Assembly: GCF_030286555.1 (NCBI RefSeq) | Contig: NZ_JASVWF010000008.1 | Span: 1-64,000 of the forward strand | Source: Actinomycetospora termitidis | GTDB lineage: Bacteria; Actinomycetota; Actinomycetes; Mycobacteriales; Pseudonocardiaceae | Length of the DNA: 64,000 bases | Direction: 5' to 3' | Shown here: in pieces, positions 1 through 64,000 of the stretch | How positions within the stretch are numbered: the stretch's first letter is position 1 | Layout: each line of letters opens with the position of its first letter | Notes under the pieces: generated by a model | Seen by the model: only the letters and a program-made list of their open reading frames with translations | What the model was told of the DNA's origin: nothing | Databases searched by the model: none | Made by a program: the position numbers and the translations under genes

Positions 1-333
1 GGCGCGATGCAGGTCTCCCAGACCGGCGACATCGCCAACTGGATGATCCCCGGCAAGATGGTCAAGGGCATGGGCGGGGCGATGGACCTCGTGCACGGCG
101 CCAAGACCGTCATCGTGCTCATGGAGCACGTCGCCAAGGACGGCTCGCACAAGGTCGTCGAGAAGTGCGACCTGCCGCTGACCGGCCAGGGCGTCGTGCA
201 GCGGATCATCACCGACATCGCCGTCCTCGACGTCACCGAGGCCGGGCTCGTCCTGCGCGAGCTCGCCGACGGCGTCACCGAGGACGAGGTCCGCGAGAAG
301 ACCGGGGCCGAACTGACCAGCGCCCTGGGCTGA
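1..333 (+). CDS. scoB: 3-oxoacid CoA-transferase subunit B, C-terminal part (cut by window start)
   Basis: The reading frame is open from the first base, so only the last 110 or so residues are present. They contain [20 protein letters not shown] and the tail around [20 protein letters not shown], which are typical of the beta subunit of succinyl-CoA:3-ketoacid (acetoacetate) CoA-transferase. The enzyme moves CoA from succinyl-CoA to a 3-oxoacid in ketone-body or beta-ketoadipate metabolism. The catalytic glutamate lies upstream of the window. The alpha subunit gene is presumably just upstream too. The identification is solid; the physiological 3-oxoacid is not defined. Confidence 0.9.
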
Positions 334-418
334 CCTTTGCAGGCTGTCTATCGAGCTCCCGGCCGAAGAGACCGTCCGCGAGTCCGGAAGTCGTAGCCAC
401 GGAATCGAGAAGGAGTCT

Positions 419-1095
419 TTGTTGACCGAAGCCATCGACCCGACCACCCTTACCGTCGGGGTCCTCGGCGGCACCGGTGCGCAGGGCAAGGGCCTCGCGC
501 TGCGGTGGGCGAAGGCCGGGATCCGCCTGATCATCGGATCGCGCGCCGCCGAGCGCGCGGAGGCCTCGGCGGCCGAGCACTGCCAGCTCACCGGCACCGA
601 GAACATCACCGGAGCGGACAACGCCACGTGCGCCGCGCAGGCCGACGTGGTCCTCGCCGCGGTGCCGTGGGAGTCGCACGCGGACACCCTGACGGGGCTC
701 GTCGAGCCGCTTCGCGGCAAGATCTTCATCGACTGCGTCAACCCGCTCGGGTTCGACAAGAATCGGCCCGTACCCGCTCCCGGTCGAGGAGGGCAGCGCC
801 GCCCAGCAGGCCGAGCAGTTGCTCCCCGAGACCCGGGTGACGGCCGCGTTCCATAACGTCTCCGCGGTGCTGCTCTCCGACCTCGACCAGGCCGAGGTCG
901 ATTGCGACGTCCTCGTGCTGGGCGACGACCGCGAGGCCACCGACGTGGTGCGCGCGCTCGCCAACGCGATCCCCGGCGTGCGCGGGGTTTCGCGGGCCGA
1001 CTGCGCAACGCCTACCAGGTCGAGTGCCTCACGGCGAACCTCATCGCGATCAACCGCCGCTACAAGGTGCACGCCGGCGTGAAGATCGTCTGGCC
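419..1095 (+). pseudogene. npdG: NADPH-dependent F420 reductase, two frameshifts and lost C-terminus
   Basis: F420:NADPH oxidoreductase moves hydride between F420H2 and NADP. The start is TTG at 419 or 422 behind AAGGAG. The Rossmann motif (VGVLGGTGAQGKGLALRWA), IIGSRAAERA and CVNPLGFDKN are clear in the first frame. Homology then continues in a second frame from about 765 (GPYPLPVEEGS, LLPETRVTAAFHNVSAVLL), as if one base were inserted near 763. It jumps to a third frame near 990 (RLRNAYQVECLTANLIAINR), as if one T were lost from a T-run. After KVHAGVKI the protein stops resembling the family and reads into unrelated DNA near 1095. Either sequencing indels or real decay could explain the first two breaks. 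The missing normal C-terminus looks like a rearrangement. Confidence 0.75.
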
Positions 1096-1599
1096 CGAGG
1101 GGGCTGATCCTCAGCGGAAGCTCCGCTCCCTCAGCGGGGTAGATGCCTTCGGGGAAGCCGTCGCGGGCGAATCGCTCCGCGCCTCGCTGATCGCGCCCGC
1201 CTCTCGACGTACGGACGGATCGCAGCCGAGAGGCAGTAGTCGTCATGTGCGGAGGCAGAACGGATGGCCGGCGGGATCGCGCACGCCGCGCAATCGGTCT
1301 GGAGCGGTCTGCGCGCGCTGCTTGGTAACGCCCAGCGCGATCGCCCGCTATGTCAGCGGATGGCGTCCTCAACGCGATAGTGCGGCAGGACGGTGGGGCG
1401 TGCGCGTGGCCCCCCGCAGCCGTAGGCCATCGATGCCCCGGCGAGGCTCGGCGGTCCACGGGTCAGCTCTGCTGGTCGCGCAGCGACGCCGTTAGGCGCC
1501 CTTGACCGGGAGACCGGGGCGATCAAGCTCCGGGCGCACAGCACGGCCGTGCAGCGGCTCCAACGAGGTGCTCGGCCTGCCCGGCCATGAGGGCGCAGC
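1096..1599. other. Gap of 504 bases, no convincing gene
   Basis: The open frames here have no family-like motif and look like shadows. Near 1110-1140 there is CAGCGGAAGCTCCGCTCCCT, a GC-rich sequence able to fold into a hairpin, lying right where npdG loses homology. This resembles the structured right ends of IS200/IS605-type elements, but no transposase fragment is recognisable. I regard it as a possible insertion or deletion scar only. Confidence 0.3.
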
Positions 1600-2328
1600 T
1601 CAGCCGACGGGCTGGGGCTGCAACGGGTTCCCGGGGAAGGGCTGGACGTCGGGACGGCTCGAGGAACCACCGCTGCCCGACGAGCCGCCGCCGGAGCCGG
1701 CTCCCGGGATGGTCGGCGCGCGGCCCACAGAGGGCGGCGACACCCGCACCGTCGGAATCGACGACGAACCGCCACCTGACCGCGACGAGCTGGAGCCGAA
1801 GTCGGGCAGCGTGATCGGCGGTACCGGCCGGACTGTCGGCGACTGCAGCTGCGGCCCGTACTCGTTCTGCGCGCACAGCTCGGCGTGCGAGACGTCGAGG
1901 AAGGTGCGGCCCTCGTCGAAGGACATGACCTGCGGGCTCGACCCGAGCACGCGGACCACCATCTCCTCGTTGATGAACGGCCGCCCGATCATGTTGCAGG
2001 TGGCGACACCGAGGCGGGACCAGTAGTCGTCGCTGCGGCGTGCGGCGACACCGGGAGCAGCTGCATGCCATGCCGCGAGGAACCGCTCCTCCGGGGTAGC
2101 GGTGGCGCCGGAACCAGTTGAGGGCGGAGCGACTTCGACGATCGAGACGGGGCTAGGAGGCGGATCGTTGAGGACGACGAGAACGACTCCAGCGAGTGCA
2201 GCGAGTAGGACGAACACGGCGAGGCCGATGAGCAGTACGTAGCGCAGCGGCGAGACGCCAGGGACCGGCGGATCGTGCTCGTCGGAGTCCGGTGCGGTGT
2301 CGTCGGCCGGGTCGAGTGTCGCGGTCAT
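1600..2328 (-). CDS. Membrane-anchored protein with DUF732-like domain and Ser/Gly/Pro-rich tail
   Basis: A 242-residue protein. Residues 1-27 are acidic and cytoplasmic, and one transmembrane helix spans about 29-52 (LRYVLLIGLAVFVLLAALAG). An extracytoplasmic domain of about 60 residues follows (ATCNMIGRPFINEEMVVRVL, DVSHAELCAQNEYGPQ), with two cysteines spaced as in DUF732-type small secreted domains. The last 80 residues are low-complexity Ser/Gly/Pro. ATG is preceded by GGGGGAA. It lies 42 bases after the 86-aa gene at 2371-2631 and is probably co-transcribed with it. Function unknown; the DUF732 similarity is by eye. Confidence 0.6.
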   Translation of the reverse strand: MTATLDPADDTAPDSDEHDPPVPGVSPLRYVLLIGLAVFVLLAALAGVVLVVLNDPPPSPVSIVEVAPPSTGSGATATPEERFLAAWHAAAPGVAARRSDDYWSRLGVATCNMIGRPFINEEMVVRVLGSSPQVMSFDEGRTFLDVSHAELCAQNEYGPQLQSPTVRPVPPITLPDFGSSSSRSGGGSSSIPTVRVSPPSVGRAPTIPGAGSGGGSSGSGGSSSRPDVQPFPGNPLQPQPVG

Positions 2329-2370
2329 GAGTTCCCCCAGGTAGATCCCTGTCGAGTGGTCGCGACGAGA

Positions 2371-2631
2371 TCAGTGTCCGTTACCCATCTGACTGCCCGA
2401 CTTCATGCCGTGCCGGGACAAGCACCGAGCGCCCACGAGACCGCGACGAGCTGCCGCGCCGCAGTCCTGCTGTCCAGGCGGGGGCTCAATTGCGCCGCTC
2501 CCCACGAAGGCGAGCGCGGGCAGTCCGCTCTTGATCCGCTTCGCCAGCGGCTGCTTCCCGTCCTGCGCCGCCAGCTTGAGGGTGGGCGCATCGTCGGCCG
2601 GTCCATGGCCGTACCCGTAGTCGCTGCTCAT
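2371..2631 (-). CDS. Small hypothetical protein, 86 aa
   Basis: The ATG at 2631 has a good ribosome site (GGGGGACGGAG, spacing about 6). The product starts MSSDYGYGHGPADDAPTLKL and is polar, with a basic middle (AKRIKSG), a short hydrophobic stretch (LPALAFVGSGAI) and two cysteines near the C-terminus. I recognise no domain. It sits upstream of the DUF732-like gene on the same strand, so it is probably the first gene of a two-gene operon transcribed divergently from the gene at 2909. It is called from its start site and its position in the operon, not from homology. Confidence 0.45.
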   Translation of the reverse strand: MSSDYGYGHGPADDAPTLKLAAQDGKQPLAKRIKSGLPALAFVGSGAIEPPPGQQDCGAAARRGLVGARCLSRHGMKSGSQMGNGH

Positions 2632-2908
2632 CGAACTCCGTCCCCCGAAAGCTGCTGTCGCCCAGGAGTCGCCGACCGCGACCTCGTCGTCACCGGAACG
2701 CGATCCGGCCAGACGTGCTATGCCCTGCGCGACAGAGCCGGTCCGTATCGGCCCCCGGACGCACAGAGAGGGTCCGGCTCGAAGGAGCCCACGCGACCTG
2801 TTGTCGCTCGTCCGAGTGAAGCTCGGACTCCCAACTGCCCCGGGCGCTAACGCACCGCTGCAGTCCGGCGAACTTCCCGCCGTCACTGCCGCGCTTCGGG
2901 GGAACGCC

Positions 2909-3793
2909 ATGACCAGCACGATCACCGCTCCACGCCACGCCCACCACCAGGCGGCGCCGACGCGTTGGAGCCAGGACGCCGCCACCGAGCCGATCCCGCT
3001 CCTGGTGCGACCTCACCGACCTGAGCAGCCCCAAGCATCGCGACCGGCTACTTCGCGCTGGTTCGCCGCGGGCGTGCTCGCGATGGGGCTCCTCGTGGGG
3101 ACCGGCGCCGGCGCATACGCCCTGGGCCACCACGACGCGACACCCGCACTGGTGGCAGCCGCAGCAACACCGGTCGTACTCCCCATCCCCACCACCACAA
3201 TGCCCAACGCCACCACCGCCGGTCCGCAACTTCTCGACATCGCCGGGCGTGCAGTCGACGCCGAGGTCGCTGCGCAGGTCCGCATCGTCTACACCGCCAT
3301 CGAGAACAATGACATCGAGGCGCTGAAGCGTTCGGAGGCCGCTGCCGGGTCCGACGACGGCCTGACCAGCTTCCCGCACCTCACCAACGCCTCCACCCGC
3401 AACCAGCTCATCGACGCCCTGCAAACGCGCCCCACCCACCGCGGGAACTCCTACCGCTACCGCACCGGCGGGTACGTCCTCGAGTTCCAGCAGGCCGACG
3501 GCTCCCTCGGAACCGGCCTGAGCAGCATCAGCGGCCCCTGGACGGCCTCGCCGACCACGCCGGCGAAGTCGACGACGAGTGCCTCGCGGGCCTCCTCCAG
3601 CACGCAGAACACCGCCACCTTCCCCTACGGAAACGGGCCCACCGGCCGCTACGGCGACGGCTGCGGACCCTACGAGCACAACCTCGACGGCTACTGCAGC
3701 CCAGACACCGACGTCCTGGACGACAACGGAAACCCCGACCCGAAGAAGGCCGTCGTCCCCGGCAACCTCAAGAATCCGACTCACGGCGATTAA
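2909..3793 (+). CDS. Single-pass membrane hypothetical protein with extracytoplasmic domain
   Basis: I chose ATG at 2909 (MTSTITAPRHAHH) rather than the longer open frame upstream, because the protein then begins with a cytoplasmic tail. A transmembrane helix (about residues 48-68, WFAAGVLAMGLLVGTGAGAY) comes next. The outside part has a Thr/Pro-rich stalk, a domain of about 100 residues (EVAAQVRIVYTAIENNDIEA, NASTRNQLIDALQTRP) reminiscent of NTF2-like folds, a Ser/Thr linker, and a tail with paired cysteines (DGCGPYEHNLDGYCSPD). It is divergent from 2371-2631 and upstream of the Excalibur/sortase operon. Function unknown, probably cell envelope or part of a mobile-element gene set. Confidence 0.6.
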   Translation: MTSTITAPRHAHHQAAPTRWSQDAATEPIPLLVRPHRPEQPQASRPATSRWFAAGVLAMGLLVGTGAGAYALGHHDATPALVAAAATPVVLPIPTTTMPNATTAGPQLLDIAGRAVDAEVAAQVRIVYTAIENNDIEALKRSEAAAGSDDGLTSFPHLTNASTRNQLIDALQTRPTHRGNSYRYRTGGYVLEFQQADGSLGTGLSSISGPWTASPTTPAKSTTSASRASSSTQNTATFPYGNGPTGRYGDGCGPYEHNLDGYCSPDTDVLDDNGNPDPKKAVVPGNLKNPTHGD

Positions 3794-4037
3794 AGGCAGC
3801 AGCAAGCCACCACGCTTGCACGTTCCCTCGCGACTCAGAACGTCAGGCGCGCCTGCCGACCACCGCTTCTCTCGCCACCCGCGGCAACTCAATAGCCGGC
3901 GGGCCCTCGCCACGGGGTTGGACGTGGACGAGCGGCGCAGCCCAGCGCACGCGGTCACGAGAAGGTGTGCGGCGTGTAACGATAAGGACGCTGCCGTCGA
4001 GGTCTGGGCACGTGATCAACGTGACCTGGGGGATCTC

Positions 4038-4835
4038 TTGTTGGCAGTGGTTCGTGAACGTGTAGCGGCTTTCTTCTGCGCGCTGGTCGTGGTGGGTGGG
4101 CTCCTGGTCGGTGGCGGCGTCGCTTCGGCGCAGGACAGCAGTGACCCCAAGTGCCAGGCCGTGGCAACCGCGGAGAAGGCGAAGAAGACCGCGGACGACG
4201 CCTACGCCGACGCGAAGACGAAGCTGACGAACGCGTCCTCGGCCGTGACAGAGGCGGAGGCAGCAGCGAACGCGGCGCCGAACGACACCGCTCTGCAGAC
4301 TGCGCTGGCCGCGGCGCGCGCCGCCCACAACAAGGCGATGACCGCCGAGGCGGCCGCGGACTCGACCCGCAAGGGCGCCGCGATGAACCTGGCACAGGCC
4401 CTCGATGCCGCAGCGAAGGCCGGCCTGACCTGCACCAAGAAGACGACCACCACCACCACCACCACGACGCCGCCGAAGAAGCCGGGCAACGACCAGGCTG
4501 ATGGTGGCCAGACCGGTGGAGGTAGCCAAACCGGCGGTGGCGGCGGGCCGACGAAGCCCGGTGCCCCTGGACCCGACCTCAACTGCCGCGACTTCGTGTC
4601 CCGACCCGCCGCGCAGGCCGTGCTCGACACGGACCAGTCAGACCCTCACCACCTCGACGCCGACCACGACGGCTACGCGTGCGAGGACTACTTCGGCGAC
4701 CCCTCTAAGGACCCGCAGGTCTCGCAGGACAAGACCGTGAACCACACCGAGGACGACGGCAGCGAGGCTGACACCTCCGGCAACCAGGTCACCGTCGTGC
4801 CCGAAGGCTCAGCCGACACCGGCTCGGCGCTGTGA
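4038..4835 (+). CDS. Secreted Excalibur-domain surface protein, probable sortase partner
   Basis: The start is TTG at 4038 (or TTG 4041, GTG 4047) behind CTGGGGGA. A signal peptide (about residues 4-30, ending VASAQD) is followed by an Ala-rich helical region of about 95 residues with coiled-coil character. Next come a run of nine threonines with prolines, a Gly/Gln repeat linker, and an Excalibur domain at about 178-215 whose DADHDGYACEDY carries the DxDxDGxxCE calcium-binding signature. The C-terminus (NQVTVVPEGSADTGSAL) has no hydrophobic anchor but resembles the VPxG..TG endings of proteins encoded beside class F sortases. Its stop overlaps the start of the sortase gene (GTGA), so the two are translationally coupled. 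Confidence 0.8.
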   Translation: MLAVVRERVAAFFCALVVVGGLLVGGGVASAQDSSDPKCQAVATAEKAKKTADDAYADAKTKLTNASSAVTEAEAAANAAPNDTALQTALAAARAAHNKAMTAEAAADSTRKGAAMNLAQALDAAAKAGLTCTKKTTTTTTTTTPPKKPGNDQADGGQTGGGSQTGGGGGPTKPGAPGPDLNCRDFVSRPAAQAVLDTDQSDPHHLDADHDGYACEDYFGDPSKDPQVSQDKTVNHTEDDGSEADTSGNQVTVVPEGSADTGSAL

Positions 4836-5389
4836 GAGGCCGGCTTCTGCTGCTCGTGGGAGTCCTCCTCCTCGCCTTGAGCGCCGGGTGCAGCCAAGCC
4901 GATGCGCCGGGTACCGCGGCCGCCGCGGTCGACCAGGGACTCTCGGTGAGCATCCCGGCGATTGGCGTGCAGTCCTCACTCGTACCCCTGGGGCTCAACC
5001 CCGACCGCACCGTCGCCACCCCGCCTGTCAGCACGCCGATGCAAGCCGGCCTCTATATCAACGGTCCCGCACCCGGCGATCCCGGCCCCGCCGTCATCCT
5101 GGGACACATCAACGGCGGTGGGCAGCCCGGGGTGTTTGCGCGTCTCGCCCAGCTCAAGCCGGGCGAGGAAGTCGACGTGTACCGCGTCGACGGGTCGGTA
5201 GCCACCTTCACCGTCCGCGAAGTGACTCGGGCCCCGAAAGACGCCTTCCCCACCGCCAAGGTCTACTCGGACACCACCAACCCTCAGCTACGTCTGATCA
5301 CCTGCGGCGGAGTCCTGGACCGGACCGCCCGGTCCTACCTCGACAACGTCATCGTCTACGCAGACCTATCCAGCGTACGCGCCGCATGA
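4832..5389 (+). CDS. Class F sortase with lipoprotein signal
   Basis: A 185-residue cysteine transpeptidase. The N-terminus is a lipoprotein signal (LLLALSAGC, lipid-modified Cys about residue 20). The sortase domain has the catalytic His in VILGHINGG (about residue 90), the catalytic Cys in LRLITCGG (about 155) and the Arg in DRTARSYLDNVIVYA. Sortases cleave a sorting signal and join the protein to the envelope. The start GTG overlaps the stop of the Excalibur gene and its own stop overlaps the next ATG (ATGA), giving a tight three-gene operon. The obvious substrate candidate is the upstream protein. Class F is inferred from size and actinobacterial context. Confidence 0.88.
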   Translation: MRGRLLLLVGVLLLALSAGCSQADAPGTAAAAVDQGLSVSIPAIGVQSSLVPLGLNPDRTVATPPVSTPMQAGLYINGPAPGDPGPAVILGHINGGGQPGVFARLAQLKPGEEVDVYRVDGSVATFTVREVTRAPKDAFPTAKVYSDTTNPQLRLITCGGVLDRTARSYLDNVIVYADLSSVRAA

Positions 5390-6057
5390 CCGGGCCATCA
5401 GCACTGGGACGGCTCGGGCAGTTCCAAGTGAGCCAGAACAGCACCTCGGATAGCCTGCCAGCCGGGCAGGCAGAGTCGATGGGCGGCAATCGAGGGCCGC
5501 GCGCCCAGCTACCTGCAAGCGATAAGAGATTTGACGTCGCGATCGCCGAGTTCAACGCACTACGCGCCGAGATGGTCAGCATCTCCACCGCTCAAGCAAC
5601 TCTGGTTGGCGTCGGCCTGACCGCGATCGGAGTCATATACGGCTTCCTTCTAGGCGACGACCCGGACCGCCGAATAGGCTACGCCATCCCTGCCTTGAGT
5701 CTCATTCTGAGTTCGTTGTACAGCAACGAAGGCTACAAGGTAACGAAGATGGGCACCTACATCAGGAGAGAGCTGTGGCCATACCTTCAGCGGGAACTTG
5801 ACCCGAAACTGCCCGCATGGGAGACGTTCATCAGCGAAGCTCGCGTCAACCCGCGTGAGCTAGCCGTCGCGGTCGTCCTCAACTCGAGCTTTTATCTCCT
5901 CCTGGTCGGCGCTGCCATCGTCGCCCTCTCCATGGCCTGGGGCCCCAACACCTGGGTCAACTGGCTCTCCATCGGAGCTATCGCGCTTACCGTTGCCATC
6001 CCAACTACCGTATCGGTGCTCATCGTCAGACTCAGCAGAAAGGCTGAAGCCTCATAG
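5386..6057 (+). CDS. Integral membrane hypothetical protein
   Basis: ATG at 5386 overlaps the sortase stop, so this is the third gene of the operon. The protein (223 aa) has a soluble N-terminus of about 60 residues, a helical segment (FDVAIAEFNALRAEMVSIST), then four hydrophobic segments: about 67-85 (ATLVGVGLTAIGVIYGFLLG), 93-107, 165-185 and 193-213. A conserved-looking loop (YSNEGYKVTKMGTYIRREL) lies between the second and third. It resembles the small 4-TM proteins found in mobile and surface gene clusters, but I cannot name the family. Its base composition is lower in GC than the surrounding genes, as is the Mrr-like gene that follows, suggesting a foreign segment. Confidence 0.6.
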   Translation: MTGPSALGRLGQFQVSQNSTSDSLPAGQAESMGGNRGPRAQLPASDKRFDVAIAEFNALRAEMVSISTAQATLVGVGLTAIGVIYGFLLGDDPDRRIGYAIPALSLILSSLYSNEGYKVTKMGTYIRRELWPYLQRELDPKLPAWETFISEARVNPRELAVAVVLNSSFYLLLVGAAIVALSMAWGPNTWVNWLSIGAIALTVAIPTTVSVLIVRLSRKAEAS

Positions 6058-6590
6058 GCGATGTTTCTAGCCAAGCCGCACCAGGGCATGCAGGTCGCGA
6101 CTAATTCAGACCACACTCGAGTTCGCGTGGTCATCGTGGGAGCGGATGCAGCAGTATGACGCAGGCTCACCCTTGAATTGGACCCTCAAGCTGCGACCGA
6201 ATCTCACGCATCGGACGTGACGACCAGGACCGTCGGCTACCACAGCCTGCACGGATGGACGCGACGCTCGCCGACCTGAGAAGCGGTCACGAATTGCGCA
6301 AGACAAGGGACACGATCAGCGCGTCCGACGTCAAAGGGGGTGGGCGATCGTGGCCCGGCTGTTGCAGGCCGACGCCACGGTCTCCCGCGTCAGATCGGAA
6401 GACTGCCGACCAGCGGGGGTCGCGCTGCGCCCTAGCGCCGACGACGTCCCCAGGCATCGGGGCTTTCGACCCCGGCAGGCGCGATCGATTCTCGGCTCGA
6501 CGTGTTCGACGACAAAGACGTCCGCAGGTGCGTCGAGGTGCTCGCGGGCCGAGGCTTGCGTGTTACGCCGAAGGCTATGCCCGCTGCCCC
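6058..6590. other. Gap of 533 bases with gene debris
   Basis: No complete gene is visible. On the plus strand, around 6350-6600, short stretches in different frames look protein-like (AIVARLLQADATVSRV, and later DVFDDKDVRRCVEVLAGRGL), as expected of a decayed gene with frameshifts. I could not place them in a family. The first 200 bases are less GC-rich and hold no recognisable site. Confidence 0.35.
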
Positions 6591-7289
6591 TTACATGGAG
6601 TGCAGCTCATCGAGACGGCGTTCAAGGTCTGCGACATGAGGCTCGAAATGTCGACTCAGTTCCATCACATTGGTGGCGGCCAAAGCCACCTCTGGAAACA
6701 TTCGTGCGTCAATTGAGTTCGACCAGTCGATCGGGAAGGAGCTAGTAAGCGCCTGCACCACGCCCTCCTCAACGATACGAATAACAGAAAGGGATCGGTA
6801 GCCGACAACCTGTCCAACGTCCGGCCGCAGACCGTGCTCAATGCGAGTCGGCTTATCGAACTCCCAATAGCGCTCCTGACACGCGCGGATTCGCCACCAC
6901 AGCGTCTTCAGCTCCGAGCTCCCTATTGCATCGCTTAACTCGTCCGCGAGCTCTTCTAAGGAAGTGAGGCGCAGATTCGTACGTCTGGCCGCGGCTATGG
7001 CTCCTGCTTGAAAACCACTCTCACTCAGCAGAAGGCCGCGGTCCGCTCCAACGTCCGCCACAACTTGTTGGAATGTCAAGACGTGCGCCTTTGTTGCCGG
7101 GCGCTTGAGGCGCTTGCACTCAATCAGCCATTCGACCTTAACGCCCGCGAATTCGCCGACTCCAACCACATCGACATCGTGAGCAGCCCGCGCACCATGA
7201 ACTTTCGTGTCCGTGGTGGCGACCATGCCGGCGGATCGAAGAACCTGCGCGGCTTCTTCTTGACAGGTCTTCCAATCGGACGTCGACAC
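6591..7289 (-). CDS. Mrr-like restriction endonuclease-fold protein (PD-(D/E)XK)
   Basis: I chose GTG at 7289 (VSTSDWKTCQEEAAQVL) because GAAGGGA lies 6-7 bases upstream; the longer frame starts without one. The 232-residue product has an N-terminal Mrr_cat-type domain: DWKTCQEEAAQVLRSAG, then HDVDVVGVG with the catalytic Asp, WLIECKRLK with the E-x-K pair, and VLTFQQVVADVGADRGLLLS. The C-terminal half (KTLWWRIRACQERYWEFDKP) is unassigned. Proteins of this fold cut modified or foreign DNA. No methyltransferase or partner gene is adjacent, so this is an orphan nuclease or a remnant of a defence module. Base composition is lower in GC than its neighbours. Confidence 0.75.
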   Translation of the reverse strand: MSTSDWKTCQEEAAQVLRSAGMVATTDTKVHGARAAHDVDVVGVGEFAGVKVEWLIECKRLKRPATKAHVLTFQQVVADVGADRGLLLSESGFQAGAIAAARRTNLRLTSLEELADELSDAIGSSELKTLWWRIRACQERYWEFDKPTRIEHGLRPDVGQVVGYRSLSVIRIVEEGVVQALTSSFPIDWSNSIDARMFPEVALAATNVMELSRHFEPHVADLERRLDELHSM

Positions 7290-7480
7290 ACACAGTCCCT
7301 TCTCTGTCGCACAGGTAACTGACGGTACGGACCCCGGGACACGAGCGAACGACGCTCCGCCATCGCGGGGCCGAGTCATCGAAGTCTAAGGACCGCTTCG
7401 GGCGCCCCTCCTCCCTTCTCGACCAAGCCCGCTACCCGCGAACCCGGAGCCCGCCTAGCCCGTCGGCAACGGACCACATT

Positions 7481-7735
7481 GGGTACCGCTTACGTCACAC
7501 CACGGCGGCCGACAGGTCTGCACAGGACAAGATCGCTCTTGCTCGATCATGTCGCTGAGCAGCACAGACGAACATGGTGGGCCATCACAGCCGACGTGAA
7601 TCCTGTTCACTGGGTTCGGGGTTCGAGTCCCTGACGGCGCACCCTTCGTTGCAGGTCAGCGGTTTACGTCACGGTTGGCGACGTGGTCGCTAGTCGCTCG
7701 AACGGCCGGAAACTCCTCGTGAGACTGGCGGTCGA
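7481..7735 (+). repeat. Dispersed repeat copy A with tRNA-like 3' end
   Basis: Starts with GGTACCGCTTACGTCACAC, continues through CAAGATCGCT and GCTGAGCAGCACAGA, and ends at 7643 with a tRNA-like tail: stem CGGGG, loop TTCGAGT, stem CCCTG (a perfect 5-bp T-arm with one G-T pair), then ACGGCGC and ACC as acceptor strand. No matching 5' tRNA half precedes it. A further 90 bases (to about 7735) are also shared with copy B at 19.95 kb. Same orientation as the other copies. Confidence 0.8.
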
Positions 7736-8175
7736 AGATCACCGTCGGCTGGGTGGCTGACTCCTAACAGGGTTTCGCTCGCAGGCAGGTCTTCTTTCAG
7801 CTTCGGTCGACCCAGCGTGGAGCCGGGCGGCTGCGGGCTCGATGAGAACGGCGCCTCCTGCTCGCCGTCGGCGGACAGCGGCGCCGCCGCCGCACGGGTG
7901 ACGAGGTCAACGAGACCCTGATGCTGACGCTCGACGGCCAGCGAATCCAGCCCCGTGCCGCGCAGGGAGGGCAGGCGGGCTCTCTCGGCTGCGATCATGG
8001 CTTGGCCGAAGCGCCGATAGGTGTCACGAGGCAGCTCCTCGCGTCCGGCGACGGGCGTTCGGCGGGGTTCGAGAAGGACCTCGGGCCGGAGTCGGCGGGT
8101 TCGGCTCGGGCCCTGGGATCGGCGGAGGTCGTCGCGGGTCGTCGGGCGGGCCGCCGTCGGTCGGTCTCATGACGG
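7736..8175. other. Gap of 440 bases with a possible short minus-strand ORF
   Basis: On the minus strand, 7998 to 7690 could encode 102 residues (MIAAERARLPSLRGTGLDSL and onward). The frame stays open upstream of the ATG (RRFGQAMIAAERA), as if this were the tail of a larger lost gene. No family is recognisable and there is no ribosome site, so I do not call it a gene. The sulfite oxidase frame runs through this region only because of its frameshift. Confidence 0.3.
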
Positions 8176-9293
8176 CTATGGGCCGTGAGCTCCGGCGGCG
8201 GTCGGCGTGGCGGTGACGGTGACGGAGGGCCAGGAGTTGTTGATGTAGCCCTTGGGGTTCCAGACGGTGGCGGGGTGTTCGGGCTGCACGGCCGCGGTGC
8301 TGTCCCAGGCACGCGCCGTGATCTCGACCCGTCCTGGCGGGACGTCGAAACGGGCGCGCCAGAAGCGCCAGTCCAGTGCGTGGGTTGAGCGTCGAGATCG
8401 GCCTGGACCCACGTGGCTCCACCGTTCGCGGTGACGTCGACGCGAACCACGGTGCGGTCGTCACCGGCGAAGGCGTACCCGGCCACGTGGGTCGCCCCGG
8501 CGGTCAGCTCGTCGCCGTCGTCAGGGGTGAGTATCTCGGAGTTGAGCGCGACCGGGCCCAGAGCGACTCCGTCGCCAGGGCGCGTGCGTGCGGTGTCGGT
8601 GTCGGCGGGCAGTACCCGGTAGGCGCCCTGCTGGAAGAAGTTCTCCGACGGGTGGTCCTGGGCAGTGATCCGCTGGACCCACTTGACGCTGCGGGCGCCG
8701 ATGTATCCGGGAACGACGACGCGGACGGGCCCACCGTGTGCGGTGGGAAGCGGCTCGCCGTTCATCTCCCAGGCGAGCAGGACCTCCGGGGCGGTGGCCT
8801 TGTCCACGGAGATCGATCCCCCGAAGGGCTGAGGCGGGTCGGCCTCCGGGGCGACGTCGGGAGCGTCGAACGCGACGTCCGTGACCTGCCCTCCGAGACC
8901 ACAGGCGGCCAGGACGTCGGACAGGCGAGCACCACGCCAGCGCGCCGTCGAGGTCGCCCCCGCTCCCCAGGGGTGCTGCCCGGGGATGTCGCGGTAGGCC
9001 ATCAGCCCGGCGCGACGGTTGCCGGCGCACTGCAGGGTGGCGGTCACTTCCACGGGGGTGAACCGTTGCTGGAGCTCGGGCAACGAGAACTCCAGAGCGT
9101 GCTCGACCAGCCCGCCGACACGCAGTCGCCATGCCTGCGGGTCGATCTCGGGCATGGTGCCGTGGTTGCGGCCGTAGAACACGTCCACCGGGGTGATCAG
9201 GTGCTCGGCGAGAGCGGCGCGGGGTGGCTCCGCGTTGTAGGGCTCCTGCTCGTGCACGATCATGTTTGCGCGTTTGGTCGGCGCACTCGCCAC
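8176..9293 (-). pseudogene. Sulfite oxidase (molybdopterin enzyme), one frameshift
   Basis: Sulfite oxidases convert sulfite to sulfate at a Mo-pterin centre. GTG at 9293 lies behind GAAGGGAGA. The Moco domain is present with the molybdenum-ligating Cys89 in VEVTATLQCAGNRR, followed by VVVPGYIGARSVKWVQRITA. The dimerisation domain starts normally (HVAGYAFAGDDRTVVRVDV), but near 8384 the frame breaks. The true C-terminus (HALDWRFWRARFDVPPGRVE, then VWNPKGYINNSWPSVTVTAT) is in another frame and ends at 8176. One base seems missing in a C-run. With it restored, the protein would have the normal length and a normal ending, so a sequencing error is as likely as inactivation. It is the last gene of the operon led by the formaldehyde-dehydrogenase-like gene. 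Confidence 0.8.
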
Positions 9294-9338
9294 CGACGTC
9301 TCCCTTCGTCGTGCCTCATCGATCGTCTTCGGACGTGC

Positions 9339-9773
9339 TCAGTCGCTGGTGTCCTTGTTCTGGTCGATGATCGTCTGGCGTTCGGGGGTGACCCAGAGGA
9401 TCACGCGCTCGGACTTGATGCCCTCGGGTGGGTAGTCGGTGCCCAGGTACTGGTGGGCGACCTCGTCGATGTGGGTGCGGGCCTCGTCGCCGGTGGTGGT
9501 CCGCTCGACCCGCCCGCGGATCTCGGCGTAGCGGTAGGGGTCGGACTCGTCGCGGATCAGCACGGTGATCCGGGGATCGGACTGCAGGTTGCGGTAGCGC
9601 TTGCGGTGGGTCTCGGTGTTGATCACCAGCTGCCCGTCCTTCAACGCCACCCACAGCATCTGGGTCTGCAGCCTGCCGCTCGGCAGCACCGTCGTGACCG
9701 CGGCGAAGTTCTTGCCGCTGGCGAGTTCCTCGGTGACCGGGTGCAGCTCGGGGCCGTTCTTCGTGTCCGCCAT
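9339..9773 (-). CDS. PPOX-class F420-dependent oxidoreductase, copy 1
   Basis: A 144-residue split-barrel flavin/F420-binding protein of the pyridoxamine-phosphate-oxidase-like superfamily. Visible features are LPSGRLQTQMLWVALKDGQL, RKRYRNLQSDPRITVLIRDE and YAEIRGRVERTTTGDEARTH. Such proteins use F420H2 to reduce quinones, biliverdin or xenobiotics in actinobacteria. I take ATG at 9773; the longer open frame upstream is the SnoaL gene in another frame. It sits 10 bases after the SnoaL-like gene and 45 before sulfite oxidase, inside one operon. It is nearly identical to the protein at 31376-31810, differing by eye at three residues. The natural substrate is unknown. Confidence 0.85.
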   Translation of the reverse strand: MADTKNGPELHPVTEELASGKNFAAVTTVLPSGRLQTQMLWVALKDGQLVINTETHRKRYRNLQSDPRITVLIRDESDPYRYAEIRGRVERTTTGDEARTHIDEVAHQYLGTDYPPEGIKSERVILWVTPERQTIIDQNKDTSD

Positions 9774-9783
9774 GGCTACCGCC

Positions 9784-10194
9784 TCACGCCTGGATCTGGG
9801 ACAGGAGGGTCGCCATGTCGGTGGCTCCCCACCGCTCGACGATCTGACCGTTCTCGAAACGGCCGAGCTGCAGACCGCGGACCTCGATACGTCGACCGGT
9901 CGCGGCGACGCCCTCGAACTCTCCCTGATGGGTCCCGGTGAGGGTGTAGGCGAACGCGACCGAGTCGTCGTCGGCCACCATCCGCTCCGGGGTGATCGTG
10001 AAGTCGGGGAATGCGGAAACCAGGTAGTGGAAGAACCGGCGGTACCCCTCGCGACCCTGCTCCTGGATCGGGGCCGGATCGTGGTCGACGGCATCCGGGG
10101 CGAACATGATGTCCACCCCGGCGTCGACGTCCCCGGCGTTGAGGCGCTCAGCGGCCTTTTCCTGCGTGGCGATGTTGTCGTCGCGGCTGCTCAC
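9784..10194 (-). CDS. SnoaL-like / ester cyclase family protein
   Basis: A 136-residue NTF2-like fold protein. Typical SnoaL features are NIATQEKAAERLNAGDVDAG, MFAPDAVDHDPAP, GYRRFFHYLVSAFPDFTITP and the final IVERWGATDMATLLSQI. Family members include polyketide cyclases and many small hydrolases or isomerases of unknown substrate. The start is GTG at 10194 behind AGGAG. It lies between the sigma factor gene and the F420-type PPOX gene on the same strand, so it belongs to the same transcription unit. A specific reaction cannot be assigned. Confidence 0.8.
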   Translation of the reverse strand: MSSRDDNIATQEKAAERLNAGDVDAGVDIMFAPDAVDHDPAPIQEQGREGYRRFFHYLVSAFPDFTITPERMVADDDSVAFAYTLTGTHQGEFEGVAATGRRIEVRGLQLGRFENGQIVERWGATDMATLLSQIQA

Positions 10195-10287
10195 GGGCTG
10201 CTCCTGAGGTCTGGGTGGATCGGGCTGGCGGCGGTGCCGCCTTCGACAGCCGGCTCGCGCTCCTCGGAGAGCCGGGGGCGCGTGGCG

Positions 10288-11094
10288 TCAGCTGGCGACG
10301 AGGTCCATCAGGCTGTGCTCGGGGTCGGCCGCGACCTGGCGTCTCGCCTCCTCCTGCAACTGCATGAGGGTCCGGCTCAGGAGGCGCGAGACGTGCATCT
10401 GGGAGATGCAGAGGGCCGGGCCGATCTCGGCCTGGGTCTTCTCGTGGACGAAGCGCAGCGCGAGGATCGTGCGTTCGCGCTCGGGTAGGGCCCGGACCAG
10501 GTCCCGGGTCAGCGCGCCGATCTCGACCCGCCCCATGTCGGCGTCCTCGGACCCGAGGACATCGGTGAGGGCGTCGCCGACGTCCGGGACCGCGTCCAGG
10601 GACGAGGGTCGCAGGGCGCCACCCGCGGTGAGCGCCTCGCTCACCCGGTCCCGGGGGAGACCGAGGTGCTCGGCCAGCTCCACCATGGTCGGGGCCCGAC
10701 CCAGGTCCTGGGACAGGATCGTGACGCCCTTGCCGACCGCGAGGTAGTCGTCCTTCACACCACGGGGCGTGCGCACCGACCAGGTCCGGTCGCGAAAGTG
10801 TCGCCGGACCTCGCCCATGATCGTGGGGACGGCGAAGGACAGGAAGTCCCGGCCGCGGTGGGGGTCGAACCGCTCGAGAGCGGCGAGGAGCCCGATGGCG
10901 GCGACCTGCTCGAGGTCGTCCACCGGCTCACCCCGACCCCAGAACCGGCGGGCGATGTTCCGGGCCACCGGCAGGTACCCCACCACTAGGCGCTCGCGCA
11001 GCCTTGTGCGGCCGGGATCGTCCGTGTCCATCCGGGCGTAGTCCACGAGCAGCGGCGCGTAGCGCGCGTACATCGTGTCGTTCTCGGCCCGCAC
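10288..11094 (-). CDS. RNA polymerase sigma factor, SigF/SigB type (stress response)
   Basis: A 268-residue sigma-70 group 3 factor. Region 2 is clear (VDDLEQVAAIGLLAALERFD, RGRDFLSFAVPTIMGEVRRH, FRDRTWSVRTPRG). Region 3 follows (LAEHLGLPRDRVSEAL), and region 4 ends the protein (LPERERTILALRFVHEKTQA, HVSRLLSRTLMQLQ). These are the signatures of actinobacterial SigF/SigB stress sigma factors. The start is GTG at 11094 with GAGAGGA upstream. It lies 37 bases after the formaldehyde-dehydrogenase-like gene and is probably co-transcribed with it. No anti-sigma or anti-anti-sigma gene lies next to it, unusual for this class, so control may be transcriptional or by a distant partner. Confidence 0.9.
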   Translation of the reverse strand: MRAENDTMYARYAPLLVDYARMDTDDPGRTRLRERLVVGYLPVARNIARRFWGRGEPVDDLEQVAAIGLLAALERFDPHRGRDFLSFAVPTIMGEVRRHFRDRTWSVRTPRGVKDDYLAVGKGVTILSQDLGRAPTMVELAEHLGLPRDRVSEALTAGGALRPSSLDAVPDVGDALTDVLGSEDADMGRVEIGALTRDLVRALPERERTILALRFVHEKTQAEIGPALCISQMHVSRLLSRTLMQLQEEARRQVAADPEHSLMDLVAS

Positions 11095-11131
11095 TGTTGG
11101 TCCTCTCGATGTTTCGGTCTCCGTGCGGAGG

Positions 11132-12271
11132 TCAGGCGGCGGGCTTGAGCAGGACCTTGGTCCATCCCTCGAGGCGGTCGTCGAAGTTGCGGTACGCCTC
11201 GGGCGCCTCGGCCAGCGACAGCTCGTGGCTGACGATGAACGACGGCGCGGCCTTGCCCCGGTGGATCAGCTGGGCGAGCTGACGGTTGTAGTTCTTGACG
11301 TTGGCCTGCCCGTTGCCGATGCCCTGACCCTTGAACCACGTGGTGCCGTAGTTGATCGGGTAGCGCCCGGACTGGGCGTCGGAATCCTTCCCGCCCGGGT
11401 CGCCGGGCAGGAACAGCCCGACCACGCCGATCTTGCCGGTGGGCCGCACGGCCTGGAACAGCGAGTTCAGCGTCATCGACGGGTCCTCGTTGCCCTGGGC
11501 GTCGTGGGCCTGGTAGCCGACGCACTCGCAGCCGCGGTCGGCGCCTCTGCCGTCGGTCTGGTCGAGGACCTGCTGGGCGGGGTCATCGGCCGAGTCGTCG
11601 ATCGGCGTCGCTCCGGCCCGCTCGGCGAGCGTGAGCCGGTCGGGGTGGCGGTCGACGACGAACACCTGGCTCGCGCCGCGGATCACCGCGGAGTAGGCGG
11701 CCATGATCCCGACCGGGCCGCCGCCGTAGACCACGACGGACTCGCCCGGGCGCATTCCGGCGAGCTCGGTGGCGTGCCAGCCGGTCGGGAAGATGTCCGA
11801 GAGCATCGTGTAGTCGTTCTGCTTGTCCCGGGCGTCTTCGGGCAGGACGAGGCAGTTGAAGTCGGCGTAGGGCACGCGCAGCAGTTCGGCCTGGCCACCT
11901 GCGTAGGGGCCCATGCCGTAGAAGCCGTAGGCGCCGCCGGCGGTGCCGGGGTTGACCGTGAGGCAGAAGCCGGTGTTGCCGCGCTCGCAGTTCTCGCAGA
12001 ACCCGCAGCCGATGTTGAACGGCAGGCTGACCTGGTCGCCGACCTTGACGCGGTCGACGCCGGAGCCGACCTCGACGACCTCGCCCATGTTCTCGTGACC
12101 GAGGATCTTCCCGGCCTCGAGCCCGGTGCGGCCCTCGTACATGTGCAGGTCCGACCCGCAGATGTTCGTGGTCGTGATGCGCACCAGGACATCGGTCGGC
12201 TTCTCAACCATCGCGTCCGGCACGTTCTTCACCGACACCGACTTCGGGCCCTCGTAAACCAGCGCCTTCAC
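11132..12271 (-). CDS. Zinc-dependent alcohol dehydrogenase, glutathione-independent formaldehyde dehydrogenase type
   Basis: A 379-residue medium-chain dehydrogenase. Catalytic zinc ligands lie in TTTNICGSDLHMYEGR and KILGHENMGEVVEV; the structural zinc loop is CGFCENCERGNTGFC; the NAD fold is VVVYGGGPVGIMAAYSAV; and the long insert YGFYGMGPYAGGQAELLRVP is typical of FdhA-type formaldehyde dismutase/dehydrogenase. It would oxidise formaldehyde or related aldehydes with bound NAD, without thiol cofactor. GTG at 12271 follows GGAGG. Its promoter carries the shared inverted-repeat operator (12354-12418). The sigma factor, SnoaL, PPOX and sulfite oxidase genes follow on the same strand, suggesting a five-gene electrophile-response operon. 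Confidence 0.88.
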   Translation of the reverse strand: MKALVYEGPKSVSVKNVPDAMVEKPTDVLVRITTTNICGSDLHMYEGRTGLEAGKILGHENMGEVVEVGSGVDRVKVGDQVSLPFNIGCGFCENCERGNTGFCLTVNPGTAGGAYGFYGMGPYAGGQAELLRVPYADFNCLVLPEDARDKQNDYTMLSDIFPTGWHATELAGMRPGESVVVYGGGPVGIMAAYSAVIRGASQVFVVDRHPDRLTLAERAGATPIDDSADDPAQQVLDQTDGRGADRGCECVGYQAHDAQGNEDPSMTLNSLFQAVRPTGKIGVVGLFLPGDPGGKDSDAQSGRYPINYGTTWFKGQGIGNGQANVKNYNRQLAQLIHRGKAAPSFIVSHELSLAEAPEAYRNFDDRLEGWTKVLLKPAA

Positions 12272-12353
12272 AGCAGGTCCTCCACACCTCGAGAGTCGAT
12301 ACGCCCGCCCACACCCCGGTGCGACGGCGGAGGGGCAGCGCAGAACCCTCCCG

Positions 12354-12418
12354 ACGGTAGGAGGCGTCCCGGCGTCCACCGAGCCGTTCTCGGCTCCGCC
12401 GGGAGCCGGAATCGGCAC
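12354..12418 (-). promoter_or_regulatory. Shared operator/promoter, copy 1 (formaldehyde dehydrogenase operon)
   Basis: Read on the minus strand: half-site GTGCCGATTCCG, a 14-base spacer, then the inverse half-site GAGAACGGCTC; 20 bases later comes CTACCGT with TACCGT as a TAnnnT -10 hexamer (12354-12359). This is the 38-bp version of the motif also found at 16207, 18206 and 18302. The -10 lies about 83 bases before the start codon. Confidence 0.75.
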
Positions 12419-12554
12419 GTCCCCACGGGTCCACGGGGCCGCTCGCGAGAGAGCCTTGTCGGTGATCGGCCACCAGGGTGGCGGTCGACCCGACCGATAC
12501 CGCGAGTTCCTGGCGCGGCTGCGTGACGCGGTGCTCGTGCTGATCGCGGCCGGG

Positions 12555-13559
12555 TCAGCTCTCGACGGTGAGTACCACCTTGCCGACCATGTGCCCGGCC
12601 TCCACCAGCTCGTGCGCCTGCCGCAGGGTGGTGGCGTCGAGGGGGCCGAGCTCGCGGGTGAGGGTGGTACGCACCGTGCCGGCGTCGACGAGAACGGCCA
12701 CGGTCTCGAGGAGGTCGTGCTGCGCGACCATGTCGTCGGTGCCGTAGAGCGGCCTCGTGAACATGAGCTCCCAGTGGAACGTGATGCTCTTGTTCTTCAG
12801 CGGCAGCAGTTCCAGCCCCTGGGGCCCGTCGATCGCGCAGATCGCGCCTCCCGGGCGCAGCATCCGCTCGTAGGTCTCGATCATCCCGCCCGTCCGCGAG
12901 GAGAAGATGAGGTCGACACCGTCGGGCGCGACGGCGGCGACGGCCTCGCCGAGGTCGCCGGAGTGGTCGACGACGTGGTGGGCGCCGAGGTCGCGCGCCC
13001 AGCGCTGCGACTCCTCGCGCGACGCGGTCCCGATCACGGTGAGCCCCGTCAGCGCGCGGGCGAGCTGGATGACCATCGAGCCGGCGCCGCCGGCCGCACC
13101 GACCACGACGAGCGTGCCGGTGGAGTCGGTGCCGACGCCGAAGCGGTCGACGAGGGTCTCCCAGGCCACGATGGTGGTGAGCGGGAGCGCGGCCGCCTCG
13201 GCGAAGGACAGGGTGCGCGGCTTGAGCCCGACGATCCGCTCGTCGACCACGTGGACCTGGGCGTCGGTCCCCGCGCGGGCGGTCGAGCCGGAGTAGTAGA
13301 CCTCGTCGCCCGGGACGAACAGCTCGACCTCCGCGCCGACGCCCGTGACGACCCCCGCCGCGTCGTAACCCAGGACGTGGGCCTCGCCCTCGGGGTCGTT
13401 CCCCCCGCGGAGCTCGATGTCGACCGGGTTGACCGACACGGCCCGGACGGAGACGACGAGGTCCTTCGGGCCGGGCGCGGGAACGGGTAGCTCGACGTCC
13501 TCGAAGACCTCCGCACCTCCGGGACGACGGTGGGCCACGGCACGCATCGTTGGGGTCAT
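12555..13559 (-). CDS. NADPH:quinone reductase / zinc-type alcohol dehydrogenase-like protein
   Basis: A 334-residue medium-chain reductase starting MTPTMRAVAHRRPGGAEVFE. It has the GroES-like N-terminus (VSVNPVDIELRGG, VLGYDAAGVVTGVG), the nucleotide site TLVVVGAAGGAGSMVIQLAR and the tail VEAGHMVGKVVLTVES. It lacks the structural zinc cysteine loop, as expected of quinone oxidoreductases. It reduces quinones or enones with NADPH. It belongs to the electrophile island but has no copy of the shared operator directly upstream; the start is taken at 13559, just after the remnant locus on the same strand. Confidence 0.85.
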   Translation of the reverse strand: MTPTMRAVAHRRPGGAEVFEDVELPVPAPGPKDLVVSVRAVSVNPVDIELRGGNDPEGEAHVLGYDAAGVVTGVGAEVELFVPGDEVYYSGSTARAGTDAQVHVVDERIVGLKPRTLSFAEAAALPLTTIVAWETLVDRFGVGTDSTGTLVVVGAAGGAGSMVIQLARALTGLTVIGTASREESQRWARDLGAHHVVDHSGDLGEAVAAVAPDGVDLIFSSRTGGMIETYERMLRPGGAICAIDGPQGLELLPLKNKSITFHWELMFTRPLYGTDDMVAQHDLLETVAVLVDAGTVRTTLTRELGPLDATTLRQAHELVEAGHMVGKVVLTVES

Positions 13560-13626
13560 CCGCCCATCGTCGACTCTCAGTGAAAGCTTGGCCCCGCTGG
13601 TCAGTCCCGCCACTCGCGCCGACCGC

Positions 13627-14422
13627 TCACCCGATGAACTCGTCCACGGTCAGCGGCAGTGACCGCACGCGCCGACCCGTGGCGTGGTGTGCGGCGTTGG
13701 CGATGGCTGCGGCCGACCCGACGATCCCGATCTCGCCGATGCCCTTGGTGCCCATCGGGTTGACGTGGGGGTCCTGCTCGTCGATCCAGTCGATCTCCAT
13801 GGTGTTGACGTCGGCGTTGGAGACGATGTGGTAGTTCGCCAGGTCACGGTTGACGACGTGGCCGGTGCGCGGGTCGAGCACGCTCTGCTCGTGAAGGGCC
13901 ATCGACAGACCCATCGTCATGCCCCCAGGAACTGCGACCGCCCCAACGTCGGATTGACGATGCGTCCTGCCGCGAACACGCCGAGCATCCGTGGCACTCG
14001 GATTTCGCCGGTATCGGCGTGGACCGCGATCTCGGCGAAATGCGCTCCGTACGCCGACATCGCGTACTGGTCGCCGTAGGGGTTGTCGGGCATGGCCCCG
14101 TCGGCCTCGGCGCCGTCCTCGGGGTCGGAGCCCCACTTGTCGCGGAAGCGGTCGGCGGCGTCGGCGATGGTCGCGCCCCACGAGCCGGTGCCCGAGGACC
14201 CACCGGCCAGTGACGCGGTCGGTAGCGCCGTGTCGAGAGACACGCCAGAGTGCGCCGACCGTCGAGCAGGACCGTGCACGAACCGCACTGGCCGTGATCT
14301 CAACCCTTCTTGACGCTCGTGACGTCGAGGTGTTCGCGGAGGGCGTCGAGCACAGTGGTCCGGGTATCGATCGTCAGCGACCGCTACCGACCGTCCACGC
14401 TCAGCGTGATGGAAGCGTCCAT
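13627..14422 (-). pseudogene. Deletion-fused remnant of a xanthine-dehydrogenase-type locus (2Fe-2S subunit + Mo subunit)
   Basis: Reading down the minus strand from ATG 14422, the first 60 codons are the N-terminus of a 2Fe-2S subunit: MDASITLSVDGR, a TAG stop (14384-14386), then TTVLDALREHLDVTSVKKG. TGA (14300-14302) replaces the first cluster Cys codon, followed by DHGQCGSCTVLLDGRRTLAC. At about 14235 this changes directly into the last third of the molybdopterin subunit (DTALPTASLAGGSSGTGSWG onward). A frameshift at a G-run near 13918 separates FAAGRIVNPTLGRSQFL from MTMGLSMALHEQSVLDPRTG, and the normal end is LPLTVDEFIG. The rest of the Fe-S subunit, the whole FAD subunit and the N-terminal Mo domains are gone. 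Two stops plus the deletion make this a true pseudogene. Confidence 0.85.
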
Positions 14423-14674
14423 GATTCTGGTTACCCACTCTCTGTCTACGGCTAGATGCACACCCCGACCCGCACCACGACCCGCACGACCGCCTCAGCG
14501 GTAGGCGAGGGGATCGAGGTCGCAGAGACCCGAGTCAGTGGGTTCCGCGCGTCGGCAGTGACGGTGACCGGATGAGGCCGTCAAGCGGTCGCGGCTCGGT
14601 GGGGACCGAGCGGGTGTCCGGCGGCTTCGGCAGGCAGCCGGGTGGCCAGGCCACCCGGCGCCGTGGTGGGTCGG

Positions 14675-14983
14675 TCAGATCGGTGACTTCTCGGCGATGA
14701 CGTGCACGGGCTCGATGGTGGGCTGCTCGAACAAGGTGCCGGTGTTCTCGGCGAGGGCTTGCCCGACTGGACCGTTGAGGTGCCTCTGGCGCCCCGCGTC
14801 GTCGGGGAACGCGTCGTAGATACCGAACGACGAGGGCCCGAACCGGAAGGCGACCCACCGGACCGTGGCGGGTTCGTCCTGCACGAGGGTCAGCCCGTGC
14901 TGCAGGAAGTCCTCGACGTCCGTCTCTCGACCCGGCAGCGCCTCGATACGCACCAGGAACCCTACGGTCACTGGCTCAGCCAT
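14675..14983 (-). CDS. Antibiotic biosynthesis monooxygenase (ABM) domain protein
   Basis: A 102-residue single ABM domain of the ferredoxin-like dimeric alpha-beta barrel fold. It shows VGFLVRIEALPGRETDVEDF at the start, then VRWVAFRFGPSSFGIYDAFP and a final HVIAEKSPI. Such proteins include quinol monooxygenases and small heme-free oxygenases, and others of unknown role. ATG at 14983 has AGGAGAGAG upstream. It lies downstream of GlcG on the same strand but is separated from it by a terminator-like hairpin (15088-15107), so it may be transcribed on its own. The substrate is unknown. Confidence 0.8.
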   Translation of the reverse strand: MAEPVTVGFLVRIEALPGRETDVEDFLQHGLTLVQDEPATVRWVAFRFGPSSFGIYDAFPDDAGRQRHLNGPVGQALAENTGTLFEQPTIEPVHVIAEKSPI

Positions 14984-15087
14984 GATCGATCTCTCTCCTC
15001 AAGGACGTTGTTCGTCAGGTGCGGTCGCGGCGACGGCGGTGAACCCGTCCGCCAGGCGGAACTTCGCGAGGTAGCGTCGTCCTGAGG

Positions 15088-15107
15088 CCGACCTGTTGGA
15101 AGGTCGG
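15088..15107 (-). terminator. Hairpin after the GlcG-like gene
   Basis: CCGACCT, a 6-base loop and AGGTCGG form a perfect 7-bp stem just past the stop codon of the gene at 15119. No U-tract follows, as is usual for GC-rich actinobacterial terminators. Confidence 0.5.
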
Positions 15108-15118
15108 TGGGTTCGACG

Positions 15119-15532
15119 TCAGAACGCGGCACCGGCAGCTTCGGCGACGGCCTGGTCCTGGTCGCCGGTACCCCCGGACACTCCCACCCCACCGACGACG
15201 TTGCCGTTGCTTCCGCGCAGCGGCACGCCGCCGGCGAAGATCATGACCCGGCCGTGGTTGGAGTCGCTGATGCCGTAGAACTGCTCACCGGGCTGGGAGT
15301 TCTTCGCGAGGTCGGCCGTCGAGGTGTCGAACGCCCGCGCGGTGAACGCCTTGTTGATCGAAATGTCGATGCTGCCCATCCAGGCGTCGTCCATCCGGAT
15401 GTGGGCCACCAGGTTCCCGCCCGCGTCGACCACCGCCACGTTGCTCGGCGACCCGATCTCCCGGGCCTTGTGCTCGCCCGCGGCGATCACCCTGCGGGCG
15501 TCCTCGAGGGCCACCGTCTCGATCTGCCTCAT
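15119..15532 (-). CDS. GlcG/HbpS family protein (heme-degrading/heme-binding domain)
   Basis: A 137-residue protein with the family signature throughout: VALEDARRVIAAGEHKAREI, SNVAVVDAGGNLVAHIRMDD, SIDISINKAFTARAF, then FAGGVPLRGSNGNVVGGVGV and the closing QDQAVAEAAGAA. GlcG/HbpS proteins bind heme or other ligands in Streptomyces redox sensing, but many copies sit in aldehyde and glycolate gene clusters without a proven role. It is 39 bases downstream of the DJ-1/PfpI gene and probably shares its promoter, which carries the shared operator. Function in this context is inferred as part of the carbonyl-stress response. Confidence 0.85.
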   Translation of the reverse strand: MRQIETVALEDARRVIAAGEHKAREIGSPSNVAVVDAGGNLVAHIRMDDAWMGSIDISINKAFTARAFDTSTADLAKNSQPGEQFYGISDSNHGRVMIFAGGVPLRGSNGNVVGGVGVSGGTGDQDQAVAEAAGAAF

Positions 15533-15571
15533 CGTCGGTCTCCGTTCCTAGCGGCGCGAGTCTGGCCGGGG

Positions 15572-16135
15572 TCAGGCCTGGACCCGGTGGCGGCCCTCGG
15601 CGAACTCCTCGACGATCTTCGCGCCGAATGCGGGCAGGTCGTCGGGGTTGCGGCTGGTGACCAGACCGTTGTCGGTGACGACGTCCTGGTCGACGACGTG
15701 GCCGCCGGCGTTGCGGATGTCGGTGCGGATGCTCGGGAACGACGTCAGGGTTCGACCCCGGACCACGTCGGCCTCGACCAGCGTCCACGGGCCGTGACAG
15801 ATCGATCCGACCGGCTTGCCGGAACGGACGAAGTCCCCCACGAACCGCACCGCGTCGGCGTTCACCCGCAGCCCGTCCGGGTTGACGGTGCCGCCGGGCA
15901 GGATCAGCGCGTCGAAGTCGTCGGGCGAGACCTCGGAGACCAGTCGGTCGACCGGGAACGTGTCGCCCTTGTCGATGTCGCCGTTCATCGCCTGGATCTC
16001 GCCGCTGTGGATCGAGAGCAGCGTGACCTGCGCGCCCGCGTCCTCCACGGCCTGGCGGGGCTGGGTGTATTCGACCTGTTCGACGCCGTCGGTAGCCAGG
16101 ATGGCCACCCGCCGACCACGCAGTTCCTCCGCCAT
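15572..16135 (-). CDS. DJ-1/PfpI family protein (glyoxalase III / deglycase type)
   Basis: A 187-residue protein starting MAEELRGRRVAILATDGVEQ. The catalytic Cys lies in PVGSICHGPW (about residue 114), with the partner Glu in DGVEQVEY and the fold motif DALILPGGTVNPDGLR. This subfamily (YhbO/PfpI-like) removes glyoxal and methylglyoxal or repairs glycated proteins; older annotations call it protease I. The second of two adjacent ATGs is used. Its promoter contains the shared operator with the -10 hexamer about 45 bases before the start, and the GlcG-like gene follows in the same operon. Confidence 0.88.
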   Translation of the reverse strand: MAEELRGRRVAILATDGVEQVEYTQPRQAVEDAGAQVTLLSIHSGEIQAMNGDIDKGDTFPVDRLVSEVSPDDFDALILPGGTVNPDGLRVNADAVRFVGDFVRSGKPVGSICHGPWTLVEADVVRGRTLTSFPSIRTDIRNAGGHVVDQDVVTDNGLVTSRNPDDLPAFGAKIVEEFAEGRHRVQA

Positions 16136-16179
16136 CAATCGTCACCTCTTCGTCGTCGACCGCCCGTGCGGACGCCACG

Positions 16180-16245
16180 ACGCTAGGCGCCGTCACCCGC
16201 GGGCCAGAGCCGTTTCCGGACGGGACGGCGGTGCGGAATCGGCAC
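16180..16245 (-). promoter_or_regulatory. Shared operator/promoter, copy 2 (DJ-1/GlcG operon)
   Basis: Minus-strand reading: GTGCCGATTCCGCACCG, then CCGGAAACGGCTC, a 39-bp inverted repeat with arms GTGCCGATTCCG and its near-complement CGGAAACGGCTC. After 20 bases CTAGCGTCG supplies a TAGCGT -10 (16180-16185). The distal arm covers the -35 position, as expected for an activator that contacts RNA polymerase. Confidence 0.8.
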
Positions 16246-16276
16246 TCGTCGTCGCAGGGGCGGCGCCTGCCGCCCG

Positions 16277-17266
16277 TCAGCGCAGGGTGCGGGCCAGGGT
16301 GACGGCGGGTGCTTCGCCGTAGTGGTGGCGGTAGGCGGTGGCGAAACGTCCGGGGTGGCTGAAGCCCCACCGGTGCGCGACGTCGATGACGCGGACACCG
16401 CTCCCGGTCTCGGCTGCGACCAGGTCGGAGCGGGCGCGCTCGAGGCGGACGTGCTGGAGGTACTGCTTCGGGGACCGGTCGAGCTCGCGGCGGAATCCCG
16501 CGTGCAGGGCCCGCACCGACAGACCCACCGCGCGGGCGACGCCCTCGATGGACAGCGCCTCGTCGGCGTGGATCCGCATCAGCTCCGCGGCCTCCGAGAT
16601 CGTCGTGCGAGGCGCGGACTCCGGTCGGTGGCGCAGCGCCGCCATCCAGCTGTTGGGCTGCCCCAGCAGCAGGGTGCTCATCACCTGCTCGCGCAGCTGC
16701 GCCGCCACCAGAGGGTTCATCGCTCCGGTCCCGGCGTCGGCCAGCACCTGCTGCATCAACCGGACCTGCCCCAGCACCGCCATGGTCTCCGGGGCATCCA
16801 TGACAGGGTCGAACTCCAGATCGGGCTGCTCGGGCGACGCGGTGACCAACCGACCGGCGAAGGACCGCAGCGCGTCGAGGTCGACGCGGATCACGAGCAG
16901 CCGCAGCGCGTCGTCCCAGTCCATCACCAGTTCCGAGGCCGGGGTGCCCACCACCGCGGACCGCCCGGCGACGGCGTCGAACCGGCGGCCCTGGTGGCTC
17001 GCGGTCATCGACCCGGCAAGCGGCACGGACACCGACACGTAGCCCGGCAGGGGATCAGCGCTCAACCGCACCGCCATCCCGTAGTCCATCTCCAGCAGCG
17101 ACAGATCCGGAAGGTGGAAGCCGAAGACCTCCGCGCTGAACCCGCCGGCGCGGGCCGGAGCCACCGTGTGGGTGGACATGAGGTCGGTGACCCGCGAGAC
17201 CAGCTCGTTGAGATCGTCGGTGTGGACCAGCGGCGGACCCATGAATCTGGACGATTCGTCGCTCAT
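16277..17266 (-). CDS. AraC family transcriptional regulator (AraC_binding_2 type)
   Basis: A 329-residue activator. The N-terminal ligand-sensing domain (about residues 20-190) has the cupin-like pattern VFGFHLPDLSLLEMDYGMAV. The C-terminal double HTH (about 220-325) has IHADEALSIEGVARAVGLSV, RALHAGFRRELDRSPKQYLQ and VIDVAHRWGFSHPGRFATAY. ATG at 17266 follows GGGGGGAG. It lies in the middle of the island, next to the DJ-1 promoter, and is the best local candidate to bind the shared inverted-repeat operator found at four promoters; the link is inferred from position and promoter geometry. Its own promoter does not carry the motif. Confidence 0.88.
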   Translation of the reverse strand: MSDESSRFMGPPLVHTDDLNELVSRVTDLMSTHTVAPARAGGFSAEVFGFHLPDLSLLEMDYGMAVRLSADPLPGYVSVSVPLAGSMTASHQGRRFDAVAGRSAVVGTPASELVMDWDDALRLLVIRVDLDALRSFAGRLVTASPEQPDLEFDPVMDAPETMAVLGQVRLMQQVLADAGTGAMNPLVAAQLREQVMSTLLLGQPNSWMAALRHRPESAPRTTISEAAELMRIHADEALSIEGVARAVGLSVRALHAGFRRELDRSPKQYLQHVRLERARSDLVAAETGSGVRVIDVAHRWGFSHPGRFATAYRHHYGEAPAVTLARTLR

Positions 17267-17407
17267 CGGCTCCCCCCACGAAGGGACGGACAGCCGGCGG
17301 GCCACCACTGACGGAGCGAGCCGGGACGGACCACGCACGGGGTCGTACAGGTGCGGTCCGTGAAACTACACGAGCGGGGCGCCCGGTATGGAACCGCAGG
17401 AGCCGGG

Positions 17408-18076
17408 TCAGGTGCTCACGCGGTACTCGGCGAGCCAGTCGTCAGCGGCGATCAAGGGCAGCAGCACGTCCCACATGTCGGCGACCCGGGCGGGGAGCTC
17501 GTCGAGGGTGCCGCTGCGATCGCAGATCAGGTGGTGCCCGGCCATCAGGGTCGCGACCTGACGGGCCAGCACCGCCACGTCGACCGCCGGGCGCAGCACT
17601 CCGGCCTCGGCCGCCTCCCGCAAGCGGATGACGACGGCCTCCTCGGCGAACCCGTAGTGCGCGGCGCCGTGCTGGACCGTCACGGCGGCGTCGTTGAGCA
17701 GCCGGACCCCGCCGCGGACGACCGGATCGTGGCGCACCGCGTCCACGATCCGCTCGGTCATCACGACCACGGTGCGCAGGGGGTCCCAGCCCCGTGCCTC
17801 GAGCTCGACGAGCAGCTCGGTCCAGATCGCGTCGGTCGCGGCGATCACCGCCTCGGCCATGGCCTCCTTGTGCGGGAAGTGGAAGTACATCGCCCCCTTG
17901 GTCACGCCGCTGCGAGACAGGATCTCGCTGAGCGTGGCCCCGTGGTAGCCGACCTCCGCGAATCGCTGCGCCGCAGCCGCCACGATCGCGTTGCGCGTCG
18001 CCACCGACTGCTCGTGGCGCTCCTCCTGCCGACGACGGCGGCGAAGACCCGATCCAGGTCCGGCCGAGGGGCTCAT
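17408..18076 (-). CDS. TetR family regulator, gamma-butyrolactone-receptor (ScbR/ArpA) type
   Basis: A 222-residue protein from ATG 18076, chosen for its GGGAGG site. The HTH (about residues 24-65) reads TRNAIVAAAAQRFAEVGYHG, LSEILSRSGVTKGAMYFHFP and HKEAMAEAVIAATDA. This YFHFP form and the ligand domain (PVVRGGVRLLNDAAVTVQHG) are typical of autoregulator receptors. These repress secondary-metabolism or stress genes until a butyrolactone or similar ligand binds. No butyrolactone synthase is in the window, so it may sense another signal. Its promoter carries the shared operator, back to back with that of the plus-strand gene at 18406. Confidence 0.85.
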   Translation of the reverse strand: MSPSAGPGSGLRRRRRQEERHEQSVATRNAIVAAAAQRFAEVGYHGATLSEILSRSGVTKGAMYFHFPHKEAMAEAVIAATDAIWTELLVELEARGWDPLRTVVVMTERIVDAVRHDPVVRGGVRLLNDAAVTVQHGAAHYGFAEEAVVIRLREAAEAGVLRPAVDVAVLARQVATLMAGHHLICDRSGTLDELPARVADMWDVLLPLIAADDWLAEYRVST

Positions 18077-18178
18077 CTCGCACGCCTCCCGATCCGTCAC
18101 GCCTGCTCTCCCTTCGACCACCCGAACGAGGACGAGACGACGGAGCGACGTGACCCGCTCGAGGGCCCTCCGGTGAGG

Positions 18179-18244
18179 ACGCTAGGACCCGCCCCTCGCT
18201 TCGCCGAGCCGGTTCCGGCGCCGGTCTCGATGCGAAATCGGCAC
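18179..18244 (-). promoter_or_regulatory. Shared operator/promoter, copy 3 (TetR gene)
   Basis: Minus-strand reading: GTGCCGATTTCGCATCG, then CCGGAACCGGCTC (39 bp), 20 bases, then CTAGCGTCC with TAGCGT as -10 (18179-18184). Same geometry as copy 2. Confidence 0.75.
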
Positions 18245-18301
18245 GACGGCGGCGCTCGGCCCGGCCCTCCCCGACAACGCCCGCACCTGATTCACAGAGC
18301 G

Positions 18302-18368
18302 AGGCCGATTCCGCACCGCCTCGATGACCGGTTACGGCTCGGCTCCACCTCCACGGGCTGCCTAGCGT
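18302..18368 (+). promoter_or_regulatory. Shared operator/promoter, copy 4 (gene at 18406 and hchA)
   Basis: Plus-strand reading: AGGCCGATTCCGCACCG, then CCGGTTACGGCTC (39 bp), 21 bases, then CTAGCGTCG with TAGCGT as -10 (18363-18368). Orientation relative to its gene is the same as for the three minus-strand copies. It lies 57 bases from copy 3, forming a divergent regulatory region. Confidence 0.8.
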
Positions 18369-18405
18369 CGTCCCTCCGCACGCCGAATCCGGAGAACAAC
18401 CACCC

Positions 18406-18732
18406 ATGGCCACTCATCTCGGCCCGACAGCCATCGTCGCCGAACCTCGCCCCATGGCCGGCACCACGCGGGTCCCCTGCGCGACCGAGTCGCTGCGAAC
18501 CGCCGTCGATGCAGGCCTGGTCTGTCTGCGTAACCTCGCCCTCGTGACGTCCGTCATCGAAGCCGCCACCGTCGGATACCGGCTTCGTGCTGCACTGAAG
18601 GCCGGGCACCCCGATGCGCGCGGGCGCGCCGCCGCCCGGATCGCCTGCGCCCATCTCGCCGCCGGCGACCTCACCGAGGCCTACTTCGCCCTGCTCCACG
18701 CCCGTGACCACATACTCGGCCCGGCTCGATGA
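18406..18732 (+). CDS. Hypothetical protein, 108 aa, in the operator-controlled region
   Basis: ATG at 18406 follows GGAGAACAACC at a suitable distance and sits 38 bases after the -10 of operator copy 4. The product is mostly helical, with SLRTAVDAGLVCLRNLALVT, GYRLRAALKAGHPDARGRAA and ACAHLAAGDLTEAYFALLHA. I know of no family. Placement between a strong shared promoter and hchA suggests it belongs to the carbonyl-stress set, perhaps as the first gene of a transcript that continues into hchA 153 bases downstream. Confidence 0.55.
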   Translation: MATHLGPTAIVAEPRPMAGTTRVPCATESLRTAVDAGLVCLRNLALVTSVIEAATVGYRLRAALKAGHPDARGRAAARIACAHLAAGDLTEAYFALLHARDHILGPAR

Positions 18733-18885
18733 AGCGATGGCTTAGCAGACCACCGCTGTCCCCTCCATCGGTCCACCCCGTCGGCGGGACGCCGGCGCGG
18801 TTCATCGGTGCTGCGGGTCGGGCACACGCCACCGATCAGCGAACCCCTGCGGCCGTGCGGCGCGGCCAGAGACGGAGCCCCTGAC

Positions 18886-19758
18886 ATGACCGACGGCACC
18901 ATCCCCCGCAGCGGCGACTCCACCGATCCCACCCCCGACCCGGCGGAACGGGACGCCTACTTCCCCTCGCCCTCGTCCCTGAGCCAGTACGTCCCACCCC
19001 GCACCGACTACGACGGCACCGAGCACGACGGCGAGGCGGTGGGCGGCTGGAAGATCCTCGTCATCGGGGCCGACGAGCGGTACCTGCCCATGGACAACGG
19101 CCGCCTGTTCTCCACCGGTAACCACCCGGTCGAGACCCTGCTCCCGCTGGTCCACCTCGAGGCCGCCGGCTTCGGTATCGACGTCGCCACCGTCTCGGGC
19201 AACCCGGTCAAGCTCGAGTGGTGGGCCACGCCCGCCGAGGACACGACCGTCCACGACGCCCTCGATCGCGTCCTCCCCCGGTTCCGCGCGCCCCGATCGC
19301 TCGCCCAGGTGCTCGAGGACGGCCTCGACGACTACCTCGCCGTGTTCATCCCCGGCGGGCACGGCGCGATGCAGGGGCTGCACGACAGCCACAACGTCCG
19401 CGCCGTCCTCGACTGGGCCCTCGGCGCCGACCGCTTCATCATCACCCTGTGCCACGGTCCCGCCGCGCTGCTCGCCGCCGGACTCGACCGCGACACCTCC
19501 CCGTTCGCTGGCTACGAGTCCTGCGCCTTCCCCGACGCCCTCGACACCGGCGCCAACCTCGACCTCGGCTACATCCCCGGCCCGATGCCCTGGCTGCTCG
19601 CCGAGGGCCTGCGCGCCCAGGGACTGGTCGTGGTCAACGAGGACATGGCCGGCCACGTTCACCGCGACCGTGGCCTGCTCACCGGCGACAGCCCCCTGGC
19701 CGCCAACGCCCTCGGCAAGCTCGCCGCCGCGACCCTGGTCGAGCGCGCCAAGAGCTGA
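18886..19758 (+). CDS. hchA: Glyoxalase III / protein and nucleotide deglycase HchA
   Basis: A 290-residue HchA (Hsp31) homologue from ATG 18886 (MTDGTIPRSGDSTDPTPDPA); the open frame extends upstream but without family sequence. Family features are the N-terminal SPSSLSQYVPPRTDYDG, the strand ILVIGADERYLPMDNGRLFS, the catalytic Cys in FIITLCHGPAALLAAG (about residue 190), VFIPGGHGAMQGLHDS, and the ending ANALGKLAAATLVERAKS. It converts glyoxal and methylglyoxal to hydroxy acids without glutathione and repairs glycated proteins. Together with the DJ-1 protein it gives this island two independent glyoxalase III-like enzymes. Confidence 0.92.
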   Translation: MTDGTIPRSGDSTDPTPDPAERDAYFPSPSSLSQYVPPRTDYDGTEHDGEAVGGWKILVIGADERYLPMDNGRLFSTGNHPVETLLPLVHLEAAGFGIDVATVSGNPVKLEWWATPAEDTTVHDALDRVLPRFRAPRSLAQVLEDGLDDYLAVFIPGGHGAMQGLHDSHNVRAVLDWALGADRFIITLCHGPAALLAAGLDRDTSPFAGYESCAFPDALDTGANLDLGYIPGPMPWLLAEGLRAQGLVVVNEDMAGHVHRDRGLLTGDSPLAANALGKLAAATLVERAKS

Positions 19759-19952
19759 CGGCCATCCGCAGCGCCTCCTCGTGAGGGGAAGGAGAGTGCC
19801 CGCCGGACCGAGCGGGAGAGCGCGCCCCGCGACGCGAATAGCGGCCCGCTTACACCACGTCCTCGGCCACCACGGCGCTGCACAACTGATGATCGACACC
19901 GTCGAGCATCACTTGTGACCAGCATGAACGTCCATAGGCCGTCACCAGGGCG

Positions 19953-20075
19953 GGCGTGAACCCTGTCCACTGGGTTCGGGGTTCGAGTCCCTGACGGCGC
20001 ACCATCTTCGCTGGTCAGCGGTTCACGTCGTCGTTGGCGACGTGGTCGGTGGCCGCTCGAGGGGCCGGAAGCTCG
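19953..20075 (+). repeat. Dispersed repeat copy B with tRNA-like 3' end
   Basis: GTGAACCCTGTCCACTGGG is followed by the same T-arm and acceptor strand as copy A (TTCGAGT loop, CCCTG, ACGGCGC, ACCA), here with a complete CCA, to 20004. The next 70 bases (GGTCAGCGGTTCACGTCG, TTGGCGACGTGGTCG) match those after copy A. The 5' part of the repeat is only weakly preserved upstream (from about 19845). Confidence 0.75.
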
Positions 20076-20456
20076 GCACGTGTCAGTTGGCGACTATCGG
20101 AAGCAGTCTTCGGTCCTGTGGGAGACATCGGCGCCCACACCGATGCAGAGAGTGCTTCTCTCCGACCCCGGGCTCTGCACGACGAGCTTCCTAAGATCGT
20201 CGGCGTCCTCGGCCTGACCCTGATCGGCCACCACGCCGACCCCGAGAGCCCGACCGAAGAGGCCCTACGGCTGCTCTTCGGCGCAGACGCGGCCAGCTCC
20301 GACTCCCCCGCCCCGGAGACGCACACCACGGTCACGTCAGGTCACGCCCCAGCTCGGGCGCGCGCCGGCCGACACCAACTCCCCAAGGCGGTGCCTGGTC
20401 GGCGAGTCGAGAGGGCAGCGACTCACGCACCCGGGAGAAGCTGCGCATCTCGACGT
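20076..20456. other. Gap of 381 bases with an unassigned open frame
   Basis: A plus-strand frame stays open from 20034 to 20462; its middle (LPKIVGVLGLTLIGHHADPE, EEALRLLFGADAASS) looks like real protein sequence. There is no good start or ribosome site and it begins inside the repeat, so it is more likely the remnant of a gene whose 5' end was replaced. No family recognised. Confidence 0.3.
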
Positions 20457-20497
20457 GGATAGCGATACTGTCGATAGTTCAGACAGTATCGCTATCC
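20457..20497. promoter_or_regulatory. Perfect 16-bp inverted repeat, probable TetR-type operator
   Basis: GGATAGCGATACTGTC, a 9-base spacer, and its exact complement GACAGTATCGCTATCC. It is 71 bases before the ATG of the DUF2867-like gene and has the length and symmetry of a TetR-family operator. The adjoining DNA encodes no regulator, so the cognate protein is elsewhere or lost. Confidence 0.65.
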
Positions 20498-20568
20498 AGC
20501 CGGGCCGGTCACGTGCCGCGAGCCAGGCGCGACGTCTCACCGCGCGAACTCGATCCGGGGAGGCCGAC

Positions 20569-21147
20569 ATGGCTCGCAGAATGGCGGTCCCGGAGCGGGT
20601 GCGGGCGATGCGGCTGATCGACCGTGTCGACTACGGCGACGCCTTCGCCGCCGACTGCCCGCCGGACGTCCTGGCTCACTACACCCCGGACGAGCTCGGT
20701 GAGCTCGCCATGGGTCGAGCCCCGCGATGGCTGCAGCTCTTCGTGCGTCTCGCTCATCGTCGAATGCTGGGACTACGACTGACCCCGTCACGGCTCCACC
20801 GGACCCTGGGGTGGGACCTGCTGTCGGGCACGGACGATGAAGCGCTCTACGGATCAACGGGCCGACTGGTCACGGTGCGGCTGCTGGTCCTCAAGGCTCC
20901 CGGACAGGTCGTCGTCGTCTTCCTCCTCCGCCGAGACCGACCATAGGCGACCCCCTCCGTCGCCCTCGTGAAGCCGATTCACCGCGCGGTCACCCGCTAC
21001 CTGCTCGACCGGGGAACTCGTGTCGCCGCCGAGGAGAAACCGGCTCTTCCGGTTCTGGGGCGCGGAGATCTCCATCGCCGTTGGAAGTGGATGCTGGAGC
21101 TGACCGGGGCGCGGCACGAGCCGGCACGCCCCGGGCCGAGGCGGTAG
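20569..21147 (+). pseudogene. DUF2867-like protein interrupted by an in-frame TAG
   Basis: ATG at 20569 (MARRMAVPERVRAMRLIDRV) follows GGGGAGG. The first 125 residues include YGDAFAADCPPDVLAHYTPD, GWDLLSGTDDEALYG and VLKAPGQVVVVFLLRRDRP, then TAG at 20944-20946. The same frame continues past the stop with VALVKPIHRAVTRYLLDRG, which matches how DUF2867-type proteins end (the v.piHr..vr.LL pattern), and closes at 21147. So a single nonsense change, or a sequencing substitution, splits an otherwise full-length gene. Function of the family is unknown. The intended stop is 1 base from the convergent end of the OYE gene. Confidence 0.6.
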
Positions 21148-21148
21148 C

Positions 21149-22264
21149 TCAGGCCGCGTCGTGGAGAAAGGCGTAGTCGGTGTAGCCGCGGTGGTCCCCG
21201 CCGTAGAGGGATCCCTGGTCGGGCTCGTTCTCGGCGGCGCCCTCCCGCCAGCGGCGCACCAGGTCCGGGTTGGCGATCCACGGTCGCCCCACCGTCACGG
21301 CGTCGGCGACACCGTCGGCGATCAGCCCTGCCATGTCCTCACGGGTGGAGTACTCCTCGAAGTTGGTGTTGAGGACATAGATCCCCGGCCATGCCTTGCG
21401 CAGGCGCAGCACGAAGTCCTGGTTCCGGGTGCCGACGACGTGCAGGTAGGCCAGTCCCATCGGGGCCAGGGCGTCGACGAGCACGTCGTAGACCTCGTCG
21501 TCGTTCTCGACGATGCCGTTGAACGGGTTGAGCGGTGAGACACGGATCCCGAGGCGGTCGGCCCCGATCTCCTCGGCGCACGCCCGCGCGACCTCGACGG
21601 CGAAGCGGGCCCGGTTCGCTGCGGTGCCGCCGTAGCGGTCGGTGCGACGGTTGATGCCATCGGCGAGGAACTGGTGGATGAGGTAGCCGTTCGCCCCGTG
21701 CAACTCGACGCCGTCGGCGCCCGCGTCGACGGCGAGGCGCGCCGCGTGGGCGTACCCGGCGACGACGTCGGGGATCTCGGCGAGCTCCAGCGCGCGAGGG
21801 GTCACGTAGTCGAGGGTCGTCAGCTCCCGCTCCGTGTCGGGATCGGGCGAGGACCAGGTGACGATCGAGCCCTCCGGACGAACGGCTGAGGATGCGACGG
21901 GGGTGGCGCCGTCGAGGGTGTGCGGGTGCGAGATCCGCCCGGAGTGCATGAGCTGCACGAACAGGTGCCCCTGGCCGTCGTGGACGCGGCGGGCGATCCG
22001 CGCCCAGCCCGCCTTCTGCTCGACCGAGTGGACGCCCGGGACGTTGGGGTAGGCCTGGCCCATCCGCTGCGGCTGGCTGCCCTCGGAGAAGATCAGTCCG
22101 GCCGACGCGCGCTGGGCGTAGTACTCGGCCTGCATCTCGTTGGGGACGTCACCGTCGGCGCGGTTGCGGGTCAGCGGAGCCATCAGCGCGCGGTGCGGGA
22201 GCTCCAGGCGCCCGACCCGCAGGGGCGCGAGCAGCGGGCTGTCATCGGGCAGCGGGGTGGACAT
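21149..22264 (-). CDS. Old Yellow Enzyme family alkene reductase
   Basis: A 371-residue FMN/NAD(P)H ene-reductase from ATG 22264. It has the start LLAPLRVGRLELPHRALMAP, the FMN pocket LFVQLMHSGRISHPH, the substrate-binding DGVELHGANGYLIHQFLADG and the closing VGRPWIANPDLVRRWREG. OYE proteins reduce activated C=C bonds in enones, nitroalkenes and N-ethylmaleimide and are often induced by electrophiles. It lies just outside the shared-operator island; its own promoter has a different palindrome (22293-22313). Function class is certain, physiological substrate unknown. Confidence 0.93.
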   Translation of the reverse strand: MSTPLPDDSPLLAPLRVGRLELPHRALMAPLTRNRADGDVPNEMQAEYYAQRASAGLIFSEGSQPQRMGQAYPNVPGVHSVEQKAGWARIARRVHDGQGHLFVQLMHSGRISHPHTLDGATPVASSAVRPEGSIVTWSSPDPDTERELTTLDYVTPRALELAEIPDVVAGYAHAARLAVDAGADGVELHGANGYLIHQFLADGINRRTDRYGGTAANRARFAVEVARACAEEIGADRLGIRVSPLNPFNGIVENDDEVYDVLVDALAPMGLAYLHVVGTRNQDFVLRLRKAWPGIYVLNTNFEEYSTREDMAGLIADGVADAVTVGRPWIANPDLVRRWREGAAENEPDQGSLYGGDHRGYTDYAFLHDAA

Positions 22265-22292
22265 GAGAACGCCTCTCTCGTCGGCAGGAACG

Positions 22293-22313
22293 AGCAATGA
22301 TTGTTGCTTCAAC
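22293..22313 (-). promoter_or_regulatory. Palindromic site in the OYE promoter
   Basis: Two overlapping dyads: AGCAA-N6-TTGCT (22293-22308) and GTTGCTTCAAC (22303-22313, GTTG-N3-CAAC). They lie 29-49 bases before the OYE start, where a MarR, HxlR or TetR repressor would sit. The regulator is not identified. Confidence 0.5.
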
Positions 22314-22652
22314 TACAGGGTTGCCGTCCCGAGCCCGCCCGCAAACGTCCTCGTCGGGCTCGCCGACGGCTGACGGTGGTCCCTTGTCGCTCCTCGCGAG
22401 CAGGCAGGAAGTCGTGTGGCCGCCGACTCGACGAGGCGAGCCGGCGCCTCCTGTTCGCTCACTCGGTCCTCGCATGTTCTTCGTCATCACGCGACGTCGC
22501 CCCTGATGGCCGGTGGGGGCATCGGCGTCCTGAATTCCCGCCCCACTGCCGTCGACACGTCCGGCAGACGCGACTGTGGGAGGAGATCGGAATCCGATCA
22601 AGCCGCATGCAATGAGCAAACTTCGGAGCTCCGGGTGAGTTAGTGTCGTGAG
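22314..22652. other. Gap of 339 bases between divergent promoters
   Basis: Contains the upstream regions of the OYE gene (minus) and the hydrolase gene (plus). I see no gene, repeat or terminator in it; the short open frames have no protein-like character. Confidence 0.5.
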
Positions 22653-23435
22653 ATGGCGTTGAATCATGTGAGACGAGGGAGCGGCAGCCCACTCCTGCTC
22701 GTGCACGGTCTCGGCGCCGGGTGGCGATCCTGGGCCCCGATCCTCGACGACCTGGCCGAACACCACGAAGTCATCGCAGTCGACCTACCGGGGTTCGGCG
22801 AAACACCGCCGCTGAACGGCGACATCTCCATCGCCACCTTGACCGACTCCGTCGCGAACTTCATCCACGAACAAGGTCTGGACAGGGTCTCGACCGTCGG
22901 CCAGTCGATGGGCGCTCGGATCGTGCTCGAGCTCGCACGGCGAGGCGTCGGCGGCGACACGGTGGCGTTGGACCCGGGCGGCTTCTGGAGCGACGGCGAG
23001 GTCGCCCTGTTCGGCGCCACGCTGCGACCATCGATCGCGCTGGTCCGAGCGCTGCGGAACAGGCTGCCGGCGCTCCTCGACAGCCCCGCGGCGAGGACCT
23101 TGCTGCTGGCGCAGTTCTCGGCACGACCCTGGGCGCTCTCGCGCGAGACCGTCCTGCCGGACGTGTGCGGGCTGGCCGACTCCCCGTCGACCGGCGCTGC
23201 CATGGACGCCCTGACCAAGGGACCCAAGCAACAGGGAGCCAGGGCGGGCACGGTGCCCGGACGGGTCACGATCGGTTGGGGGCGTCGAGACCTGGTGACC
23301 ATTCCGAAACAGGCGGCTCGGGCGACGGACCTCTTCCCCGACGCCGTCCTGCACTGGTTCGAGCGGTGCGGTCACTTCCCACAATGGGACGCCCCGCGAG
23401 AAGCGACCCGGCTGATTCTCGACCGCACCGACTGA
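22653..23435 (+). CDS. Alpha/beta hydrolase
   Basis: A 260-residue alpha/beta-fold hydrolase. It has the oxyanion loop LLLVHGLGAGWRSWAPIL, strand and turn VIAVDLPGFGETPPL, nucleophile elbow STVGQSMGARIVLELARRG (Ser about 91), the acid region TIGWGRRDLVTIPKQ and the His in WFERCGHFPQWDAPREAT. All three catalytic residues appear present. It is monocistronic between OYE and the PadR gene. Substrate unknown; the family includes esterases, epoxide hydrolases and C-C hydrolases. ATG at 22653 has only a weak ribosome site. Confidence 0.85.
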   Translation: MALNHVRRGSGSPLLLVHGLGAGWRSWAPILDDLAEHHEVIAVDLPGFGETPPLNGDISIATLTDSVANFIHEQGLDRVSTVGQSMGARIVLELARRGVGGDTVALDPGGFWSDGEVALFGATLRPSIALVRALRNRLPALLDSPAARTLLLAQFSARPWALSRETVLPDVCGLADSPSTGAAMDALTKGPKQQGARAGTVPGRVTIGWGRRDLVTIPKQAARATDLFPDAVLHWFERCGHFPQWDAPREATRLILDRTD

Positions 23436-23718
23436 CGAATCATCGACCGAGCGACTGTCCGTCGGAGGATCGCCGGATTCTCCGACCGGTCGCGTCGATT
23501 CCCGATATCGCCCACAGGGTCTCCGAGGAGGAACGCAGCACACCTCCGGGGTTGATACACGATCACACCGAGCCGCCAGGGTCTGTGTGGCGGCGACATC
23601 GGGAGCGGGCACACCACTCCGTTTCCACCATGGGAGCGTATGCGGCCGGCGTCCGTCCCCGAGTTCTTCGTGACGTCGTCGTGAGCCACACCGAACGCGC
23701 CAGGGACGCGGCGTCCGA

Positions 23719-24285
23719 TCAGCGTGGGTCGCGCTCGTCGCGCTCGCGGCGCAGGTCGTCGATGGTGCCGGCGGCGAGTGCGGTCCAGAAGCGCAGGGCG
23801 GCGTGTTCCATCTCGAGCCCGAGTTCGAGGGTGATCATGCGGGGGCGGGCCCAGTCCTCGTCGCCGTGCCGGGAGACCATGTCCTCGTAGACGGCGATCC
23901 GCTCCTCGTGCTGACGGATCTGCTCCTGGGCGAGCTTGGGGACGTCGTCGTCGGGCGCGCCCGCCTCGTTGAAGAAGAGCTTGAGCTCGGCGACGTCGCG
24001 CATCTCGAAGTGCTCGGGCGTGGGGGCGGCCAGCCACTCCTGCAGGGCGGCCCGACCCTCGGGAGTGAGTGAGTAGGTCTTGCGTCGGCGGCCGCTGTCC
24101 TCGAGGTCGACGGCGAGCATGCCGGACGCGGCGAGGCGCTCCGGCTCCGAGTACAGCTGCGTGTGGGGGAAGTTCCAGAAGTAGCCGACCGACCGGCTCG
24201 TTGCCCGCTTGAGGTCGTAGGGGGTGGAGGGTCCGCGCAGCGCCACCATCCCCAGGACCAGGTACGACGTGGTCGACAGACGCAT
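23719..24285 (-). CDS. PadR family transcriptional regulator
   Basis: A 188-residue PadR repressor. The winged HTH is LSTTSYLVLGMVALRGPSTP, YDLKRATSRSVGYFWNFPHT, QLYSEPERLAASGMLAVDLE and RRRKTYSLTPEGRAALQEWL. The C-terminal Vir_C-type domain carries the dimerising helices EQIRQHEERIAVYEDMVSRH. ATG follows GGAGGA. It is divergent from the ligase/molybdenum-hydroxylase operon and probably represses it until the substrate or its CoA ester is present, using the palindrome at 24357-24375 in the shared promoter. PadR proteins often sense phenolic or furanic acids. Confidence 0.9.
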   Translation of the reverse strand: MRLSTTSYLVLGMVALRGPSTPYDLKRATSRSVGYFWNFPHTQLYSEPERLAASGMLAVDLEDSGRRRKTYSLTPEGRAALQEWLAAPTPEHFEMRDVAELKLFFNEAGAPDDDVPKLAQEQIRQHEERIAVYEDMVSRHGDEDWARPRMITLELGLEMEHAALRFWTALAAGTIDDLRRERDERDPR

Positions 24286-24356
24286 CGGTCCTCCGTGCTC
24301 CGCGCGAGATCAGCATCCCGACTCTAGCCAGGTCCATCCTTGCCCTCGCACCATAC

Positions 24357-24375
24357 GAAACGTACGGTGCGTTTC
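24357..24375. promoter_or_regulatory. Probable PadR operator
   Basis: GAAACG-N7-CGTTTC, extending on both sides to ATACGAAACG / CGTTTCATAC. It lies in the 110-base intergenic region between the divergent PadR and CoA ligase genes, 20 bases before the ligase ATG. Confidence 0.65.
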
Positions 24376-24395
24376 ATACCAAGGGAAGGCCGCTC

Positions 24396-25910
24396 ATGGA
24401 CCTCGCATCGATGCTTCGCTGGGCCGCCGAACGCCACCCGCACCGTCGGGCGGTGTCCGGGCAGGGCCGCCGGCTGACCTACCGCGAGTGGGACGAGCGC
24501 ACGGACCGCCTCGCGGCGGCGTTGAGCGGCTGGGGCGTGCGGGCCGGGGATCGCCTGGCGCTGGTGATGCACGGCGGCGAGCCGCTCGCGAGCCTGCACC
24601 TGGCCGCGCAGAAGCTCGGCGCGGTCTCGGTGCCGCTGTCGACGCGGTTCGGCGTCGACGAGCTCGCCTACTGCCTCGGGGACGCGGGCGCGGTCATGGT
24701 CCTCACCGATCCGGCGCACGCCTCGCGGGTGGAGGCCGCCGCGGGCGCGGTCCCGATCCATGACGTCGCCGAGGTCGACGCGGCCGCGGAGGTCGCCGAC
24801 ACCACGGCCGTACCGCCGGCGCCGGACGAGTCCGCCGTGAGCGTGATGCTCTACACCTCCGGGACCACCGGGAAGCCGAAAGGCGTGCCCCGGACCCATC
24901 GCGCCGAGCACGCCGCCGCCGTCGCGCACGTGATGCAGACCGGGCAGCGGGCGGGCGTCGCCACGCTCGGGGTGATGCCGCTGTTCCACACGATGGGCCT
25001 GCGCACGCTGCTGGCCTCGATCGTGCTCGGTGGGACGTGGGTCGCCCAGCCCTCCTTCGACGCCGACGAGTCGATGGCGCTGATCCGCGACGAGGGGATC
25101 GGATCGCTGTACCTGGTGCCGACGATCTACTGGTCGCTCCTGCGCACCGGGCGCCTCGGCGAGGCCCACCGGCTCGACAACCTCGCCTACGCCGGGGCGG
25201 CCATGACCCCGTCGCTGGCCGAGGCGCTGGTCGAGGCGGTGCAGCCGCGCTCGTTCGTCAACCACTTCGGGTCGACCGAGATCTATACGTTCACCATCGG
25301 CGCGGACGTCGCCGCCAAGCCCGGCTGCGTCGGACGGGCCGGCTTGTTCTCCCGCGTCCGCTTGATCGCACCCATGCAGGGTGCACCGGTCGACGAGGAG
25401 GTCGCGCCCGGCGAGCAGGGCCAGGTCATCGTGTCGATGGCCTCGGCGGAGGCGTTCGGCGGCTACTGGAACCGCCCCGACGCGAACGCGAAGGCGATCC
25501 GCGACGGCTGGTACCACACCGGGGACCTCGCGATCGCCGACGAGGACGGGGACCTCTGGGTGTCCGGCCGCACCGACGACATGATCAACTCGGGCGGGGA
25601 GAACATCTACCCGGACGAGATCGAGGCGGCGCTCATCCGCTGCGCGGCGATCGACGACGTCTGCGTGGTCGGGCTGCCCGACGACCGGTGGGGCCACGCG
25701 GTGAGCGCCTTCGTCGTGCCCGTCGCCGGGATCGAGCCGGAGCTGGCCGCCGCCGCGACGCTCGCCCATGCCCGCGAGCACCTGCCATCGCTCAAGCGGC
25801 CCAAGCAGGCGATCGCCGTCGACGCGATCCCGCGCTCCGGGGTCGGCAAGACCCTTCGCCGGATGCTCGTCGCCGGCGAGTACACCCCCCGAGGAGAGGC
25901 CCGTGCCTGA
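24396..25910 (+). CDS. Acyl/aryl-CoA ligase, candidate 2-furoyl-CoA synthetase
   Basis: A 504-residue class I adenylate-forming enzyme with all core motifs: P-loop VMLYTSGTTGKPKGVPRTHR (about residue 152), SFVNHFGSTEIYTFTIGADV, the hinge HTGDLAIADEDGDLWVSGRT, DDMINSGGENIYPDEIEAAL and the C-terminal catalytic Lys in RSGVGKTLRRML. It activates a carboxylic acid with ATP and CoA. ATG has AAGGGAAGG upstream. It opens an operon with a molybdenum hydroxylase and a hydratase-fold enzyme, the same set as the hmf genes for 2-furoate; benzoate-like or heteroaromatic acids are alternatives. Confidence 0.85.
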   Translation: MDLASMLRWAAERHPHRRAVSGQGRRLTYREWDERTDRLAAALSGWGVRAGDRLALVMHGGEPLASLHLAAQKLGAVSVPLSTRFGVDELAYCLGDAGAVMVLTDPAHASRVEAAAGAVPIHDVAEVDAAAEVADTTAVPPAPDESAVSVMLYTSGTTGKPKGVPRTHRAEHAAAVAHVMQTGQRAGVATLGVMPLFHTMGLRTLLASIVLGGTWVAQPSFDADESMALIRDEGIGSLYLVPTIYWSLLRTGRLGEAHRLDNLAYAGAAMTPSLAEALVEAVQPRSFVNHFGSTEIYTFTIGADVAAKPGCVGRAGLFSRVRLIAPMQGAPVDEEVAPGEQGQVIVSMASAEAFGGYWNRPDANAKAIRDGWYHTGDLAIADEDGDLWVSGRTDDMINSGGENIYPDEIEAALIRCAAIDDVCVVGLPDDRWGHAVSAFVVPVAGIEPELAAAATLAHAREHLPSLKRPKQAIAVDAIPRSGVGKTLRRMLVAGEYTPRGEARA

Positions 25911-28332
25911 CATGACCGCAGAGGCCGCACCGCCGCGGTGGACCCCTTCGCGCGACGAGGACGCGGCCCTGGTCGCGGGCCGCGGCCGGTTCCTCGACGA
26001 CCTCGACCCGCTGCCGGGGACGCTGGTGGCCGCCGTCGTGCGCTCCACCCGGCCGCACGCCCGGCTCCTCGCGGTGGACCTGTCGAGGGCGCGCCGCCAC
26101 CCCGGGGTCGCCGCGGTGATCGGACCCGAGGAGGTTCGGACCGCTCTGCGTCCGTTCCCGCTGTCGACCGGCGCGGCGATGCCCTACCTCCCGACCGGCG
26201 TCGACAAGGTCCGCTTCGTCGGCGAGCCGATCGCCGTCGTCGTCGCGACCGACCGCTACGTCGCCGAGGACGCCGCCGAGCTCGTCGACGTGACCTACGA
26301 GGACCTGCCCGCCGTCAGCGACGCCCGGTCCGGGCTGGCCGACGATGCGCCCCGCCTGCACGAGGACGCCGAGTCCAACGTCGCGACGGACCGCACCTTC
26401 TCCTTCGGCGGACCGGACGACCGCTTCGCGGCCGCTGCGCACGTGGTGACCCGCCGCTACGAGTTCCCGCGCTACTCGTCCGTGCCGATGGAGTGCTACT
26501 CGGTCGTCGCGCACTGGACCGAGCAGGACGGCGGGCCGTCCGTCGAGGCCTGGGCGAACTTCCACGGGCCGTTCTCGATGGTGCCGGTCATGGCGGGCGC
26601 GCTGCGCATCCCGACCTCGCGGGTGCGCCTGCACGTCCCGGCCGACATCGGCGGCAGCTTCGGGATCAAAGCCGGCATCTATCCCTACGTGGTGCTCCTC
26701 GCGCTGGCGTCGAAGCACGCGGGGACACCGGTGCGATGGACCGAGGACCGCGTCGAGCACCTCACGGCGAGCTCGTCCGGCGCCGACCGGTCGATGGAGT
26801 TCTCGGCGGCGCTCGACGGCGAGGGCACGATCACCGCACTGCGCGCCGACCTCGTCGACAACGTCGGCGCCTACCTTCGGCCCCCGGAACCCTCGACGCT
26901 GTACCGCTGCTTCGGCAACATCACCGGGCCCTACCGCATCGACGCCGTCGGCATCCGGGCCCGGGCGGTCGTCACCAACACCATGCCGACCGGCCTCAAC
27001 CGCGGCTTCGGCGGCCAGCAGCTCTACTTCGGGCTGGAGCGGCTCCTGGACGACATCGCCGCCGAGCTCGACGTCGACGCCCTCGAGCTGCGCCGTCGCA
27101 ACCTCATCACCTCCTTCCCGCACGAGACCGCGACCGGAGGGGTGTACGACTCCGGCGACTACCTCGCCGCGCTCGACCTCGCGACGAAGAACGCCGACCT
27201 CCCCGAGCTGGAGAGGCGGCGCGACGAGGCTCGCGCGGCCGGCGCCCACTACGGCATCGGGACCGCCCTCGTGGTCGATCCGTCCGGGACCAACATCGGC
27301 TACGTCGGGCTCGCCACCCCGGCCGAGCAGCGGACCCCGGGGCGGGACAAGTCGGGGTCGACCGAGCACGTGCGGATGTCGGTCGATCCGCAGGGCGTCG
27401 TCACGGTGCTGCTCGGCTCGGTCCCCCAGGGACAGGGGCACGCCACGGTCGCCCGCAAGATCGCCGCGCAGCGCCTCGGGCTGCCCCCCGAGCAGGTCCG
27501 CGCCGTGATCGACATGGACACGGCGACCACCCCGTGGACGGTCACCTCCGGCAGCTACTCCTCCCGGTTCGCGCCGTTGGTCACCAGCGCCGTCGTCGCC
27601 GCGGCCGACACCATCGCCGTCACGGTGCGGGCCGCCGCGTCGACGCTGCTCGACGGCGTCGACCCCGCCACGCTCGTCCTCGAGGGCGGCGAGGTCCGCA
27701 CCCCCGACGGGCGGGCGGTGAAGTTCCGCCACGCCGCCGGTGTCGTGCACTGGGACCCCGCCGCGCTGCCCGCGGGAGTCCCGGCGCGGCTCTACGCCGA
27801 GGCCGAGTTCTCCCCGCGCGAGACCCGGGCCGCCTCGGCGGACGACCGGATCAACTCGTCGCTCTGCTACGGATTCGTGGCCGAGATCGTCGCGGTGCGG
27901 ATCGACCCGGACACCCTCGAGATCGAGGTCGACCGGGTGTCGTCGGTCCACGACGCCGGCACGGTCCTCGACCAGACGTTGCTCGACGGCCAGGTGTACG
28001 GCGCCCTCGTGCACGGGCTCGGCGGCGCCGCCTACGAGGAGTTCACCCACGCTCCGTCGAGTCAGCCGACCGCGGCCACGTTCCTCGACTACCTGTGCCC
28101 CACCTCCGCCGAGGCGGGCTTCGAGTTGCGCACCGACCACGTGGTGTCGCCTTCGCCGCTCACCCCGCTCGGTGCCAAGGGCTGCGGCGAGGGCTCCTCG
28201 ATGAGCTTCCCCGTGGCCTACGCCAACGCCGTCGCCGACGCCCTCGCGCCGCTCGGCATCGACGTCACCTCCCTGCCCCTGCACGGCGAGGTGCTCCACC
28301 AGCTGTTGACCGACGATCGGAAGGACGCCTGA
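25903..28332 (+). CDS. Molybdenum hydroxylase large subunit (xanthine dehydrogenase/aryl- or furoyl-CoA dehydrogenase family)
   Basis: An 809-residue molybdopterin subunit. GTG at 25903 fits GAGGAG and overlaps the ligase stop by 8 bases (ATG at 25912 is the alternative). The N-terminal Ald_Xan domain includes GRGRFLDDLDPLPGTLVAAV and KVRFVGEPIAVVVATDRYVA. Moco-binding motifs follow: VPADIGGSFGIKAGIYPYV, GLNRGFGGQQLYFGLERLLD, VPQGQGHATVARKIAAQRLG and TPLGAKGCGEGSSMSFPVAY with the catalytic Glu. It lacks the Cys loop that holds copper in CO dehydrogenase. With the FAD and 2Fe-2S subunits downstream it would hydroxylate a CoA thioester or N-heterocycle using water. Confidence 0.88.
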   Translation: MPDMTAEAAPPRWTPSRDEDAALVAGRGRFLDDLDPLPGTLVAAVVRSTRPHARLLAVDLSRARRHPGVAAVIGPEEVRTALRPFPLSTGAAMPYLPTGVDKVRFVGEPIAVVVATDRYVAEDAAELVDVTYEDLPAVSDARSGLADDAPRLHEDAESNVATDRTFSFGGPDDRFAAAAHVVTRRYEFPRYSSVPMECYSVVAHWTEQDGGPSVEAWANFHGPFSMVPVMAGALRIPTSRVRLHVPADIGGSFGIKAGIYPYVVLLALASKHAGTPVRWTEDRVEHLTASSSGADRSMEFSAALDGEGTITALRADLVDNVGAYLRPPEPSTLYRCFGNITGPYRIDAVGIRARAVVTNTMPTGLNRGFGGQQLYFGLERLLDDIAAELDVDALELRRRNLITSFPHETATGGVYDSGDYLAALDLATKNADLPELERRRDEARAAGAHYGIGTALVVDPSGTNIGYVGLATPAEQRTPGRDKSGSTEHVRMSVDPQGVVTVLLGSVPQGQGHATVARKIAAQRLGLPPEQVRAVIDMDTATTPWTVTSGSYSSRFAPLVTSAVVAAADTIAVTVRAAASTLLDGVDPATLVLEGGEVRTPDGRAVKFRHAAGVVHWDPAALPAGVPARLYAEAEFSPRETRAASADDRINSSLCYGFVAEIVAVRIDPDTLEIEVDRVSSVHDAGTVLDQTLLDGQVYGALVHGLGGAAYEEFTHAPSSQPTAATFLDYLCPTSAEAGFELRTDHVVSPSPLTPLGAKGCGEGSSMSFPVAYANAVADALAPLGIDVTSLPLHGEVLHQLLTDDRKDA

Positions 28333-28333
28333 C

Positions 28334-29110
28334 ATGTCACTGACCGGCGGCGACGTCACCCTCGAGCGCGACGGCCACGTCGCCTACGTGACGCTCTCCC
28401 ACGGCAGGTACACCGTCGTGACGATGGAGATGCGCCGGCTGGTGGCCGAGCGCTTCGCCGAGATCGACGCCGACCCCGAGGTACGGGTCGTGGTCGTGCG
28501 CAGCGACGGCGAGCACTTCACCTCCGGCGGCGACATCGCCGGGTTCATGGAGGTCGACCCGATCGACCTCACCGACCTCGGGCACGACGTGACCGCCGCC
28601 GCGCGCAGCCCCAAGCCGGTCATCGCGGCGATCGACGGGTACTGCTTCGGCGTCGGGCTGGAGATGGTGCTCTCGTGCGACATCCGGTTCGGCACCGGGC
28701 GCACCCAGCTGGCGCTTCCCGAGATGAATCTCGGCATGATTCCCGGCTCCGGCGGCACGCAGCGCCTCGCCCGCCTGATCGGCCAGTCGCGGGCGAAGTT
28801 CCACATCCTCTCCGCCACCCGGATCCAGGCCCAGCAGGCGCTGGACTGGGGGATCCTCTCCGGCGAGCTCCATGCCGACCGCGACGCCCTGGGCGAGGCC
28901 GTCGACGCGCTCGCGCAGAAGATGGCGAGCCTCTCCCCCGCCGCGCTGCGCACGGCGAAGGAGGTCCTCGACCGCGGCGTCGACGGGCCGCTGTACACCG
29001 GCATCGAGCTGGAGCGGAAGGCCTACTCGATGCTGCGGGCCACCCAGGATTTCGCCGAGGGTGTGAAGGCGTTCGGCGAGAAGCGCAGCCCCGTCTTCAC
29101 GGGGCGGTGA
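28334..29110 (+). CDS. Enoyl-CoA hydratase/isomerase family protein
   Basis: A 258-residue crotonase-fold protein. It has the oxyanion-hole segment EHFTSGGDIAGFMEVDPID, VIAAIDGYCFGVGLEMVLSC, and LALPEMNLGMIPGSGGTQRL with the Glu used in hydration, then LARLIGQSRAKFHILSATRI. It starts 1 base after the large subunit stop and ends 4 bases before the FAD subunit, so it is embedded among dehydrogenase genes. In the hmf-type 2-furoate pathway a crotonase-family enzyme acts on the hydroxylated furoyl-CoA or 2-oxoglutaryl-CoA, which fits this position. The exact reaction is inferred. Confidence 0.85.
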   Translation: MSLTGGDVTLERDGHVAYVTLSHGRYTVVTMEMRRLVAERFAEIDADPEVRVVVVRSDGEHFTSGGDIAGFMEVDPIDLTDLGHDVTAAARSPKPVIAAIDGYCFGVGLEMVLSCDIRFGTGRTQLALPEMNLGMIPGSGGTQRLARLIGQSRAKFHILSATRIQAQQALDWGILSGELHADRDALGEAVDALAQKMASLSPAALRTAKEVLDRGVDGPLYTGIELERKAYSMLRATQDFAEGVKAFGEKRSPVFTGR

Positions 29111-29114
29111 CCCG

Positions 29115-29990
29115 ATGAAGGCAGCACCCTTCGCCTACGTCCGGCCCCCGACCCTCGACGACGTGCTGGCCGAGCTCGGCGGCGGGGACGGCAAGGTCCT
29201 GGCCGGCGGCCAGTCCCTGGTCCCCGTGCTCGCGATGCGGCTGGGCCGCCCCGCCACCCTGGTCGACGTCACCGCCGTTCCCGAGCTCACCGAGTACGGG
29301 CCGGACGCGCGCTCCGGCTACCGGGTCGCCGCGGCCGTCCGGCAGCGGGTCGTGGAGCACGATCCGGCCGCGCGGGACGTGCCCCTGATCGCGATGGCGA
29401 TGCCGTTCGTCGGGCACCGGGAGCTGCGCAGCCGCGGCACGGTGTGCGGCAGCCTCGCCCACGCCGACCCGGCCGCGGAGCTGCCCGCCGTGGCCTGCTG
29501 CCTCGACGCGCAGGTCGAGGTGTCCGGGCCCGGTGGGGCCCGCACCGTCCCGGCGAAGGAGTTCGTCACCGGCGCCATGACGACGGCGGCCGGGCCCGAG
29601 GACGTCGTCACCGCGGTCACGTTCCCGGCCGCCCGTCCCGGGGACGGGTTCGGGTTCGCCGAGATCGCCCGCCGGCACGGCGACTTCGCCCTCGCCGGCG
29701 TGGTGTGCCGGGTGCAGGTCGCCGACTCGGGGGCGGTGCGCTCCGCCGTCCTCACGGGGTTCGGCATCTCCGACCGGGCGGTCACCCGCGACGTCACCGC
29801 GCTGCTCGCCACCGGCGAGAGCGAGGAGGACCTCCGGCCCGCCACCACCGAGCTGGCCGCCGCGCTCGTCGACACCGGTGGGGACACGCACGGCTCCACC
29901 GGCTACCGGCGGCGGCTCTTCGCCGTCCTCGCCGCCCGCGAGCTGTCCCGGGCGCTGCGCCGTGCCCGCGAGGGAAGGACCACTGCATGA
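29115..29990 (+). CDS. Molybdenum hydroxylase FAD-binding (medium) subunit
   Basis: A 291-residue subunit of the CoxM/HcrB type. It has the start FAYVRPPTLDDVLAELGGGD, the FAD pyrophosphate loop KVLAGGQSLVPVLAMRLGRP, the second FAD motif RSRGTVCGSLAHADPAAELP and the C-terminal CO_deh_flav domain GFGFAEIARRHGDFALAGVV. It transfers electrons from the 2Fe-2S clusters to an external acceptor. Its stop overlaps the next ATG (ATGA). It forms one enzyme with the large subunit at 25903 and the small subunit at 29987. Confidence 0.92.
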   Translation: MKAAPFAYVRPPTLDDVLAELGGGDGKVLAGGQSLVPVLAMRLGRPATLVDVTAVPELTEYGPDARSGYRVAAAVRQRVVEHDPAARDVPLIAMAMPFVGHRELRSRGTVCGSLAHADPAAELPAVACCLDAQVEVSGPGGARTVPAKEFVTGAMTTAAGPEDVVTAVTFPAARPGDGFGFAEIARRHGDFALAGVVCRVQVADSGAVRSAVLTGFGISDRAVTRDVTALLATGESEEDLRPATTELAAALVDTGGDTHGSTGYRRRLFAVLAARELSRALRRAREGRTTA

Positions 29991-31246
29991 CCGCCGCCCC
30001 CGAGCGCCACGACACCGGCTCCCGCCGCGTGCCCGCGCCCGTTGCCCGGGTCGCAGCACACGAGACCGCCGAGGTGACCTTCGTCGTCAACGGCACCGAG
30101 ACCACCGTCGAGGTGCCGCCCCGGGCCCACCTCGGGGACGTCCTGCGCGAGCGCCTCGGCCTCACCGGCACGCACCTCGGCTGCGAGCACGGGGTCTGCG
30201 GCATGTGCACCGTGCTCCTCGACGGCGAGGCCGCCCGGGCGTGCCTGCTGTTCGCCGTGCAGTGCGAGGGTGCGGAGATCGTCACCGTGGAGGGGCTCGG
30301 CTCCCCCGACGACCAGCACCCGCTGCAGCAGGCGTTCTCCGCCCACCACGCCCTGCAGTGCGGGTTCTGCACGCCCGGGATGCTGATGAGCAGCTACGAC
30401 CTGCTCGCCAACGAACCGGAGACCGCCGAGGAGGACCTGCCCGAGGCGATGTCGGGCGTGCTGTGCCGCTGCACCGGCTACCGCGGCATCCTGGCGGCCG
30501 TCTCCGACGTCGCCGGGACCTACCCCGACGGCGTGCCGGAGCCCCGGGGATGTGCGCCACGGATGCTGGTCGGCCGGTCCGCGGCCAGCCGTCCCGGCGA
30601 TGCTCCCGAGGACACCGCGGCGGCGGCTCCGCAGCTCAGTGAGGTGCGGCTGCCCTCCGGCCCGCCCTCCGCGGTCGTCGACGTGACCTCGCAGCTGACC
30701 TCCCCGGTGGACCGCGTCTGGGCCGTGCTCACCGATTTCGACCTGCTGGCGCGCTGCCTGCCCGGGGCCCAGCTCGTCGAGTCCTACGACGAGGACCGCC
30801 ACCGCGGGCGGGCCACCGTCGCGCTCGGCCCCGTGAAGCTGTCGTTCGAGGGACTCGCCCAGGTCGTCGAGCGGGACCCGGACACCCACCGGCTCCGCTT
30901 CCACGGCCAGGGGAAGGACACCGGCGGCAGCGCGACCTCCGCCGACGTCGTCCTGGCCGCGACGCCGACCGCCGACGGCGGCACCGAGCTCACCGCGCAC
31001 GCCGACGTGCACCTGTCCGGACGGGTCGCCCAGTTCGGCCGGGCCCTGGCCGGGGACGTGTCCCGCCGACTGTTCGAGCAGTTCGCCGCCGGGGTGGACG
31101 AGGCCGCCGAGACCGGTTCGGTCTCCGAGGTCTCCCTCGCGCGCAGGCTACGACTCGCGGCCGGGGCGGCCCGCGACGCCGCTGTCGGCGCCTTGCGCCG
31201 AACTGCACACCGCGTCCGTGACCGCATCCGGCACGGGAACGCCTGA
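29987..31246 (+). CDS. Fusion of 2Fe-2S small subunit and CoxG-like SRPBCC domain
   Basis: A 419-residue fusion. Residues about 25-185 are the small subunit: plant-type ferredoxin cluster GCEHGVCGMCTVLLDGEA and the second cluster HALQCGFCTPGMLMSSYDL with CRCTGYRGILAAV. After a linker of about 40 residues comes a CoxG/SRPBCC domain (about 225-375): VDVTSQLTSPVDRVWAVLTD, LARCLPGAQLVESY, GRATVALGPVKLSFEGLAQV, VHLSGRVAQFGRALAGDVSR. CoxG helps recruit or mature CO-dehydrogenase-type enzymes at the membrane; here it is covalently tied to the small subunit. The last 45 residues are basic and could bind membrane lipids. Start by ATGA coupling. Confidence 0.9.
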   Translation: MTAAPERHDTGSRRVPAPVARVAAHETAEVTFVVNGTETTVEVPPRAHLGDVLRERLGLTGTHLGCEHGVCGMCTVLLDGEAARACLLFAVQCEGAEIVTVEGLGSPDDQHPLQQAFSAHHALQCGFCTPGMLMSSYDLLANEPETAEEDLPEAMSGVLCRCTGYRGILAAVSDVAGTYPDGVPEPRGCAPRMLVGRSAASRPGDAPEDTAAAAPQLSEVRLPSGPPSAVVDVTSQLTSPVDRVWAVLTDFDLLARCLPGAQLVESYDEDRHRGRATVALGPVKLSFEGLAQVVERDPDTHRLRFHGQGKDTGGSATSADVVLAATPTADGGTELTAHADVHLSGRVAQFGRALAGDVSRRLFEQFAAGVDEAAETGSVSEVSLARRLRLAAGAARDAAVGALRRTAHRVRDRIRHGNA

Positions 31247-31375
31247 CCATCGGCGCACGTCGGCGCTGGTCGCGTTCTGGGTCCACGACGACGCCAGCTG
31301 GAGCACCGGGGCGACGCCGGTTTCATGCGCATGCCGCATCGGTCATCCGGCCGCCCCACGACGAGAGGACCGCTG

Positions 31376-31810
31376 ATGGCGGACACGAAGAACGGCCCCG
31401 AGCTGCATCCGGTCACCGAGGAACTCGCGAGTGGGAAGAACTTCGCTGCGGTGACCACGGTGCTGCCCAGCGGCAGGCTGCAGACCCAGATGCTGTGGGT
31501 CGCGATCAAGGACGGGCAGCTGGTCCTCAACACCGAGACCCACCGCAAGCGCTACCGCAACCTGCAGTCCGACCCCCGGATCACCGTGCTGATCCGCGAC
31601 GAGTCCGACCCCTACCGCTACGCCGAGATCCGCGGCCGGGTCGAGCGGACCACCACCGGCGACGAGGCCCGCACCCACATCGACGAGGTCGCCCACCAGT
31701 ACCTGGGCACCGACTACCCACCCGAGGGCATCAAGTCCGAGCGCGTGATCCTCTGGGTCACCCCCGAACGCCAGACGATCATCGACCAGAACAAGGACAC
31801 CAGCGACTGA
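31376..31810 (+). CDS. PPOX-class F420-dependent oxidoreductase, copy 2
   Basis: A 144-residue protein almost identical to that at 9339-9773 but on the opposite strand. At DNA level, by eye, the first 160 bases differ at about 13 positions while the last 270 differ at about 2. ATG at 31376 is the same start as in copy 1. It follows the molybdenum hydroxylase operon after 129 bases and precedes the aldehyde dehydrogenase gene by 35, so it likely begins a new unit with it. The family is F420- or flavin-dependent reductases; the redundancy suggests dosage or independent regulation. Confidence 0.85.
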   Translation: MADTKNGPELHPVTEELASGKNFAAVTTVLPSGRLQTQMLWVAIKDGQLVLNTETHRKRYRNLQSDPRITVLIRDESDPYRYAEIRGRVERTTTGDEARTHIDEVAHQYLGTDYPPEGIKSERVILWVTPERQTIIDQNKDTSD

Positions 31811-31845
31811 CCTCGCTTCGTCCTGTCGAAGGGATCACCACCACC

Positions 31846-33225
31846 ATGGCCATCGCGACCATCAACCCCGCCACCGGCGAGACCGTCCGCGAGTTCGAGG
31901 CGCTGACCGAGGCGCAGCTGGAGGAGAAGCTCCAGCGCTCGTGGGACACCTTCCGGACCTACCGGGACACGACCTTCTCCCAGCGCGCCGACTGGCTGCG
32001 GCGCGCCGCGGACATCTTCGACGAGGACAACGAGCGGCTCGCCCAGCTCGCCACCCTCGAGATGGGCAAGACCCTCGTGGCCGCCCGCGCCGAGGTCACC
32101 AAGTGCGCCTACGGCTGCCGCTGGTACGCCGACCACGCGGCCGAGGCCCTCGCGGACGTCGAGTGGCCGCACCCGTCGAACGCCCCGGAGCACGCCCGCA
32201 TCATCACGCGCTACCAGCCGCTGGGCCCCGTGCTCGCGGTCATGCCGTGGAACTTCCCCTACTGGCAGGTGCTGCGCTTCGCCGCGCCGGCGCTGATGAC
32301 GGGCAACACCGGACTCCTCAAGCACGCCTCGAACGTCCCCCAGGTGGCGATGGCCATCGAGGACGTCCTGACCCGGGCCGGGTTCCCCGAGGGCGCTTTC
32401 CAGACCTTGTTGGTCCCGAGCTCGCAGATCGAGGGGATCATCGACGACGACCGCGTCCGCGCCGTGACCCTCACCGGCAGCGAGCCCGCCGGCCGCGAGG
32501 TCGGCGCCCGCGCCGGCCGGAACGTCAAGACGAGTGTGCTCGAGCTCGGCGGCAGCGACCCGTTCATCGTCATGCCCTCCGCCGACCTCGAGGCCACCGC
32601 GGACGCGGCGGTCTCGAGCCGGACCCTCAACAACGGGCAGTCCTGCATCAACGCCAAGCGCTTCATCGTCCACGAGCAGATCGCCGACGAGTTCCAGCGG
32701 CTGCTGGTCGAGAAGATGGACGCCCTCACCGTCGGCGACCCGTCCGACGAGAACACCGAGCTCGGCCCGATGTCCGGCCCACAGGGACTCGAGGAGCTCG
32801 ACCAGCAGGTCCAGGACTCCGTGGCCAAGGGCGCCACGCTCCTCACCGGCGGCAAGCCCCTGGGCGGGCCCGGCAACTACTACCCCGCGACGGTGCTGGC
32901 CGACATCCCGAAGAACGCCCCCGCGTACTACGAGGAGCTCTTCGGACCGGTCGCCCTCGTCTTCCGCGCCCGGGACATCGACGATGCCATCGACATCGCC
33001 AACGACTCGTCGTTCGGCCTCGGTGGCAGCGCCTGGACCGAGGACGAGGACGAGAAGGAGCGCTTCGCCAACGAGGTCGAGAGCGGCATGGTCTACATCA
33101 ACAAGATCACCGAGTCGACGCCCGAAGTGCCGTTCGGCGGGGCGAAGAACTCCGGCTACGGCCGCGAGCTCGCCTCCTTCGGCCCGCAGTCGTTCGTCAA
33201 CGCCAAGACGATCTGGATCCAGTGA
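31846..33225 (+). CDS. NAD(P)-dependent succinate-semialdehyde dehydrogenase family protein
   Basis: A 459-residue aldehyde dehydrogenase from ATG 31846 (MAIATINPATGETVREFEAL). It has the NAD site VMPWNFPYWQVLRFAAPAL, the general base in VLELGGSDPFIVM, the nucleophile in NNGQSCINAKRFIVHE (Cys about 265) and the end VPFGGAKNSGYGRELASFG. The length and SCINAKRF motif are those of the GabD1-like group acting on succinate semialdehyde. Its stop overlaps the VOC gene (GTGA), so they are coupled. It could feed C4 products of furan or aromatic breakdown into the TCA cycle. Confidence 0.9.
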   Translation: MAIATINPATGETVREFEALTEAQLEEKLQRSWDTFRTYRDTTFSQRADWLRRAADIFDEDNERLAQLATLEMGKTLVAARAEVTKCAYGCRWYADHAAEALADVEWPHPSNAPEHARIITRYQPLGPVLAVMPWNFPYWQVLRFAAPALMTGNTGLLKHASNVPQVAMAIEDVLTRAGFPEGAFQTLLVPSSQIEGIIDDDRVRAVTLTGSEPAGREVGARAGRNVKTSVLELGGSDPFIVMPSADLEATADAAVSSRTLNNGQSCINAKRFIVHEQIADEFQRLLVEKMDALTVGDPSDENTELGPMSGPQGLEELDQQVQDSVAKGATLLTGGKPLGGPGNYYPATVLADIPKNAPAYYEELFGPVALVFRARDIDDAIDIANDSSFGLGGSAWTEDEDEKERFANEVESGMVYINKITESTPEVPFGGAKNSGYGRELASFGPQSFVNAKTIWIQ

Positions 33226-33638
33226 GCACCGCGACCTTCTCCGGCATCGCCCACGTCGCGCTGGTCGTGCGGGACATGACGACCAGCGTGCATTTCTACG
33301 AGGACGTACTCGGTTTCGAGCGCGTCGGTGAGGTCACCGAGGGGCCGCCGTCCGAGGGTCACCCCCGCTGGTTGATGCGTCATCCCGGAAGCGGGATGAC
33401 GCTGGGCATCCACGAGCCCCACCGACGCAGCGGGGACCGGTTCGACCCGCAACGGACGGGGCTCGACCACCTCGCGGTGACCGTCCCGGACCGGGCCACG
33501 CTGGACGCCTGGTCGACGCGACTGGACGAGCACGACGTCGAGCACTCCCCGACCCGCGACGCGGGCTACGCCGAGTTCGTGTCGTTCTGCGACCCGGACG
33601 GCATCGCCTGGGAGATCTGGCTGCCTACAGGGGACTGA
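33222..33638 (+). CDS. VOC superfamily protein (glyoxalase/dioxygenase-like)
   Basis: A 138-residue protein with two beta-alpha-beta-beta-beta modules: GIAHVALVVRDMTTSVHFYE, DVLGFERVGEV, LDHLAVTVPDRATLDAWSTR, FVSFCDPDGIAWEIWLPTG. Candidate metal ligands are the His in AHVALV, the His in LDHLAV and the Glu in WEIW, placed as in glyoxalase I-like proteins. GTG at 33222 overlaps the dehydrogenase stop. Substrate unknown; the operon suggests aldehyde or 2-oxo acid chemistry. Confidence 0.85.
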   Translation: MSTATFSGIAHVALVVRDMTTSVHFYEDVLGFERVGEVTEGPPSEGHPRWLMRHPGSGMTLGIHEPHRRSGDRFDPQRTGLDHLAVTVPDRATLDAWSTRLDEHDVEHSPTRDAGYAEFVSFCDPDGIAWEIWLPTGD

Positions 33639-33826
33639 CGGCGGCGACAGCATCCGGGCACTCGCGGGACGACCGTTCCCGCGTCGCTCACCCGAGGTGG
33701 CTCCACCCGTCCGAGGCGAGGTGCGAGTTGCCGCGCCGTGGCACGGCATACGCGACGACCACCAGTGAGTCGAGTCAGCCGAGCGGGCTTCCCGTCTCGG
33801 GCGAGGATCGACGGGCAGGAGTGCAG

Positions 33827-34573
33827 GTGAACGAGCGGGTGTGTCTGATCACCGGAGCGAGCCGGGGCATCGGAGCGGCGACGGCGCGCGAACTCGCGGC
33901 GCGCGGTCACGCCGTGGTGGTCAACCACCGCGACAGCGCGACCGCGGCCGAGGCTGTCGCCCACGACGTGCGGGCGGCCGGTGGGGACGCCCTGGTGGTG
34001 CAGGGCGACGTGACCGACCCGGCCGACGTGACGCGAGTGGTCGAGGCGGCCCGCGAGCGCTGGGGCCGGCTCGACGTTCTGGTGCACAACGCCATGACCC
34101 CGTTCCCGGTCACCTCGTTCGCCGACCTCGACTGGGAGCAGCTCTCGGCGAAACTCGACCAGGAGATGCACGCGGCACACCTGCTCACCAAGGCCGTGCT
34201 GCCCGGGATGATCGACCGCCGGCGGGGACGGCTGATCTACCTGTCCACCGGCCTGTCCCGACGTCCCCGGGATGGGATGATCGCCCTCGGGGTTGCCAAG
34301 GCCGCCCTGGACTCCTTCGTGCGCTACGTCGCCGCTGAGGTGGCACCGCACAACATCACGGCCAACGTCGTCGCCCCGTCCACGGTGGAGGACACCGCCG
34401 TGAGCGACCGACTCCCCGAGGAGCTCAGGTCGCAGCTCGCTGATGCGACCCCGATGCGCCGGCTCGCCCGACCCGAGGACGTCGCCCGCGCGGTGGCGCA
34501 CTTCGCCGGCGACGACGCCGCGTTCACCACCGGCAGCTGGGCGCCAGTCAACGGCGGCCTGATCATGCCCTGA
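33827..34573 (+). CDS. SDR family oxidoreductase lacking the catalytic tyrosine
   Basis: A 248-residue short-chain dehydrogenase. GTG at 33827 is chosen because AGGAG sits 5 bases upstream. The cofactor motif is VCLITGASRGIGAATARELA, followed by GDVTDPADV and the VHNAMT loop (in place of the usual NNAG). The active-site region reads LIYLSTGLSRRPRDGMIALG then VAKAALDSFVRYVA: the Ser and Lys are present, but the position of the catalytic Tyr in YxxxK is Leu. The end is FTTGSWAPVNGGLIM. It may be a non-catalytic homologue or use another proton donor. The last gene before repeat copy C. Confidence 0.85.
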   Translation: MNERVCLITGASRGIGAATARELAARGHAVVVNHRDSATAAEAVAHDVRAAGGDALVVQGDVTDPADVTRVVEAARERWGRLDVLVHNAMTPFPVTSFADLDWEQLSAKLDQEMHAAHLLTKAVLPGMIDRRRGRLIYLSTGLSRRPRDGMIALGVAKAALDSFVRYVAAEVAPHNITANVVAPSTVEDTAVSDRLPEELRSQLADATPMRRLARPEDVARAVAHFAGDDAAFTTGSWAPVNGGLIMP

Positions 34574-34704
34574 ATCCGCAGGCGGGCCGGACAGCCGCTC
34601 CTCTCGCCGGGCGGCGGGTGCTGTCGTGCCATCCGTATCGCCCGGCCAGGGCTGGAACGACGTCAGCCTTCGACACCCGACCCTGACTGACGAGGCCCGC
34701 TTTC

Positions 34705-34867
34705 GGTACCGCTTACGTCACACCCACGGCCGTCTACGGGCACCCATGGCACAAGATCGCTATCTCTTGATCATGTCGCTGAGCAGCACAGATGCAGACA
34801 GCAAGCCACCACAGCCGACGTGAACCTTGTCCACTGGGTTCGGGGTTCGAGTCCCTGACGGCGCACC
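34705..34867 (+). repeat. Dispersed repeat copy C with tRNA-like 3' end
   Basis: Full-length copy: GGTACCGCTTACGTCACAC, CACAAGATCGCT, TGTCGCTGAGCAGCACAGAT, then CCGACGTGAACCTTGTCCAC and the T-arm/acceptor tail (TTCGAGT loop, CCCTG, ACGGCGC, ACC). It fills most of the 521-base gap between the SDR and Nudix genes. The rest of the gap holds only the hairpin that follows. Confidence 0.85.
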
Positions 34868-34876
34868 CTTCGTGGA

Positions 34877-34901
34877 GGCCCTGACCGGATCGGTCGGGGC
34901 C
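34877..34901 (+). terminator. Hairpin after repeat copy C
   Basis: GGCCCTGACC, loop of 5, GGTCGGGGCC: a 10-bp stem with one G-T pair, followed by TTCGTCGTG. The same hairpin follows copy D at 44007, as if a tRNA-like transcript once ended here. Confidence 0.65.
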
Positions 34902-35094
34902 TTCGTCGTGTGCGGCCAGCCCAGGGCTTCTCCCTCCGACTTCAGCGGCATCGCGACCCCCTATAGGCACTTCTTGCCACTGACATCCGGTGCGAGCCCT
35001 GCCTGACGACCCGCGCAGCGTCTGCTGTCAGCTTCTGCAGCTTCGACCGCGGTCCGAAAGGGCGGCACGCCCCCGCAGTGGTAGGTCTATTGGC

Positions 35095-35562
35095 GTGCCC
35101 AAGACCGACTACTACGACGATCCCGACGCCCCGGCGACCAACAGCCTCGTGGTGGCAGTCGCCGTCGTGGTCGTCGACGAGCAGGGCCGAGTGCTCATGA
35201 TCGAGCGCACCGACAACGGCACGGGGGCGCTGCCGGGCGGCGCGCAGGAGCTCGGCGAGTCCGTCCGCGAGGCCGCCGTCCGCGAGACCCGCGAGGAGAC
35301 CGGGCTCGAGATCGAGGTCTCCGGCGTGGTCGGCATCTACTCGGATCCCCGGCACGTCATCGCCTACGACGACGGCGAGGTCCGGCAGGGGTTCACGATC
35401 TGCCTGCGTGCCCGGGCAGAGGCGGGCACCCCGCGGTCGAGCAGCGAAAGCCGAACCGTCCGATGGGTGAACGCGGCAGAGCTGGAGCAGCTCCCGATCG
35501 ACGGGCGCATGCGACGGCGAATAGACGACGGCGTGCGCGACGCCCCTCCCCACGTCGACTAG
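35095..35562 (+). CDS. Nudix hydrolase
   Basis: A 155-residue Nudix protein. The Nudix box is complete: GGAQELGESVREAAVRETRE then ETGLE (G-x5-E-x7-RE-x2-EE-x-G). The fold starts with NSLVVAVAVVVVDEQGRVLM and ends VRWVNAAELEQLPIDGRMRR. It hydrolyses a nucleoside diphosphate linked to another moiety; the substrate cannot be read from sequence. GTG at 35095 has no clear ribosome site but a TAGGTCTAT element lies just upstream, consistent with a leaderless transcript. Its stop overlaps the convergent HD gene by 4 bases. Confidence 0.9.
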   Translation: MPKTDYYDDPDAPATNSLVVAVAVVVVDEQGRVLMIERTDNGTGALPGGAQELGESVREAAVRETREETGLEIEVSGVVGIYSDPRHVIAYDDGEVRQGFTICLRARAEAGTPRSSSESRTVRWVNAAELEQLPIDGRMRRRIDDGVRDAPPHVD

Positions 35563-36130
35563 GTCGGGATGCCCGCGGTCGACATCCTCTCGAGGGTTCG
35601 GTCGACCGCGGCCCGCAGCTCGGGTCCGACTCGGTCGAGGAACCTCGTGACCACGTTCCCCCGGGCCATACCGACGACGAATCTCAGCCCACCGCTCATC
35701 AGCGGTGAGGCGCTGTCCCTGCGGTCCCGTCGGAGTACCAGAGCGCGTCGCGGGTCGGGCTGGCCTCGTCGGTGTAATCCTCGACGCCGTCGATCTGGCG
35801 TAGCTCCGCCTCGACGACAGCGCCGGAGTGGCGCGCGACGAGCGCGACCATTCGGTCCCAATAGTCCACACCTGCAAGGAAGCGAGCGCCGTCGAGCGGG
35901 TAGAACCGCTCGGGGGCGATCGTCGGGGCGTAGCCGATGTCGTGCAGGATCGCCGCGACGCGCAGGTCCTCGGCGTCGACGTCCTCGATGTCGCCAAGCC
36001 GGGAGGCCTGGTCGGCGACCGCCTGGACGTGTCGCCAACGGTCGGGCAATGGTTCCGCGAGCAACGACTCGGACAGCGCGAATGGGTCATCGAACTCGAC
36101 CGTCGGGTCAGGCTAGTGAGCAGCGTCGAC
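35559..36130 (-). pseudogene. HD-domain phosphohydrolase, two frameshifts
   Basis: Reading down the minus strand, one frame gives LAEPLPDRWRHVQAVADQA, RVAAILHDIGYAPTI with the HD motif, and EDYTDEASPTRDALWYSD. After that the family-like sequence continues in a second frame (GPQGQRLTADERWAEIRRRY) and then a third (NVVTRFLDRVGPELRAAVDR), ending at 35559. No proper start codon is in frame before LAEPL except TTG at 36064, and a TAG blocks the frame further up, so the 5' end may also be damaged. HD proteins of this type hydrolyse (p)ppGpp- or nucleotide-like phosphates. Either a decayed gene or several sequencing indels. Confidence 0.65.
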
Positions 36131-36283
36131 AACTCGCACTGGGTGCCGGTGGCCGGCCCGGCGGAGAGCCGGCCGGCCAGGAGCTCGATCAGAATGGCTC
36201 CTCCTGCCCGCCGTCGCCCATCGACACCTCGGCCCGGGAGTCGCGTCCAGCGTCCGGCCGATCCGTTCAGGCCGGTCGCCGGC

Positions 36284-37648
36284 TCACCGGCGGTACGTGC
36301 CTGCGGTGTGGGTCTCCGGGATGCGGCTGATGCCGAACAGCTTCTCCCGGAAGGTGCCCGGGGCGTACTCGGTCTTGTACCGACCGCGTTCCTGCAGGAT
36401 CGGGACGACGAGATCGATGAACTTCTCGTAGGTCTCGTGGGCGACGATCCGGGCGATGTTGAACCCGTCGAGGTCGGTCTCGTCCATCCACCGGATCAGC
36501 TCGTCGGCGACGTGGGTGGGGCTGCCGACCAGCGCCATGTTGGTGCCGCAGAGCGCCTTCTCCTCGAGCACCTGGCGGAGGGTCCACGCGTTGTTGCGGG
36601 TGAACATCTCCATGGCCGAGCGGTTGGCGTCGTTCTCCGCGTAGACGATCGGCTCGTCGAGGGGGTACTGCGACAGGTCGATGCCCATGATCCCGGACAT
36701 GGTGGAGAGCAGGCCCTCGAGGCTGGACCAGCGCAGGTAGTCGTCGTAGGTGGCGCGAGCGAGCTCGTCGGTCTCGTCGACGAACACCGAGACCCCGGCG
36801 AAGAACTTGACCGAGTCGCGCGAGCGCCCGACGGCCTCGAGCTCCTTGGTCATCGTCGCGATCTTGTCCCGCACGATCTCGATCGTCGTGCCGTTGAGGT
36901 AGATGCCCTCGGCGTGGGTGGCGGCGAAGAGCCGACCGCGCGACGAGCCGCCGGCCTGGAAGAGCAGCGGGGTGCGCTGGGGGGAGGGCTCGGTGGCGTG
37001 GATGGCGTGGAAGCGGTGGAACTCGCCCTCGAGGTCGATCCGCTCGATCTTCGACGGGTCCGCGTAGACACGCGTCTCCTTGTCCTTCACGAGCGCGCCC
37101 TCGCCCCAGCTCTGCTCCCAGAGCCGGTAGACGCCCTCGAGGAACTCGTCGGCCATGTCGTAGCGGCGGTCGTGCGGGATGAGCCCGTCGAGCCCCATGG
37201 CCCGCGCGCCGCTCTCCAGGTAGCTCGTGACGATGTTCCAGCCGATCCGGCCATCGGCCATATGGTCGAGCGTGGAGAGGCGCCGGGCGAAGCTGTACGG
37301 GCGCTCGTACGTGGCACTGCCGGTCATGGTGAAGCAGAGGTTGCTGGTGGCGCCGGCCATCCCGGCCAGCAGCACGCTCGGGTCGAGGCTCGGAGCCTGC
37401 GAGCCGTTCCGCAGCGCCCCGTCGGCGTTGCCGCGGAACACGTCCGGGAACCCGTAGACGTCGGCCAGGAAGAGGTTGTCGAACAGGCCGCGCTCGAGCA
37501 GCTGCGCGTACTCGGTCCAGTAGGAGAGCTTCGTGTAGTCCACTGCGCGGTCGCGCGGGTGCGCCCAGAGCCCGAACGACTGGAAGCTGGGGTTGCCCTG
37601 CTCCAGTGCGTTGAAGCGGATCTCCTTCGCGGTGCCCCTGTCGGCCAT
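36284..37648 (-). CDS. FMNH2-dependent monooxygenase, NtaA/SnaA/DszA type
   Basis: A 454-residue luciferase-like TIM-barrel monooxygenase. Landmarks are WTEYAQLLERGLFDNLFLAD, the long loop with DVYGFPDVFRGNADGALRNG, GRIGWNIVTSYLESGARAMG, RYDMADEFLEGVYRLWEQSW, and TPLLFQAGGSSRGRLFAATH. These are hallmarks of the nitrilotriacetate monooxygenase/dibenzothiophene-sulfone group, which needs reduced FMN from a separate reductase. No flavin reductase is encoded nearby. The substrate, an amine, sulfone or hydrocarbon, cannot be deduced. It diverges from the YciI operon with a palindrome in between. Confidence 0.9.
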   Translation of the reverse strand: MADRGTAKEIRFNALEQGNPSFQSFGLWAHPRDRAVDYTKLSYWTEYAQLLERGLFDNLFLADVYGFPDVFRGNADGALRNGSQAPSLDPSVLLAGMAGATSNLCFTMTGSATYERPYSFARRLSTLDHMADGRIGWNIVTSYLESGARAMGLDGLIPHDRRYDMADEFLEGVYRLWEQSWGEGALVKDKETRVYADPSKIERIDLEGEFHRFHAIHATEPSPQRTPLLFQAGGSSRGRLFAATHAEGIYLNGTTIEIVRDKIATMTKELEAVGRSRDSVKFFAGVSVFVDETDELARATYDDYLRWSSLEGLLSTMSGIMGIDLSQYPLDEPIVYAENDANRSAMEMFTRNNAWTLRQVLEEKALCGTNMALVGSPTHVADELIRWMDETDLDGFNIARIVAHETYEKFIDLVVPILQERGRYKTEYAPGTFREKLFGISRIPETHTAGTYRR

Positions 37649-37707
37649 GCCATTCCTCCTCGCGACGCTGCGACGCGCCTCACCGTATCTCGCTTGGTGA
37701 CCGTAAC

Positions 37708-37728
37708 TCCTACGTGGTGGTCGTAGGA
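37708..37728. promoter_or_regulatory. Palindrome between the monooxygenase and YciI operons
   Basis: TCCTACG-N7-CGTAGGA, a perfect 7-bp dyad in the 121-base divergent intergenic region. It could be the operator of the IclR-type regulator at 39973 or of an unlinked protein. Confidence 0.6.
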
Positions 37729-37769
37729 AGTGGCAGAAGGTCTGGACTCGGAGGCGTACCTCCCCGAAG

Positions 37770-38069
37770 ATGCCTCCCGTGTTCGTGTGCCTACTGAGCT
37801 ATCACCAGGAGATCGACCGGGAGAGCGCGCTCTTCGCCGCGCACCGCGGGTTCGTGGAGCAGCAGATCGCCGACGGGCGGTTCCTCTGCTCCGGTCCGCG
37901 CGTCGGTGTCCGTGGCGGGCTGGTGGTGGCCTACGGCGACGACGAGGCCGAGGCCCGCGCCCTGTTCGATCGGGACCCGTTCGTGGTGGAGGGCGTCGCC
38001 GGATACGAGCTCCACCAGTTCCGCGTCGGCCTGGCCGACCCCGCGAGCCACCTCACGGCGGCGTCGTGA
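37770..38069 (+). CDS. YciI family protein
   Basis: A 99-residue YciI-like protein of the dimeric alpha-beta barrel fold. It has FVCLLSYHQEIDRESALFAA, HRGFVEQQIADGRFLCSGPR and EARALFDRDPFVVEGVAGYE. YciI proteins include small dehydrochlorinases and muconolactone-isomerase-like enzymes; most have no known reaction. The stop overlaps the following GTG (GTGA). As first gene of a three-gene operon facing away from the flavin monooxygenase, it may act on that enzyme's product. Confidence 0.85.
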   Translation: MPPVFVCLLSYHQEIDRESALFAAHRGFVEQQIADGRFLCSGPRVGVRGGLVVAYGDDEAEARALFDRDPFVVEGVAGYELHQFRVGLADPASHLTAAS

Positions 38070-39139
38070 GCGCGCCGGTGCTCATGGTGAGCAGCCAGTT
38101 CGCCCAGCACCTCGACTTCTTCGACACCGCGTCGTTCGAGCATCTCGCCCGTGTCGAGGGCCTGCTCGCCCAGCCGCACGAGATGGCGTGGGACGACGGG
38201 CGGCGCCTCGCGTACCTGACCCACACCTACCGGGCGGGCGCGTACGGCGAGGGCAAGCCGAAGGCCCACGAGCTCTCGGTCGTCGACCCCGACGCGCGCG
38301 CGGTCGTCGACGTCATCGACATCGCCCCCTACCTCGCCCCGCACGACGTCGAGTTCGACCCGGTCGCCGACCGCATCTACACGGGTGTCGAACTCGAGGA
38401 CGGCCGCAACGGCATCGTCGTCATCGACGCCGCCCGCCGGGAGGTCGTCGGCAACATCCCCCTCGATGCACCCAACGCCCACTGGCTGTGCCTCACTCCC
38501 GACGGCGCCAGGGCGTACGTGGCGCACAAGGAGGCGCCGGTGATCTCCGTGGTGGACCTGCGCGCCGGCCGCCAGGTCGCGGAGATCCCCTCGCCCGGCG
38601 GCGCGGAGGAGATCGACTGCTCCCCCGACGGCCGGTTCGTCTACGCCGCGACCCCGATGATGTCGCTGACGGTCAACGTCTCGCAGGGCCGCCTGACCAA
38701 GCGCACGCCCCCGCCCGGCACGCCGACCCCGCGACTCCTGAAGATCGACACGGAGCGGGAGGAGGTCGTGGGGCGCTTCGAGACCCACGAGTACCTCTCC
38801 GCGCTCCGGGTGGCCCCCGACGGCCGCGTCCTGGTGACCGAGTTCTGGTTCCCGGCCCCGGACGCGGTGACGCCCGGCCCCGTGCCGGGCCGCCTCGACG
38901 TCGTCGATCCGGAGACGATGACGCTGTCGGCCGCGATCGAGCTGGACGAGCTCCCCTTCACGGTGCGGGTGTCGCCGGATTCGACGACGGCCTACGTCGC
39001 GAACCTCAAGACCGGGTCCGTCAGCGTCGTCGACCTCGTGGAGAACACGGTGCGCGCCCGCCTGGACAACAACATCGGGCCGGCCTTCGGCGGGTCGCAC
39101 GGGATGTGTCTGGTCCCCGCGGGCGAGGCGGGCCGATGA
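38066..39139 (+). CDS. YncE-like beta-propeller protein (YVTN repeats)
   Basis: A 357-residue protein built of repeats of the YVTN type: HELSVVDPDARAVVDVIDIA, NGIVVIDAARREVVGNIPLD, PVISVVDLRAGRQVAEIPSP, FTVRVSPDSTTAYVANLKTG and SVSVVDLVENTVRARLDNN. It predicts a seven-bladed propeller. There is no signal peptide, so it is cytoplasmic. Propellers of this kind can be lactonases, hydrolases or binding modules; no catalytic motif stands out. It is translationally coupled to YciI upstream and to the TIM-barrel gene downstream (ATGA). Role in the cluster unknown. Confidence 0.8.
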   Translation: MSAPVLMVSSQFAQHLDFFDTASFEHLARVEGLLAQPHEMAWDDGRRLAYLTHTYRAGAYGEGKPKAHELSVVDPDARAVVDVIDIAPYLAPHDVEFDPVADRIYTGVELEDGRNGIVVIDAARREVVGNIPLDAPNAHWLCLTPDGARAYVAHKEAPVISVVDLRAGRQVAEIPSPGGAEEIDCSPDGRFVYAATPMMSLTVNVSQGRLTKRTPPPGTPTPRLLKIDTEREEVVGRFETHEYLSALRVAPDGRVLVTEFWFPAPDAVTPGPVPGRLDVVDPETMTLSAAIELDELPFTVRVSPDSTTAYVANLKTGSVSVVDLVENTVRARLDNNIGPAFGGSHGMCLVPAGEAGR

Positions 39140-39966
39140 GCCTGCTCGCCGGGCACGACCTCGTGGCCAGCTACTTCACCCTCACCGGCGCCCACCTGAG
39201 CCGACCTCCGCGGCACGACCTCGCCGCCCGGGCCACGGCGGCCGCGGCGGCCGGGTTCACGGGGCTCGCCCTCGCCCCGGCCGAGCTCCCCGCGGACGGC
39301 GATCCGTCCGCGGTGGTCGCGGCCGTGGCGTCGGCGGGCCTCGCCGTACCCGAGCTCGAGCCGCTGCGCGGGTGGGACTCCGGGGACCACGGCCAGGAGG
39401 CGGCGGTCTTCGCGCTCGCCGACGCGTTCGGGTCGCGGCAGGTCACGACGATCCGCCTCGTCGGCGACGAGGTCCCCGACGACCTGCTCGCCGAGCGCTT
39501 CGCCGGCCTGGCCGCCCGCGCCGCCGAGCACGGCCTCACCGTCGGCCTCGAACCACGCGCGCACTCGCCGATGGCGACACCCGACGAAGCGGCGGCGCTC
39601 ATCGTCGCGTCGGGCGCCGCGAACGCCGGGATCGTCCTGGACGCCTACCACGTGCACCGCGCCGGTGTGGGGCTCGACGACCTCGCCCGGGTCACGGACC
39701 GCATCGCGAGCATCCAGCTCAACGACATGCTCGCGGTCCCGCGCGAGGACCCAGCGCAGGACGCACTCGAGTACCGCCTCGTCCCGGGCGCGGGCGTCAT
39801 CGACCTCACCGGCTGGCTGGCCGGACTCGACGGCCTGGGCGTCCGGGCGCCGCTCGCCGTGGAGGCGCTGTCCCGCGAGCTCAACGACCTCCCGGTCCAC
39901 GAGGCCGCCCACCGGGCCGCCGAGGGAGCCCGGTCGGCCCTCGCCGCGGCGCGCCGCCCCGTCTGA
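39136..39966 (+). CDS. Sugar phosphate isomerase/epimerase-like TIM-barrel protein
   Basis: A 276-residue AP endonuclease 2-type TIM barrel. It has ARATAAAAAGFTGLALAPAE, FGSRQVTTIRLVGDEVPDD, EHGLTVGLEPRAHSPMATPD with a metal-binding Glu, NAGIVLDAYHVHRAGVGLDD with Asp and His, and RIASIQLNDMLAVPRED. The ligand residues expected of the xylose-isomerase-like fold are in place. The family isomerises or dehydrates sugars and sugar-like acids. It ends the YciI-propeller operon and converges on the IclR gene 6 bases away. Confidence 0.85.
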   Translation: MSLLAGHDLVASYFTLTGAHLSRPPRHDLAARATAAAAAGFTGLALAPAELPADGDPSAVVAAVASAGLAVPELEPLRGWDSGDHGQEAAVFALADAFGSRQVTTIRLVGDEVPDDLLAERFAGLAARAAEHGLTVGLEPRAHSPMATPDEAAALIVASGAANAGIVLDAYHVHRAGVGLDDLARVTDRIASIQLNDMLAVPREDPAQDALEYRLVPGAGVIDLTGWLAGLDGLGVRAPLAVEALSRELNDLPVHEAAHRAAEGARSALAAARRPV

Positions 39967-39972
39967 GCCCGC

Positions 39973-40695
39973 TCAGCCGGTCCCCAGCCACGGCGCGATC
40001 CGGGCCGCGGCGTCCTCGAGGTCGGGCAACAGCTTCCCGACGGCGGCCTCGGGCAGCCGGGTGGTGGGCCCGGACAGGGTCAGCGCCGCGACCAGCTCGT
40101 TCCCGGCGCGTACCGGGACCGCGACCCCGGTCACCCCGGCGACCAGACCGTCGCTCTGCACCGACCACCCACGTCCGGCGGTCTGCTCCAGGCGCGCGAG
40201 CAGGTCGACCCGGGAACCGACACCGCGGCCGGCCCGGTCGATCAGCGCCGTCTGCTCGGCGGGCGGGAGATCCGCCATGAGCACGTCGCCCGTCGCCGTA
40301 CCGACCATGGGGATGGCGTCGCCGACCGGCACCACCCGGCGCAGCTCCTGGCGGCTGTCGGCCGAGGCGATGCAGACGCGGTTGTCACCACGCCGCACGT
40401 TCAGCGACGCCGTCTCCCCCGTCCGGTCCCGCAACTCGCCGAGCGCCCGGTGCACCACGGCCATGGGCTCCCCGCCCTCCCGGGCACGACGCACCAACCG
40501 GAACATCCGCGCCCCGAGCAGGTAGGACCCCTCGTCGGTCCGGTCGAGCATCCGCTCGTCGGCGAGCTCACGCATGATCCGCGAGACCGTCGACAGCGAC
40601 AGCTCGATGTCCTCACTGACCCGCGCCGCCGTGGCGGGGGTCGGCGAGGCGGCGACGCTCTCGAGGATGGCGACCACCCGCTGCATCGACCTCAC
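39973..40695 (-). CDS. IclR family transcriptional regulator
   Basis: A 240-residue IclR protein. The wHTH is MQRVVAILESVAASPTPATA, LSLSTVSRIMRELADERMLD and GSYLLGARMFRLVRRAR; the effector domain has GETASLNVRRGDNRVCIASA, PMVGTATGDVLMADL and GWSVQSDGLVAGVTGVAVPV. GTG at 40695 lies behind GGAGGAGGGGG. It diverges from the CoA-transferase operon, whose promoter and dyad are at 40770-40837, and it is convergent with the TIM-barrel gene. It likely controls the CoA-transferase operon and perhaps the YciI operon. Confidence 0.9.
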   Translation of the reverse strand: MRSMQRVVAILESVAASPTPATAARVSEDIELSLSTVSRIMRELADERMLDRTDEGSYLLGARMFRLVRRAREGGEPMAVVHRALGELRDRTGETASLNVRRGDNRVCIASADSRQELRRVVPVGDAIPMVGTATGDVLMADLPPAEQTALIDRAGRGVGSRVDLLARLEQTAGRGWSVQSDGLVAGVTGVAVPVRAGNELVAALTLSGPTTRLPEAAVGKLLPDLEDAAARIAPWLGTG

Positions 40696-40769
40696 GGATC
40701 TCCCCCTCCTCCGTCAGCGCGTCCCACGGCACCGGTGATCGTACGAGTTCCCCGCACGGCTCCGGAGGG

Positions 40770-40837
40770 TTGACGCGCGTCGGTGCCGCTCCTTACGGTC
40801 ATCTCATCAGATGCACTGCACGCTCACCCAGTGAGCG
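40770..40837 (+). promoter_or_regulatory. Sigma-70-type promoter and IclR operator candidate
   Basis: TTGACG (40770-40775), an 18-base spacer and TACGGT (40794-40799) form a good promoter. Downstream of the predicted start lies CGCTCAC-CCA-GTGAGCG (40821-40837), a perfect 7-bp dyad positioned to block transcription, 23 bases before the GTG of the CoA-transferase gene. Confidence 0.7.
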
Positions 40838-40859
40838 CTGCGACATTCGGGAGGGACAC

Positions 40860-42074
40860 GTGGGCGAGCTCGCCCTGTCCGGTGTCACCGTCGTCGACCT
40901 GACACAGATCGTGAGCGGCGCGGTCACCAGCATGATGCTGGCCGACTTCGGTGCCGAGGTGATCAAGGTCGAGCCGGTCGGCGGCGAGACGTACCGGCAC
41001 GCCGGCTACGAGCTGCACGGTCCGGGCGGCAGCACGAACCTGAACATCCTGCGCTTCTCGCGCGGCAAGAAGAGCGTCGAGATCGACCTCAAGACCGAGC
41101 GCGGCAAGGAGCTGCTCACCGGGCTCGTGGCGCAGGCCGACGTACTCGTGGAGAACTTCCGGCCCGGTGTGCTCGCCCGACTCGGCTTCTCCTGGGACCG
41201 GCTGCACGAGATCAACTCGCGCCTGGTCTACACCTCCATCAGCGGGTTCGGGCACGACGACGTCCTGCCCAGCCCGTACCGGGACCGGCCGGCCTACGCC
41301 ATCATCGCCGAGGCCATGGCAGGGCTGACCCACCTCGCGGGCGAGGCGGACCGCCCCCCGGCGTGGATGGGCTTCGCGATGTCGGACATCTTCACGGGCA
41401 CCTGCGCCTTCGCCGGCACCCTCGTGGCGCTGCGCGACCGCGACCGCACCGGTCAGGGCACCCGCGTCGACCTCGGTATGTTCGACGCGTCGGTGCTCAT
41501 GAACGACCTGCCGATGGCCTACCAGGAGCACGTCGGCGAGACGATGGGCCGCGGGCAGTACGCCCTGCAGTCCCCCTGGGGACCGTTCGCGACCAACGAC
41601 GGCTACGTCATCATCGCGGTCCTCAACGCCCGGGAGTGGGCGAACCTGTGCGCCGTGATCGACCGGCCCGACCTCGCGACCCACCCCGACCTGATCACCG
41701 GCCACCAGCGCTCGCAGGCCCACGAGGCCCTCGTCCGCCCGGCCGTCGAGGCGTGGACCTCCGCCCGCTCCCGGACCGAGGCGGTCGGCGCGCTGCAGTC
41801 CGCGGGCGTGCCGTCGGCCCCGGTGAACACCACCGCGGACCTGGCCTCCGACCCGCAGGTCGCCGCCCGGGGGATGCAGCAACCGACCGTCACCCGCGAG
41901 CTGGGCGAGATCCGCACCGTCGGCAACCCCATCAAGGTCGCCAGCTCCCTGGTCGGGCAGGGCCCCGCCACCCTCCCGGGGCTGGGAGAGCACACCGACG
42001 AGGTGCTGCGCGACCGACTCGGTCTCGACGAGCAGGCGATCGCGGGCTTGCGCGAGGAGAAGGTGGTCGGCTGA
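40860..42074 (+). CDS. CaiB/BaiF family (class III) CoA-transferase
   Basis: A 404-residue class III CoA-transferase. GTG at 40860 has GGGAGGGA upstream. The N-terminal Rossmann-like part has VTVVDLTQIVSGAVTSMMLA, FGAEVIKVEPVGGETYRHAG and LKTERGKELLTGLVAQADVL. The active-site segment is YRDRPAYAIIAEAMAGLTHL with the swap-domain GQGTRVDLGMFDASVLMNDL. The enzyme transfers CoA between acids such as succinate or formate and a substrate acid through an aspartyl-CoA intermediate. It starts a three-gene coupled operon (ATGA overlaps) with a CMD protein and a thiolase. Confidence 0.92.
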   Translation: MGELALSGVTVVDLTQIVSGAVTSMMLADFGAEVIKVEPVGGETYRHAGYELHGPGGSTNLNILRFSRGKKSVEIDLKTERGKELLTGLVAQADVLVENFRPGVLARLGFSWDRLHEINSRLVYTSISGFGHDDVLPSPYRDRPAYAIIAEAMAGLTHLAGEADRPPAWMGFAMSDIFTGTCAFAGTLVALRDRDRTGQGTRVDLGMFDASVLMNDLPMAYQEHVGETMGRGQYALQSPWGPFATNDGYVIIAVLNAREWANLCAVIDRPDLATHPDLITGHQRSQAHEALVRPAVEAWTSARSRTEAVGALQSAGVPSAPVNTTADLASDPQVAARGMQQPTVTRELGEIRTVGNPIKVASSLVGQGPATLPGLGEHTDEVLRDRLGLDEQAIAGLREEKVVG

Positions 42075-42637
42075 TGTCCCTGCCGCACTCCGAGACCCCG
42101 CGGGTCGCCCCCGTCGACGACCCGACGCCGGAGGTCGCCGACCTGCTCGGACGCACCCTGTCCGACGCCGGCGGCACCCCGTTGACGATCTTCCGCACGC
42201 TCGCGCGGCACCCGCGGATGCTGAAGCGGTTCAACGTCCTCGGCGGTTTCTTCCTCACCCGGGGGACGCTGCCCTCCCGCGACCGCGAACTGGCGATCCT
42301 GCGCACCGCGTGGAACACCGGGTGCGAGTACGAGTGGGGACAGCACGTCCTCATCGGCCGCGACGTCGGTCTGACCGATACCGAGATCGAGGCGGTCACG
42401 ACGCCGTCCGCCTCGACACCGGAACCCGCCCTGCTCGCCATCGTCGACGAGTTGATCGACCACGACGACCTCGGCGACGAGGCCTGGCGGACGCTCGTGG
42501 AGCGCTACGACACCGACCAGGCCCTCGAATTCGTCCTGCTCGTCGGCTTCTACCGCATGACCGCCGGGTTCCTCAACGCCACCGGCGTGCAGCGCGAGGA
42601 CCACCTCCCCCGATTCCCCGCCCCGGAGCACCGATGA
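42074..42637 (+). CDS. Carboxymuconolactone decarboxylase family protein
   Basis: A 187-residue AhpD/CMD-fold protein. It has LARHPRMLKRFNVLGGFFLT, PSRDRELAILRTAWNTGCEY then EWGQHVLIGRDVGLTDTEIE. The EYEWGQH motif with the preceding Cys is the family's active-site region. Family members decarboxylate carboxymuconolactone or act as peroxide-linked AhpD-type thiol proteins. It is coupled by ATGA overlaps to the CoA-transferase before and the thiolase after. A second CMD protein is encoded at 44148. Confidence 0.88.
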   Translation: MSLPHSETPRVAPVDDPTPEVADLLGRTLSDAGGTPLTIFRTLARHPRMLKRFNVLGGFFLTRGTLPSRDRELAILRTAWNTGCEYEWGQHVLIGRDVGLTDTEIEAVTTPSASTPEPALLAIVDELIDHDDLGDEAWRTLVERYDTDQALEFVLLVGFYRMTAGFLNATGVQREDHLPRFPAPEHR

Positions 42638-43806
42638 CCGCGCCCGCCCTGCGTCCCGTCCACGTCGTCGGGGTCGCCACCACGCGCTTCGGCAAGCACC
42701 TCGACCGCACGCTGGGGTCGCTGACCGAGGAGGCCGTCGCCGGGGCGCTCGCCGACGCGGGTCTGTCCGTCGACGCCGTCGGCACCGCCGTGTTCTCCAA
42801 TGCCGCCGCCGGCGTGCTCTGCGGCCAGGAGATGATCCGCGGTCAGGTCGCGCTCAAGGGCACCGGACTCGCCGGGATCCCCGTCGTGAACACCGAGAAC
42901 GCCTGTGCCTCCGGAGGTTCGGCGGTCCACCTCGCGTGGCTCGCCGTCGCCTCCGGCCAGGTCGACACCGCGATCTCCGTCGGCGCCGAGAAGCTCTTCC
43001 ACCCCGACAAGGCGCGGTCGTTCGCGGCGATCGAGTCGGGAACCGACCTGTCCCTGCAGCGGGAGGGCGAGACGGTGACCGGCGGCTCGGTGATGATGGG
43101 CGCCTACGCCGCGCAGGCCCGCGCCTACGCCGCCGAGCACGGCGACATCGCCGACGCCCTCGCCGCGGTCGCGGTCAAGAACCGCACGTTCGCCTCGGGG
43201 AACCCCGACGCACAGTTCCGCGACCCGGTCTCGATCGACGATGTCGCCGCCAGCCGTCCGGTCGCAGACCCGTTGCGCCTCCTGACGTGCTCGCCCCTGA
43301 CCGACGGTGCCGCCGCCGTCGTTCTGACCGCGCGTGACGGGGCATCGACCGGCGACGTCTCGATCGCGACCACCACGATGGTGAGCCACCGCTCCGGTTC
43401 CTCGGTCGTGCGCCGCGCGGCCGACCAGGCCTACTCCGCCACCGGGCTCACCGCGGCCGACATCGACGTCTTCGCGCTGCACGACGCCTGCGCGTTCGCG
43501 GAGCTGGTCCAGTACGAGCAGGTCGGCCTCGTGCCCGTCGGGCAGGGCGCCGACGCCGCTCGCGACGGCCGCACCGGGCCCGGCGGGACCGCGCCGGTGA
43601 ACACCGACGGCGGGCTGCTCAGCCGCGGGCACGCGCTGGGCGCCACCGGGGTCGCCCAGATCGTGGAGCTCACCCGCCAGCTGCGTGGCAGCGCCGGGCA
43701 GCGCCAGGTCCCCGACGCGCGGCGGGCCCTCGCGGTCAACTCCGGAGGCTGGATGGGCGACGACTACGCGACCTCGGTGGCGACCCTGCTCACCGGCGTC
43801 GCCTGA
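42634..43806 (+). CDS. Thiolase family / lipid-transfer-type protein (SCP-x thiolase group)
   Basis: A 390-residue thiolase. It has VHVVGVATTRFGKHLDRTLG, the nucleophile region VVNTENACASGGSAVHLAWL (Cys about 90), DIDVFALHDACAFAELVQYE with a catalytic His, and NTDGGLLSRGHALGATGVAQ with the second His. The arrangement matches the SCP2-thiolase-like group used in side-chain degradation of sterols and other branched or aromatic acyl-CoAs. With the CoA-transferase it could complete one cycle of beta-oxidation-like chain shortening. The last gene before repeat copy D. Confidence 0.88.
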   Translation: MTAPALRPVHVVGVATTRFGKHLDRTLGSLTEEAVAGALADAGLSVDAVGTAVFSNAAAGVLCGQEMIRGQVALKGTGLAGIPVVNTENACASGGSAVHLAWLAVASGQVDTAISVGAEKLFHPDKARSFAAIESGTDLSLQREGETVTGGSVMMGAYAAQARAYAAEHGDIADALAAVAVKNRTFASGNPDAQFRDPVSIDDVAASRPVADPLRLLTCSPLTDGAAAVVLTARDGASTGDVSIATTTMVSHRSGSSVVRRAADQAYSATGLTAADIDVFALHDACAFAELVQYEQVGLVPVGQGADAARDGRTGPGGTAPVNTDGGLLSRGHALGATGVAQIVELTRQLRGSAGQRQVPDARRALAVNSGGWMGDDYATSVATLLTGVA

Positions 43807-43836
43807 CCACCACCCCCTACGAGCCGGGGCCGGATT

Positions 43837-43999
43837 GGGGACCACTCACGTCACACCACAGCAGCTGACGGGCACTCACAACACAAGATCGCTTCTGCTC
43901 GATCAGGTCGCCGAGCAGCACAGATGACGATGGTGGACCACCACAGCCGACGTGAACCCTGTTCATTGGGTTCGGGGTTCGAGTCCCTGACGGCGCACA
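43837..43999 (+). repeat. Dispersed repeat copy D with tRNA-like 3' end
   Basis: GGGGACCACTCACGTCACAC, CACAAGATCGCTTCTGCTCG, CCGAGCAGCACAGATGACGA, then CCGACGTGAACCCTGTTCAT and the T-arm/acceptor tail ending GGCGCAC. It occupies the gap between the thiolase gene and the convergent CMD gene (43807-44147). The hairpin at 44007 follows it. Confidence 0.85.
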
Positions 44000-44006
44000 C
44001 CCCATG

Positions 44007-44034
44007 AAGGCCCTGACCCGTTGGTCGGGGCCTT
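44007..44034 (+). terminator. Hairpin after repeat copy D
   Basis: AAGGCCCTGACC, loop CGTT, GGTCGGGGCCTT: a 12-bp stem followed by CTTCGTG. It matches the hairpin after copy C and is a good intrinsic terminator for transcription from either side. Confidence 0.7.
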
Positions 44035-44147
44035 CTTCGTGCCGACTACGTCGCTCCTGGTCGGGTGCCGGGCGTCGAGCAAATCACCGAGTCCGGCCTG
44101 TCCGGTGCGGCTCCTGGACGTCCTCGACCACGTTTCCGCGAGCCCCA

Positions 44148-44771
44148 TCATGTCGAACCCGGACGGAGCGCTGCCAGGGCGAGCGCGAGCATGGCGTAAT
44201 ACCCGACCAGCCACACCAGCTCTGCGACGCACGCGGTGCCCAGCGTCGCCACGGCCCTGTCGTAGTCGTCGTCGGGGAGCGTCTGCAGCGTGACGAGGGT
44301 CCGAGCGGTTCGGGCGACGCAGGTCTCCACCTCGGGCAGACCGTCCGGCACGGCACCGTCGAGCACCGCCTGGAGCTGCGCGGAGTCGGCGCCGGCCTGA
44401 CGCGCGGCGTGCTCGTGGGCCTCCCACTCGAACGCCGACCGCTGATGCGCGGCGACGGTGAGGATCGCGAGCTCCCGGCCCAGCGACGAGAGCTCGGTGC
44501 CGGTGCGCAGTGTCGCGCCCACCTGTTGCACGGCCGACCCCACGCCCGGCGCCAAGAGCATGAGGGCGAACGGGCCCAGCAGCCTGCCCTCGGCGTCGAC
44601 CAGCGGCATGGAGGTCTGTGCTGCTCGCGGTCCGGTGGCGATCGCGGTGTACAGGGCGTGCTGCTCGGGCGTCAGTTCGTCGGGTCGCCGCAGCGGAGAG
44701 CGAGGAGGACCGGTCGCCCCCGGCACACCTCGCAGGCCGTCTCGGTGGTTCGCGCCGTCCGGAGAGGTCAT
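44148..44771 (-). CDS. Carboxymuconolactone decarboxylase family protein, second copy type
   Basis: A 207-residue CMD-fold protein. It has DELTPEQHALYTAIATGPRA, the core LSSLGRELAILTVAAHQRSA and FEWEAHEHAARQAG, and the tail VAELVWLVGYYAMLALALAA. Unlike the protein at 42074 it has no Cys before the FEWEAH motif, so it is not a thiol peroxidase-type member. It lies 6 bases after the FAH-family gene and ends the P450 operon. It may act on a lactone or peroxide intermediate; the reaction is not known. Confidence 0.85.
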   Translation of the reverse strand: MTSPDGANHRDGLRGVPGATGPPRSPLRRPDELTPEQHALYTAIATGPRAAQTSMPLVDAEGRLLGPFALMLLAPGVGSAVQQVGATLRTGTELSSLGRELAILTVAAHQRSAFEWEAHEHAARQAGADSAQLQAVLDGAVPDGLPEVETCVARTARTLVTLQTLPDDDYDRAVATLGTACVAELVWLVGYYAMLALALAALRPGST

Positions 44772-44777
44772 CGGTCG

Positions 44778-45704
44778 TCAGTACCCGGTGCGGAGCGGAT
44801 TGAGCGCTTGGCCGGCGACGACACGGTGTCGGAGTTCGCCGAGTTCCTCGACGGCCAGGACCACCTCGTCGCCGGGCCGGAGCCAGCCGCGGAAGTGGTC
44901 CGGGTCCATCGCGAAGTGCTCGAAGAGGCACCCGGTCGGCACGGTGCCCGAGCCGATGACGTCTCCCGGACGGAGCCGGGCACCCCGGGAGGCGTAGGCG
45001 ACGATGTCGGCGAAGCCCCAGTCGACGGTGCTCCACCGACCCTCGGACACGAGGTCCCCGTTGACGTGGGCGGTCATCCGGAGGTCGAAGCCCTCGCCGG
45101 ACCGGCGGTGGCTGATCTCGTCCGGGGTGACGAGCATCGGCCCCAGCGAGTTGGCGCCGTCCTTGCCCTTGGCCGGGCCGAGCTGGAGCGCGCGTTCCTC
45201 GATCTGGAGGTCGCGGGCACTCCAGTCGCAGTAGACGAGGTAGCCCGCGATGTGGTCCTCGGCCTTCTCCCTGGGGATGGAGACCCCGGGGGTGCCGATG
45301 ACGGCGGCGACCTCGAGCTCGAAGTCGAACTGCTGCGAGCCCGGGGGCACGGGAATGTCGTCGCGGGGTCCGGTCACGGCGCCGGCGTTGGAGAAGTAGA
45401 AGCCAGGCACCTCGGCGTGGCGGGGGCTCAGGGGCATGTCGACCCCGCCCTGGCAGTTGCGCAGGTGCTGGAGGAAGCCGATGCAGTCGCGCAGCGCGCG
45501 GGGCTGCAGCGGAGCGCGGAGCACGAGGTCGTCGAGTGGGAGCGGCGCCGACGTCCGGGCGCGGGAGGCCGCGGTGGCGAGGGCGTCCGTCCCGTCGTCG
45601 AGCAGGTCGAGCAGCGTGATGTCCGGTTCGAGCGGGTGGACGCCGTCGTCGCCGACCAGGCCGACCCGGTCCCCGGCGGCGTCGGCGAAGGTGATCCAGC
45701 GCAT
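44778..45704 (-). CDS. Fumarylacetoacetate hydrolase family protein
   Basis: A 308-residue FAH-fold enzyme from ATG 45704 (MRWITFADAAGDRVGLVGDD). The metal-binding core is seen in GSQQFDFELEVAAVIGTPGV and the region HIAGYLVYCDWSARDLQIEE; SLGPMLVTPDE and PGDVIGSGTVPTGCLFEHFA complete the fold. The superfamily includes fumarylacetoacetate hydrolase, 2-hydroxypenta-2,4-dienoate hydratase and oxaloacetate decarboxylase-type enzymes, all acting on meta-cleavage or keto-acid products. The start overlaps the MBL gene stop (ATGA). It could be the hydratase step for the ring-cleavage products made by the adjacent modules. Confidence 0.88.
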   Translation of the reverse strand: MRWITFADAAGDRVGLVGDDGVHPLEPDITLLDLLDDGTDALATAASRARTSAPLPLDDLVLRAPLQPRALRDCIGFLQHLRNCQGGVDMPLSPRHAEVPGFYFSNAGAVTGPRDDIPVPPGSQQFDFELEVAAVIGTPGVSIPREKAEDHIAGYLVYCDWSARDLQIEERALQLGPAKGKDGANSLGPMLVTPDEISHRRSGEGFDLRMTAHVNGDLVSEGRWSTVDWGFADIVAYASRGARLRPGDVIGSGTVPTGCLFEHFAMDPDHFRGWLRPGDEVVLAVEELGELRHRVVAGQALNPLRTGY

Positions 45705-46669
45705 CAGGCGACTCCTCGCGGTGCGGTCGGGGTGAATCCCTCGAGGGCGGCGATGCGCCCGAGGACGTCGAGCCGGTCGGGGCGGGGAACCGACGCGTCG
45801 AGTTCCTGGTAGACGTTGAGGACGTTCTGGGCGAGCCGGCCGTGCTCCGGGAGCCCCGCGAACCGGCCGAGGTCGATCGAGGCGACGGCCTGCTCGACGT
45901 CGAGACCGTCCTCGAAGCGCTTGACCGCCTCGTCCTGCACGAACTGCAGGTAGGCACGGACGGGCTCGACCCCGCGCTTGTCGGTCACGGGTCCGTGGCC
46001 GGGGACGATCGTGACGACGTCCATGTCGAGGATGCGTTCGCAGGCGGCGATCCACCGCGAGGTGGGTCCGGCCCAGACGACGGGGGTGCCGCCGACGAAC
46101 AGGATGTCGCCGGCGAAGAGCAGACGGGCGTCGGGCACGTGGACCAACGTGTCGCCGGGCGTGTGCGCGGGCCCGACCTGGACGAGCCGCACCTCGCGCC
46201 CGCCGACGTCGAGGGTCTCCTCGCCCTCGAAGGTGCGGTCCGGTCCGGTCGCCACGATCCCGTCGAAGTCGAAGGGGCCGAAGATGTGGCGGGTGAACTC
46301 GCCGACCGGGCCGTCGAGGCGCTTCACGGCCGCCAGGGCGTCGACCTGGTCCTGGGTCATGAGGTCGGCTGCCGCCCGCGAGGAGACGATCTCGACGCCG
46401 CGCTCGGCCACGAGCTGGTTGCCGAAGACGTGGTCGCCGTCGGAGTGGGTGTTGACCAGGGTGCCGAGCGGGTGGGCGTCGGTGACCGGGCGGAAGCCCT
46501 CGAGCATCTCGGCGGTGAGCGCCAGGTCGAACAGCGTGTCGACCAGGAGCGAGGTGCCCGAGCCGGTGATCAGACCGGAGTTGCTCCACCCCCAGCTGCC
46601 GTCGGGGAGCAGCCAGGCGTGGCAGCCGTCGCCGAGATCATGGAGGCCGCGGCGGTAGTCGGGGCTCAC
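45704..46669 (-). CDS. Metallo-beta-lactamase fold hydrolase
   Basis: A 321-residue MBL-fold protein. GTG at 46669 overlaps the P450 stop (GTGA). The zinc motif is TLVNTHSDGDHVFGNQLV (HxxxDH variant: HSDGDH), with the further His in VGPAHTPGDTLVHVPDARLL and the Asp/His in LFAGDILFVGGTPVVWAGPT and TIVPGHGPVTDKRGVEPVRA. It hydrolyses an ester, lactone or thioester. Placed between a P450 and a FAH-family enzyme, it may open a lactone formed by oxidation. Substrate unknown. Confidence 0.88.
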   Translation of the reverse strand: MSPDYRRGLHDLGDGCHAWLLPDGSWGWSNSGLITGSGTSLLVDTLFDLALTAEMLEGFRPVTDAHPLGTLVNTHSDGDHVFGNQLVAERGVEIVSSRAAADLMTQDQVDALAAVKRLDGPVGEFTRHIFGPFDFDGIVATGPDRTFEGEETLDVGGREVRLVQVGPAHTPGDTLVHVPDARLLFAGDILFVGGTPVVWAGPTSRWIAACERILDMDVVTIVPGHGPVTDKRGVEPVRAYLQFVQDEAVKRFEDGLDVEQAVASIDLGRFAGLPEHGRLAQNVLNVYQELDASVPRPDRLDVLGRIAALEGFTPTAPRGVA

Positions 46670-47850
46670 GCCGTCACCAGCCGGACCGGCAGCGACGTGA
46701 AGTTGCGGATCTCCCGGTTCGGATTGCGGACCGGGGTGCCGACGAGTTCGAACGCACGGACCCGGGAAGCGAGGGCGCCGAGGAACTCGGCGGCTTCCAG
46801 TCGGGCCACCGGGGCGCCGATGCACAGGTGGATCGACGCGCCGAACGCGACGTGTTGCCGGGCGTCGGGACGCGCGATGTCGAGGGTGTCCGGATCGGCG
46901 AAGCGCGCGGGGTCCCGGTTGGCCGCGGGGAGGATCGCGCAGACGTCGGCGTCGGCCGGGATGACGACGCCGCCGATCTCGACCTCCTCCACGGTGCGAC
47001 GGAAGAACTGCCGGAAGGGCGAGTCCCACCGCAGCACCTCCTCGACCGCGTTGGGGATGAGCGTCGGGTCGTCGCGGACGGCCTCCCACGCCTCGGGGAA
47101 GTGCGCGAAGGCGTGGACGGCGTTGGCGAGCAGGCTGTTGGTCGAGTCGATGCCGGCGAGCCAGATCGACGCGAGGGTCATGAGGCGTTCCTCGCCATCC
47201 TCGAGGTCCGCGGTGTCGCCGCCCTGCTCCATGATCAACCGGCCGAGGCAGTGGGCGGGCATCCCGGCCAGGCCCTGCTCGGCGAGCCAGCCGACGGCCT
47301 CGAGGACCCGCTCCATGTGCACGGGGTCCGCGTCGGGTCCGACCATGTGCATCACCGAGTCGGCCCATGACGTGATCGTCTCGGTGTTCGGCGGGGTGAT
47401 GCCGGTGAGGCGTCGGATGGCGAGGTCCGGCAGCGGCTGGGTCAGCGCGGTCACCACGTCGACCTCGCCCTGCGCGACCGCCGCCTCCACGAGCCGCTCG
47501 GTCGGTTCCCGGACGTCGGGTCGCATCTCCTCGATCGCGCTGCGCGCGAAACGCTGCTGCACCGAGCGACGGATGCGGGTGTGTGCCGGCGGGTCGTTGT
47601 CGATGAACGGGGCCCGGAACCCGGACGCGGCGACCCGGACGTAGCTGGAGCCGCGCCCCGACACGAACTGCCGGTACTTGCGCAGCACGGTCGAGACGGA
47701 GTCGTAGCGCGCGACCACCCACAGGTCCCGGTCCGCGAGGTGCACCACCGGACCGGCGTCGCGGAGGCGCTCGTAGACCGGATACGGATCGTCGAGGTGC
47801 TCGAGGAGGAACGGGTCGAGGGGGAGGTCCACGGGCGGGCTGGCGGTCAT
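46666..47850 (-). CDS. Cytochrome P450
   Basis: A 394-residue soluble P450. It has the I-helix WLAGIDSTNSLLANAVH (AG-x-D-S/T pattern), the ExxR in NAVEEVLRWDSPFRQFFRRT and the heme loop HVAFGASIHLCIGAPVARLE with the Cys ligand. It is a class I enzyme that needs ferredoxin and reductase; neither is encoded beside it. ATG at 47850 is used; GTG three bases upstream is closer to the AAGGAG site. It starts a four-gene operon (P450, MBL, FAH, CMD) diverging from a TetR gene. It likely hydroxylates a hydrophobic or aromatic substrate. Confidence 0.92.
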   Translation of the reverse strand: MTASPPVDLPLDPFLLEHLDDPYPVYERLRDAGPVVHLADRDLWVVARYDSVSTVLRKYRQFVSGRGSSYVRVAASGFRAPFIDNDPPAHTRIRRSVQQRFARSAIEEMRPDVREPTERLVEAAVAQGEVDVVTALTQPLPDLAIRRLTGITPPNTETITSWADSVMHMVGPDADPVHMERVLEAVGWLAEQGLAGMPAHCLGRLIMEQGGDTADLEDGEERLMTLASIWLAGIDSTNSLLANAVHAFAHFPEAWEAVRDDPTLIPNAVEEVLRWDSPFRQFFRRTVEEVEIGGVVIPADADVCAILPAANRDPARFADPDTLDIARPDARQHVAFGASIHLCIGAPVARLEAAEFLGALASRVRAFELVGTPVRNPNREIRNFTSLPVRLVTA

Positions 47851-47912
47851 CACGGCGAGCGCTCCTTCGCGATCTTTCTGCATCTCGGTGCATCTTGTGG
47901 TCGCCGACACTT

Positions 47913-47928
47913 TTGCATCGAGATGCAA
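47913..47928. promoter_or_regulatory. TetR operator between the TetR gene and the P450 operon
   Basis: TTGCATC-GA-GATGCAA, a perfect 7-bp dyad. A related degenerate site (TGCATCTCGGTGCATC, 47879-47894) lies nearer the P450 start. Both sit in the divergent region, so the TetR protein at 47967 probably represses both directions. Confidence 0.75.
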
Positions 47929-47966
47929 CAATGTCCAGGCACCCGACGCCGGACCGAGGAGCGCGC

Positions 47967-48560
47967 GTGGTCGAGACGCTCGACGGACGGACCCGCCGTC
48001 GGCTCGCCACGCGGGAACGGCTGTACGAGGCCGCCGTCGCACTGATCACCGAGCGCGGATACGAGGTGGCGACCTTCGACGACATCGCCGCCCGGGCCGG
48101 CACGTCCCGGCGCAGCTGCTTCAACCACTTCGCGTCGAAGAGCGACATCTCCCTCGAGTGGGCCCGTCGACGACGGGCCCGCGCGGCCGAGGCGGTCCGG
48201 GCCGCGAGCCCGCAGGGTCCGCTCGACGGGCTGCGCGTGTACTTCCACGAGCTCGCGGTGGTCACCGAGGACCGGCCGGTGGAGACGCGTGAGATGCTGC
48301 TCGGCTTCCTCTACGCCGGCGGTCCGGTCTTCCACCGCACTCCCATGGCCCAGGAGCTCCGGGCCTGGCTCGCCGACGAGTCCCCGGAGACGGTCACGCG
48401 GCTCGACGTCGCCGCGGAGATTCTCTACGACGTCTACCTCGGGGTCCTGTGGCGCTGGATCCGCGACGACAGCCCACCGCCCGGGGCGTTCCTCCGCGAG
48501 CTGGACGTCGCCGTCGATCTCGTCATCCGAGGACTCGCCGGCTCCTTCGTCGATCACTGA
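47967..48560 (+). CDS. TetR family regulator of the P450 operon
   Basis: A 197-residue TetR protein. I chose GTG at 47967 (VVETLDGRTRRRLATRERLY) because GAGGAG precedes it by 5 bases and the operator palindrome is then upstream; ATG at 47931 overlaps the operator region. The HTH reads AAVALITERGYEVATFDDIA, ARAGTSRRSCFNHFASKSDI. The C-terminal ligand domain is GFLYAGGPVFHRTPMAQELR and beyond. It is divergent from the P450 operon. Confidence 0.88.
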   Translation: MVETLDGRTRRRLATRERLYEAAVALITERGYEVATFDDIAARAGTSRRSCFNHFASKSDISLEWARRRRARAAEAVRAASPQGPLDGLRVYFHELAVVTEDRPVETREMLLGFLYAGGPVFHRTPMAQELRAWLADESPETVTRLDVAAEILYDVYLGVLWRWIRDDSPPPGAFLRELDVAVDLVIRGLAGSFVDH

Positions 48561-48665
48561 GTCGACGACGACACCCCGACGAGCACCTGGCGACCGCGAC
48601 GTCGCGGGCGAGGGCGACGGCTTGGCCTGCAACGCTCGGCGTGGGCTCGGGGTTCATCGCGACAG

Positions 48666-49721
48666 TCACTGCCGGGCGGGGTCGATGAGGCCGACGGCGG
48701 TCCGCACGATGCTGCTCTTGACGGTGTCGCGCAGGCGAGCGAGTCGGTTGTCAGCCACGGTGACGCGTGCTGCGAGGCCGAGGCGCGGGAAGAGCGGGGC
48801 GGCGTTGTCGTGGTCGATCGTGGCGGAGATCGATTGCCCGAACGGGCTGTGGGTGAGGTGCTCGTCGAGGCCGCCGGTGAAGTACGTGACCGCGCTGGCG
48901 GGAGCGAACGGCCAGTCGCTGCCGTAGAGGACGTGGTCGGGGCGGGCGAACGCGAGCAGTGAGGGCAGCGCGGCGGGGCTGCCGGAGAGAGCGGTGTCGT
49001 AGTAGAAGGCGCGGAAGTCGTCGAGGACGTCGCGGGGGCTGCGTCCGGTGTCCCCGGCGATGGCGACGGCCATGCGGTGCGAGGCGTAGGGCACGAAGCC
49101 CCCGGCGTGGGAAAGGATCATCCGAAGGTCGGGGTGTCGGTCGACGACGCCGTTGCGCACGAGCAGGTAGGCGGCGCGGGTGGTGTCGAGCAGGAAGTCC
49201 GCGGCGAAGGGCGGGATGCCGTCGACCGCGGGGGCCGGCAATTCGGCGGGGTGGATGAACACGACCATGTTGCGGCGGGCGAGTTCGTCGATGACGGGGT
49301 CGAAGGCGTGGTCGCCGAGATAGGTGCCCTGGTGGTTGGCCAGGAGCACGACGCCGTCGGCGTGCAGGTCGTCGTCGGCGTGCGCGATGGCTTCGAGGGC
49401 GAGGTCGACGTCGGGCAGCGGGACCGCGGCGAACATGCCGAAGCGGTCGGGGTGTTCCTTGACCAGTTCGGCGTGGTGGTCGTTGAGTCGCGTAGTGAGG
49501 TCGCGGGCCTCGGCGCGGTCCCCGAGGTGGGTGCCGGGGGTGGACAGCGAGAGGATGCCGGTGGCGATGTGGTGGTCGTCCATCATCGCCAGTGCGCTCT
49601 GCGGGCTCCAGTCGGGCAGGGCCCGGCCGCCGGCCTCGGCGATCCCGTGCCGCTCGAGGGCCGCGACGTAGTCGCGGGGCAGCAGGTGTTGGTGGACGTC
49701 GATGCGCCCGGTGTCGGCCAT
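48666..49721 (-). CDS. Amidohydrolase 2 family protein (ACMSD/decarboxylase-like)
   Basis: A 351-residue TIM-barrel metal enzyme. It has IDVHQHLLPRDYVAALERHG with the HxH ligands, VVFIHPAELPAPAVDGI with a metal His, LRMILSHAGGFVPYASHRMA and VLYGSDWPFAPASAVTYFTG with the catalytic Asp. This is the amidohydrolase_2 pattern of aminocarboxymuconate-semialdehyde decarboxylase, gamma-resorcylate decarboxylase and related enzymes. It ends the MhpA-type operon, so it probably decarboxylates or hydrolyses a ring-cleavage product or a hydroxybenzoate. Confidence 0.88.
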   Translation of the reverse strand: MADTGRIDVHQHLLPRDYVAALERHGIAEAGGRALPDWSPQSALAMMDDHHIATGILSLSTPGTHLGDRAEARDLTTRLNDHHAELVKEHPDRFGMFAAVPLPDVDLALEAIAHADDDLHADGVVLLANHQGTYLGDHAFDPVIDELARRNMVVFIHPAELPAPAVDGIPPFAADFLLDTTRAAYLLVRNGVVDRHPDLRMILSHAGGFVPYASHRMAVAIAGDTGRSPRDVLDDFRAFYYDTALSGSPAALPSLLAFARPDHVLYGSDWPFAPASAVTYFTGGLDEHLTHSPFGQSISATIDHDNAAPLFPRLGLAARVTVADNRLARLRDTVKSSIVRTAVGLIDPARQ

Positions 49722-49756
49722 GGGGTGGACCTCCTCGTCCGGTGCAGTGATGGTGG

Positions 49757-50878
49757 TCAGCCGAGGCCGGTGAAGCCGGGGCGACCGGGCTGGGCGCGCC
49801 CGGCGGAGGGGGCGACCTCGCGGACGTAGTCCTCGATCCCGGCGCCGGCCAGGGGCAGGACGACCTCCTCCTCGCGGATCAGCGAGCCGAGGCCCAGCCG
49901 GAACTGGTTCAATTTGTCGATCACTGTCTGCCCCACCGGGGTGTGCCCCCACACGCTGATGCCCCGGTGGGTCACGGGCTCCCAGGTCTTCTCGTCGACG
50001 ACGAGGGGGTTCCAGCCGACCTCCCATTCGAAGCCCGAGGGGGTCTGGGCGTAGAAGGACAGCTCCCGGTCGTTGGTGTGCTGGCCGACGGCCAGTGCCA
50101 CGCCGAAGCCGAGTTCCTTGATCCGCTGGTAGGCGCCGACCATGTCGTCGAGCTCGGCGACCTGGACGTTGAGGTGCTGGACGCGGGTGCGGATGGGATC
50201 GAGGCGCACGCCCTGGGTGGAGGCCACTGCGATCGAGTGGTGACGTTCGTTGACCCGCAGAAATCGGATCTTCAGTATGACCCCGCTGATGGTCTCGTCG
50301 ATGTAGTCCGAGAGCCGTGCGTCGAACAGGGTGTCGTAGTAGCCGCGCAGTCCGGCGGGATTGGTTGAGGTCAGAGCGACGTGGCCCATGCCGCCTTCTC
50401 CGGTGACGAAGCGGCTGGTCCGCATGACCGGCGGGGCCTCGTCGAGCACCGGGCGGGTGAACACCTCCTGGGTGATGCCCTTGGGTCCGGGGAAGCGCAG
50501 CAGACGCTCGACGCCGCGCCGGGCGGCCTGCTCGGCGGTGCCCTCGGCAGTTGGGACGCCGGCGCCGCGAACGCGGTCGATGACGCGGTCGAAGGTGTCG
50601 TGATCGTCGAGTTGCCAGCCGATGGTGGTGACGTCCTCGGCGGGCCCGCGCTCGAGCAGGAACCGGCAGGCGTGCTCGTCCATCCGGAAGCGGAGGGTGT
50701 CGCGGTCGAGTTCGTCGGCGTGCATCCCGACGGCGTCGACCCCGAAGCGCCGCCAGTCGGTCATGCGCTGGGTTTCGATGACGAGGTAGCCGAGGTGGAC
50801 CCGGCCGAACACCGACGCCGGTGGCGTGGGGAGCCCGTCGGGTTCGACGTCGTGGCCGGGCAGGGACGTCGTGCTCAC
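49757..50878 (-). CDS. Type I extradiol (catechol 2,3-) dioxygenase, VOC superfamily
   Basis: A 373-residue two-domain extradiol dioxygenase. The C-terminal catalytic domain has the iron ligands His in GGMGHVALTSTNPAGLRGYY (about 190), His in RVQHLNVQVAELDDMVGAYQ (about 255) and Glu in SGFEWEVGWNPLVVD (about 305). It inserts O2 next to a catechol hydroxyl pair (meta cleavage) using Fe(II). GTG at 50878 overlaps the stop of the upstream hydrolase. It is longer than BphC/HsaC (about 300), with an extra N-terminal segment (GHDVEPDGLPTPPASVFGRV) and a long C-terminus. The catechol is probably formed by the MhpA-like enzyme. Confidence 0.88.
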   Translation of the reverse strand: MSTTSLPGHDVEPDGLPTPPASVFGRVHLGYLVIETQRMTDWRRFGVDAVGMHADELDRDTLRFRMDEHACRFLLERGPAEDVTTIGWQLDDHDTFDRVIDRVRGAGVPTAEGTAEQAARRGVERLLRFPGPKGITQEVFTRPVLDEAPPVMRTSRFVTGEGGMGHVALTSTNPAGLRGYYDTLFDARLSDYIDETISGVILKIRFLRVNERHHSIAVASTQGVRLDPIRTRVQHLNVQVAELDDMVGAYQRIKELGFGVALAVGQHTNDRELSFYAQTPSGFEWEVGWNPLVVDEKTWEPVTHRGISVWGHTPVGQTVIDKLNQFRLGLGSLIREEEVVLPLAGAGIEDYVREVAPSAGRAQPGRPGFTGLG

Positions 50879-51768
50879 CGGTCCTGCCCTTCGTCGAGGA
50901 AGCCGCGCACGACGTGGTTGAACATGGCGGCCTGTTCGAACTGGACCCAGTGCCCGGTGCGGGCGAACTGCAGCAGGGTCGCCTGCGGCATCGTGTCCGC
51001 CAGCGTGGTGCCCCCGGAGGGCCGGTTGACGCGGTCCTCGGCGCCCCAGACGACCAGGGTCGGGGTGTGCAGCTCGGCCAGACGACGGTCGCGGGTGAGA
51101 TCCATGCGCCACAAAGTGCGCAGCGCACCGGGACCCGACGGTCGACGAAGCGGCGGGTCGGCGACGACCTCGGGATCGATGCTGGCCTGGTAGCGGGCCT
51201 CGATGGCTTCGGCGGGCACCGTGGAGGGATCGAACACGAGGTGTTCGCGGATGAACTCCTCGAGCTTGGCCCGGGAGGGTCCGGTGCCCCGGTAGTAGTT
51301 GAGCAGGGCGTTGAGGCCGGGCGTCGGGAGGGCGCGGGTGGTGCCGATCCCGCCGGGTCCCATGAGCACGAGACGGTCGACCCGCTGCGGGGTGTCGAGG
51401 GCCAGGCGCAGCGCGGCCGACCCGCCGTAGGAGTTGCCGACCAGATGGGCCCGTTCGAGGCCGAGGGCGTCGAGGACGCCGCGGACGGCGTCGGCGAGGT
51501 AGCCGAAGGGGTCGGACTGGTCGATGTGCTTGCGGGACCGGCCGTAGCCGGGCAGGTCCGGCACGATCACGCGGTGCCCGGCCGCGAGGGCCTCGATGTT
51601 GCGGACGTAGTTCGACACGCCGGAGGCCCCGGGACCGCCGCCGTGCAGCAGCAGCACCGGCGGCCCGTCGCCGGTCTCGGCGACGAAGACCTCGGTCTCG
51701 CCACGGCCGCCGCCGGGACCGCGCACGGTCAGCGACAGGGTCTTCTCCGACATCGTCGGCGTGCTCAT
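50875..51768 (-). CDS. Alpha/beta hydrolase of the meta-cleavage product (BphD/HsaD/MhpC type)
   Basis: A 297-residue C-C hydrolase. It has VLLLHGGGPGASGVSNYVRN with the oxyanion GGGPG signature of meta-cleavage hydrolases, nucleophile AHLVGNSYGGSAALRLALDT (Ser about 116), LVVWGAEDRVNRPSGG and the His in QFARTGHWVQFEQAAMFNHV. It cleaves the ring-fission product from the adjacent dioxygenase into a 2-hydroxypentadienoate and an acid. It shares the operon with the MhpA-like hydroxylase and the dioxygenase. Confidence 0.92.
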   Translation of the reverse strand: MSTPTMSEKTLSLTVRGPGGGRGETEVFVAETGDGPPVLLLHGGGPGASGVSNYVRNIEALAAGHRVIVPDLPGYGRSRKHIDQSDPFGYLADAVRGVLDALGLERAHLVGNSYGGSAALRLALDTPQRVDRLVLMGPGGIGTTRALPTPGLNALLNYYRGTGPSRAKLEEFIREHLVFDPSTVPAEAIEARYQASIDPEVVADPPLRRPSGPGALRTLWRMDLTRDRRLAELHTPTLVVWGAEDRVNRPSGGTTLADTMPQATLLQFARTGHWVQFEQAAMFNHVVRGFLDEGQDR

Positions 51769-51812
51769 CGGATGGTCCTCTCGGGAACGGGTGAGTGCTC
51801 GGCGGTGCGTGC

Positions 51813-53402
51813 TCAGGCGGCGCGCCGTGCCCAGGGCGGGGCAGGGAGCGCATGCCCGGCGGGCGCGGCGCTGTGGACGAAGCCGTCCGGCCGCAGCACG
51901 AGCGAGGCCGCACGGTGCTCATGCATCCAGGCCACGAGCTGGTTGTCGATGTCGACGACCGCGCCGGGACGCGGTTCGCTGCCCGCGGGCAGCAGGACGA
52001 CCGGGCGGGCGCCGGCGTCCTGCCAGGCGCTCTCGTCGCGGCGGGTGTTCTCCGACGGCGGGCGCAGCAGAACCCAGCCGCGTCCCAGGGCATCGTCGAG
52101 ACGCGCGCGGCGTCCCTCGCCGTCGAGGACCCAGGGCTGCGGCGGCAGCCAGCCGACCGCGGGGTGCGCGTCCTGCGCGAGCAGCCCCTCGCGGTAGTGC
52201 GGGTCGGGGAACCAGCTCCCCTCGCGCAGCCAGGACCCGAGGCCGGGCAGCCGCATCGCGGCCCGGAACACGTGGTTGCGCACCCAGGCGAGAGCGGCTC
52301 GGCGTTGGGTGATGAGCATGCCGGCGCGCACCGCCCAGCTGGTCATCTCGCGGACGTGCGGCTGGCGTTCGGTCTCGTAGCTCTCGAGCGCGGACTCCGG
52401 GAGCTCGCCGCGCAGCACCGCAGCGAGCTTCCAGCACAGGTTGGCCGCGTCGCGGACCCCGGAGGCCATGCCCTCCCCGATCCAGGGCGGCATGACGTGG
52501 GCGGCGTCGCCGGCGAGGAACACCCTCCCCGAGCGCCACCGGGTGGCGAAGCGGACGTGGTGGCTGTAGACCACGGCGCGCAGCAGCCGGACGTGCTCCT
52601 CGGTGATTCCGTGGCCCGCGAGCAGCGACCACACCGAGGCGTCCGTCGCGAGTTCTGCTTCGTCCTCCCCGGGAAGAACGGGGAACTCCCAGCGGTGGTG
52701 ACCCAGTGGGGTGGGGCAGTCCACGGCCGGTCGTTGCGGGTCGCAGTGGAAGCGCAGCCGGTCGTGCTCGGGCCATTCGCGCAGGACTTCGGTGTCGATG
52801 ACCAACCAGCGGTCCTCGTACGTGCGGCCCTCGAATCCGACCCCGAGCTGCGCGCGGGTCGGGCTCGACCCGCCGTCGGCAGCGATGACATAGCGGGCCC
52901 GCAGACGACGCAGGGCGCCACCGTCCAGGTCGGCGACCAGCAGCTCGACCGACTCCGGGCCCTGCACGATGCGGAAACACTCCTGCCCGAGCCAGACCTC
53001 GACGTTCGGGTAGCGCTTCACCCCGCGGCGCAGGGTCTCCTCCACCGCGGGCTGGTAGATGAACAGCTGCGGCGGATGTCCGTTGCCGCGGGTGCGCGGG
53101 GTGAAGTTGAGGAACGACCGCCCGTCGGAGTCCACGAAGTCGATCGGCTTCTCCGGGAGCATGTCGGCCTCGAGGGCGTCCGCGAGCCCGGTCCGTTGCC
53201 AGGCCCGCATCACCTCCTCGTCGGTGGAGATCGCGCGGGCCCGGGAGTAGATCGAGGGCTCCCGTTCGATCACGACCACCGAGAGCCCCTCGACGCCCAG
53301 CAGGTTCGCCGCGGTCGCTCCGACCGGCCCGTATCCCACGATCGCGACGTCGACCTCCCGCGTCGCCTCGCGCGCCGACCGTGTCGCGGTCTCGCTACTC
53401 AT
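51813..53402 (-). CDS. mhpA: FAD-dependent aromatic hydroxylase, MhpA-like
   Basis: A 529-residue class A flavoprotein monooxygenase from ATG 53402. It has the FAD GxGxxG motif VDVAIVGYGPVGATAANLLG, the DG region YVIAADGGSSPTRAQLGVGF, and the GD motif RVFLAGDAAHVMPPWIGEGM; RDAANLCWKLAAVLRGELPE and YETERQPHVREMTSWAVRAG follow. It resembles 3-(3-hydroxyphenyl)propionate hydroxylase, which adds a hydroxyl to a phenol with NAD(P)H to make a catechol. It starts the operon continuing into the hydrolase, type I dioxygenase and amidohydrolase and diverges from a TetR gene across an operator. The true phenolic substrate is not known. Confidence 0.87.
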   Translation of the reverse strand: MSSETATRSAREATREVDVAIVGYGPVGATAANLLGVEGLSVVVIEREPSIYSRARAISTDEEVMRAWQRTGLADALEADMLPEKPIDFVDSDGRSFLNFTPRTRGNGHPPQLFIYQPAVEETLRRGVKRYPNVEVWLGQECFRIVQGPESVELLVADLDGGALRRLRARYVIAADGGSSPTRAQLGVGFEGRTYEDRWLVIDTEVLREWPEHDRLRFHCDPQRPAVDCPTPLGHHRWEFPVLPGEDEAELATDASVWSLLAGHGITEEHVRLLRAVVYSHHVRFATRWRSGRVFLAGDAAHVMPPWIGEGMASGVRDAANLCWKLAAVLRGELPESALESYETERQPHVREMTSWAVRAGMLITQRRAALAWVRNHVFRAAMRLPGLGSWLREGSWFPDPHYREGLLAQDAHPAVGWLPPQPWVLDGEGRRARLDDALGRGWVLLRPPSENTRRDESAWQDAGARPVVLLPAGSEPRPGAVVDIDNQLVAWMHEHRAASLVLRPDGFVHSAAPAGHALPAPPWARRAA

Positions 53403-53447
53403 AGCCTGCTGCCTCCACTCGAAGCACCGTCCGGCACCGCTTACTGG

Positions 53448-53480
53448 AGTGGACGCTACACGATTACTGTAGCGTTCACT
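53448..53480. promoter_or_regulatory. TetR operator between the TetR gene and the MhpA operon
   Basis: AGTGGACGCTACA, 7 bases, TGTAGCGTTCACT: a 13-bp dyad with one mismatch (core ACGCTACA / TGTAGCGT). It lies in the 157-base divergent region, so it can control both genes. Confidence 0.75.
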
Positions 53481-53559
53481 ACGGGAGGCGAGTGTGAGGG
53501 CCACGACGCACGGCGGCGTCCGTACGCTCGAACGACGATCAGGCAGGAGGGAAGGCGAC

Positions 53560-54231
53560 GTGGTGGTCAGCGAGCGCAGCAGCCGTCAGCGACGAGCCAA
53601 CGGCGAGGAGTCCAGGCGCCGGATCCTCGACGCGACGGTCGAGATCGCCGGCGAGCGCGGCTACGAGGGCACCAGCATCAACCTGGTCAGCGCCCGGGCC
53701 GGGCTGCCAGCCAGCTCGATCTACTGGCACTTCGAGAACAAGGACGAACTGATCGCGGCGGTCATCGAGCGCAGCTTCGACACGTGGCTGTCTGCGATGA
53801 GCCTGCCCGAGTCCGCAGAGCCGCCAGAGGCCGCCGCCGACCCGGCGACCATCGCCGAGGACAAGGCCCTGGGCATGGCCGCCCGGGTCGCCGACGCCCT
53901 GCTCGAATCCCCCGACTTCCTGCGCCTGGGACTGATGCTCGCACTCGAACGACGACCCGAGGAACCTCGGGCCCGCACCGTGTTCCTCCGGGTCCGGCAG
54001 GTCGCTCACGAGCGACTCGTCGCCGCGGTCGAGGAACTCGCTCCCGACCTCCTACCCGACGAGGTCGCACTGCTGGTGGCCTACGCCCTCGCCGCCGCCG
54101 ATGGCCTGTTCATCTCCCGCGAGGTCGGGGGCGACTCCGTCGACCTTCCAGCGATGTTCGAAATGCACGCCCATGCCCTGATCGACTCCGTGGCCCGTTT
54201 CCGCGCCCGTCGACGGCAACACCTGCCCTGA
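53560..54231 (+). CDS. TetR family regulator of the MhpA operon
   Basis: A 223-residue TetR repressor. GTG at 53560 follows GGAGGGAAGG. The HTH reads RRRILDATVEIAGERGYEGT, SINLVSARAGLPASSIYWHF, ENKDELIAAVIERS. The ligand domain has LLESPDFLRLGLMLALERRP. It is divergent from the hydroxylase operon with the palindrome at 53448-53480 in between. It is expected to be released by the phenolic substrate or a catabolite. Confidence 0.88.
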   Translation: MVVSERSSRQRRANGEESRRRILDATVEIAGERGYEGTSINLVSARAGLPASSIYWHFENKDELIAAVIERSFDTWLSAMSLPESAEPPEAAADPATIAEDKALGMAARVADALLESPDFLRLGLMLALERRPEEPRARTVFLRVRQVAHERLVAAVEELAPDLLPDEVALLVAYALAAADGLFISREVGGDSVDLPAMFEMHAHALIDSVARFRARRRQHLP

Positions 54232-54340
54232 TCCGTGCCAGGCGCAGTACCGGCCCGGTCGCCCGCAGACGTGGCCGCGAGCGGACCGCGGCCGAGACGT
54301 ACGCACGATTCCTCGGTCGCCGGTGTGAGGGGCCGGGGGC

Positions 54341-55207
54341 TCAGCTCTCCGCGACGAAGCTGCTGACCAGTCGGTTGAACTCGGCGGCGTGTTCGATCTG
54401 GGCCCAGTGCCCGCAGCGGTTGAACAGGACCAGCCGCGCATCGGGAATCATCGAGAGCAGCCGCAGCGAGTGTTCGTGGTGCACGACGCGGTCGTCACGG
54501 CCGTGGACGAGCATCGTCGGGGCGGTGATGCCCCGGACCTCCGCGGGGTCCACCGGCCGGGACACCGCACCGCCGGTGGGCAGCCCCTCGAGGAAGTTCT
54601 CGAGGTGGTCGGGCCGGGCCGACGCCGCTTCCGCACGCATCGCGGCCAGTTCCTCGGTGGCGAACTCCGGGGCGAAGGTCATGATCTGGACGAGCCGCAT
54701 CATGGTGGCGGGGGTCGGGTTGCGGTACCCCTCGATGAGGATCTTGAGGCCCTCGGAGGGACCGTCCCCCGGCCCGAACAGCGGGGGGACGTCGGGGAAG
54801 CTGCCGCTGCCCATGGTGATCAGGTGGGAGACGCGGTCGGGGTAGCGCGCGGCGACGGCGACGGCGACCATGCCGCCCATCGAGTTGCCGACCAGCGCTG
54901 CCTTCTCGATGCCCAGTTCGTCGAGCAGTTCGATGACGGCGGCCGGGTGGTCGTACTCGGCGGAGGGCGCTGCGTCCGACTGGCCCCACCCTGGGGCGTC
55001 CCAGGCGATGACGCGGAACCTCTCGGCGAGCGCCGGGATGTTGAGGTGGTAGTTGCTCCAGCCGGTCGCGCCGGGGCCGCTGCCGTGCAGCAGCAGTACC
55101 GGGTGGCCGCTGCCGGCCTCGTTGTAGCGCAGCCGCCAGGACTTCGTCTGCGCGAACCGGATCGTGTCCGCCTCGGTCGGGGCGTGCGTGGCGGTCGGCG
55201 TGCTCAT
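54341..55207 (-). CDS. Alpha/beta hydrolase (MhpC-like), second copy
   Basis: A 288-residue hydrolase. It has HPVLLLHGSGPGATGWSNYH with the GSGPG oxyanion signature of meta-cleavage hydrolases, nucleophile ALVGNSMGGMVAVAVAARYP (Ser about 117), LVHGRDDRVVHHEHS and the His in FNRCGHWAQIEHAAEFNRLV. It is similar in plan to the protein at 50875 but not close in sequence, and it pairs with the MhpB protein 40 bases upstream. It closes the LysR-controlled module. Confidence 0.92.
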   Translation of the reverse strand: MSTPTATHAPTEADTIRFAQTKSWRLRYNEAGSGHPVLLLHGSGPGATGWSNYHLNIPALAERFRVIAWDAPGWGQSDAAPSAEYDHPAAVIELLDELGIEKAALVGNSMGGMVAVAVAARYPDRVSHLITMGSGSFPDVPPLFGPGDGPSEGLKILIEGYRNPTPATMMRLVQIMTFAPEFATEELAAMRAEAASARPDHLENFLEGLPTGGAVSRPVDPAEVRGITAPTMLVHGRDDRVVHHEHSLRLLSMIPDARLVLFNRCGHWAQIEHAAEFNRLVSSFVAES

Positions 55208-55247
55208 GGTTCTCCCGGGGTCGTGGGGTGGGCGTCGGGTTGGTCGG

Positions 55248-56186
55248 TCAGCGGGGGACCGCCGTGGTCAGTGCGAAGCCCGCGATCCACTCGGGGATGG
55301 CCCGGTAGAACCGGGAGCGCATCTCGTACGGGCCGTGCACGGCGAGGGCGGCGTACGCGGCGATCCAGGTGCGGACCTCGTGGGAGGAGTGCCCGGCCTG
55401 CTCGACGCACCACTGGTTGCTCCAGCCGTCGATCTCGCCGAGACGTTGCTCGGCGAGCAGGTCGAGGAACTGGTCGTCCCAGTCAGGGTTGAGGGGGGCG
55501 ATGGTGGCGGTGCCGGCCGCGAGGTCGAGTCCGGTCTGGCGGACGCGGCGTTCGCGCGCGGCCCGTTCCTGGGTGGTGGGGTTGCGCCCGGCGATCAACC
55601 GTTCGGCGACCTCGGGCGCGGCGCCCTGCAGCTCGGGTACCGGCGGGTCGTGGGACAGCCCTCCGGAGGCGACGAGCAGGACCCGCTCGTCGAGTTGGTC
55701 GAGGTAGGTGCCGATGGCGCTGCCGAGGCGGCGGGCGCGGGCGGCAGGCCCGATCGGGGTCGCGACCGCGTTGATGAACACCGGGATCGTCGGGACCGCG
55801 GCGATGGAGCCGAAGAGCAGCCCGAGGGGCTGGGCGCAGCCGTGATCGACGTGCATGCGCTCAGAGATCGCAACGTCGATCTCGGCGTCCAGGACGTGCT
55901 GGGCGAGGGCGCGGGAGGTATCGGCGGGAACGTCGAGCGGTCCGGCTTCGGTGCCGTAGTCGCCCACGGCCTGGGCGGCCTGCCCGATGCAGAACGGCGG
56001 CATCATGTCGTAGAAGACCCCGTTGTAGTGGTCGGGAGTGAAGACCACGACGAGGTCGGGTGCGCTGGAGGCGACGAACGCCCGCGCCTGCTCGAACTCT
56101 CGGTCGACGGCGGCGCGCACGTCGGGAGCCGGGTCGTTGACGGTCATCAACGGCGAGTGCGAGGTGCCGACCAGGCCGATCAACAT
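55248..56186 (-). CDS. mhpB: 2,3-dihydroxyphenylpropionate 1,2-dioxygenase, MhpB (class III extradiol)
   Basis: A 312-residue LigB-type dioxygenase from ATG 56186 behind GAGAGGA. It has LIGLVGTSHSPLMTVNDPAP with the first His ligand, VVVFTPDHYNGVFYDMMPPF with a catalytic His, HVDHGCAQPLGLLFGSIAAV and VASGGLSHDPPVPELQGAAP. The spacing and motifs match MhpB of the 3-phenylpropionate pathway, which cleaves the catechol ring meta to the side chain. It lies in the same direction as, but 151 bases after, the ABC ATPase gene, with the hydrolase gene after it. Confidence 0.92.
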   Translation of the reverse strand: MLIGLVGTSHSPLMTVNDPAPDVRAAVDREFEQARAFVASSAPDLVVVFTPDHYNGVFYDMMPPFCIGQAAQAVGDYGTEAGPLDVPADTSRALAQHVLDAEIDVAISERMHVDHGCAQPLGLLFGSIAAVPTIPVFINAVATPIGPAARARRLGSAIGTYLDQLDERVLLVASGGLSHDPPVPELQGAAPEVAERLIAGRNPTTQERAARERRVRQTGLDLAAGTATIAPLNPDWDDQFLDLLAEQRLGEIDGWSNQWCVEQAGHSSHEVRTWIAAYAALAVHGPYEMRSRFYRAIPEWIAGFALTTAVPR

Positions 56187-56337
56187 GGCTGTTCCTCTCG
56201 GGCACGGCGGTGCGGGCGACGCCGGGGCGCGCGACGACACCGCACGCTCCCGGAGCGACCAGGACGGGAAGGTTGTTCTCCAGGGCTCTGGCGGGCGGCG
56301 GCGTTGTGGTCGCATGCCGCCCGCCGAGCACCGGCGG

Positions 56338-57120
56338 TCAGACTGTGGGGTGCAGGCGGCGCCAGATCGATCGTTCGACCTCGGCCAGCTCCGGGCTGTG
56401 CTGGAAGGCGACCGTACGCGGGCGTGGTTCGTCGATCTCGACGATCTGGCGCACCGTGCCGGGGTGCGCGGACATGATCGCGACGCGGTCGGCCATGAAC
56501 ACCGCCTCGCGGATGTCGTGGGTGACCAGGACCGCGGTGGTGCCGAGGTTCTCCAGGATCGCGCAGATGTCGACCTGCAGACGCTCCCGGGTCAGGGCGT
56601 CGAGCGCGCTGAAGGGTTCGTCGAGCAGCAGGACGTCGGGTCGGACGGCCAGCGCGCGGGCCACGTTGACCCGCTGCTGCATGCCGCCGGAGATCTGGTT
56701 GGGCAGGTAGTCGGCGTAGGGAGAGAGCCCGGTGAGCTCGAGCAGTTCGTCGACGGCGCGGTCGCGGGCGACCTTGGAGCCGTGGACGTCGCGGCCGGCC
56801 TTGAGCGAGATACCGAAGGCGACGTTCTTGCGCACCGAGAACCAGGGCAGCAGTGAGGAGCGCTGGAAGACGTAGGACAGCCTCGGCGCGGCACCGGTGG
56901 TGCTGGGGAGTTCGACGGTTCCGCTGGTGGCGGTCTCGAGACCCTGGATGATGCGCAGCAGGGTGGTCTTCCCGCAGCCCGAGGGGCCGACGACGGCGAG
57001 GAACTCCCCGCGCGCGAGCTGCAGTGACACGTCCTGCAGGACCGCGGGACGGTCGGTGGCGCCGAAGGTCTTGTCGACCCCGTTGATGACCAGGGCGTTC
57101 TCGATGGCGGTGCTGGTCAT
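56338..57120 (-). CDS. ABC transporter ATP-binding protein (nitrate/sulfonate/taurine type)
   Basis: A 260-residue ATPase. It has Walker A LAVVGPSGCGKTTLLRIIQG, the Q-loop RLSYVFQRSSLLPWFSVRKN, signature PNQISGGMQQRVNVARALAV, Walker B DVLLLDEPFSALDALTRERL and the switch His in VLVTHDIREAVFMADR. It is coupled to the permease gene by an ATGA overlap. It powers import of an organic acid or sulfonate in this aromatic module. Confidence 0.95.
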   Translation of the reverse strand: MTSTAIENALVINGVDKTFGATDRPAVLQDVSLQLARGEFLAVVGPSGCGKTTLLRIIQGLETATSGTVELPSTTGAAPRLSYVFQRSSLLPWFSVRKNVAFGISLKAGRDVHGSKVARDRAVDELLELTGLSPYADYLPNQISGGMQQRVNVARALAVRPDVLLLDEPFSALDALTRERLQVDICAILENLGTTAVLVTHDIREAVFMADRVAIMSAHPGTVRQIVEIDEPRPRTVAFQHSPELAEVERSIWRRLHPTV

Positions 57121-57941
57121 TTCATCCCCCGGTGGGCGCGGTGCTCGAAGAACTCGATGACGCCGGTCAGGACGATGCCGAGGAAGGCGAGCAGGACGGT
57201 GACGGCGAAGATGTTCGGGGTGTCGAAGGACTGCGCGGACTGCTGCAGGTTCAGGCCGAGCCCGGAGGACGCCCCGAACAGGTCGGCGACGACGACGCCG
57301 ATCAGGCCGCGGCCCACGGCCAGGCGCAGCCCGGTCAGGATGAAGGGCAGGGCGCCGGGGAAGAGCACCTTGGTGAAGGTCTCGAACCGCGAGGCCTGGT
57401 AGACGACCGCGAGTTCGCGGTAGTCGGTGCTGACTGCCCGCGCCCCGGCCACGGTGTTGATCAGGATCGGGAAGATGACCAGGGCGATGACCACCGCGAC
57501 CTTGGACTGCAGCCCGAACCCGAAGATGATGATCATCAGAGGGGCGAGGCCGATGATCGGGGTCGCGTAGAGGGCGTTGACCCACGGGTTGGTCCAGCGG
57601 TAGAGGATGGTGCTGGCCCCGATGGCCAGCCCGAGGGCGATGGCGACGACCGCGGCGAGGACGTAGCCGATCGCGAAGCCTTGCATGCTCACGATCAGGT
57701 CCGGCCAGATGCTGCCGGTCCGGAACAGCTCCCACAGGGTGGCCGCGATGGTGCTCGGTGCCACGATGACCAGCGGGTTCGGTTCGAAGACGCGGACGAG
57801 CAGTTCCCAGAGCAGCAGACCCGCGACGATGGAGATGACGCCGTAGGGCGTGCGCAGGGCGGCGCGGCGAGCCGGTGAGGTCCGGCGGGTTCGGGTGGGC
57901 ACGTCGGTGACCGTGCCGGGTTCGCTCATCGTGGTGGTCAC
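57117..57941 (-). CDS. ABC transporter permease (SsuC/TauC-like)
   Basis: A 274-residue inner-membrane protein with six predicted helices: VISIVAGLLLWELLVRVF, SMQGFAIGYVLAAVVAIALG, PIIGLAPLMIIIFGFGLQSK, VVIALVIFPILINTVAGARA, GLIGVVVADLFGAS, and FAVTVLLAFLGIVLTGVIEF. The EAA-type loop is FETFTKVLFPGALPFILTGL. GTG at 57941 overlaps the SBP stop (GTGA); ATG at 57929 is the alternative. Pairs with the ATPase and substrate-binding protein. Confidence 0.93.
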   Translation of the reverse strand: MTTTMSEPGTVTDVPTRTRRTSPARRAALRTPYGVISIVAGLLLWELLVRVFEPNPLVIVAPSTIAATLWELFRTGSIWPDLIVSMQGFAIGYVLAAVVAIALGLAIGASTILYRWTNPWVNALYATPIIGLAPLMIIIFGFGLQSKVAVVIALVIFPILINTVAGARAVSTDYRELAVVYQASRFETFTKVLFPGALPFILTGLRLAVGRGLIGVVVADLFGASSGLGLNLQQSAQSFDTPNIFAVTVLLAFLGIVLTGVIEFFEHRAHRGMK

Positions 57942-58990
57942 TGTGCGGTTCCTCCGGCCTTCTCGAGGTAGGAGTAGTCCATGTACTCGCCCTCGGTGAT
58001 GGGCTTGGACATGAGTCCGAGCTCGGTGTAGGCGCGCACCGTGGCGTCGAAGACGCCGGGAGCGTGGCGCAGGTCGGCTGGGAAGTAGGCGTTCTGGATC
58101 GCCGGGTTGTAGAAGTACTTCTCCAGCCCGGCCCGAACCGCTTCCGGGGTGGTGTCGCTGAGCTTGGCGATCATCGCGGTGGCCTGGTCGGCGTTCGCGG
58201 GGTTGCGGACGAAGTCGACCGCGCGCTTGATCGCGCGCAGGTAGCCGGCGGCGACGTCGGGGTTGGCCTGCGCCCAGGTGCGGGAGGCCTCGATGTCGGT
58301 GGTCATCAGCTGCGGGAGCGCGGCGCCGGGGGGCGCGAAGCCCAGGTCGTGGACCGCGCCGGAGGCGATGGGGATCTGCACTGGCGGGTAGGTCGCCAGG
58401 GTGGCGGCGGCCTGTCCGTTCTGGACGGCGGCGATGCGCTGCGGGGTCGCGCCGAGCGCGACGTAGGTCAGGTCCCTGGCGGGGTCGAGACCCGCGGAGC
58501 GGGCGAGCTGGTCGAACACCACGCGGGTGATGTCGTTGGTGCTGCCCAGCGCGATGGTCTTGCCGCGCAGCTGGTCCCAGGAGGTGATCTGGGGGTTCGA
58601 GGCGACGGTCCAGATCGAGGCGTCCATCTCGGCGGCCAGCCCGACGACCGCGGCGCCCTTGGACGCTGCGGCGACCCCGTCGGCGCCGATGTGGCTGATC
58701 TGCACCGCCCCGGACTGCATTCCGCTGATGGCGTCGGAGCCCTTGGTGACGTTGACGTAGTTCTTGACCTTGATGCCTTCCTGGGCGAAGTAGCCCAGTT
58801 CTTCGGCGAGGTGGGGGTAGAGCCCGGTGGTCATGCCGGCCTTGGACTGCTCGGCGACCACGATCTCGCGCGGGTCCCCGGACTGTCCGCCGCCGCAGGC
58901 GCTCAGGGTCAGCCCCACGGCGAGCAGCAGCGCCGCGGCCGCTGTGGATCGGGCGAGCCCGCGGCGGCGGGGTCGCGTCGTTGCGAACAT
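57938..58990 (-). CDS. ABC transporter substrate-binding lipoprotein
   Basis: A 350-residue secreted lipoprotein with the lipobox LTLSACGG (lipid Cys about 32). The mature part is an NMT1/THI5-type solute receptor: EIVVAEQSKAGMTTGLYPHL, FAQEGIKVKNYVNVTKGSDA, QLRGKTIALGSTNDITRVVF and FNTG-like clefts further on. I take the second ATG (58990) because AGGAGG then lies 6 bases upstream, while the first ATG directly abuts it. It likely brings the aromatic acid to the permease. It follows the flavin hydroxylase gene after 15 bases, so all are one operon. Confidence 0.93.
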   Translation of the reverse strand: MFATTRPRRRGLARSTAAAALLLAVGLTLSACGGGQSGDPREIVVAEQSKAGMTTGLYPHLAEELGYFAQEGIKVKNYVNVTKGSDAISGMQSGAVQISHIGADGVAAASKGAAVVGLAAEMDASIWTVASNPQITSWDQLRGKTIALGSTNDITRVVFDQLARSAGLDPARDLTYVALGATPQRIAAVQNGQAAATLATYPPVQIPIASGAVHDLGFAPPGAALPQLMTTDIEASRTWAQANPDVAAGYLRAIKRAVDFVRNPANADQATAMIAKLSDTTPEAVRAGLEKYFYNPAIQNAYFPADLRHAPGVFDATVRAYTELGLMSKPITEGEYMDYSYLEKAGGTAQ

Positions 58991-59005
58991 CGTCATCCTC
59001 CTGAG

Positions 59006-60715
59006 TCAAGCGGTCCGCAGTCGGGACTCGGGCGCCGTGCGGCGCCCGAGCAGGGAGTCCAGCAGGACCCCGGGGTCGGTCGGTGGGGTCGCGGAGCTCC
59101 AGGCGACGACGTGATCGGGGCGGACCAGAACGAAGCGGCGGTCACGGTAGGTCAGTTCGTCGACGGTCTCTTCGAGGTCGAGCCAGCTCAGCGGGACGCC
59201 GAGTTCGGCGGCTGCCGCGCGCAGCGGTTCGACGTCGGCGGCGGTCGCGCCGCGAGTGATCAGGGTGAAGTCGTCGCCGAGCTGGTCGTAGAGCGAGCTG
59301 CCGTCGGGACGCCAGTGGTGCGGGACGCGGGCGCCGGCGTCGACCGAGGGGCGGTACTGGTCGATGGCCGCGATGGCCGAGGTCTCGCCGTGCTCGTCGG
59401 AGGGGGCCTCGACGACCCCGGGCGAGCCGACGTAGCGGGCCCCGAACTGGACGCCCTGGCTGAACCACTGCTGGCGGTCGACCTGTTGGATCCTGGCGCC
59501 GACCTCGGCGCGCAACGCGTCGCCTCGGGGCCCCGGTTCGCGCAGCGCGGGGTCGCGTCCGACACCGCTCATGTCACCGTCGATCTTGAGGGCGGCGCGG
59601 CTGGTCGCCTCGCCCACCGAGCGTCGTTCGACCTCGTAGTCGTCGAGGACCCGGGTGCCGGCCCAGCCGCGAAGGACCGCGTGCAGCCGCCAGGACAGGG
59701 ACATCGCGTCGGCGATGCCGGTGTTCATGCCGAAGCCGCCCAGCGGCAGCCACAGATGGGCGGCGTCGCCGGCGAGCAGGACCCGACCGGAGTGGAAGCG
59801 GTCGGCGACCAGGCGCCGGGCGGTCCAGGGCACGACGCTCAGGGTCTCGATGTCGAACTGGCCGCCGAGGCTCTCGGCGAGGACCTGCTCGGTATCCACG
59901 GCGGCGGGGTCGGCGCCGTGCGGAACGCGGGCGTGGCACAGGAACAGCTCGCGGCCGTCGAGCACGACCACGCTTCCGCGGTAGGTGGGGCCGAACCACC
60001 AGTACATCCAGCCGGGCCGGGTCCCGAGGTGGGAGGCGAGGTCCGGGGAGCGGAAGTAGACCGAGTGCCGTCGCTCGCTCGCCTCGCTGTCGCCTTCGAG
60101 GCGGGCGCCGATGGATCGGCGGACCAGGCTCGCCCCGCCGTCGCAGCCGACGACGTAGGCCGCGGAGATGCGGTAGGTCTCGCCGGTGGCGACCTCGCGG
60201 ACCTCGACGGTGACCTCGTCCTGCCCGTCGTGGACCGCCTCGACGCGGTGTCCCCGCCGCAGTTCCGCGATCGTGGACTCCTGCAGCGCGCGGTCCAGGA
60301 TCGGCTCGAGGAATATCTGAGAGATGCGATGCTGGGGCTCCGGGGACGGCCACTCCGCCAGCTCGTGGGCGGTGCCGTCGAGAACCTCGCGGCTCGAGGA
60401 GAACGGGAAACGGGTCAGCTCCGGACCGGTCATGCTGGTGCAGTAGACGACGTCGGTCGCGTGGTCGGCGGGCAGACCGGCGCGGCGGATCTCCTCGGCG
60501 AGCCCCAGCCGGCGGAAGTACTCCATCGATCGCGCGTTCGTGGTGTTGCAGCGCGGGTTGGCGGTGGTTACCGGTGAGGCGTCGAGGACCACGACGGGGG
60601 TGCCGCGGCGGGCGAGGTCGAGCGCGAGGGTCATTCCGACCGGACCGGCCCCCACCACGACGACCCGCCCCTGAGTGGTGTCGGGCGACACGCCCTCCTG
60701 TGTGGTGCAGCTCAT
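59006..60715 (-). CDS. FAD-dependent aromatic monooxygenase (PheA/TfdB-MhpA superfamily)
   Basis: A 569-residue class A hydroxylase. It has VVVVGAGPVGMTLALDLARR, TNARSMEYFRRLGLAEEIRR, the DG motif AYVVGCDGGASLVRRSIGAR, GD motif RVLLAGDAAHLWLPLGGFGM, and a C-terminal thioredoxin-like domain (FTLITRGATAADVEPL onward, YRDRRFVLVRPDHVVAWSS). The extra C-terminal domain marks the phenol hydroxylase/resorcinol hydroxylase group. It opens the LysR-controlled operon: hydroxylase, transporter, MhpB and hydrolase, so it would convert the imported phenol-type substrate into the catechol cleaved by MhpB. Confidence 0.9.
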   Translation of the reverse strand: MSCTTQEGVSPDTTQGRVVVVGAGPVGMTLALDLARRGTPVVVLDASPVTTANPRCNTTNARSMEYFRRLGLAEEIRRAGLPADHATDVVYCTSMTGPELTRFPFSSSREVLDGTAHELAEWPSPEPQHRISQIFLEPILDRALQESTIAELRRGHRVEAVHDGQDEVTVEVREVATGETYRISAAYVVGCDGGASLVRRSIGARLEGDSEASERRHSVYFRSPDLASHLGTRPGWMYWWFGPTYRGSVVVLDGRELFLCHARVPHGADPAAVDTEQVLAESLGGQFDIETLSVVPWTARRLVADRFHSGRVLLAGDAAHLWLPLGGFGMNTGIADAMSLSWRLHAVLRGWAGTRVLDDYEVERRSVGEATSRAALKIDGDMSGVGRDPALREPGPRGDALRAEVGARIQQVDRQQWFSQGVQFGARYVGSPGVVEAPSDEHGETSAIAAIDQYRPSVDAGARVPHHWRPDGSSLYDQLGDDFTLITRGATAADVEPLRAAAAELGVPLSWLDLEETVDELTYRDRRFVLVRPDHVVAWSSATPPTDPGVLLDSLLGRRTAPESRLRTA

Positions 60716-60742
60716 GACGAGAACGCTAGAAAGCGATCTGCC

Positions 60743-60789
60743 ATAGGTCTATTTCATCTTCTCGCGCTCTCTCATAGCCTTGCAGCTAT
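60743..60789. promoter_or_regulatory. LysR-type operator between hydroxylase and LysR genes
   Basis: Two dyads: ATAG-GT-CTAT (60743-60752) and ATAGC-N6-GCTAT (60774-60789), the latter with the T-N11-A geometry of LysR recognition sites. Both share the ATAG/CTAT half-site and lie in the 97-base divergent region. Confidence 0.7.
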
Positions 60790-60812
60790 CAATTGGGGAC
60801 GAGGTGCACCAG

Positions 60813-61802
60813 ATGGCGAGGCTCGACCGGATGGACAGGTCGGCGGTGGCGGCCGCGGACGAGGGCGGCGAGCTGGACGGACTCGATGACAACTTCTCCC
60901 TGCAGAAACTGCACGTGCTGTGCGCGGTCGTGGCGCACGGCGGTGTCGGCAAGGCGGCTGCCGAGCTGTTCGTCTCCCAGCCCGTGGTGACTTCCCACGT
61001 CCGCTCGCTCGAGCGTCGGCTCGGGGCCCGTCTGTTCGAACGCGACGGACGCGGGATCACCTTGACCGAGGCCGGCGTGCACGTGCACCGCTGGGCACTG
61101 GAAGTGCTGCGTGGACGCCGCGAGCTGGCCCAGTCCCTGCATCAGATCGCGGCCGGGACCTGGGGCAGCGTCGCGGTCGCGGCGAGCATGTCCGCGGGCA
61201 ACAGCCTGCTCACGCCGGTCCTGATCGACTTCCGCCGCGACCATCCCGACGTCCGGGTCACCGCGACCAACTCCTCGGTGGAGGCGGCGCTGGAGATGAC
61301 CCAGAGCGGCCGCGCCGATTTCTGTGTGGTCGGCACCGACGCCGTGCTCGACTCCCGGGCCTATACCGCGACGAAGCTCGGCGAGCCCAGGTTCGTCCTC
61401 GTCGCCGCCGTCGGGGACACCTCAGTGGGCGCGTCGGTGACCGTCGGCGAGCTCTCCCAGCTGCCCTTCGTGACCCCGCCGGCGGGACTGGCGATCCGGC
61501 GCAGCCAGGACGCGGCGCTCGCCGAGCTCGGGGTGGTCGACCGGCGGGTCGAGCTCGAGCTCGGCAGCGCCGAGGCGATCAAGCAGGCGGTCGCCGCCGG
61601 TCTGGGTGTGGCCCTGCTCTGGTCGGTCTCGGTGCGCGCCGACATCGAGCGAGGGGACCTGCGCGAGGTCCGTGTGGAAGGCCCGCTGCGCCGGGACAGG
61701 CTCTATCTCGTCACGCGCGTCGGTAAGCGGCTCAGTCCGGTGCAGGCGCGGCTTCGGGAACGGATCCTCTCCGAGGTGCCCGAGCTTCTCCACGAGGGCT
61801 GA
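60813..61802 (+). CDS. LysR family transcriptional regulator
   Basis: A 329-residue LTTR from ATG 60813 (TTG 60780 is also open). The N-terminal HTH is LQKLHVLCAVVAHGGVGKAA, AELFVSQPVVTSHVRSLERR, LGARLFERDGRGITLTEAGV; the C-terminal effector domain has VTATNSSVEAALEMTQSGRA and FVTPPAGLAIRRSQDAALAE. An N-terminal acidic extension of about 25 residues precedes the HTH. It is divergent from the hydroxylase/transporter/MhpB operon and very likely its activator. Confidence 0.92.
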   Translation: MARLDRMDRSAVAAADEGGELDGLDDNFSLQKLHVLCAVVAHGGVGKAAAELFVSQPVVTSHVRSLERRLGARLFERDGRGITLTEAGVHVHRWALEVLRGRRELAQSLHQIAAGTWGSVAVAASMSAGNSLLTPVLIDFRRDHPDVRVTATNSSVEAALEMTQSGRADFCVVGTDAVLDSRAYTATKLGEPRFVLVAAVGDTSVGASVTVGELSQLPFVTPPAGLAIRRSQDAALAELGVVDRRVELELGSAEAIKQAVAAGLGVALLWSVSVRADIERGDLREVRVEGPLRRDRLYLVTRVGKRLSPVQARLRERILSEVPELLHEG

Positions 61803-61878
61803 AGCGACGTGACGGAATGTCATCGGCGGGCAGCACCCCGGCGACCGGGCCGGCGGGCGTCGCAACGGTGCCCGCTTC

Positions 61879-61980
61879 GGGTACCGCTCACGTCACGCCA
61901 GGGCCGACGCCGGACCGCCACAGGACGAGATCGCTACATCCGGAGTCGCTGAGCAGCACAGATGCTGATGGTGCGCCACC
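61879..61980 (+). repeat. Dispersed repeat copy E, 5' part only
   Basis: GGGTACCGCTCACGTCACGC, GACGAGATCGCTACATC and GTCGCTGAGCAGCACAGATG match the 5' two thirds of copies A, C and D. The tRNA-like 3' end is absent. It lies in a 350-base gap (61803-62152) between the LysR gene and the convergent TetR gene; I see nothing else in that gap. Confidence 0.7.
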
Positions 61981-62152
61981 TCGACGCGACTCCGGGTCGG
62001 CTCCACCCGCCAGCGCACGCTGGTGTTGGCAATTCGATCTGCGCATCTCATTCGGCGCCTCCGCCGCACACATCCTGATCTATCCAACGTCGCTGTCGGA
62101 CTGACGACCTGGGCCTGTGAGCTGCAGGCGTTCTGGCCGGCGGGACGAGCTC

Positions 62153-62704
62153 CTACGCCCTGAGCATGCGGCGGATGGCTTCATCCGTCGCCCCCGGCGT
62201 GGGGGCCTCGAGGTCGAGGGCGCGGTGGATCGAGAGACCCTCGACGAGAGCGTCGAGCAGTCGGGCGGTGAGTGGATCGAAGTGCCGCCGCAGGGACCGA
62301 CGGCTGGCCGCCATCCAGGCGTGCGTGATGTCGCGGTAGGCGGGGGCGCGGGCGGCGAGGGTGTACAGCTCGTGGCTGAGGACGAGCTCCCGCGGGTCGC
62401 TGAGGATGTCGTGGTCGATGAACGCGACGAGGGCCTTCCGCGCGGAGTCCTGGTCCCCGGCGGCGGCGAGTTGCTCGTCGAACCTCGCCGACACCGTCCG
62501 CGCGAGGCGATCGAACGCCTCGTGGAGCAGTTCGGACATCCCGGTGAAGTGGTAGGTCATGGAGCCGAGCGGCACGTCGGCGGCGGCCGCGACCCGGCGG
62601 TGCGAGGTCCCCGCGACCCCGACCTCGGCCAGCACGTCCAGGCAGGCCTCGACGATCCGGTCCCGACGTTCCGGGTCGTGACGCCGAGCGCGTGGCTCGC
62701 TCAC
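62153..62704 (-). CDS. TetR family transcriptional regulator
   Basis: A 183-residue TetR protein from GTG 62704, which overlaps the acetyltransferase stop (GTGA). The HTH reads RRDRIVEACLDVLAEVGVAG, TSHRRVAAAADVPLGSMTYH, FTGMSELLHEAFDRL. The dimerisation region is LVLSHELYTLAARAPAYRDI. It is co-transcribed with the sugar acetyltransferase gene and may regulate it through the palindrome CGTACGATCGTACG (63284-63297). Confidence 0.88.
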   Translation of the reverse strand: MSEPRARRHDPERRDRIVEACLDVLAEVGVAGTSHRRVAAAADVPLGSMTYHFTGMSELLHEAFDRLARTVSARFDEQLAAAGDQDSARKALVAFIDHDILSDPRELVLSHELYTLAARAPAYRDITHAWMAASRRSLRRHFDPLTARLLDALVEGLSIHRALDLEAPTPGATDEAIRRMLRA

Positions 62705-63282
62705 AGGGACCGGACCACGCGTGCCGGGTTGCCCACCGCGACCACGTTCGCCGGCACGTCCCTGGTGACCACCGCCCCGGCCCCGATGACACTGTTCTCC
62801 CCGATGCGCACGCCCGGGCACACGATCACACCGCCCCCGAGCCAGACGTTGTCCTCGATGACGATGGGCCGCGCGGCTTCGAGCTTGTCCCGACGCGGGC
62901 CGGGGTCGGTCGGGTGGGTCGGGGTCAGCAGCTGGACGTTCGGGCCGATCTGGCAGTCCGCGCCGATGCTGATCGAGGCGACGTCGAGGGCGACCAGACC
63001 GTAGTTCGCGAACGTCCGCGGGCCGATCGCGACGTGCTCGCCGTAGTCGACGTACAGCGGCGGCTTCACCACCGCACCCTCCCCCAGCTCACCGAGCAGC
63101 TCGACCAGGATCGGCCGCGCTGCGTCCAGGTCGTCGGCGGCCGCCTGCCGGTACTGCTCGGCGAGTGCCATCGCGCGCTGCGCGAGGCGGGCGTTCTCCG
63201 GGTCGTCGGCGATGTAGAGGTCCCCCGCGAGCATCCGCTCACGCTGGGTCCGAGGGTCCCCGGAGAAGTGGTCCACAGTCAT
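62701..63282 (-). CDS. Sugar O-acetyltransferase (LacA/Maa/NodL type)
   Basis: A 193-residue hexapeptide-repeat acyltransferase. It has the N-terminal Maa domain (MLAGDLYIADDPENARLAQR), then YVDYGEHVAIGPRTFANYGL, the catalytic His region NVQLLTPTHPTDPGPRRDKL, and left-handed beta-helix turns VIEDNVWLGGGVIVCPGVRI, GENSVIGAGAVVTRDVPANV. It acetylates sugars such as maltose or galactosides with acetyl-CoA. I use ATG at 63282 because the palindrome lies directly upstream of it; ATG 63300 would include that palindrome in the gene. Confidence 0.9.
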   Translation of the reverse strand: MTVDHFSGDPRTQRERMLAGDLYIADDPENARLAQRAMALAEQYRQAAADDLDAARPILVELLGELGEGAVVKPPLYVDYGEHVAIGPRTFANYGLVALDVASISIGADCQIGPNVQLLTPTHPTDPGPRRDKLEAARPIVIEDNVWLGGGVIVCPGVRIGENSVIGAGAVVTRDVPANVVAVGNPARVVRSL

Positions 63283-63283
63283 C

Positions 63284-63297
63284 CGTACGATCGTACG
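63284..63297. promoter_or_regulatory. Palindrome upstream of acetyltransferase/TetR operon
   Basis: CGTACGATCGTACG, a perfect 14-bp palindrome just before the start codon at 63282 and 36 bases from the divergent GH6 start. Its position fits an autoregulatory operator of the TetR protein in the operon. Confidence 0.6.
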
Positions 63298-63332
63298 CAT
63301 CGCCGCTCCCCCACCGTGCCGGAGGCACCGCC

Positions 63333-64000
63333 GTGCGCACCCGACGACGCCGACCCGCCCTTCTCACCATCGCCGCTCTCGTCTCCGTCGCCGCCCTCGC
63401 CGGGTGCACCACCGCAGCTGAGGAGGACGGCCCGCCGTCGGCAGCGCCCGCCGCCTCGTCCTTCTGGGTCGATCCGGACAGTGCCTCCGCCCGCCAGGTG
63501 CAGCAGTGGCGCGACCAGGGACGTACGCGGGACGCCGACGACCTCGCCGCCCTCTCCTCGCAGCCCCTGCCGATCTGGGTCGGCGACTGGTCCGACCCGG
63601 GGGACCTGACCCGCGACGTCACCACCCGGGCCGGCCGCACCGGGGACGTTCCCGTGCTGGTCGCCTACAACATCCCCAACCGCGACTGTGGCCTGTTCTC
63701 CCAGGGCGGCGCCGACGACGAGGCCGAGTACCGGCGCTGGGTCGACGACATGGCCTCCGGCCTCGAGGGACGTCCCGCCGTCGTCATCGTCGAACCCGAC
63801 GCCCTCGCCCAGACGCTCGCCGACTGCGAGGGCCAGGGCCGCCAGGAAGGCCGGGAGGCCCTCCTGGCCTACGCCTCCCAGCGGCTCGCCGCCGCCGGCG
63901 CCGAGGTCTACATCGACGCCGGCAACCCCGGCTTCATCCGCGACGTCGACCAGCTCGCGGCCGGCCTGCGCAGCTCCGGGGTGGCGGATGCCGAGGGATT
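63333..64000 (+). CDS. Glycoside hydrolase family 6 lipoprotein (endoglucanase/cellobiohydrolase), cut by window end
   Basis: GTG at 63333 has GGAGG 7 bases upstream. The 222 residues present begin with a lipoprotein signal (LVSVAALAGCTTAAEED, lipid Cys about 25), then the GH6 domain: SSFWVDPDSASARQVQQWRD, PIWVGDWSDPGDLTRDVTTR, VLVAYNIPNRDCGLFSQGGA with the Asp in RDCG used as base-assisting residue, YRRWVDDMASGLEGRPAVVI, then VEPDALAQTLADC with the catalytic acid Asp, and EVYIDAGNPGFIRDV. GH6 enzymes cleave beta-1,4-glucan. The rest lies beyond the window. Being lipid-anchored and without a carbohydrate-binding module at the N-terminus, it probably acts at the cell surface. Confidence 0.88.
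   Translation, partial: MRTRRRRPALLTIAALVSVAALAGCTTAAEEDGPPSAAPAASSFWVDPDSASARQVQQWRDQGRTRDADDLAALSSQPLPIWVGDWSDPGDLTRDVTTRAGRTGDVPVLVAYNIPNRDCGLFSQGGADDEAEYRRWVDDMASGLEGRPAVVIVEPDALAQTLADCEGQGRQEGREALLAYASQRLAAAGAEVYIDAGNPGFIRDVDQLAAGLRSSGVADAEG

Follow-up and report, generated by a model that had tools for sequence, protein, structure and literature searches.

A probable tandem-accretion island of integrase-less modules at tRNA-Lys(CTT) in Actinomycetospora

The successive addition of gene blocks at the ends of tRNA genes is a known route by which bacteria gain functions. In Dehalococcoides, 16 islands at ssrA with an integration module and 15 without are reported, the latter suggested to be cis-mobilizable elements (PMC3146451). 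In the additive islands of Methylophilaceae, the repeats are the last 20 bp of tRNA-Lys(ctt) (PMC10872708). We analyzed a 64,000-nt stretch of Actinomycetospora termitidis DNA (hereafter, the window), which is very probably part of a tandem-accretion, or "additive," island at tRNA-Lys(CTT) built from integrase-less modules. It is a known kind of island in a new host, a little-studied actinobacterial genus.

The original prediction had placed a repeat in the same orientation at 7481-7643, 34705-34867, and 43837-43999. BLAST with positions 7381-7780 as the query recovered copies on the same strand at 43834-43998 (85.5%, E 1e-50), 34694-34873 (82%, E 6e-47), 19955-20074 (86%, E 6e-35), and 61858-61978 (73%, E 8e-14). 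The copy predicted at 19953-20004 with a weak 5′ part is present, but its 5′ part exists and is only more diverged, while the predicted 5′-only copy at 61879-61980 indeed has no recognizable core. Each complete repeat consists of a conserved non-tRNA arm of about 145 bp followed by a 36-base tRNA-derived core; the sequences on either side of the core we take to be the P and P′ arms of an att site. All five window copies are intergenic according to our own codon-usage gene calls and Pfam matches. The repeat has 7 matches in the genome, 5 of them inside the window, so it is not scattered and the suggested "new dispersed element" is unnecessary. A 21-base stretch of the core occurs in 5 exact copies, 4 in the window, compared to a chance expectation of 2e-5 in 6.56 Mb, which excludes chance.

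The predicted T-arm and acceptor strand at the end of each full copy proved to be the 3′ end of tRNA-Lys(CTT). The intact gene lies on another contig (C4:23987-24062, minus strand); no other complete tRNA with the same core was found. Bases that had been noted as shared downstream of two copies follow those at 7.6 and 20.0 kb, and the same sequence also stands 3′ of the intact tRNA-Lys (74% over 285 bp for the 7.6-kb copy, core included). The hairpin shared by the other two, at 34.8 and 44.0 kb, resembles the tRNA-Lys terminator stem. As predicted, no tRNA 5′ half precedes the copies: upstream of the core, the sequence has no relation to tRNA.

Table 1. Parts of the window. P arms were placed with a profile trained on these copies among others.
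Feature	Position	Strand	Basis
P arm, att copy A	7462..7604	+	P-arm profile E 1.5e-27 (training set of 36 includes copy A)
att core A, tRNA-Lys(CTT) 3′ end	7608..7643	+	21-base core exact; aligned with intact gene
P′ arm, copy A (right edge approximate)	7644..7770	+	resembles sequence 3′ of intact tRNA-Lys
Module M1: molybdopterin (sulfite-oxidase-type) oxidoreductase, PNPOx, sigma-70-type factor, two ADHs, DJ-1/PfpI, AraC, TetR	7771..19828	.	Pfam; integrase absent among scanned proteins
P arm, 20-kb att copy (diverged)	19829..19964	+	P-arm profile E 2.6e-18
att core, 20-kb copy	19968..20004	+	core match; alignment with intact tRNA-Lys
P′ arm, 20-kb copy (right edge approximate)	20005..20130	+	85% over 106 bp, core included, vs. 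intact tRNA-Lys locus
Module M2 (presumably furoate-type): OYE, PadR, AMP ligase, molybdenum dehydrogenase subunits, enoyl-CoA hydratase, ALDH, glyoxalase, SDR	20131..34686	.	Pfam; close to G009 blocks
P arm, copy B	34687..34827	+	P-arm profile E 2.6e-26
att core B	34832..34867	+	36/36 vs. tRNA-Lys 3′ end
Terminator-type hairpin after copy B	34875..34905	+	core and flank 87% over 148 nt vs. G009 intact tRNA-Lys locus
Module M3: NUDIX, luciferase-type monooxygenase, IclR, CoA-transferase III, thiolase	34906..43823	.	Pfam
P arm, copy C	43824..43960	+	P-arm profile E 4.5e-25
att core C (one mismatch vs. tRNA-Lys)	43964..43999	+	alignment with intact tRNA-Lys
Terminator-type hairpin after copy C	44007..44035	+	likeness to tRNA-Lys terminator stem
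Module M4 (aromatic-type catabolism): FAA hydrolase, P450, BphC-like, LigB, FAD monooxygenases, ABC importer, TetR, LysR	44036..61864	.	Pfam
Decayed att copy E, P arm without recognizable core	61865..61982	+	P-arm profile E 1.9e-16; BLAST

The GC content of M1-M4 is 70.6-71.9%, compared to 73.1-73.9% in the flanking sequence. The genome also carries a 440-bp gene pair in inverted orientation that is 96% identical.

Allowing up to 2 mismatches, the core is found at 53 sites in 17/18 Actinomycetospora genomes, with at least two copies in 13/18, and contigs with several copies have them all on one strand in 11/12 cases. Fetched stretches cover 52 of the sites (one G008 site was omitted): 16 intact tRNA-Lys genes, each in a different genome of the 18, and 36 inner copies, a few of the sites lying close to the end of a contig (38 nt follow G013:C35:30298). 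Because the P-arm profile was trained on the 36 inner copies, its 29 matches to them arise by construction; 7/36 have no match. Independent of training, the profile detected seven core-less matches at E < 1e-6 in 2.0 Mb of fetched stretches; an eighth, at E 0.002, was not counted. Conservation among copies extends from about -160 to about +120 and falls to background beyond (0.34-0.41, a level inflated by alignment). This was computed with related copies retained from 35/36 upstream and 30/52 downstream sides, the downstream omissions being 9 IntLys heads (see below), 2 of another integrase type, 9 of the terminator type, and 2 near contig ends. The P′ arms of integrase-less modules show no significant likeness to those of IntLys heads (best E 0.012), and a class-b P′ profile misses the latter at significance; we therefore do not claim one single P′ family. 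Neighboring att sites are about 2 to 80 kb apart. Decayed sites include copy E, G014:5.5 kb, and C11:161 kb. As a decayed site in G014 lies beyond sequence that follows copy E in the window, the island's right boundary is only loosely placed.

Of 16 genomes in which the intact locus was read, 7 have as the first gene 3′ of tRNA-Lys an integrase with PF22022 and PF00589 domains, IntLys, which is broken in one of them. A different but related integrase stands at tRNA-Lys of G003. Among loci of IntLys relatives, ARAGORN located tRNA-Lys(CTT) just 5′ of the integrase in 10/20, including two Pseudonocardia species and two MAGs. Integrase-less heads directly follow tRNA-Lys in G000, G001, G012, G014, and G017. 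Based on the first three genes called after each site, only 3/36 inner copies adjoin an integrase or remnant (two IntLys and one remnant, in G001). Several array-bearing genomes have no close IntLys; in A. termitidis itself, a single protein matches the profile at E ≤ 1e-10, a distant integrase that neighbors a different tRNA, and a PF00589 search gave no match on C4 or on C29, the contig of the window. We rejected a phage or plasmid origin by close similarity: the P arm of copy C matched no phage or plasmid record, no IntLys relatives were found in viral contigs after a pattern prefilter, and the 125 matches of IntLys to phage records are all below 60% (34-35% for the five listed). An integrase family of C11 and G005 that stands next to a P-arm-like site was considered as a possible cognate recombinase, but it has no BLASTP match to IntLys (E ≤ 1e-3) and no P arm in the sequence after its C3 copy.

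In the closed relative G005, an IntLys element of 35.7 kb separates tRNA-Lys from a P-arm copy. G005 does not differ from G009 across 85 nt spanning the tRNA and core; beyond these the two diverge. After the distal P-arm copy in G005 come the terminator stem and flank found directly 3′ of tRNA-Lys in G009 and G002 (91% over 291 and 632 nt further along). These two genomes have an unoccupied-type junction; their contigs end 4.6 (G002) and 0.7 kb (G009) later, and the junctions might be occupied by terminator-headed modules.

The backbone 5′ of tRNA-Lys is syntenic and the 3′ side largely is not. With one genome per species, the modules are species-variable, and some breakpoints fall on the sites. 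Using shared blocks of at least 1200 bp and more than 83% identity, we found some modules to be more similar between species than the backbone. Between G000 and G009, one block of 3.67 kb, whose end lies 37 nt beyond core B, is 94.7% identical and a second, of 7.5 kb, is 95.8% identical, compared to 85.9% in the backbone (15 kb). A 6.2-kb block that begins within the P arm of an att copy is 96.3% identical between G004 and G007 (backbone 85.6%), and a 16.3-kb stretch inside their first module is 92.0% identical. One module occupies the third place in G005 but the first in G014, with 94% identity over 5.8 kb (backbone 91%). Other shared stretches do not rise above the backbone: a block near the last G005 site is 88.9% identical to G014, where the backbone reaches 91.0%, and around the 20-kb copy identity to G009 is 89.7% over 1.7 kb. 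The search for M2 spanned the full set of 18 genomes, M1 and M4 were each sought in six relatives, and M3 was represented by its last 1.8 kb; as a block, M4 was not found in G002, G005, G006, G009, G010, or G014. In G009, fragments of M1 and M2 are differently ordered and spread over several contigs, and furoate-type genes in relatives have rearranged or unshared neighbors, suggesting that cargo also moves by other means. The intact tRNA-Lys, the integrase beside it in relatives, the G005 insertion, and the variable modules together bear out the proposal of successive attachment sites bracketing cassettes.

According to the tandem-accretion model, each repeat is an attR-type site in which an element-derived P arm is joined to the tRNA-Lys 3′ end. 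An IntLys-family integrase would recombine an incoming element's core with the 3′ end of the tRNA, restoring the tRNA and leaving a scar of P arm plus core at the far end, and repeated rounds would line modules up in one orientation. We infer that recombination has occurred, that IntLys may have acted on integrase-less modules in cis or in trans, and that the modules derive from other strains. C4, with its tRNA-Lys, is presumably joined to the start of C29.

The inner modules may be dead remains of integrase-bearing islands that lost the integrase after integration and ceased to move, a real possibility to which we give somewhat less than even weight. The rarity of integrases beside inner copies, the broken IntLys of G008 and G011, the decayed sites, and the lack of a close IntLys in the A. 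termitidis genome all fit it, yet the arm borders are common to copies whatever the cargo, integrase-less heads stand directly 3′ of tRNA-Lys in five genomes, and some modules seem recently exchanged. We think it unlikely that IntLys is instead a resident recombinase that recruits and shuffles integrase-less cassettes in trans with tRNA-Lys as the primary site, as in integrons, and equally doubtful that this amounts to a genus-wide tRNA-based system in which each cassette has its own pair of att arms (~290 bp) with conserved borders. The position of IntLys at the tRNA while nearly all inner modules are without it, the conserved arms on integrase-less modules, and the module shared by G005 and G014 at different places would suit such shuffling; however, the last pattern also fits accretion and loss, the sites are long arms rather than attC-type, several array genomes do not have a close IntLys, and IntLys is unmatched by integron integrase models. 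Against NCBIfam it scored below every cut-off, with no TIGR02249 match at E ≤ 0.01; the G003 integrase gave a weak match (32 bits vs. a cut-off of 265).

Spread of the cores by homologous recombination or gene conversion between repeats, with no site-specific recombination, is very improbable. Direct repeats of ~85% identity could recombine, and the inverted gene pair indicates that duplications occur here, but this would leave unexplained the near-perfect match of the tRNA part beside variable arms, as well as the integrase beside the tRNA and the clean tRNA junction, and the G005 insertion makes it unlikely. An RNA gene, whether functional or degenerate (a split tRNA or tRNA-like regulator), is a scarcely credible reading of the repeat: despite its T-arm and acceptor strand, ARAGORN found no tRNA and Rfam no match at gathering score in the window, and we rejected a split tRNA or structured RNA; moreover, the sequence before the core is not tRNA-like, and 16/18 genomes also have the intact gene.

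Accretion at tRNA-Lys explains why several unrelated catabolic blocks stand side by side, and for this little-studied genus of actinobacteria it defines the landing site together with a candidate integrase. The P arm with the tRNA-Lys core offers a marker by which exchangeable modules can be traced. Movement of integrase-less modules in trans, if it occurs, would make the P-core-P′ sites a natural system for integrating large cargo in actinobacteria.

As in other additive islands, tRNA 3′-end repeats stand at module ends with the intact tRNA at one end (on a single contig in relatives such as G005), and species-variable modules occupy a conserved place. As in CIMEs, Pfam scanning of 42 window proteins revealed no integrase (PF00589) or transfer gene, and att sites lie on both sides of M1-M3, each between core-bearing copies, the right site of M4 being decayed. 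The same searches gave neither the integrase nor the transfer genes of its own that an ICE or AICE would carry; IntLys is not of the IntI type of integrons by NCBIfam and TIGR02249, and, among the records searched, the P arm of copy C and IntLys have none of the close phage relatives that a prophage or phage satellite would be expected to show.

In the review of CIMEs and site-specific accretion, elements that have no integration or transfer genes likewise carry att sites and lie in tandem (PMC5704250); no helper was found in the A. termitidis array. The Frankia ICEs Fean5518 and Fean5534 also lie in tandem at a tRNA-Lys gene in actinobacteria but encode integrases that are closely related, and their excision has been observed (PMC3218068), in contrast to the window, with no integrase or transfer gene among its 42 scanned proteins. 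The Dehalococcoides islands share tandem placement 3′ of one RNA gene, direct repeats of its 3′ end, and catabolic cargo, but use a serine recombinase and the tmRNA gene (PMC3146451) rather than a tyrosine integrase and tRNA-Lys with long conserved arms in an actinobacterial genus. Additive flexible islands at tRNA genes are similarly strain-variable in content (Alteromonas, PMC4119200; Ca. Actinomarinales, PMC7771536; Methylophilaceae, PMC10872708); in Actinomycetospora, att arms, an integrase family, and one insertion junction are defined genus-wide.

As originally predicted, the repeat copies in the window lie in a single orientation at the expected positions, which alignment and a repeat search bore out; copies share 73–86% identity with the first (E 1e-50 to 8e-14). 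Neither ARAGORN nor Rfam at gathering scores called an RNA gene in the window. Searching the whole genome (6.56 Mb, 30 contigs) gave seven matches: five in the window, one at the end of an intact tRNA-Lys gene on contig C4 and one on contig C11 that lacks the core. Perfect matches to the 21-base core number five in this genome, compared to 2e-5 expected by chance. One of the five core sites lies in a complete tRNA, tRNA-Lys(CTT) on C4. Beyond the copies at 7.6 kb and 20.0 kb, the sequence continues to resemble the 3′ flank of this gene (285 bp at 74%, and 106 bp, core included, at 85%). A conserved non-tRNA sequence of ~145 bp, hereafter the P arm, precedes the core in every core-bearing window copy, including the 20-kb copy, whose 5′ part had been described as weak; copy E retains the P arm alone.

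Features of the window and related loci. Cargo is given as Pfam family assignments for 42 scanned window proteins, with functions predicted.
Feature	Location	Description
M1	7771-19828	Molybdopterin oxidoreductase, PNPOx, sigma factor, alcohol dehydrogenases, DJ-1/PfpI
M2	20131-34686	Gene set we take to be furoate-type
M3	34906-43823	Luciferase-type monooxygenase, CoA-transferase, thiolase
M4	44036-61864	Aromatic-type set
Core, copy B	34832-34867	Exact match to last 36 bases of tRNA-Lys
Core, copy C	43964-43999	One mismatch to the same bases
PNPOx-family gene pair	9334-9773 (M1); 31376-31815 (M2)	Inverted, 96% over 440 bp
tRNA-Lys(CTT)	C4:23987-24062, minus strand	Intact gene
Single-stranded DNA-binding protein	L020 3366-3836 (C4:23366-23836)	First called gene past tRNA-Lys, oriented towards it
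P arm, own genome	C11, L022 ~11476-11611	No intact core; next to it, sequence resembling the end (3′) of a different tyrosine recombinase gene
P arm, G005	L096 10308-10441	No intact core; adjoining downstream sequence as for the C11 P arm, resembling a different tyrosine recombinase gene at its 3′ end
IntLys head, G003	C13:20551 and 36866 (L099/L100)	Reverse orientation, on backbone side of tRNA-Lys; P arm matches poorly

Across Actinomycetospora, the core is present in 17 of 18 genomes (1 to 7 copies each, 53 sites in total), with at least two copies in 13 of the 18. All copies share one strand in 11/12 fetched multi-copy contigs, the exception being G003. The 52 sites inspected comprise 16 intact tRNA-Lys genes and 36 others (inner copies). 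In the 4 kb of upstream backbone, long stretches are common to 15/16 tRNA loci, with only up to 260 bp shared by G017; downstream of the tRNA, sequences mostly differ between genomes. The reversed integrase head in G003 could reflect an inversion, a second insertion or a misassembly. In other genera of the family, too (e.g., G093, G124 and G273), the tRNA-Lys end occurs in pairs that lie close together on one strand, and similar arrays may therefore extend beyond Actinomycetospora.

In relatives, a tyrosine integrase of one family, which we call IntLys (PF22022 and PF00589), begins ~90 bp past tRNA-Lys in 7/16 loci and follows 2/36 inner copies. In G003 the integrase after tRNA-Lys is a related one, in G001 an inner copy is followed by an integrase remnant, and IntLys is fragmented in G008 and G011. 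According to ARAGORN, tRNA-Lys(CTT) directly precedes the integrase in 10 of 20 loci from genome records (six Actinomycetospora, two Pseudonocardia species and two MAGs); in A. endophytica the integrase sits at tRNA-Leu, in one MAG at tRNA-Met; at five more distantly related loci different tRNAs lie on the far side, and no tRNA was seen at three loci. A PF00589 search of the own genome returned six integrases, none on C4 or on C29, the contig of the window, and the sole match to the IntLys profile at E≤1e-10 is a distant integrase on C28, adjoining another tRNA. The IntLys-headed first modules of the three genomes inspected, G004, G007 and G016 (L090, L104 and L119), carry defence-type genes: a type I methyltransferase, a DinG-like helicase and a CBASS-type cyclase with a capP-like protein.

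The single-contig genome G005 gives a view of an insertion. For 85 nt running across the tRNA and core, its tRNA-Lys locus is identical to that of G009; the two then diverge, and the flank found directly 3′ of the core in G009 and G002 recurs in G005 after a P-arm copy 35.7 kb downstream. Two stems align at that junction, one of them the terminator stem, and 291 and 632 nt farther on match at 91%. As read from sequence, this layout is that of attL, an element carrying IntLys on its left, and attR. The terminator flank is likely the ancestral state because a strong hairpin also directly follows tRNA-Lys in a single outgroup genus from the same family (16 loci, L179-L194; first 60 nt ≤ -26.9 kcal/mol). 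Window copies B and C each carry a terminator-type stem, and the core and flank of copy B are 87% identical to G009 across 148 nt. Finding two or more terminator-type flanks within a single genome suggests that chromosomal flank may have been captured between att sites.

The integrase-less modules carry conserved arms. Mean identity between copies exceeds background (0.34–0.41) starting near -160 on the P side; on the P′ side of copies lacking an IntLys head it does so until about +120, with the same borders whatever the cargo. This pattern speaks for past or continuing movement of these modules as units, each with complete att sites. Their P′ arms have no significant match to IntLys-head P′ arms (best E 0.012), so IntLys is at most a candidate for the integrase that served them.

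Comparisons with relatives give a mixed picture. The backbone is 85.9% identical to G009 over 15 kb, compared to 94.7% over 3.67 kb of the M2 module, a match that stops 37 nt past core B, beyond which the two sequences differ; a second furoate-type stretch matches at 95.8% over 7.5 kb, but identity around the 20-kb copy is lower, at 89.7%. Between G004 and G007, 6.2 kb beginning within the P arm of an att copy are 96.3% identical (backbone 85.6%), and G005 and G009 share 1.6 kb around a site at 97.0% (backbone 88.2%). A module holding third position in G005 and first position in G014 matches at 94.0% against a backbone of 91.0%; the next block, at 88.9%, falls below it. The M2 gene block occurs in 17/18 genomes, partially in some. 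The genes around it differ in arrangement between G002 and G005, and few of them are shared with G014. In relatives, M1 genes are dispersed; M4 did not turn up as a block in any of six relatives searched, some of which hold only gene-sized pieces. The sequences therefore support att-bounded exchange for some modules, and other rearrangement takes place as well. The inverted PNPOx-family pair, which has a 97% match in G009, could drive inversion.

Taken together, the window is very probably part of an accretion island at tRNA-Lys, and we consider it unlikely that its modules are living cassettes mobilised in trans. A literature search for Actinomycetospora with "genomic island" returned, judging by titles, nothing on such an island. 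The kind of island is already known: Dehalococcoides has tandem islands at one RNA gene, some with an integration module and some lacking one (PMC3146451), and tRNA genes carry additive islands in Alteromonas (PMC4119200), Ca. Actinomarinales (PMC7771536) and Methylophilaceae (PMC10872708). CIMEs and accretion (PMC5704250) and tandem actinomycete ICEs at tRNA-Lys (PMC3218068) have likewise been described; what is new here is the host, the integrase family and the arms.
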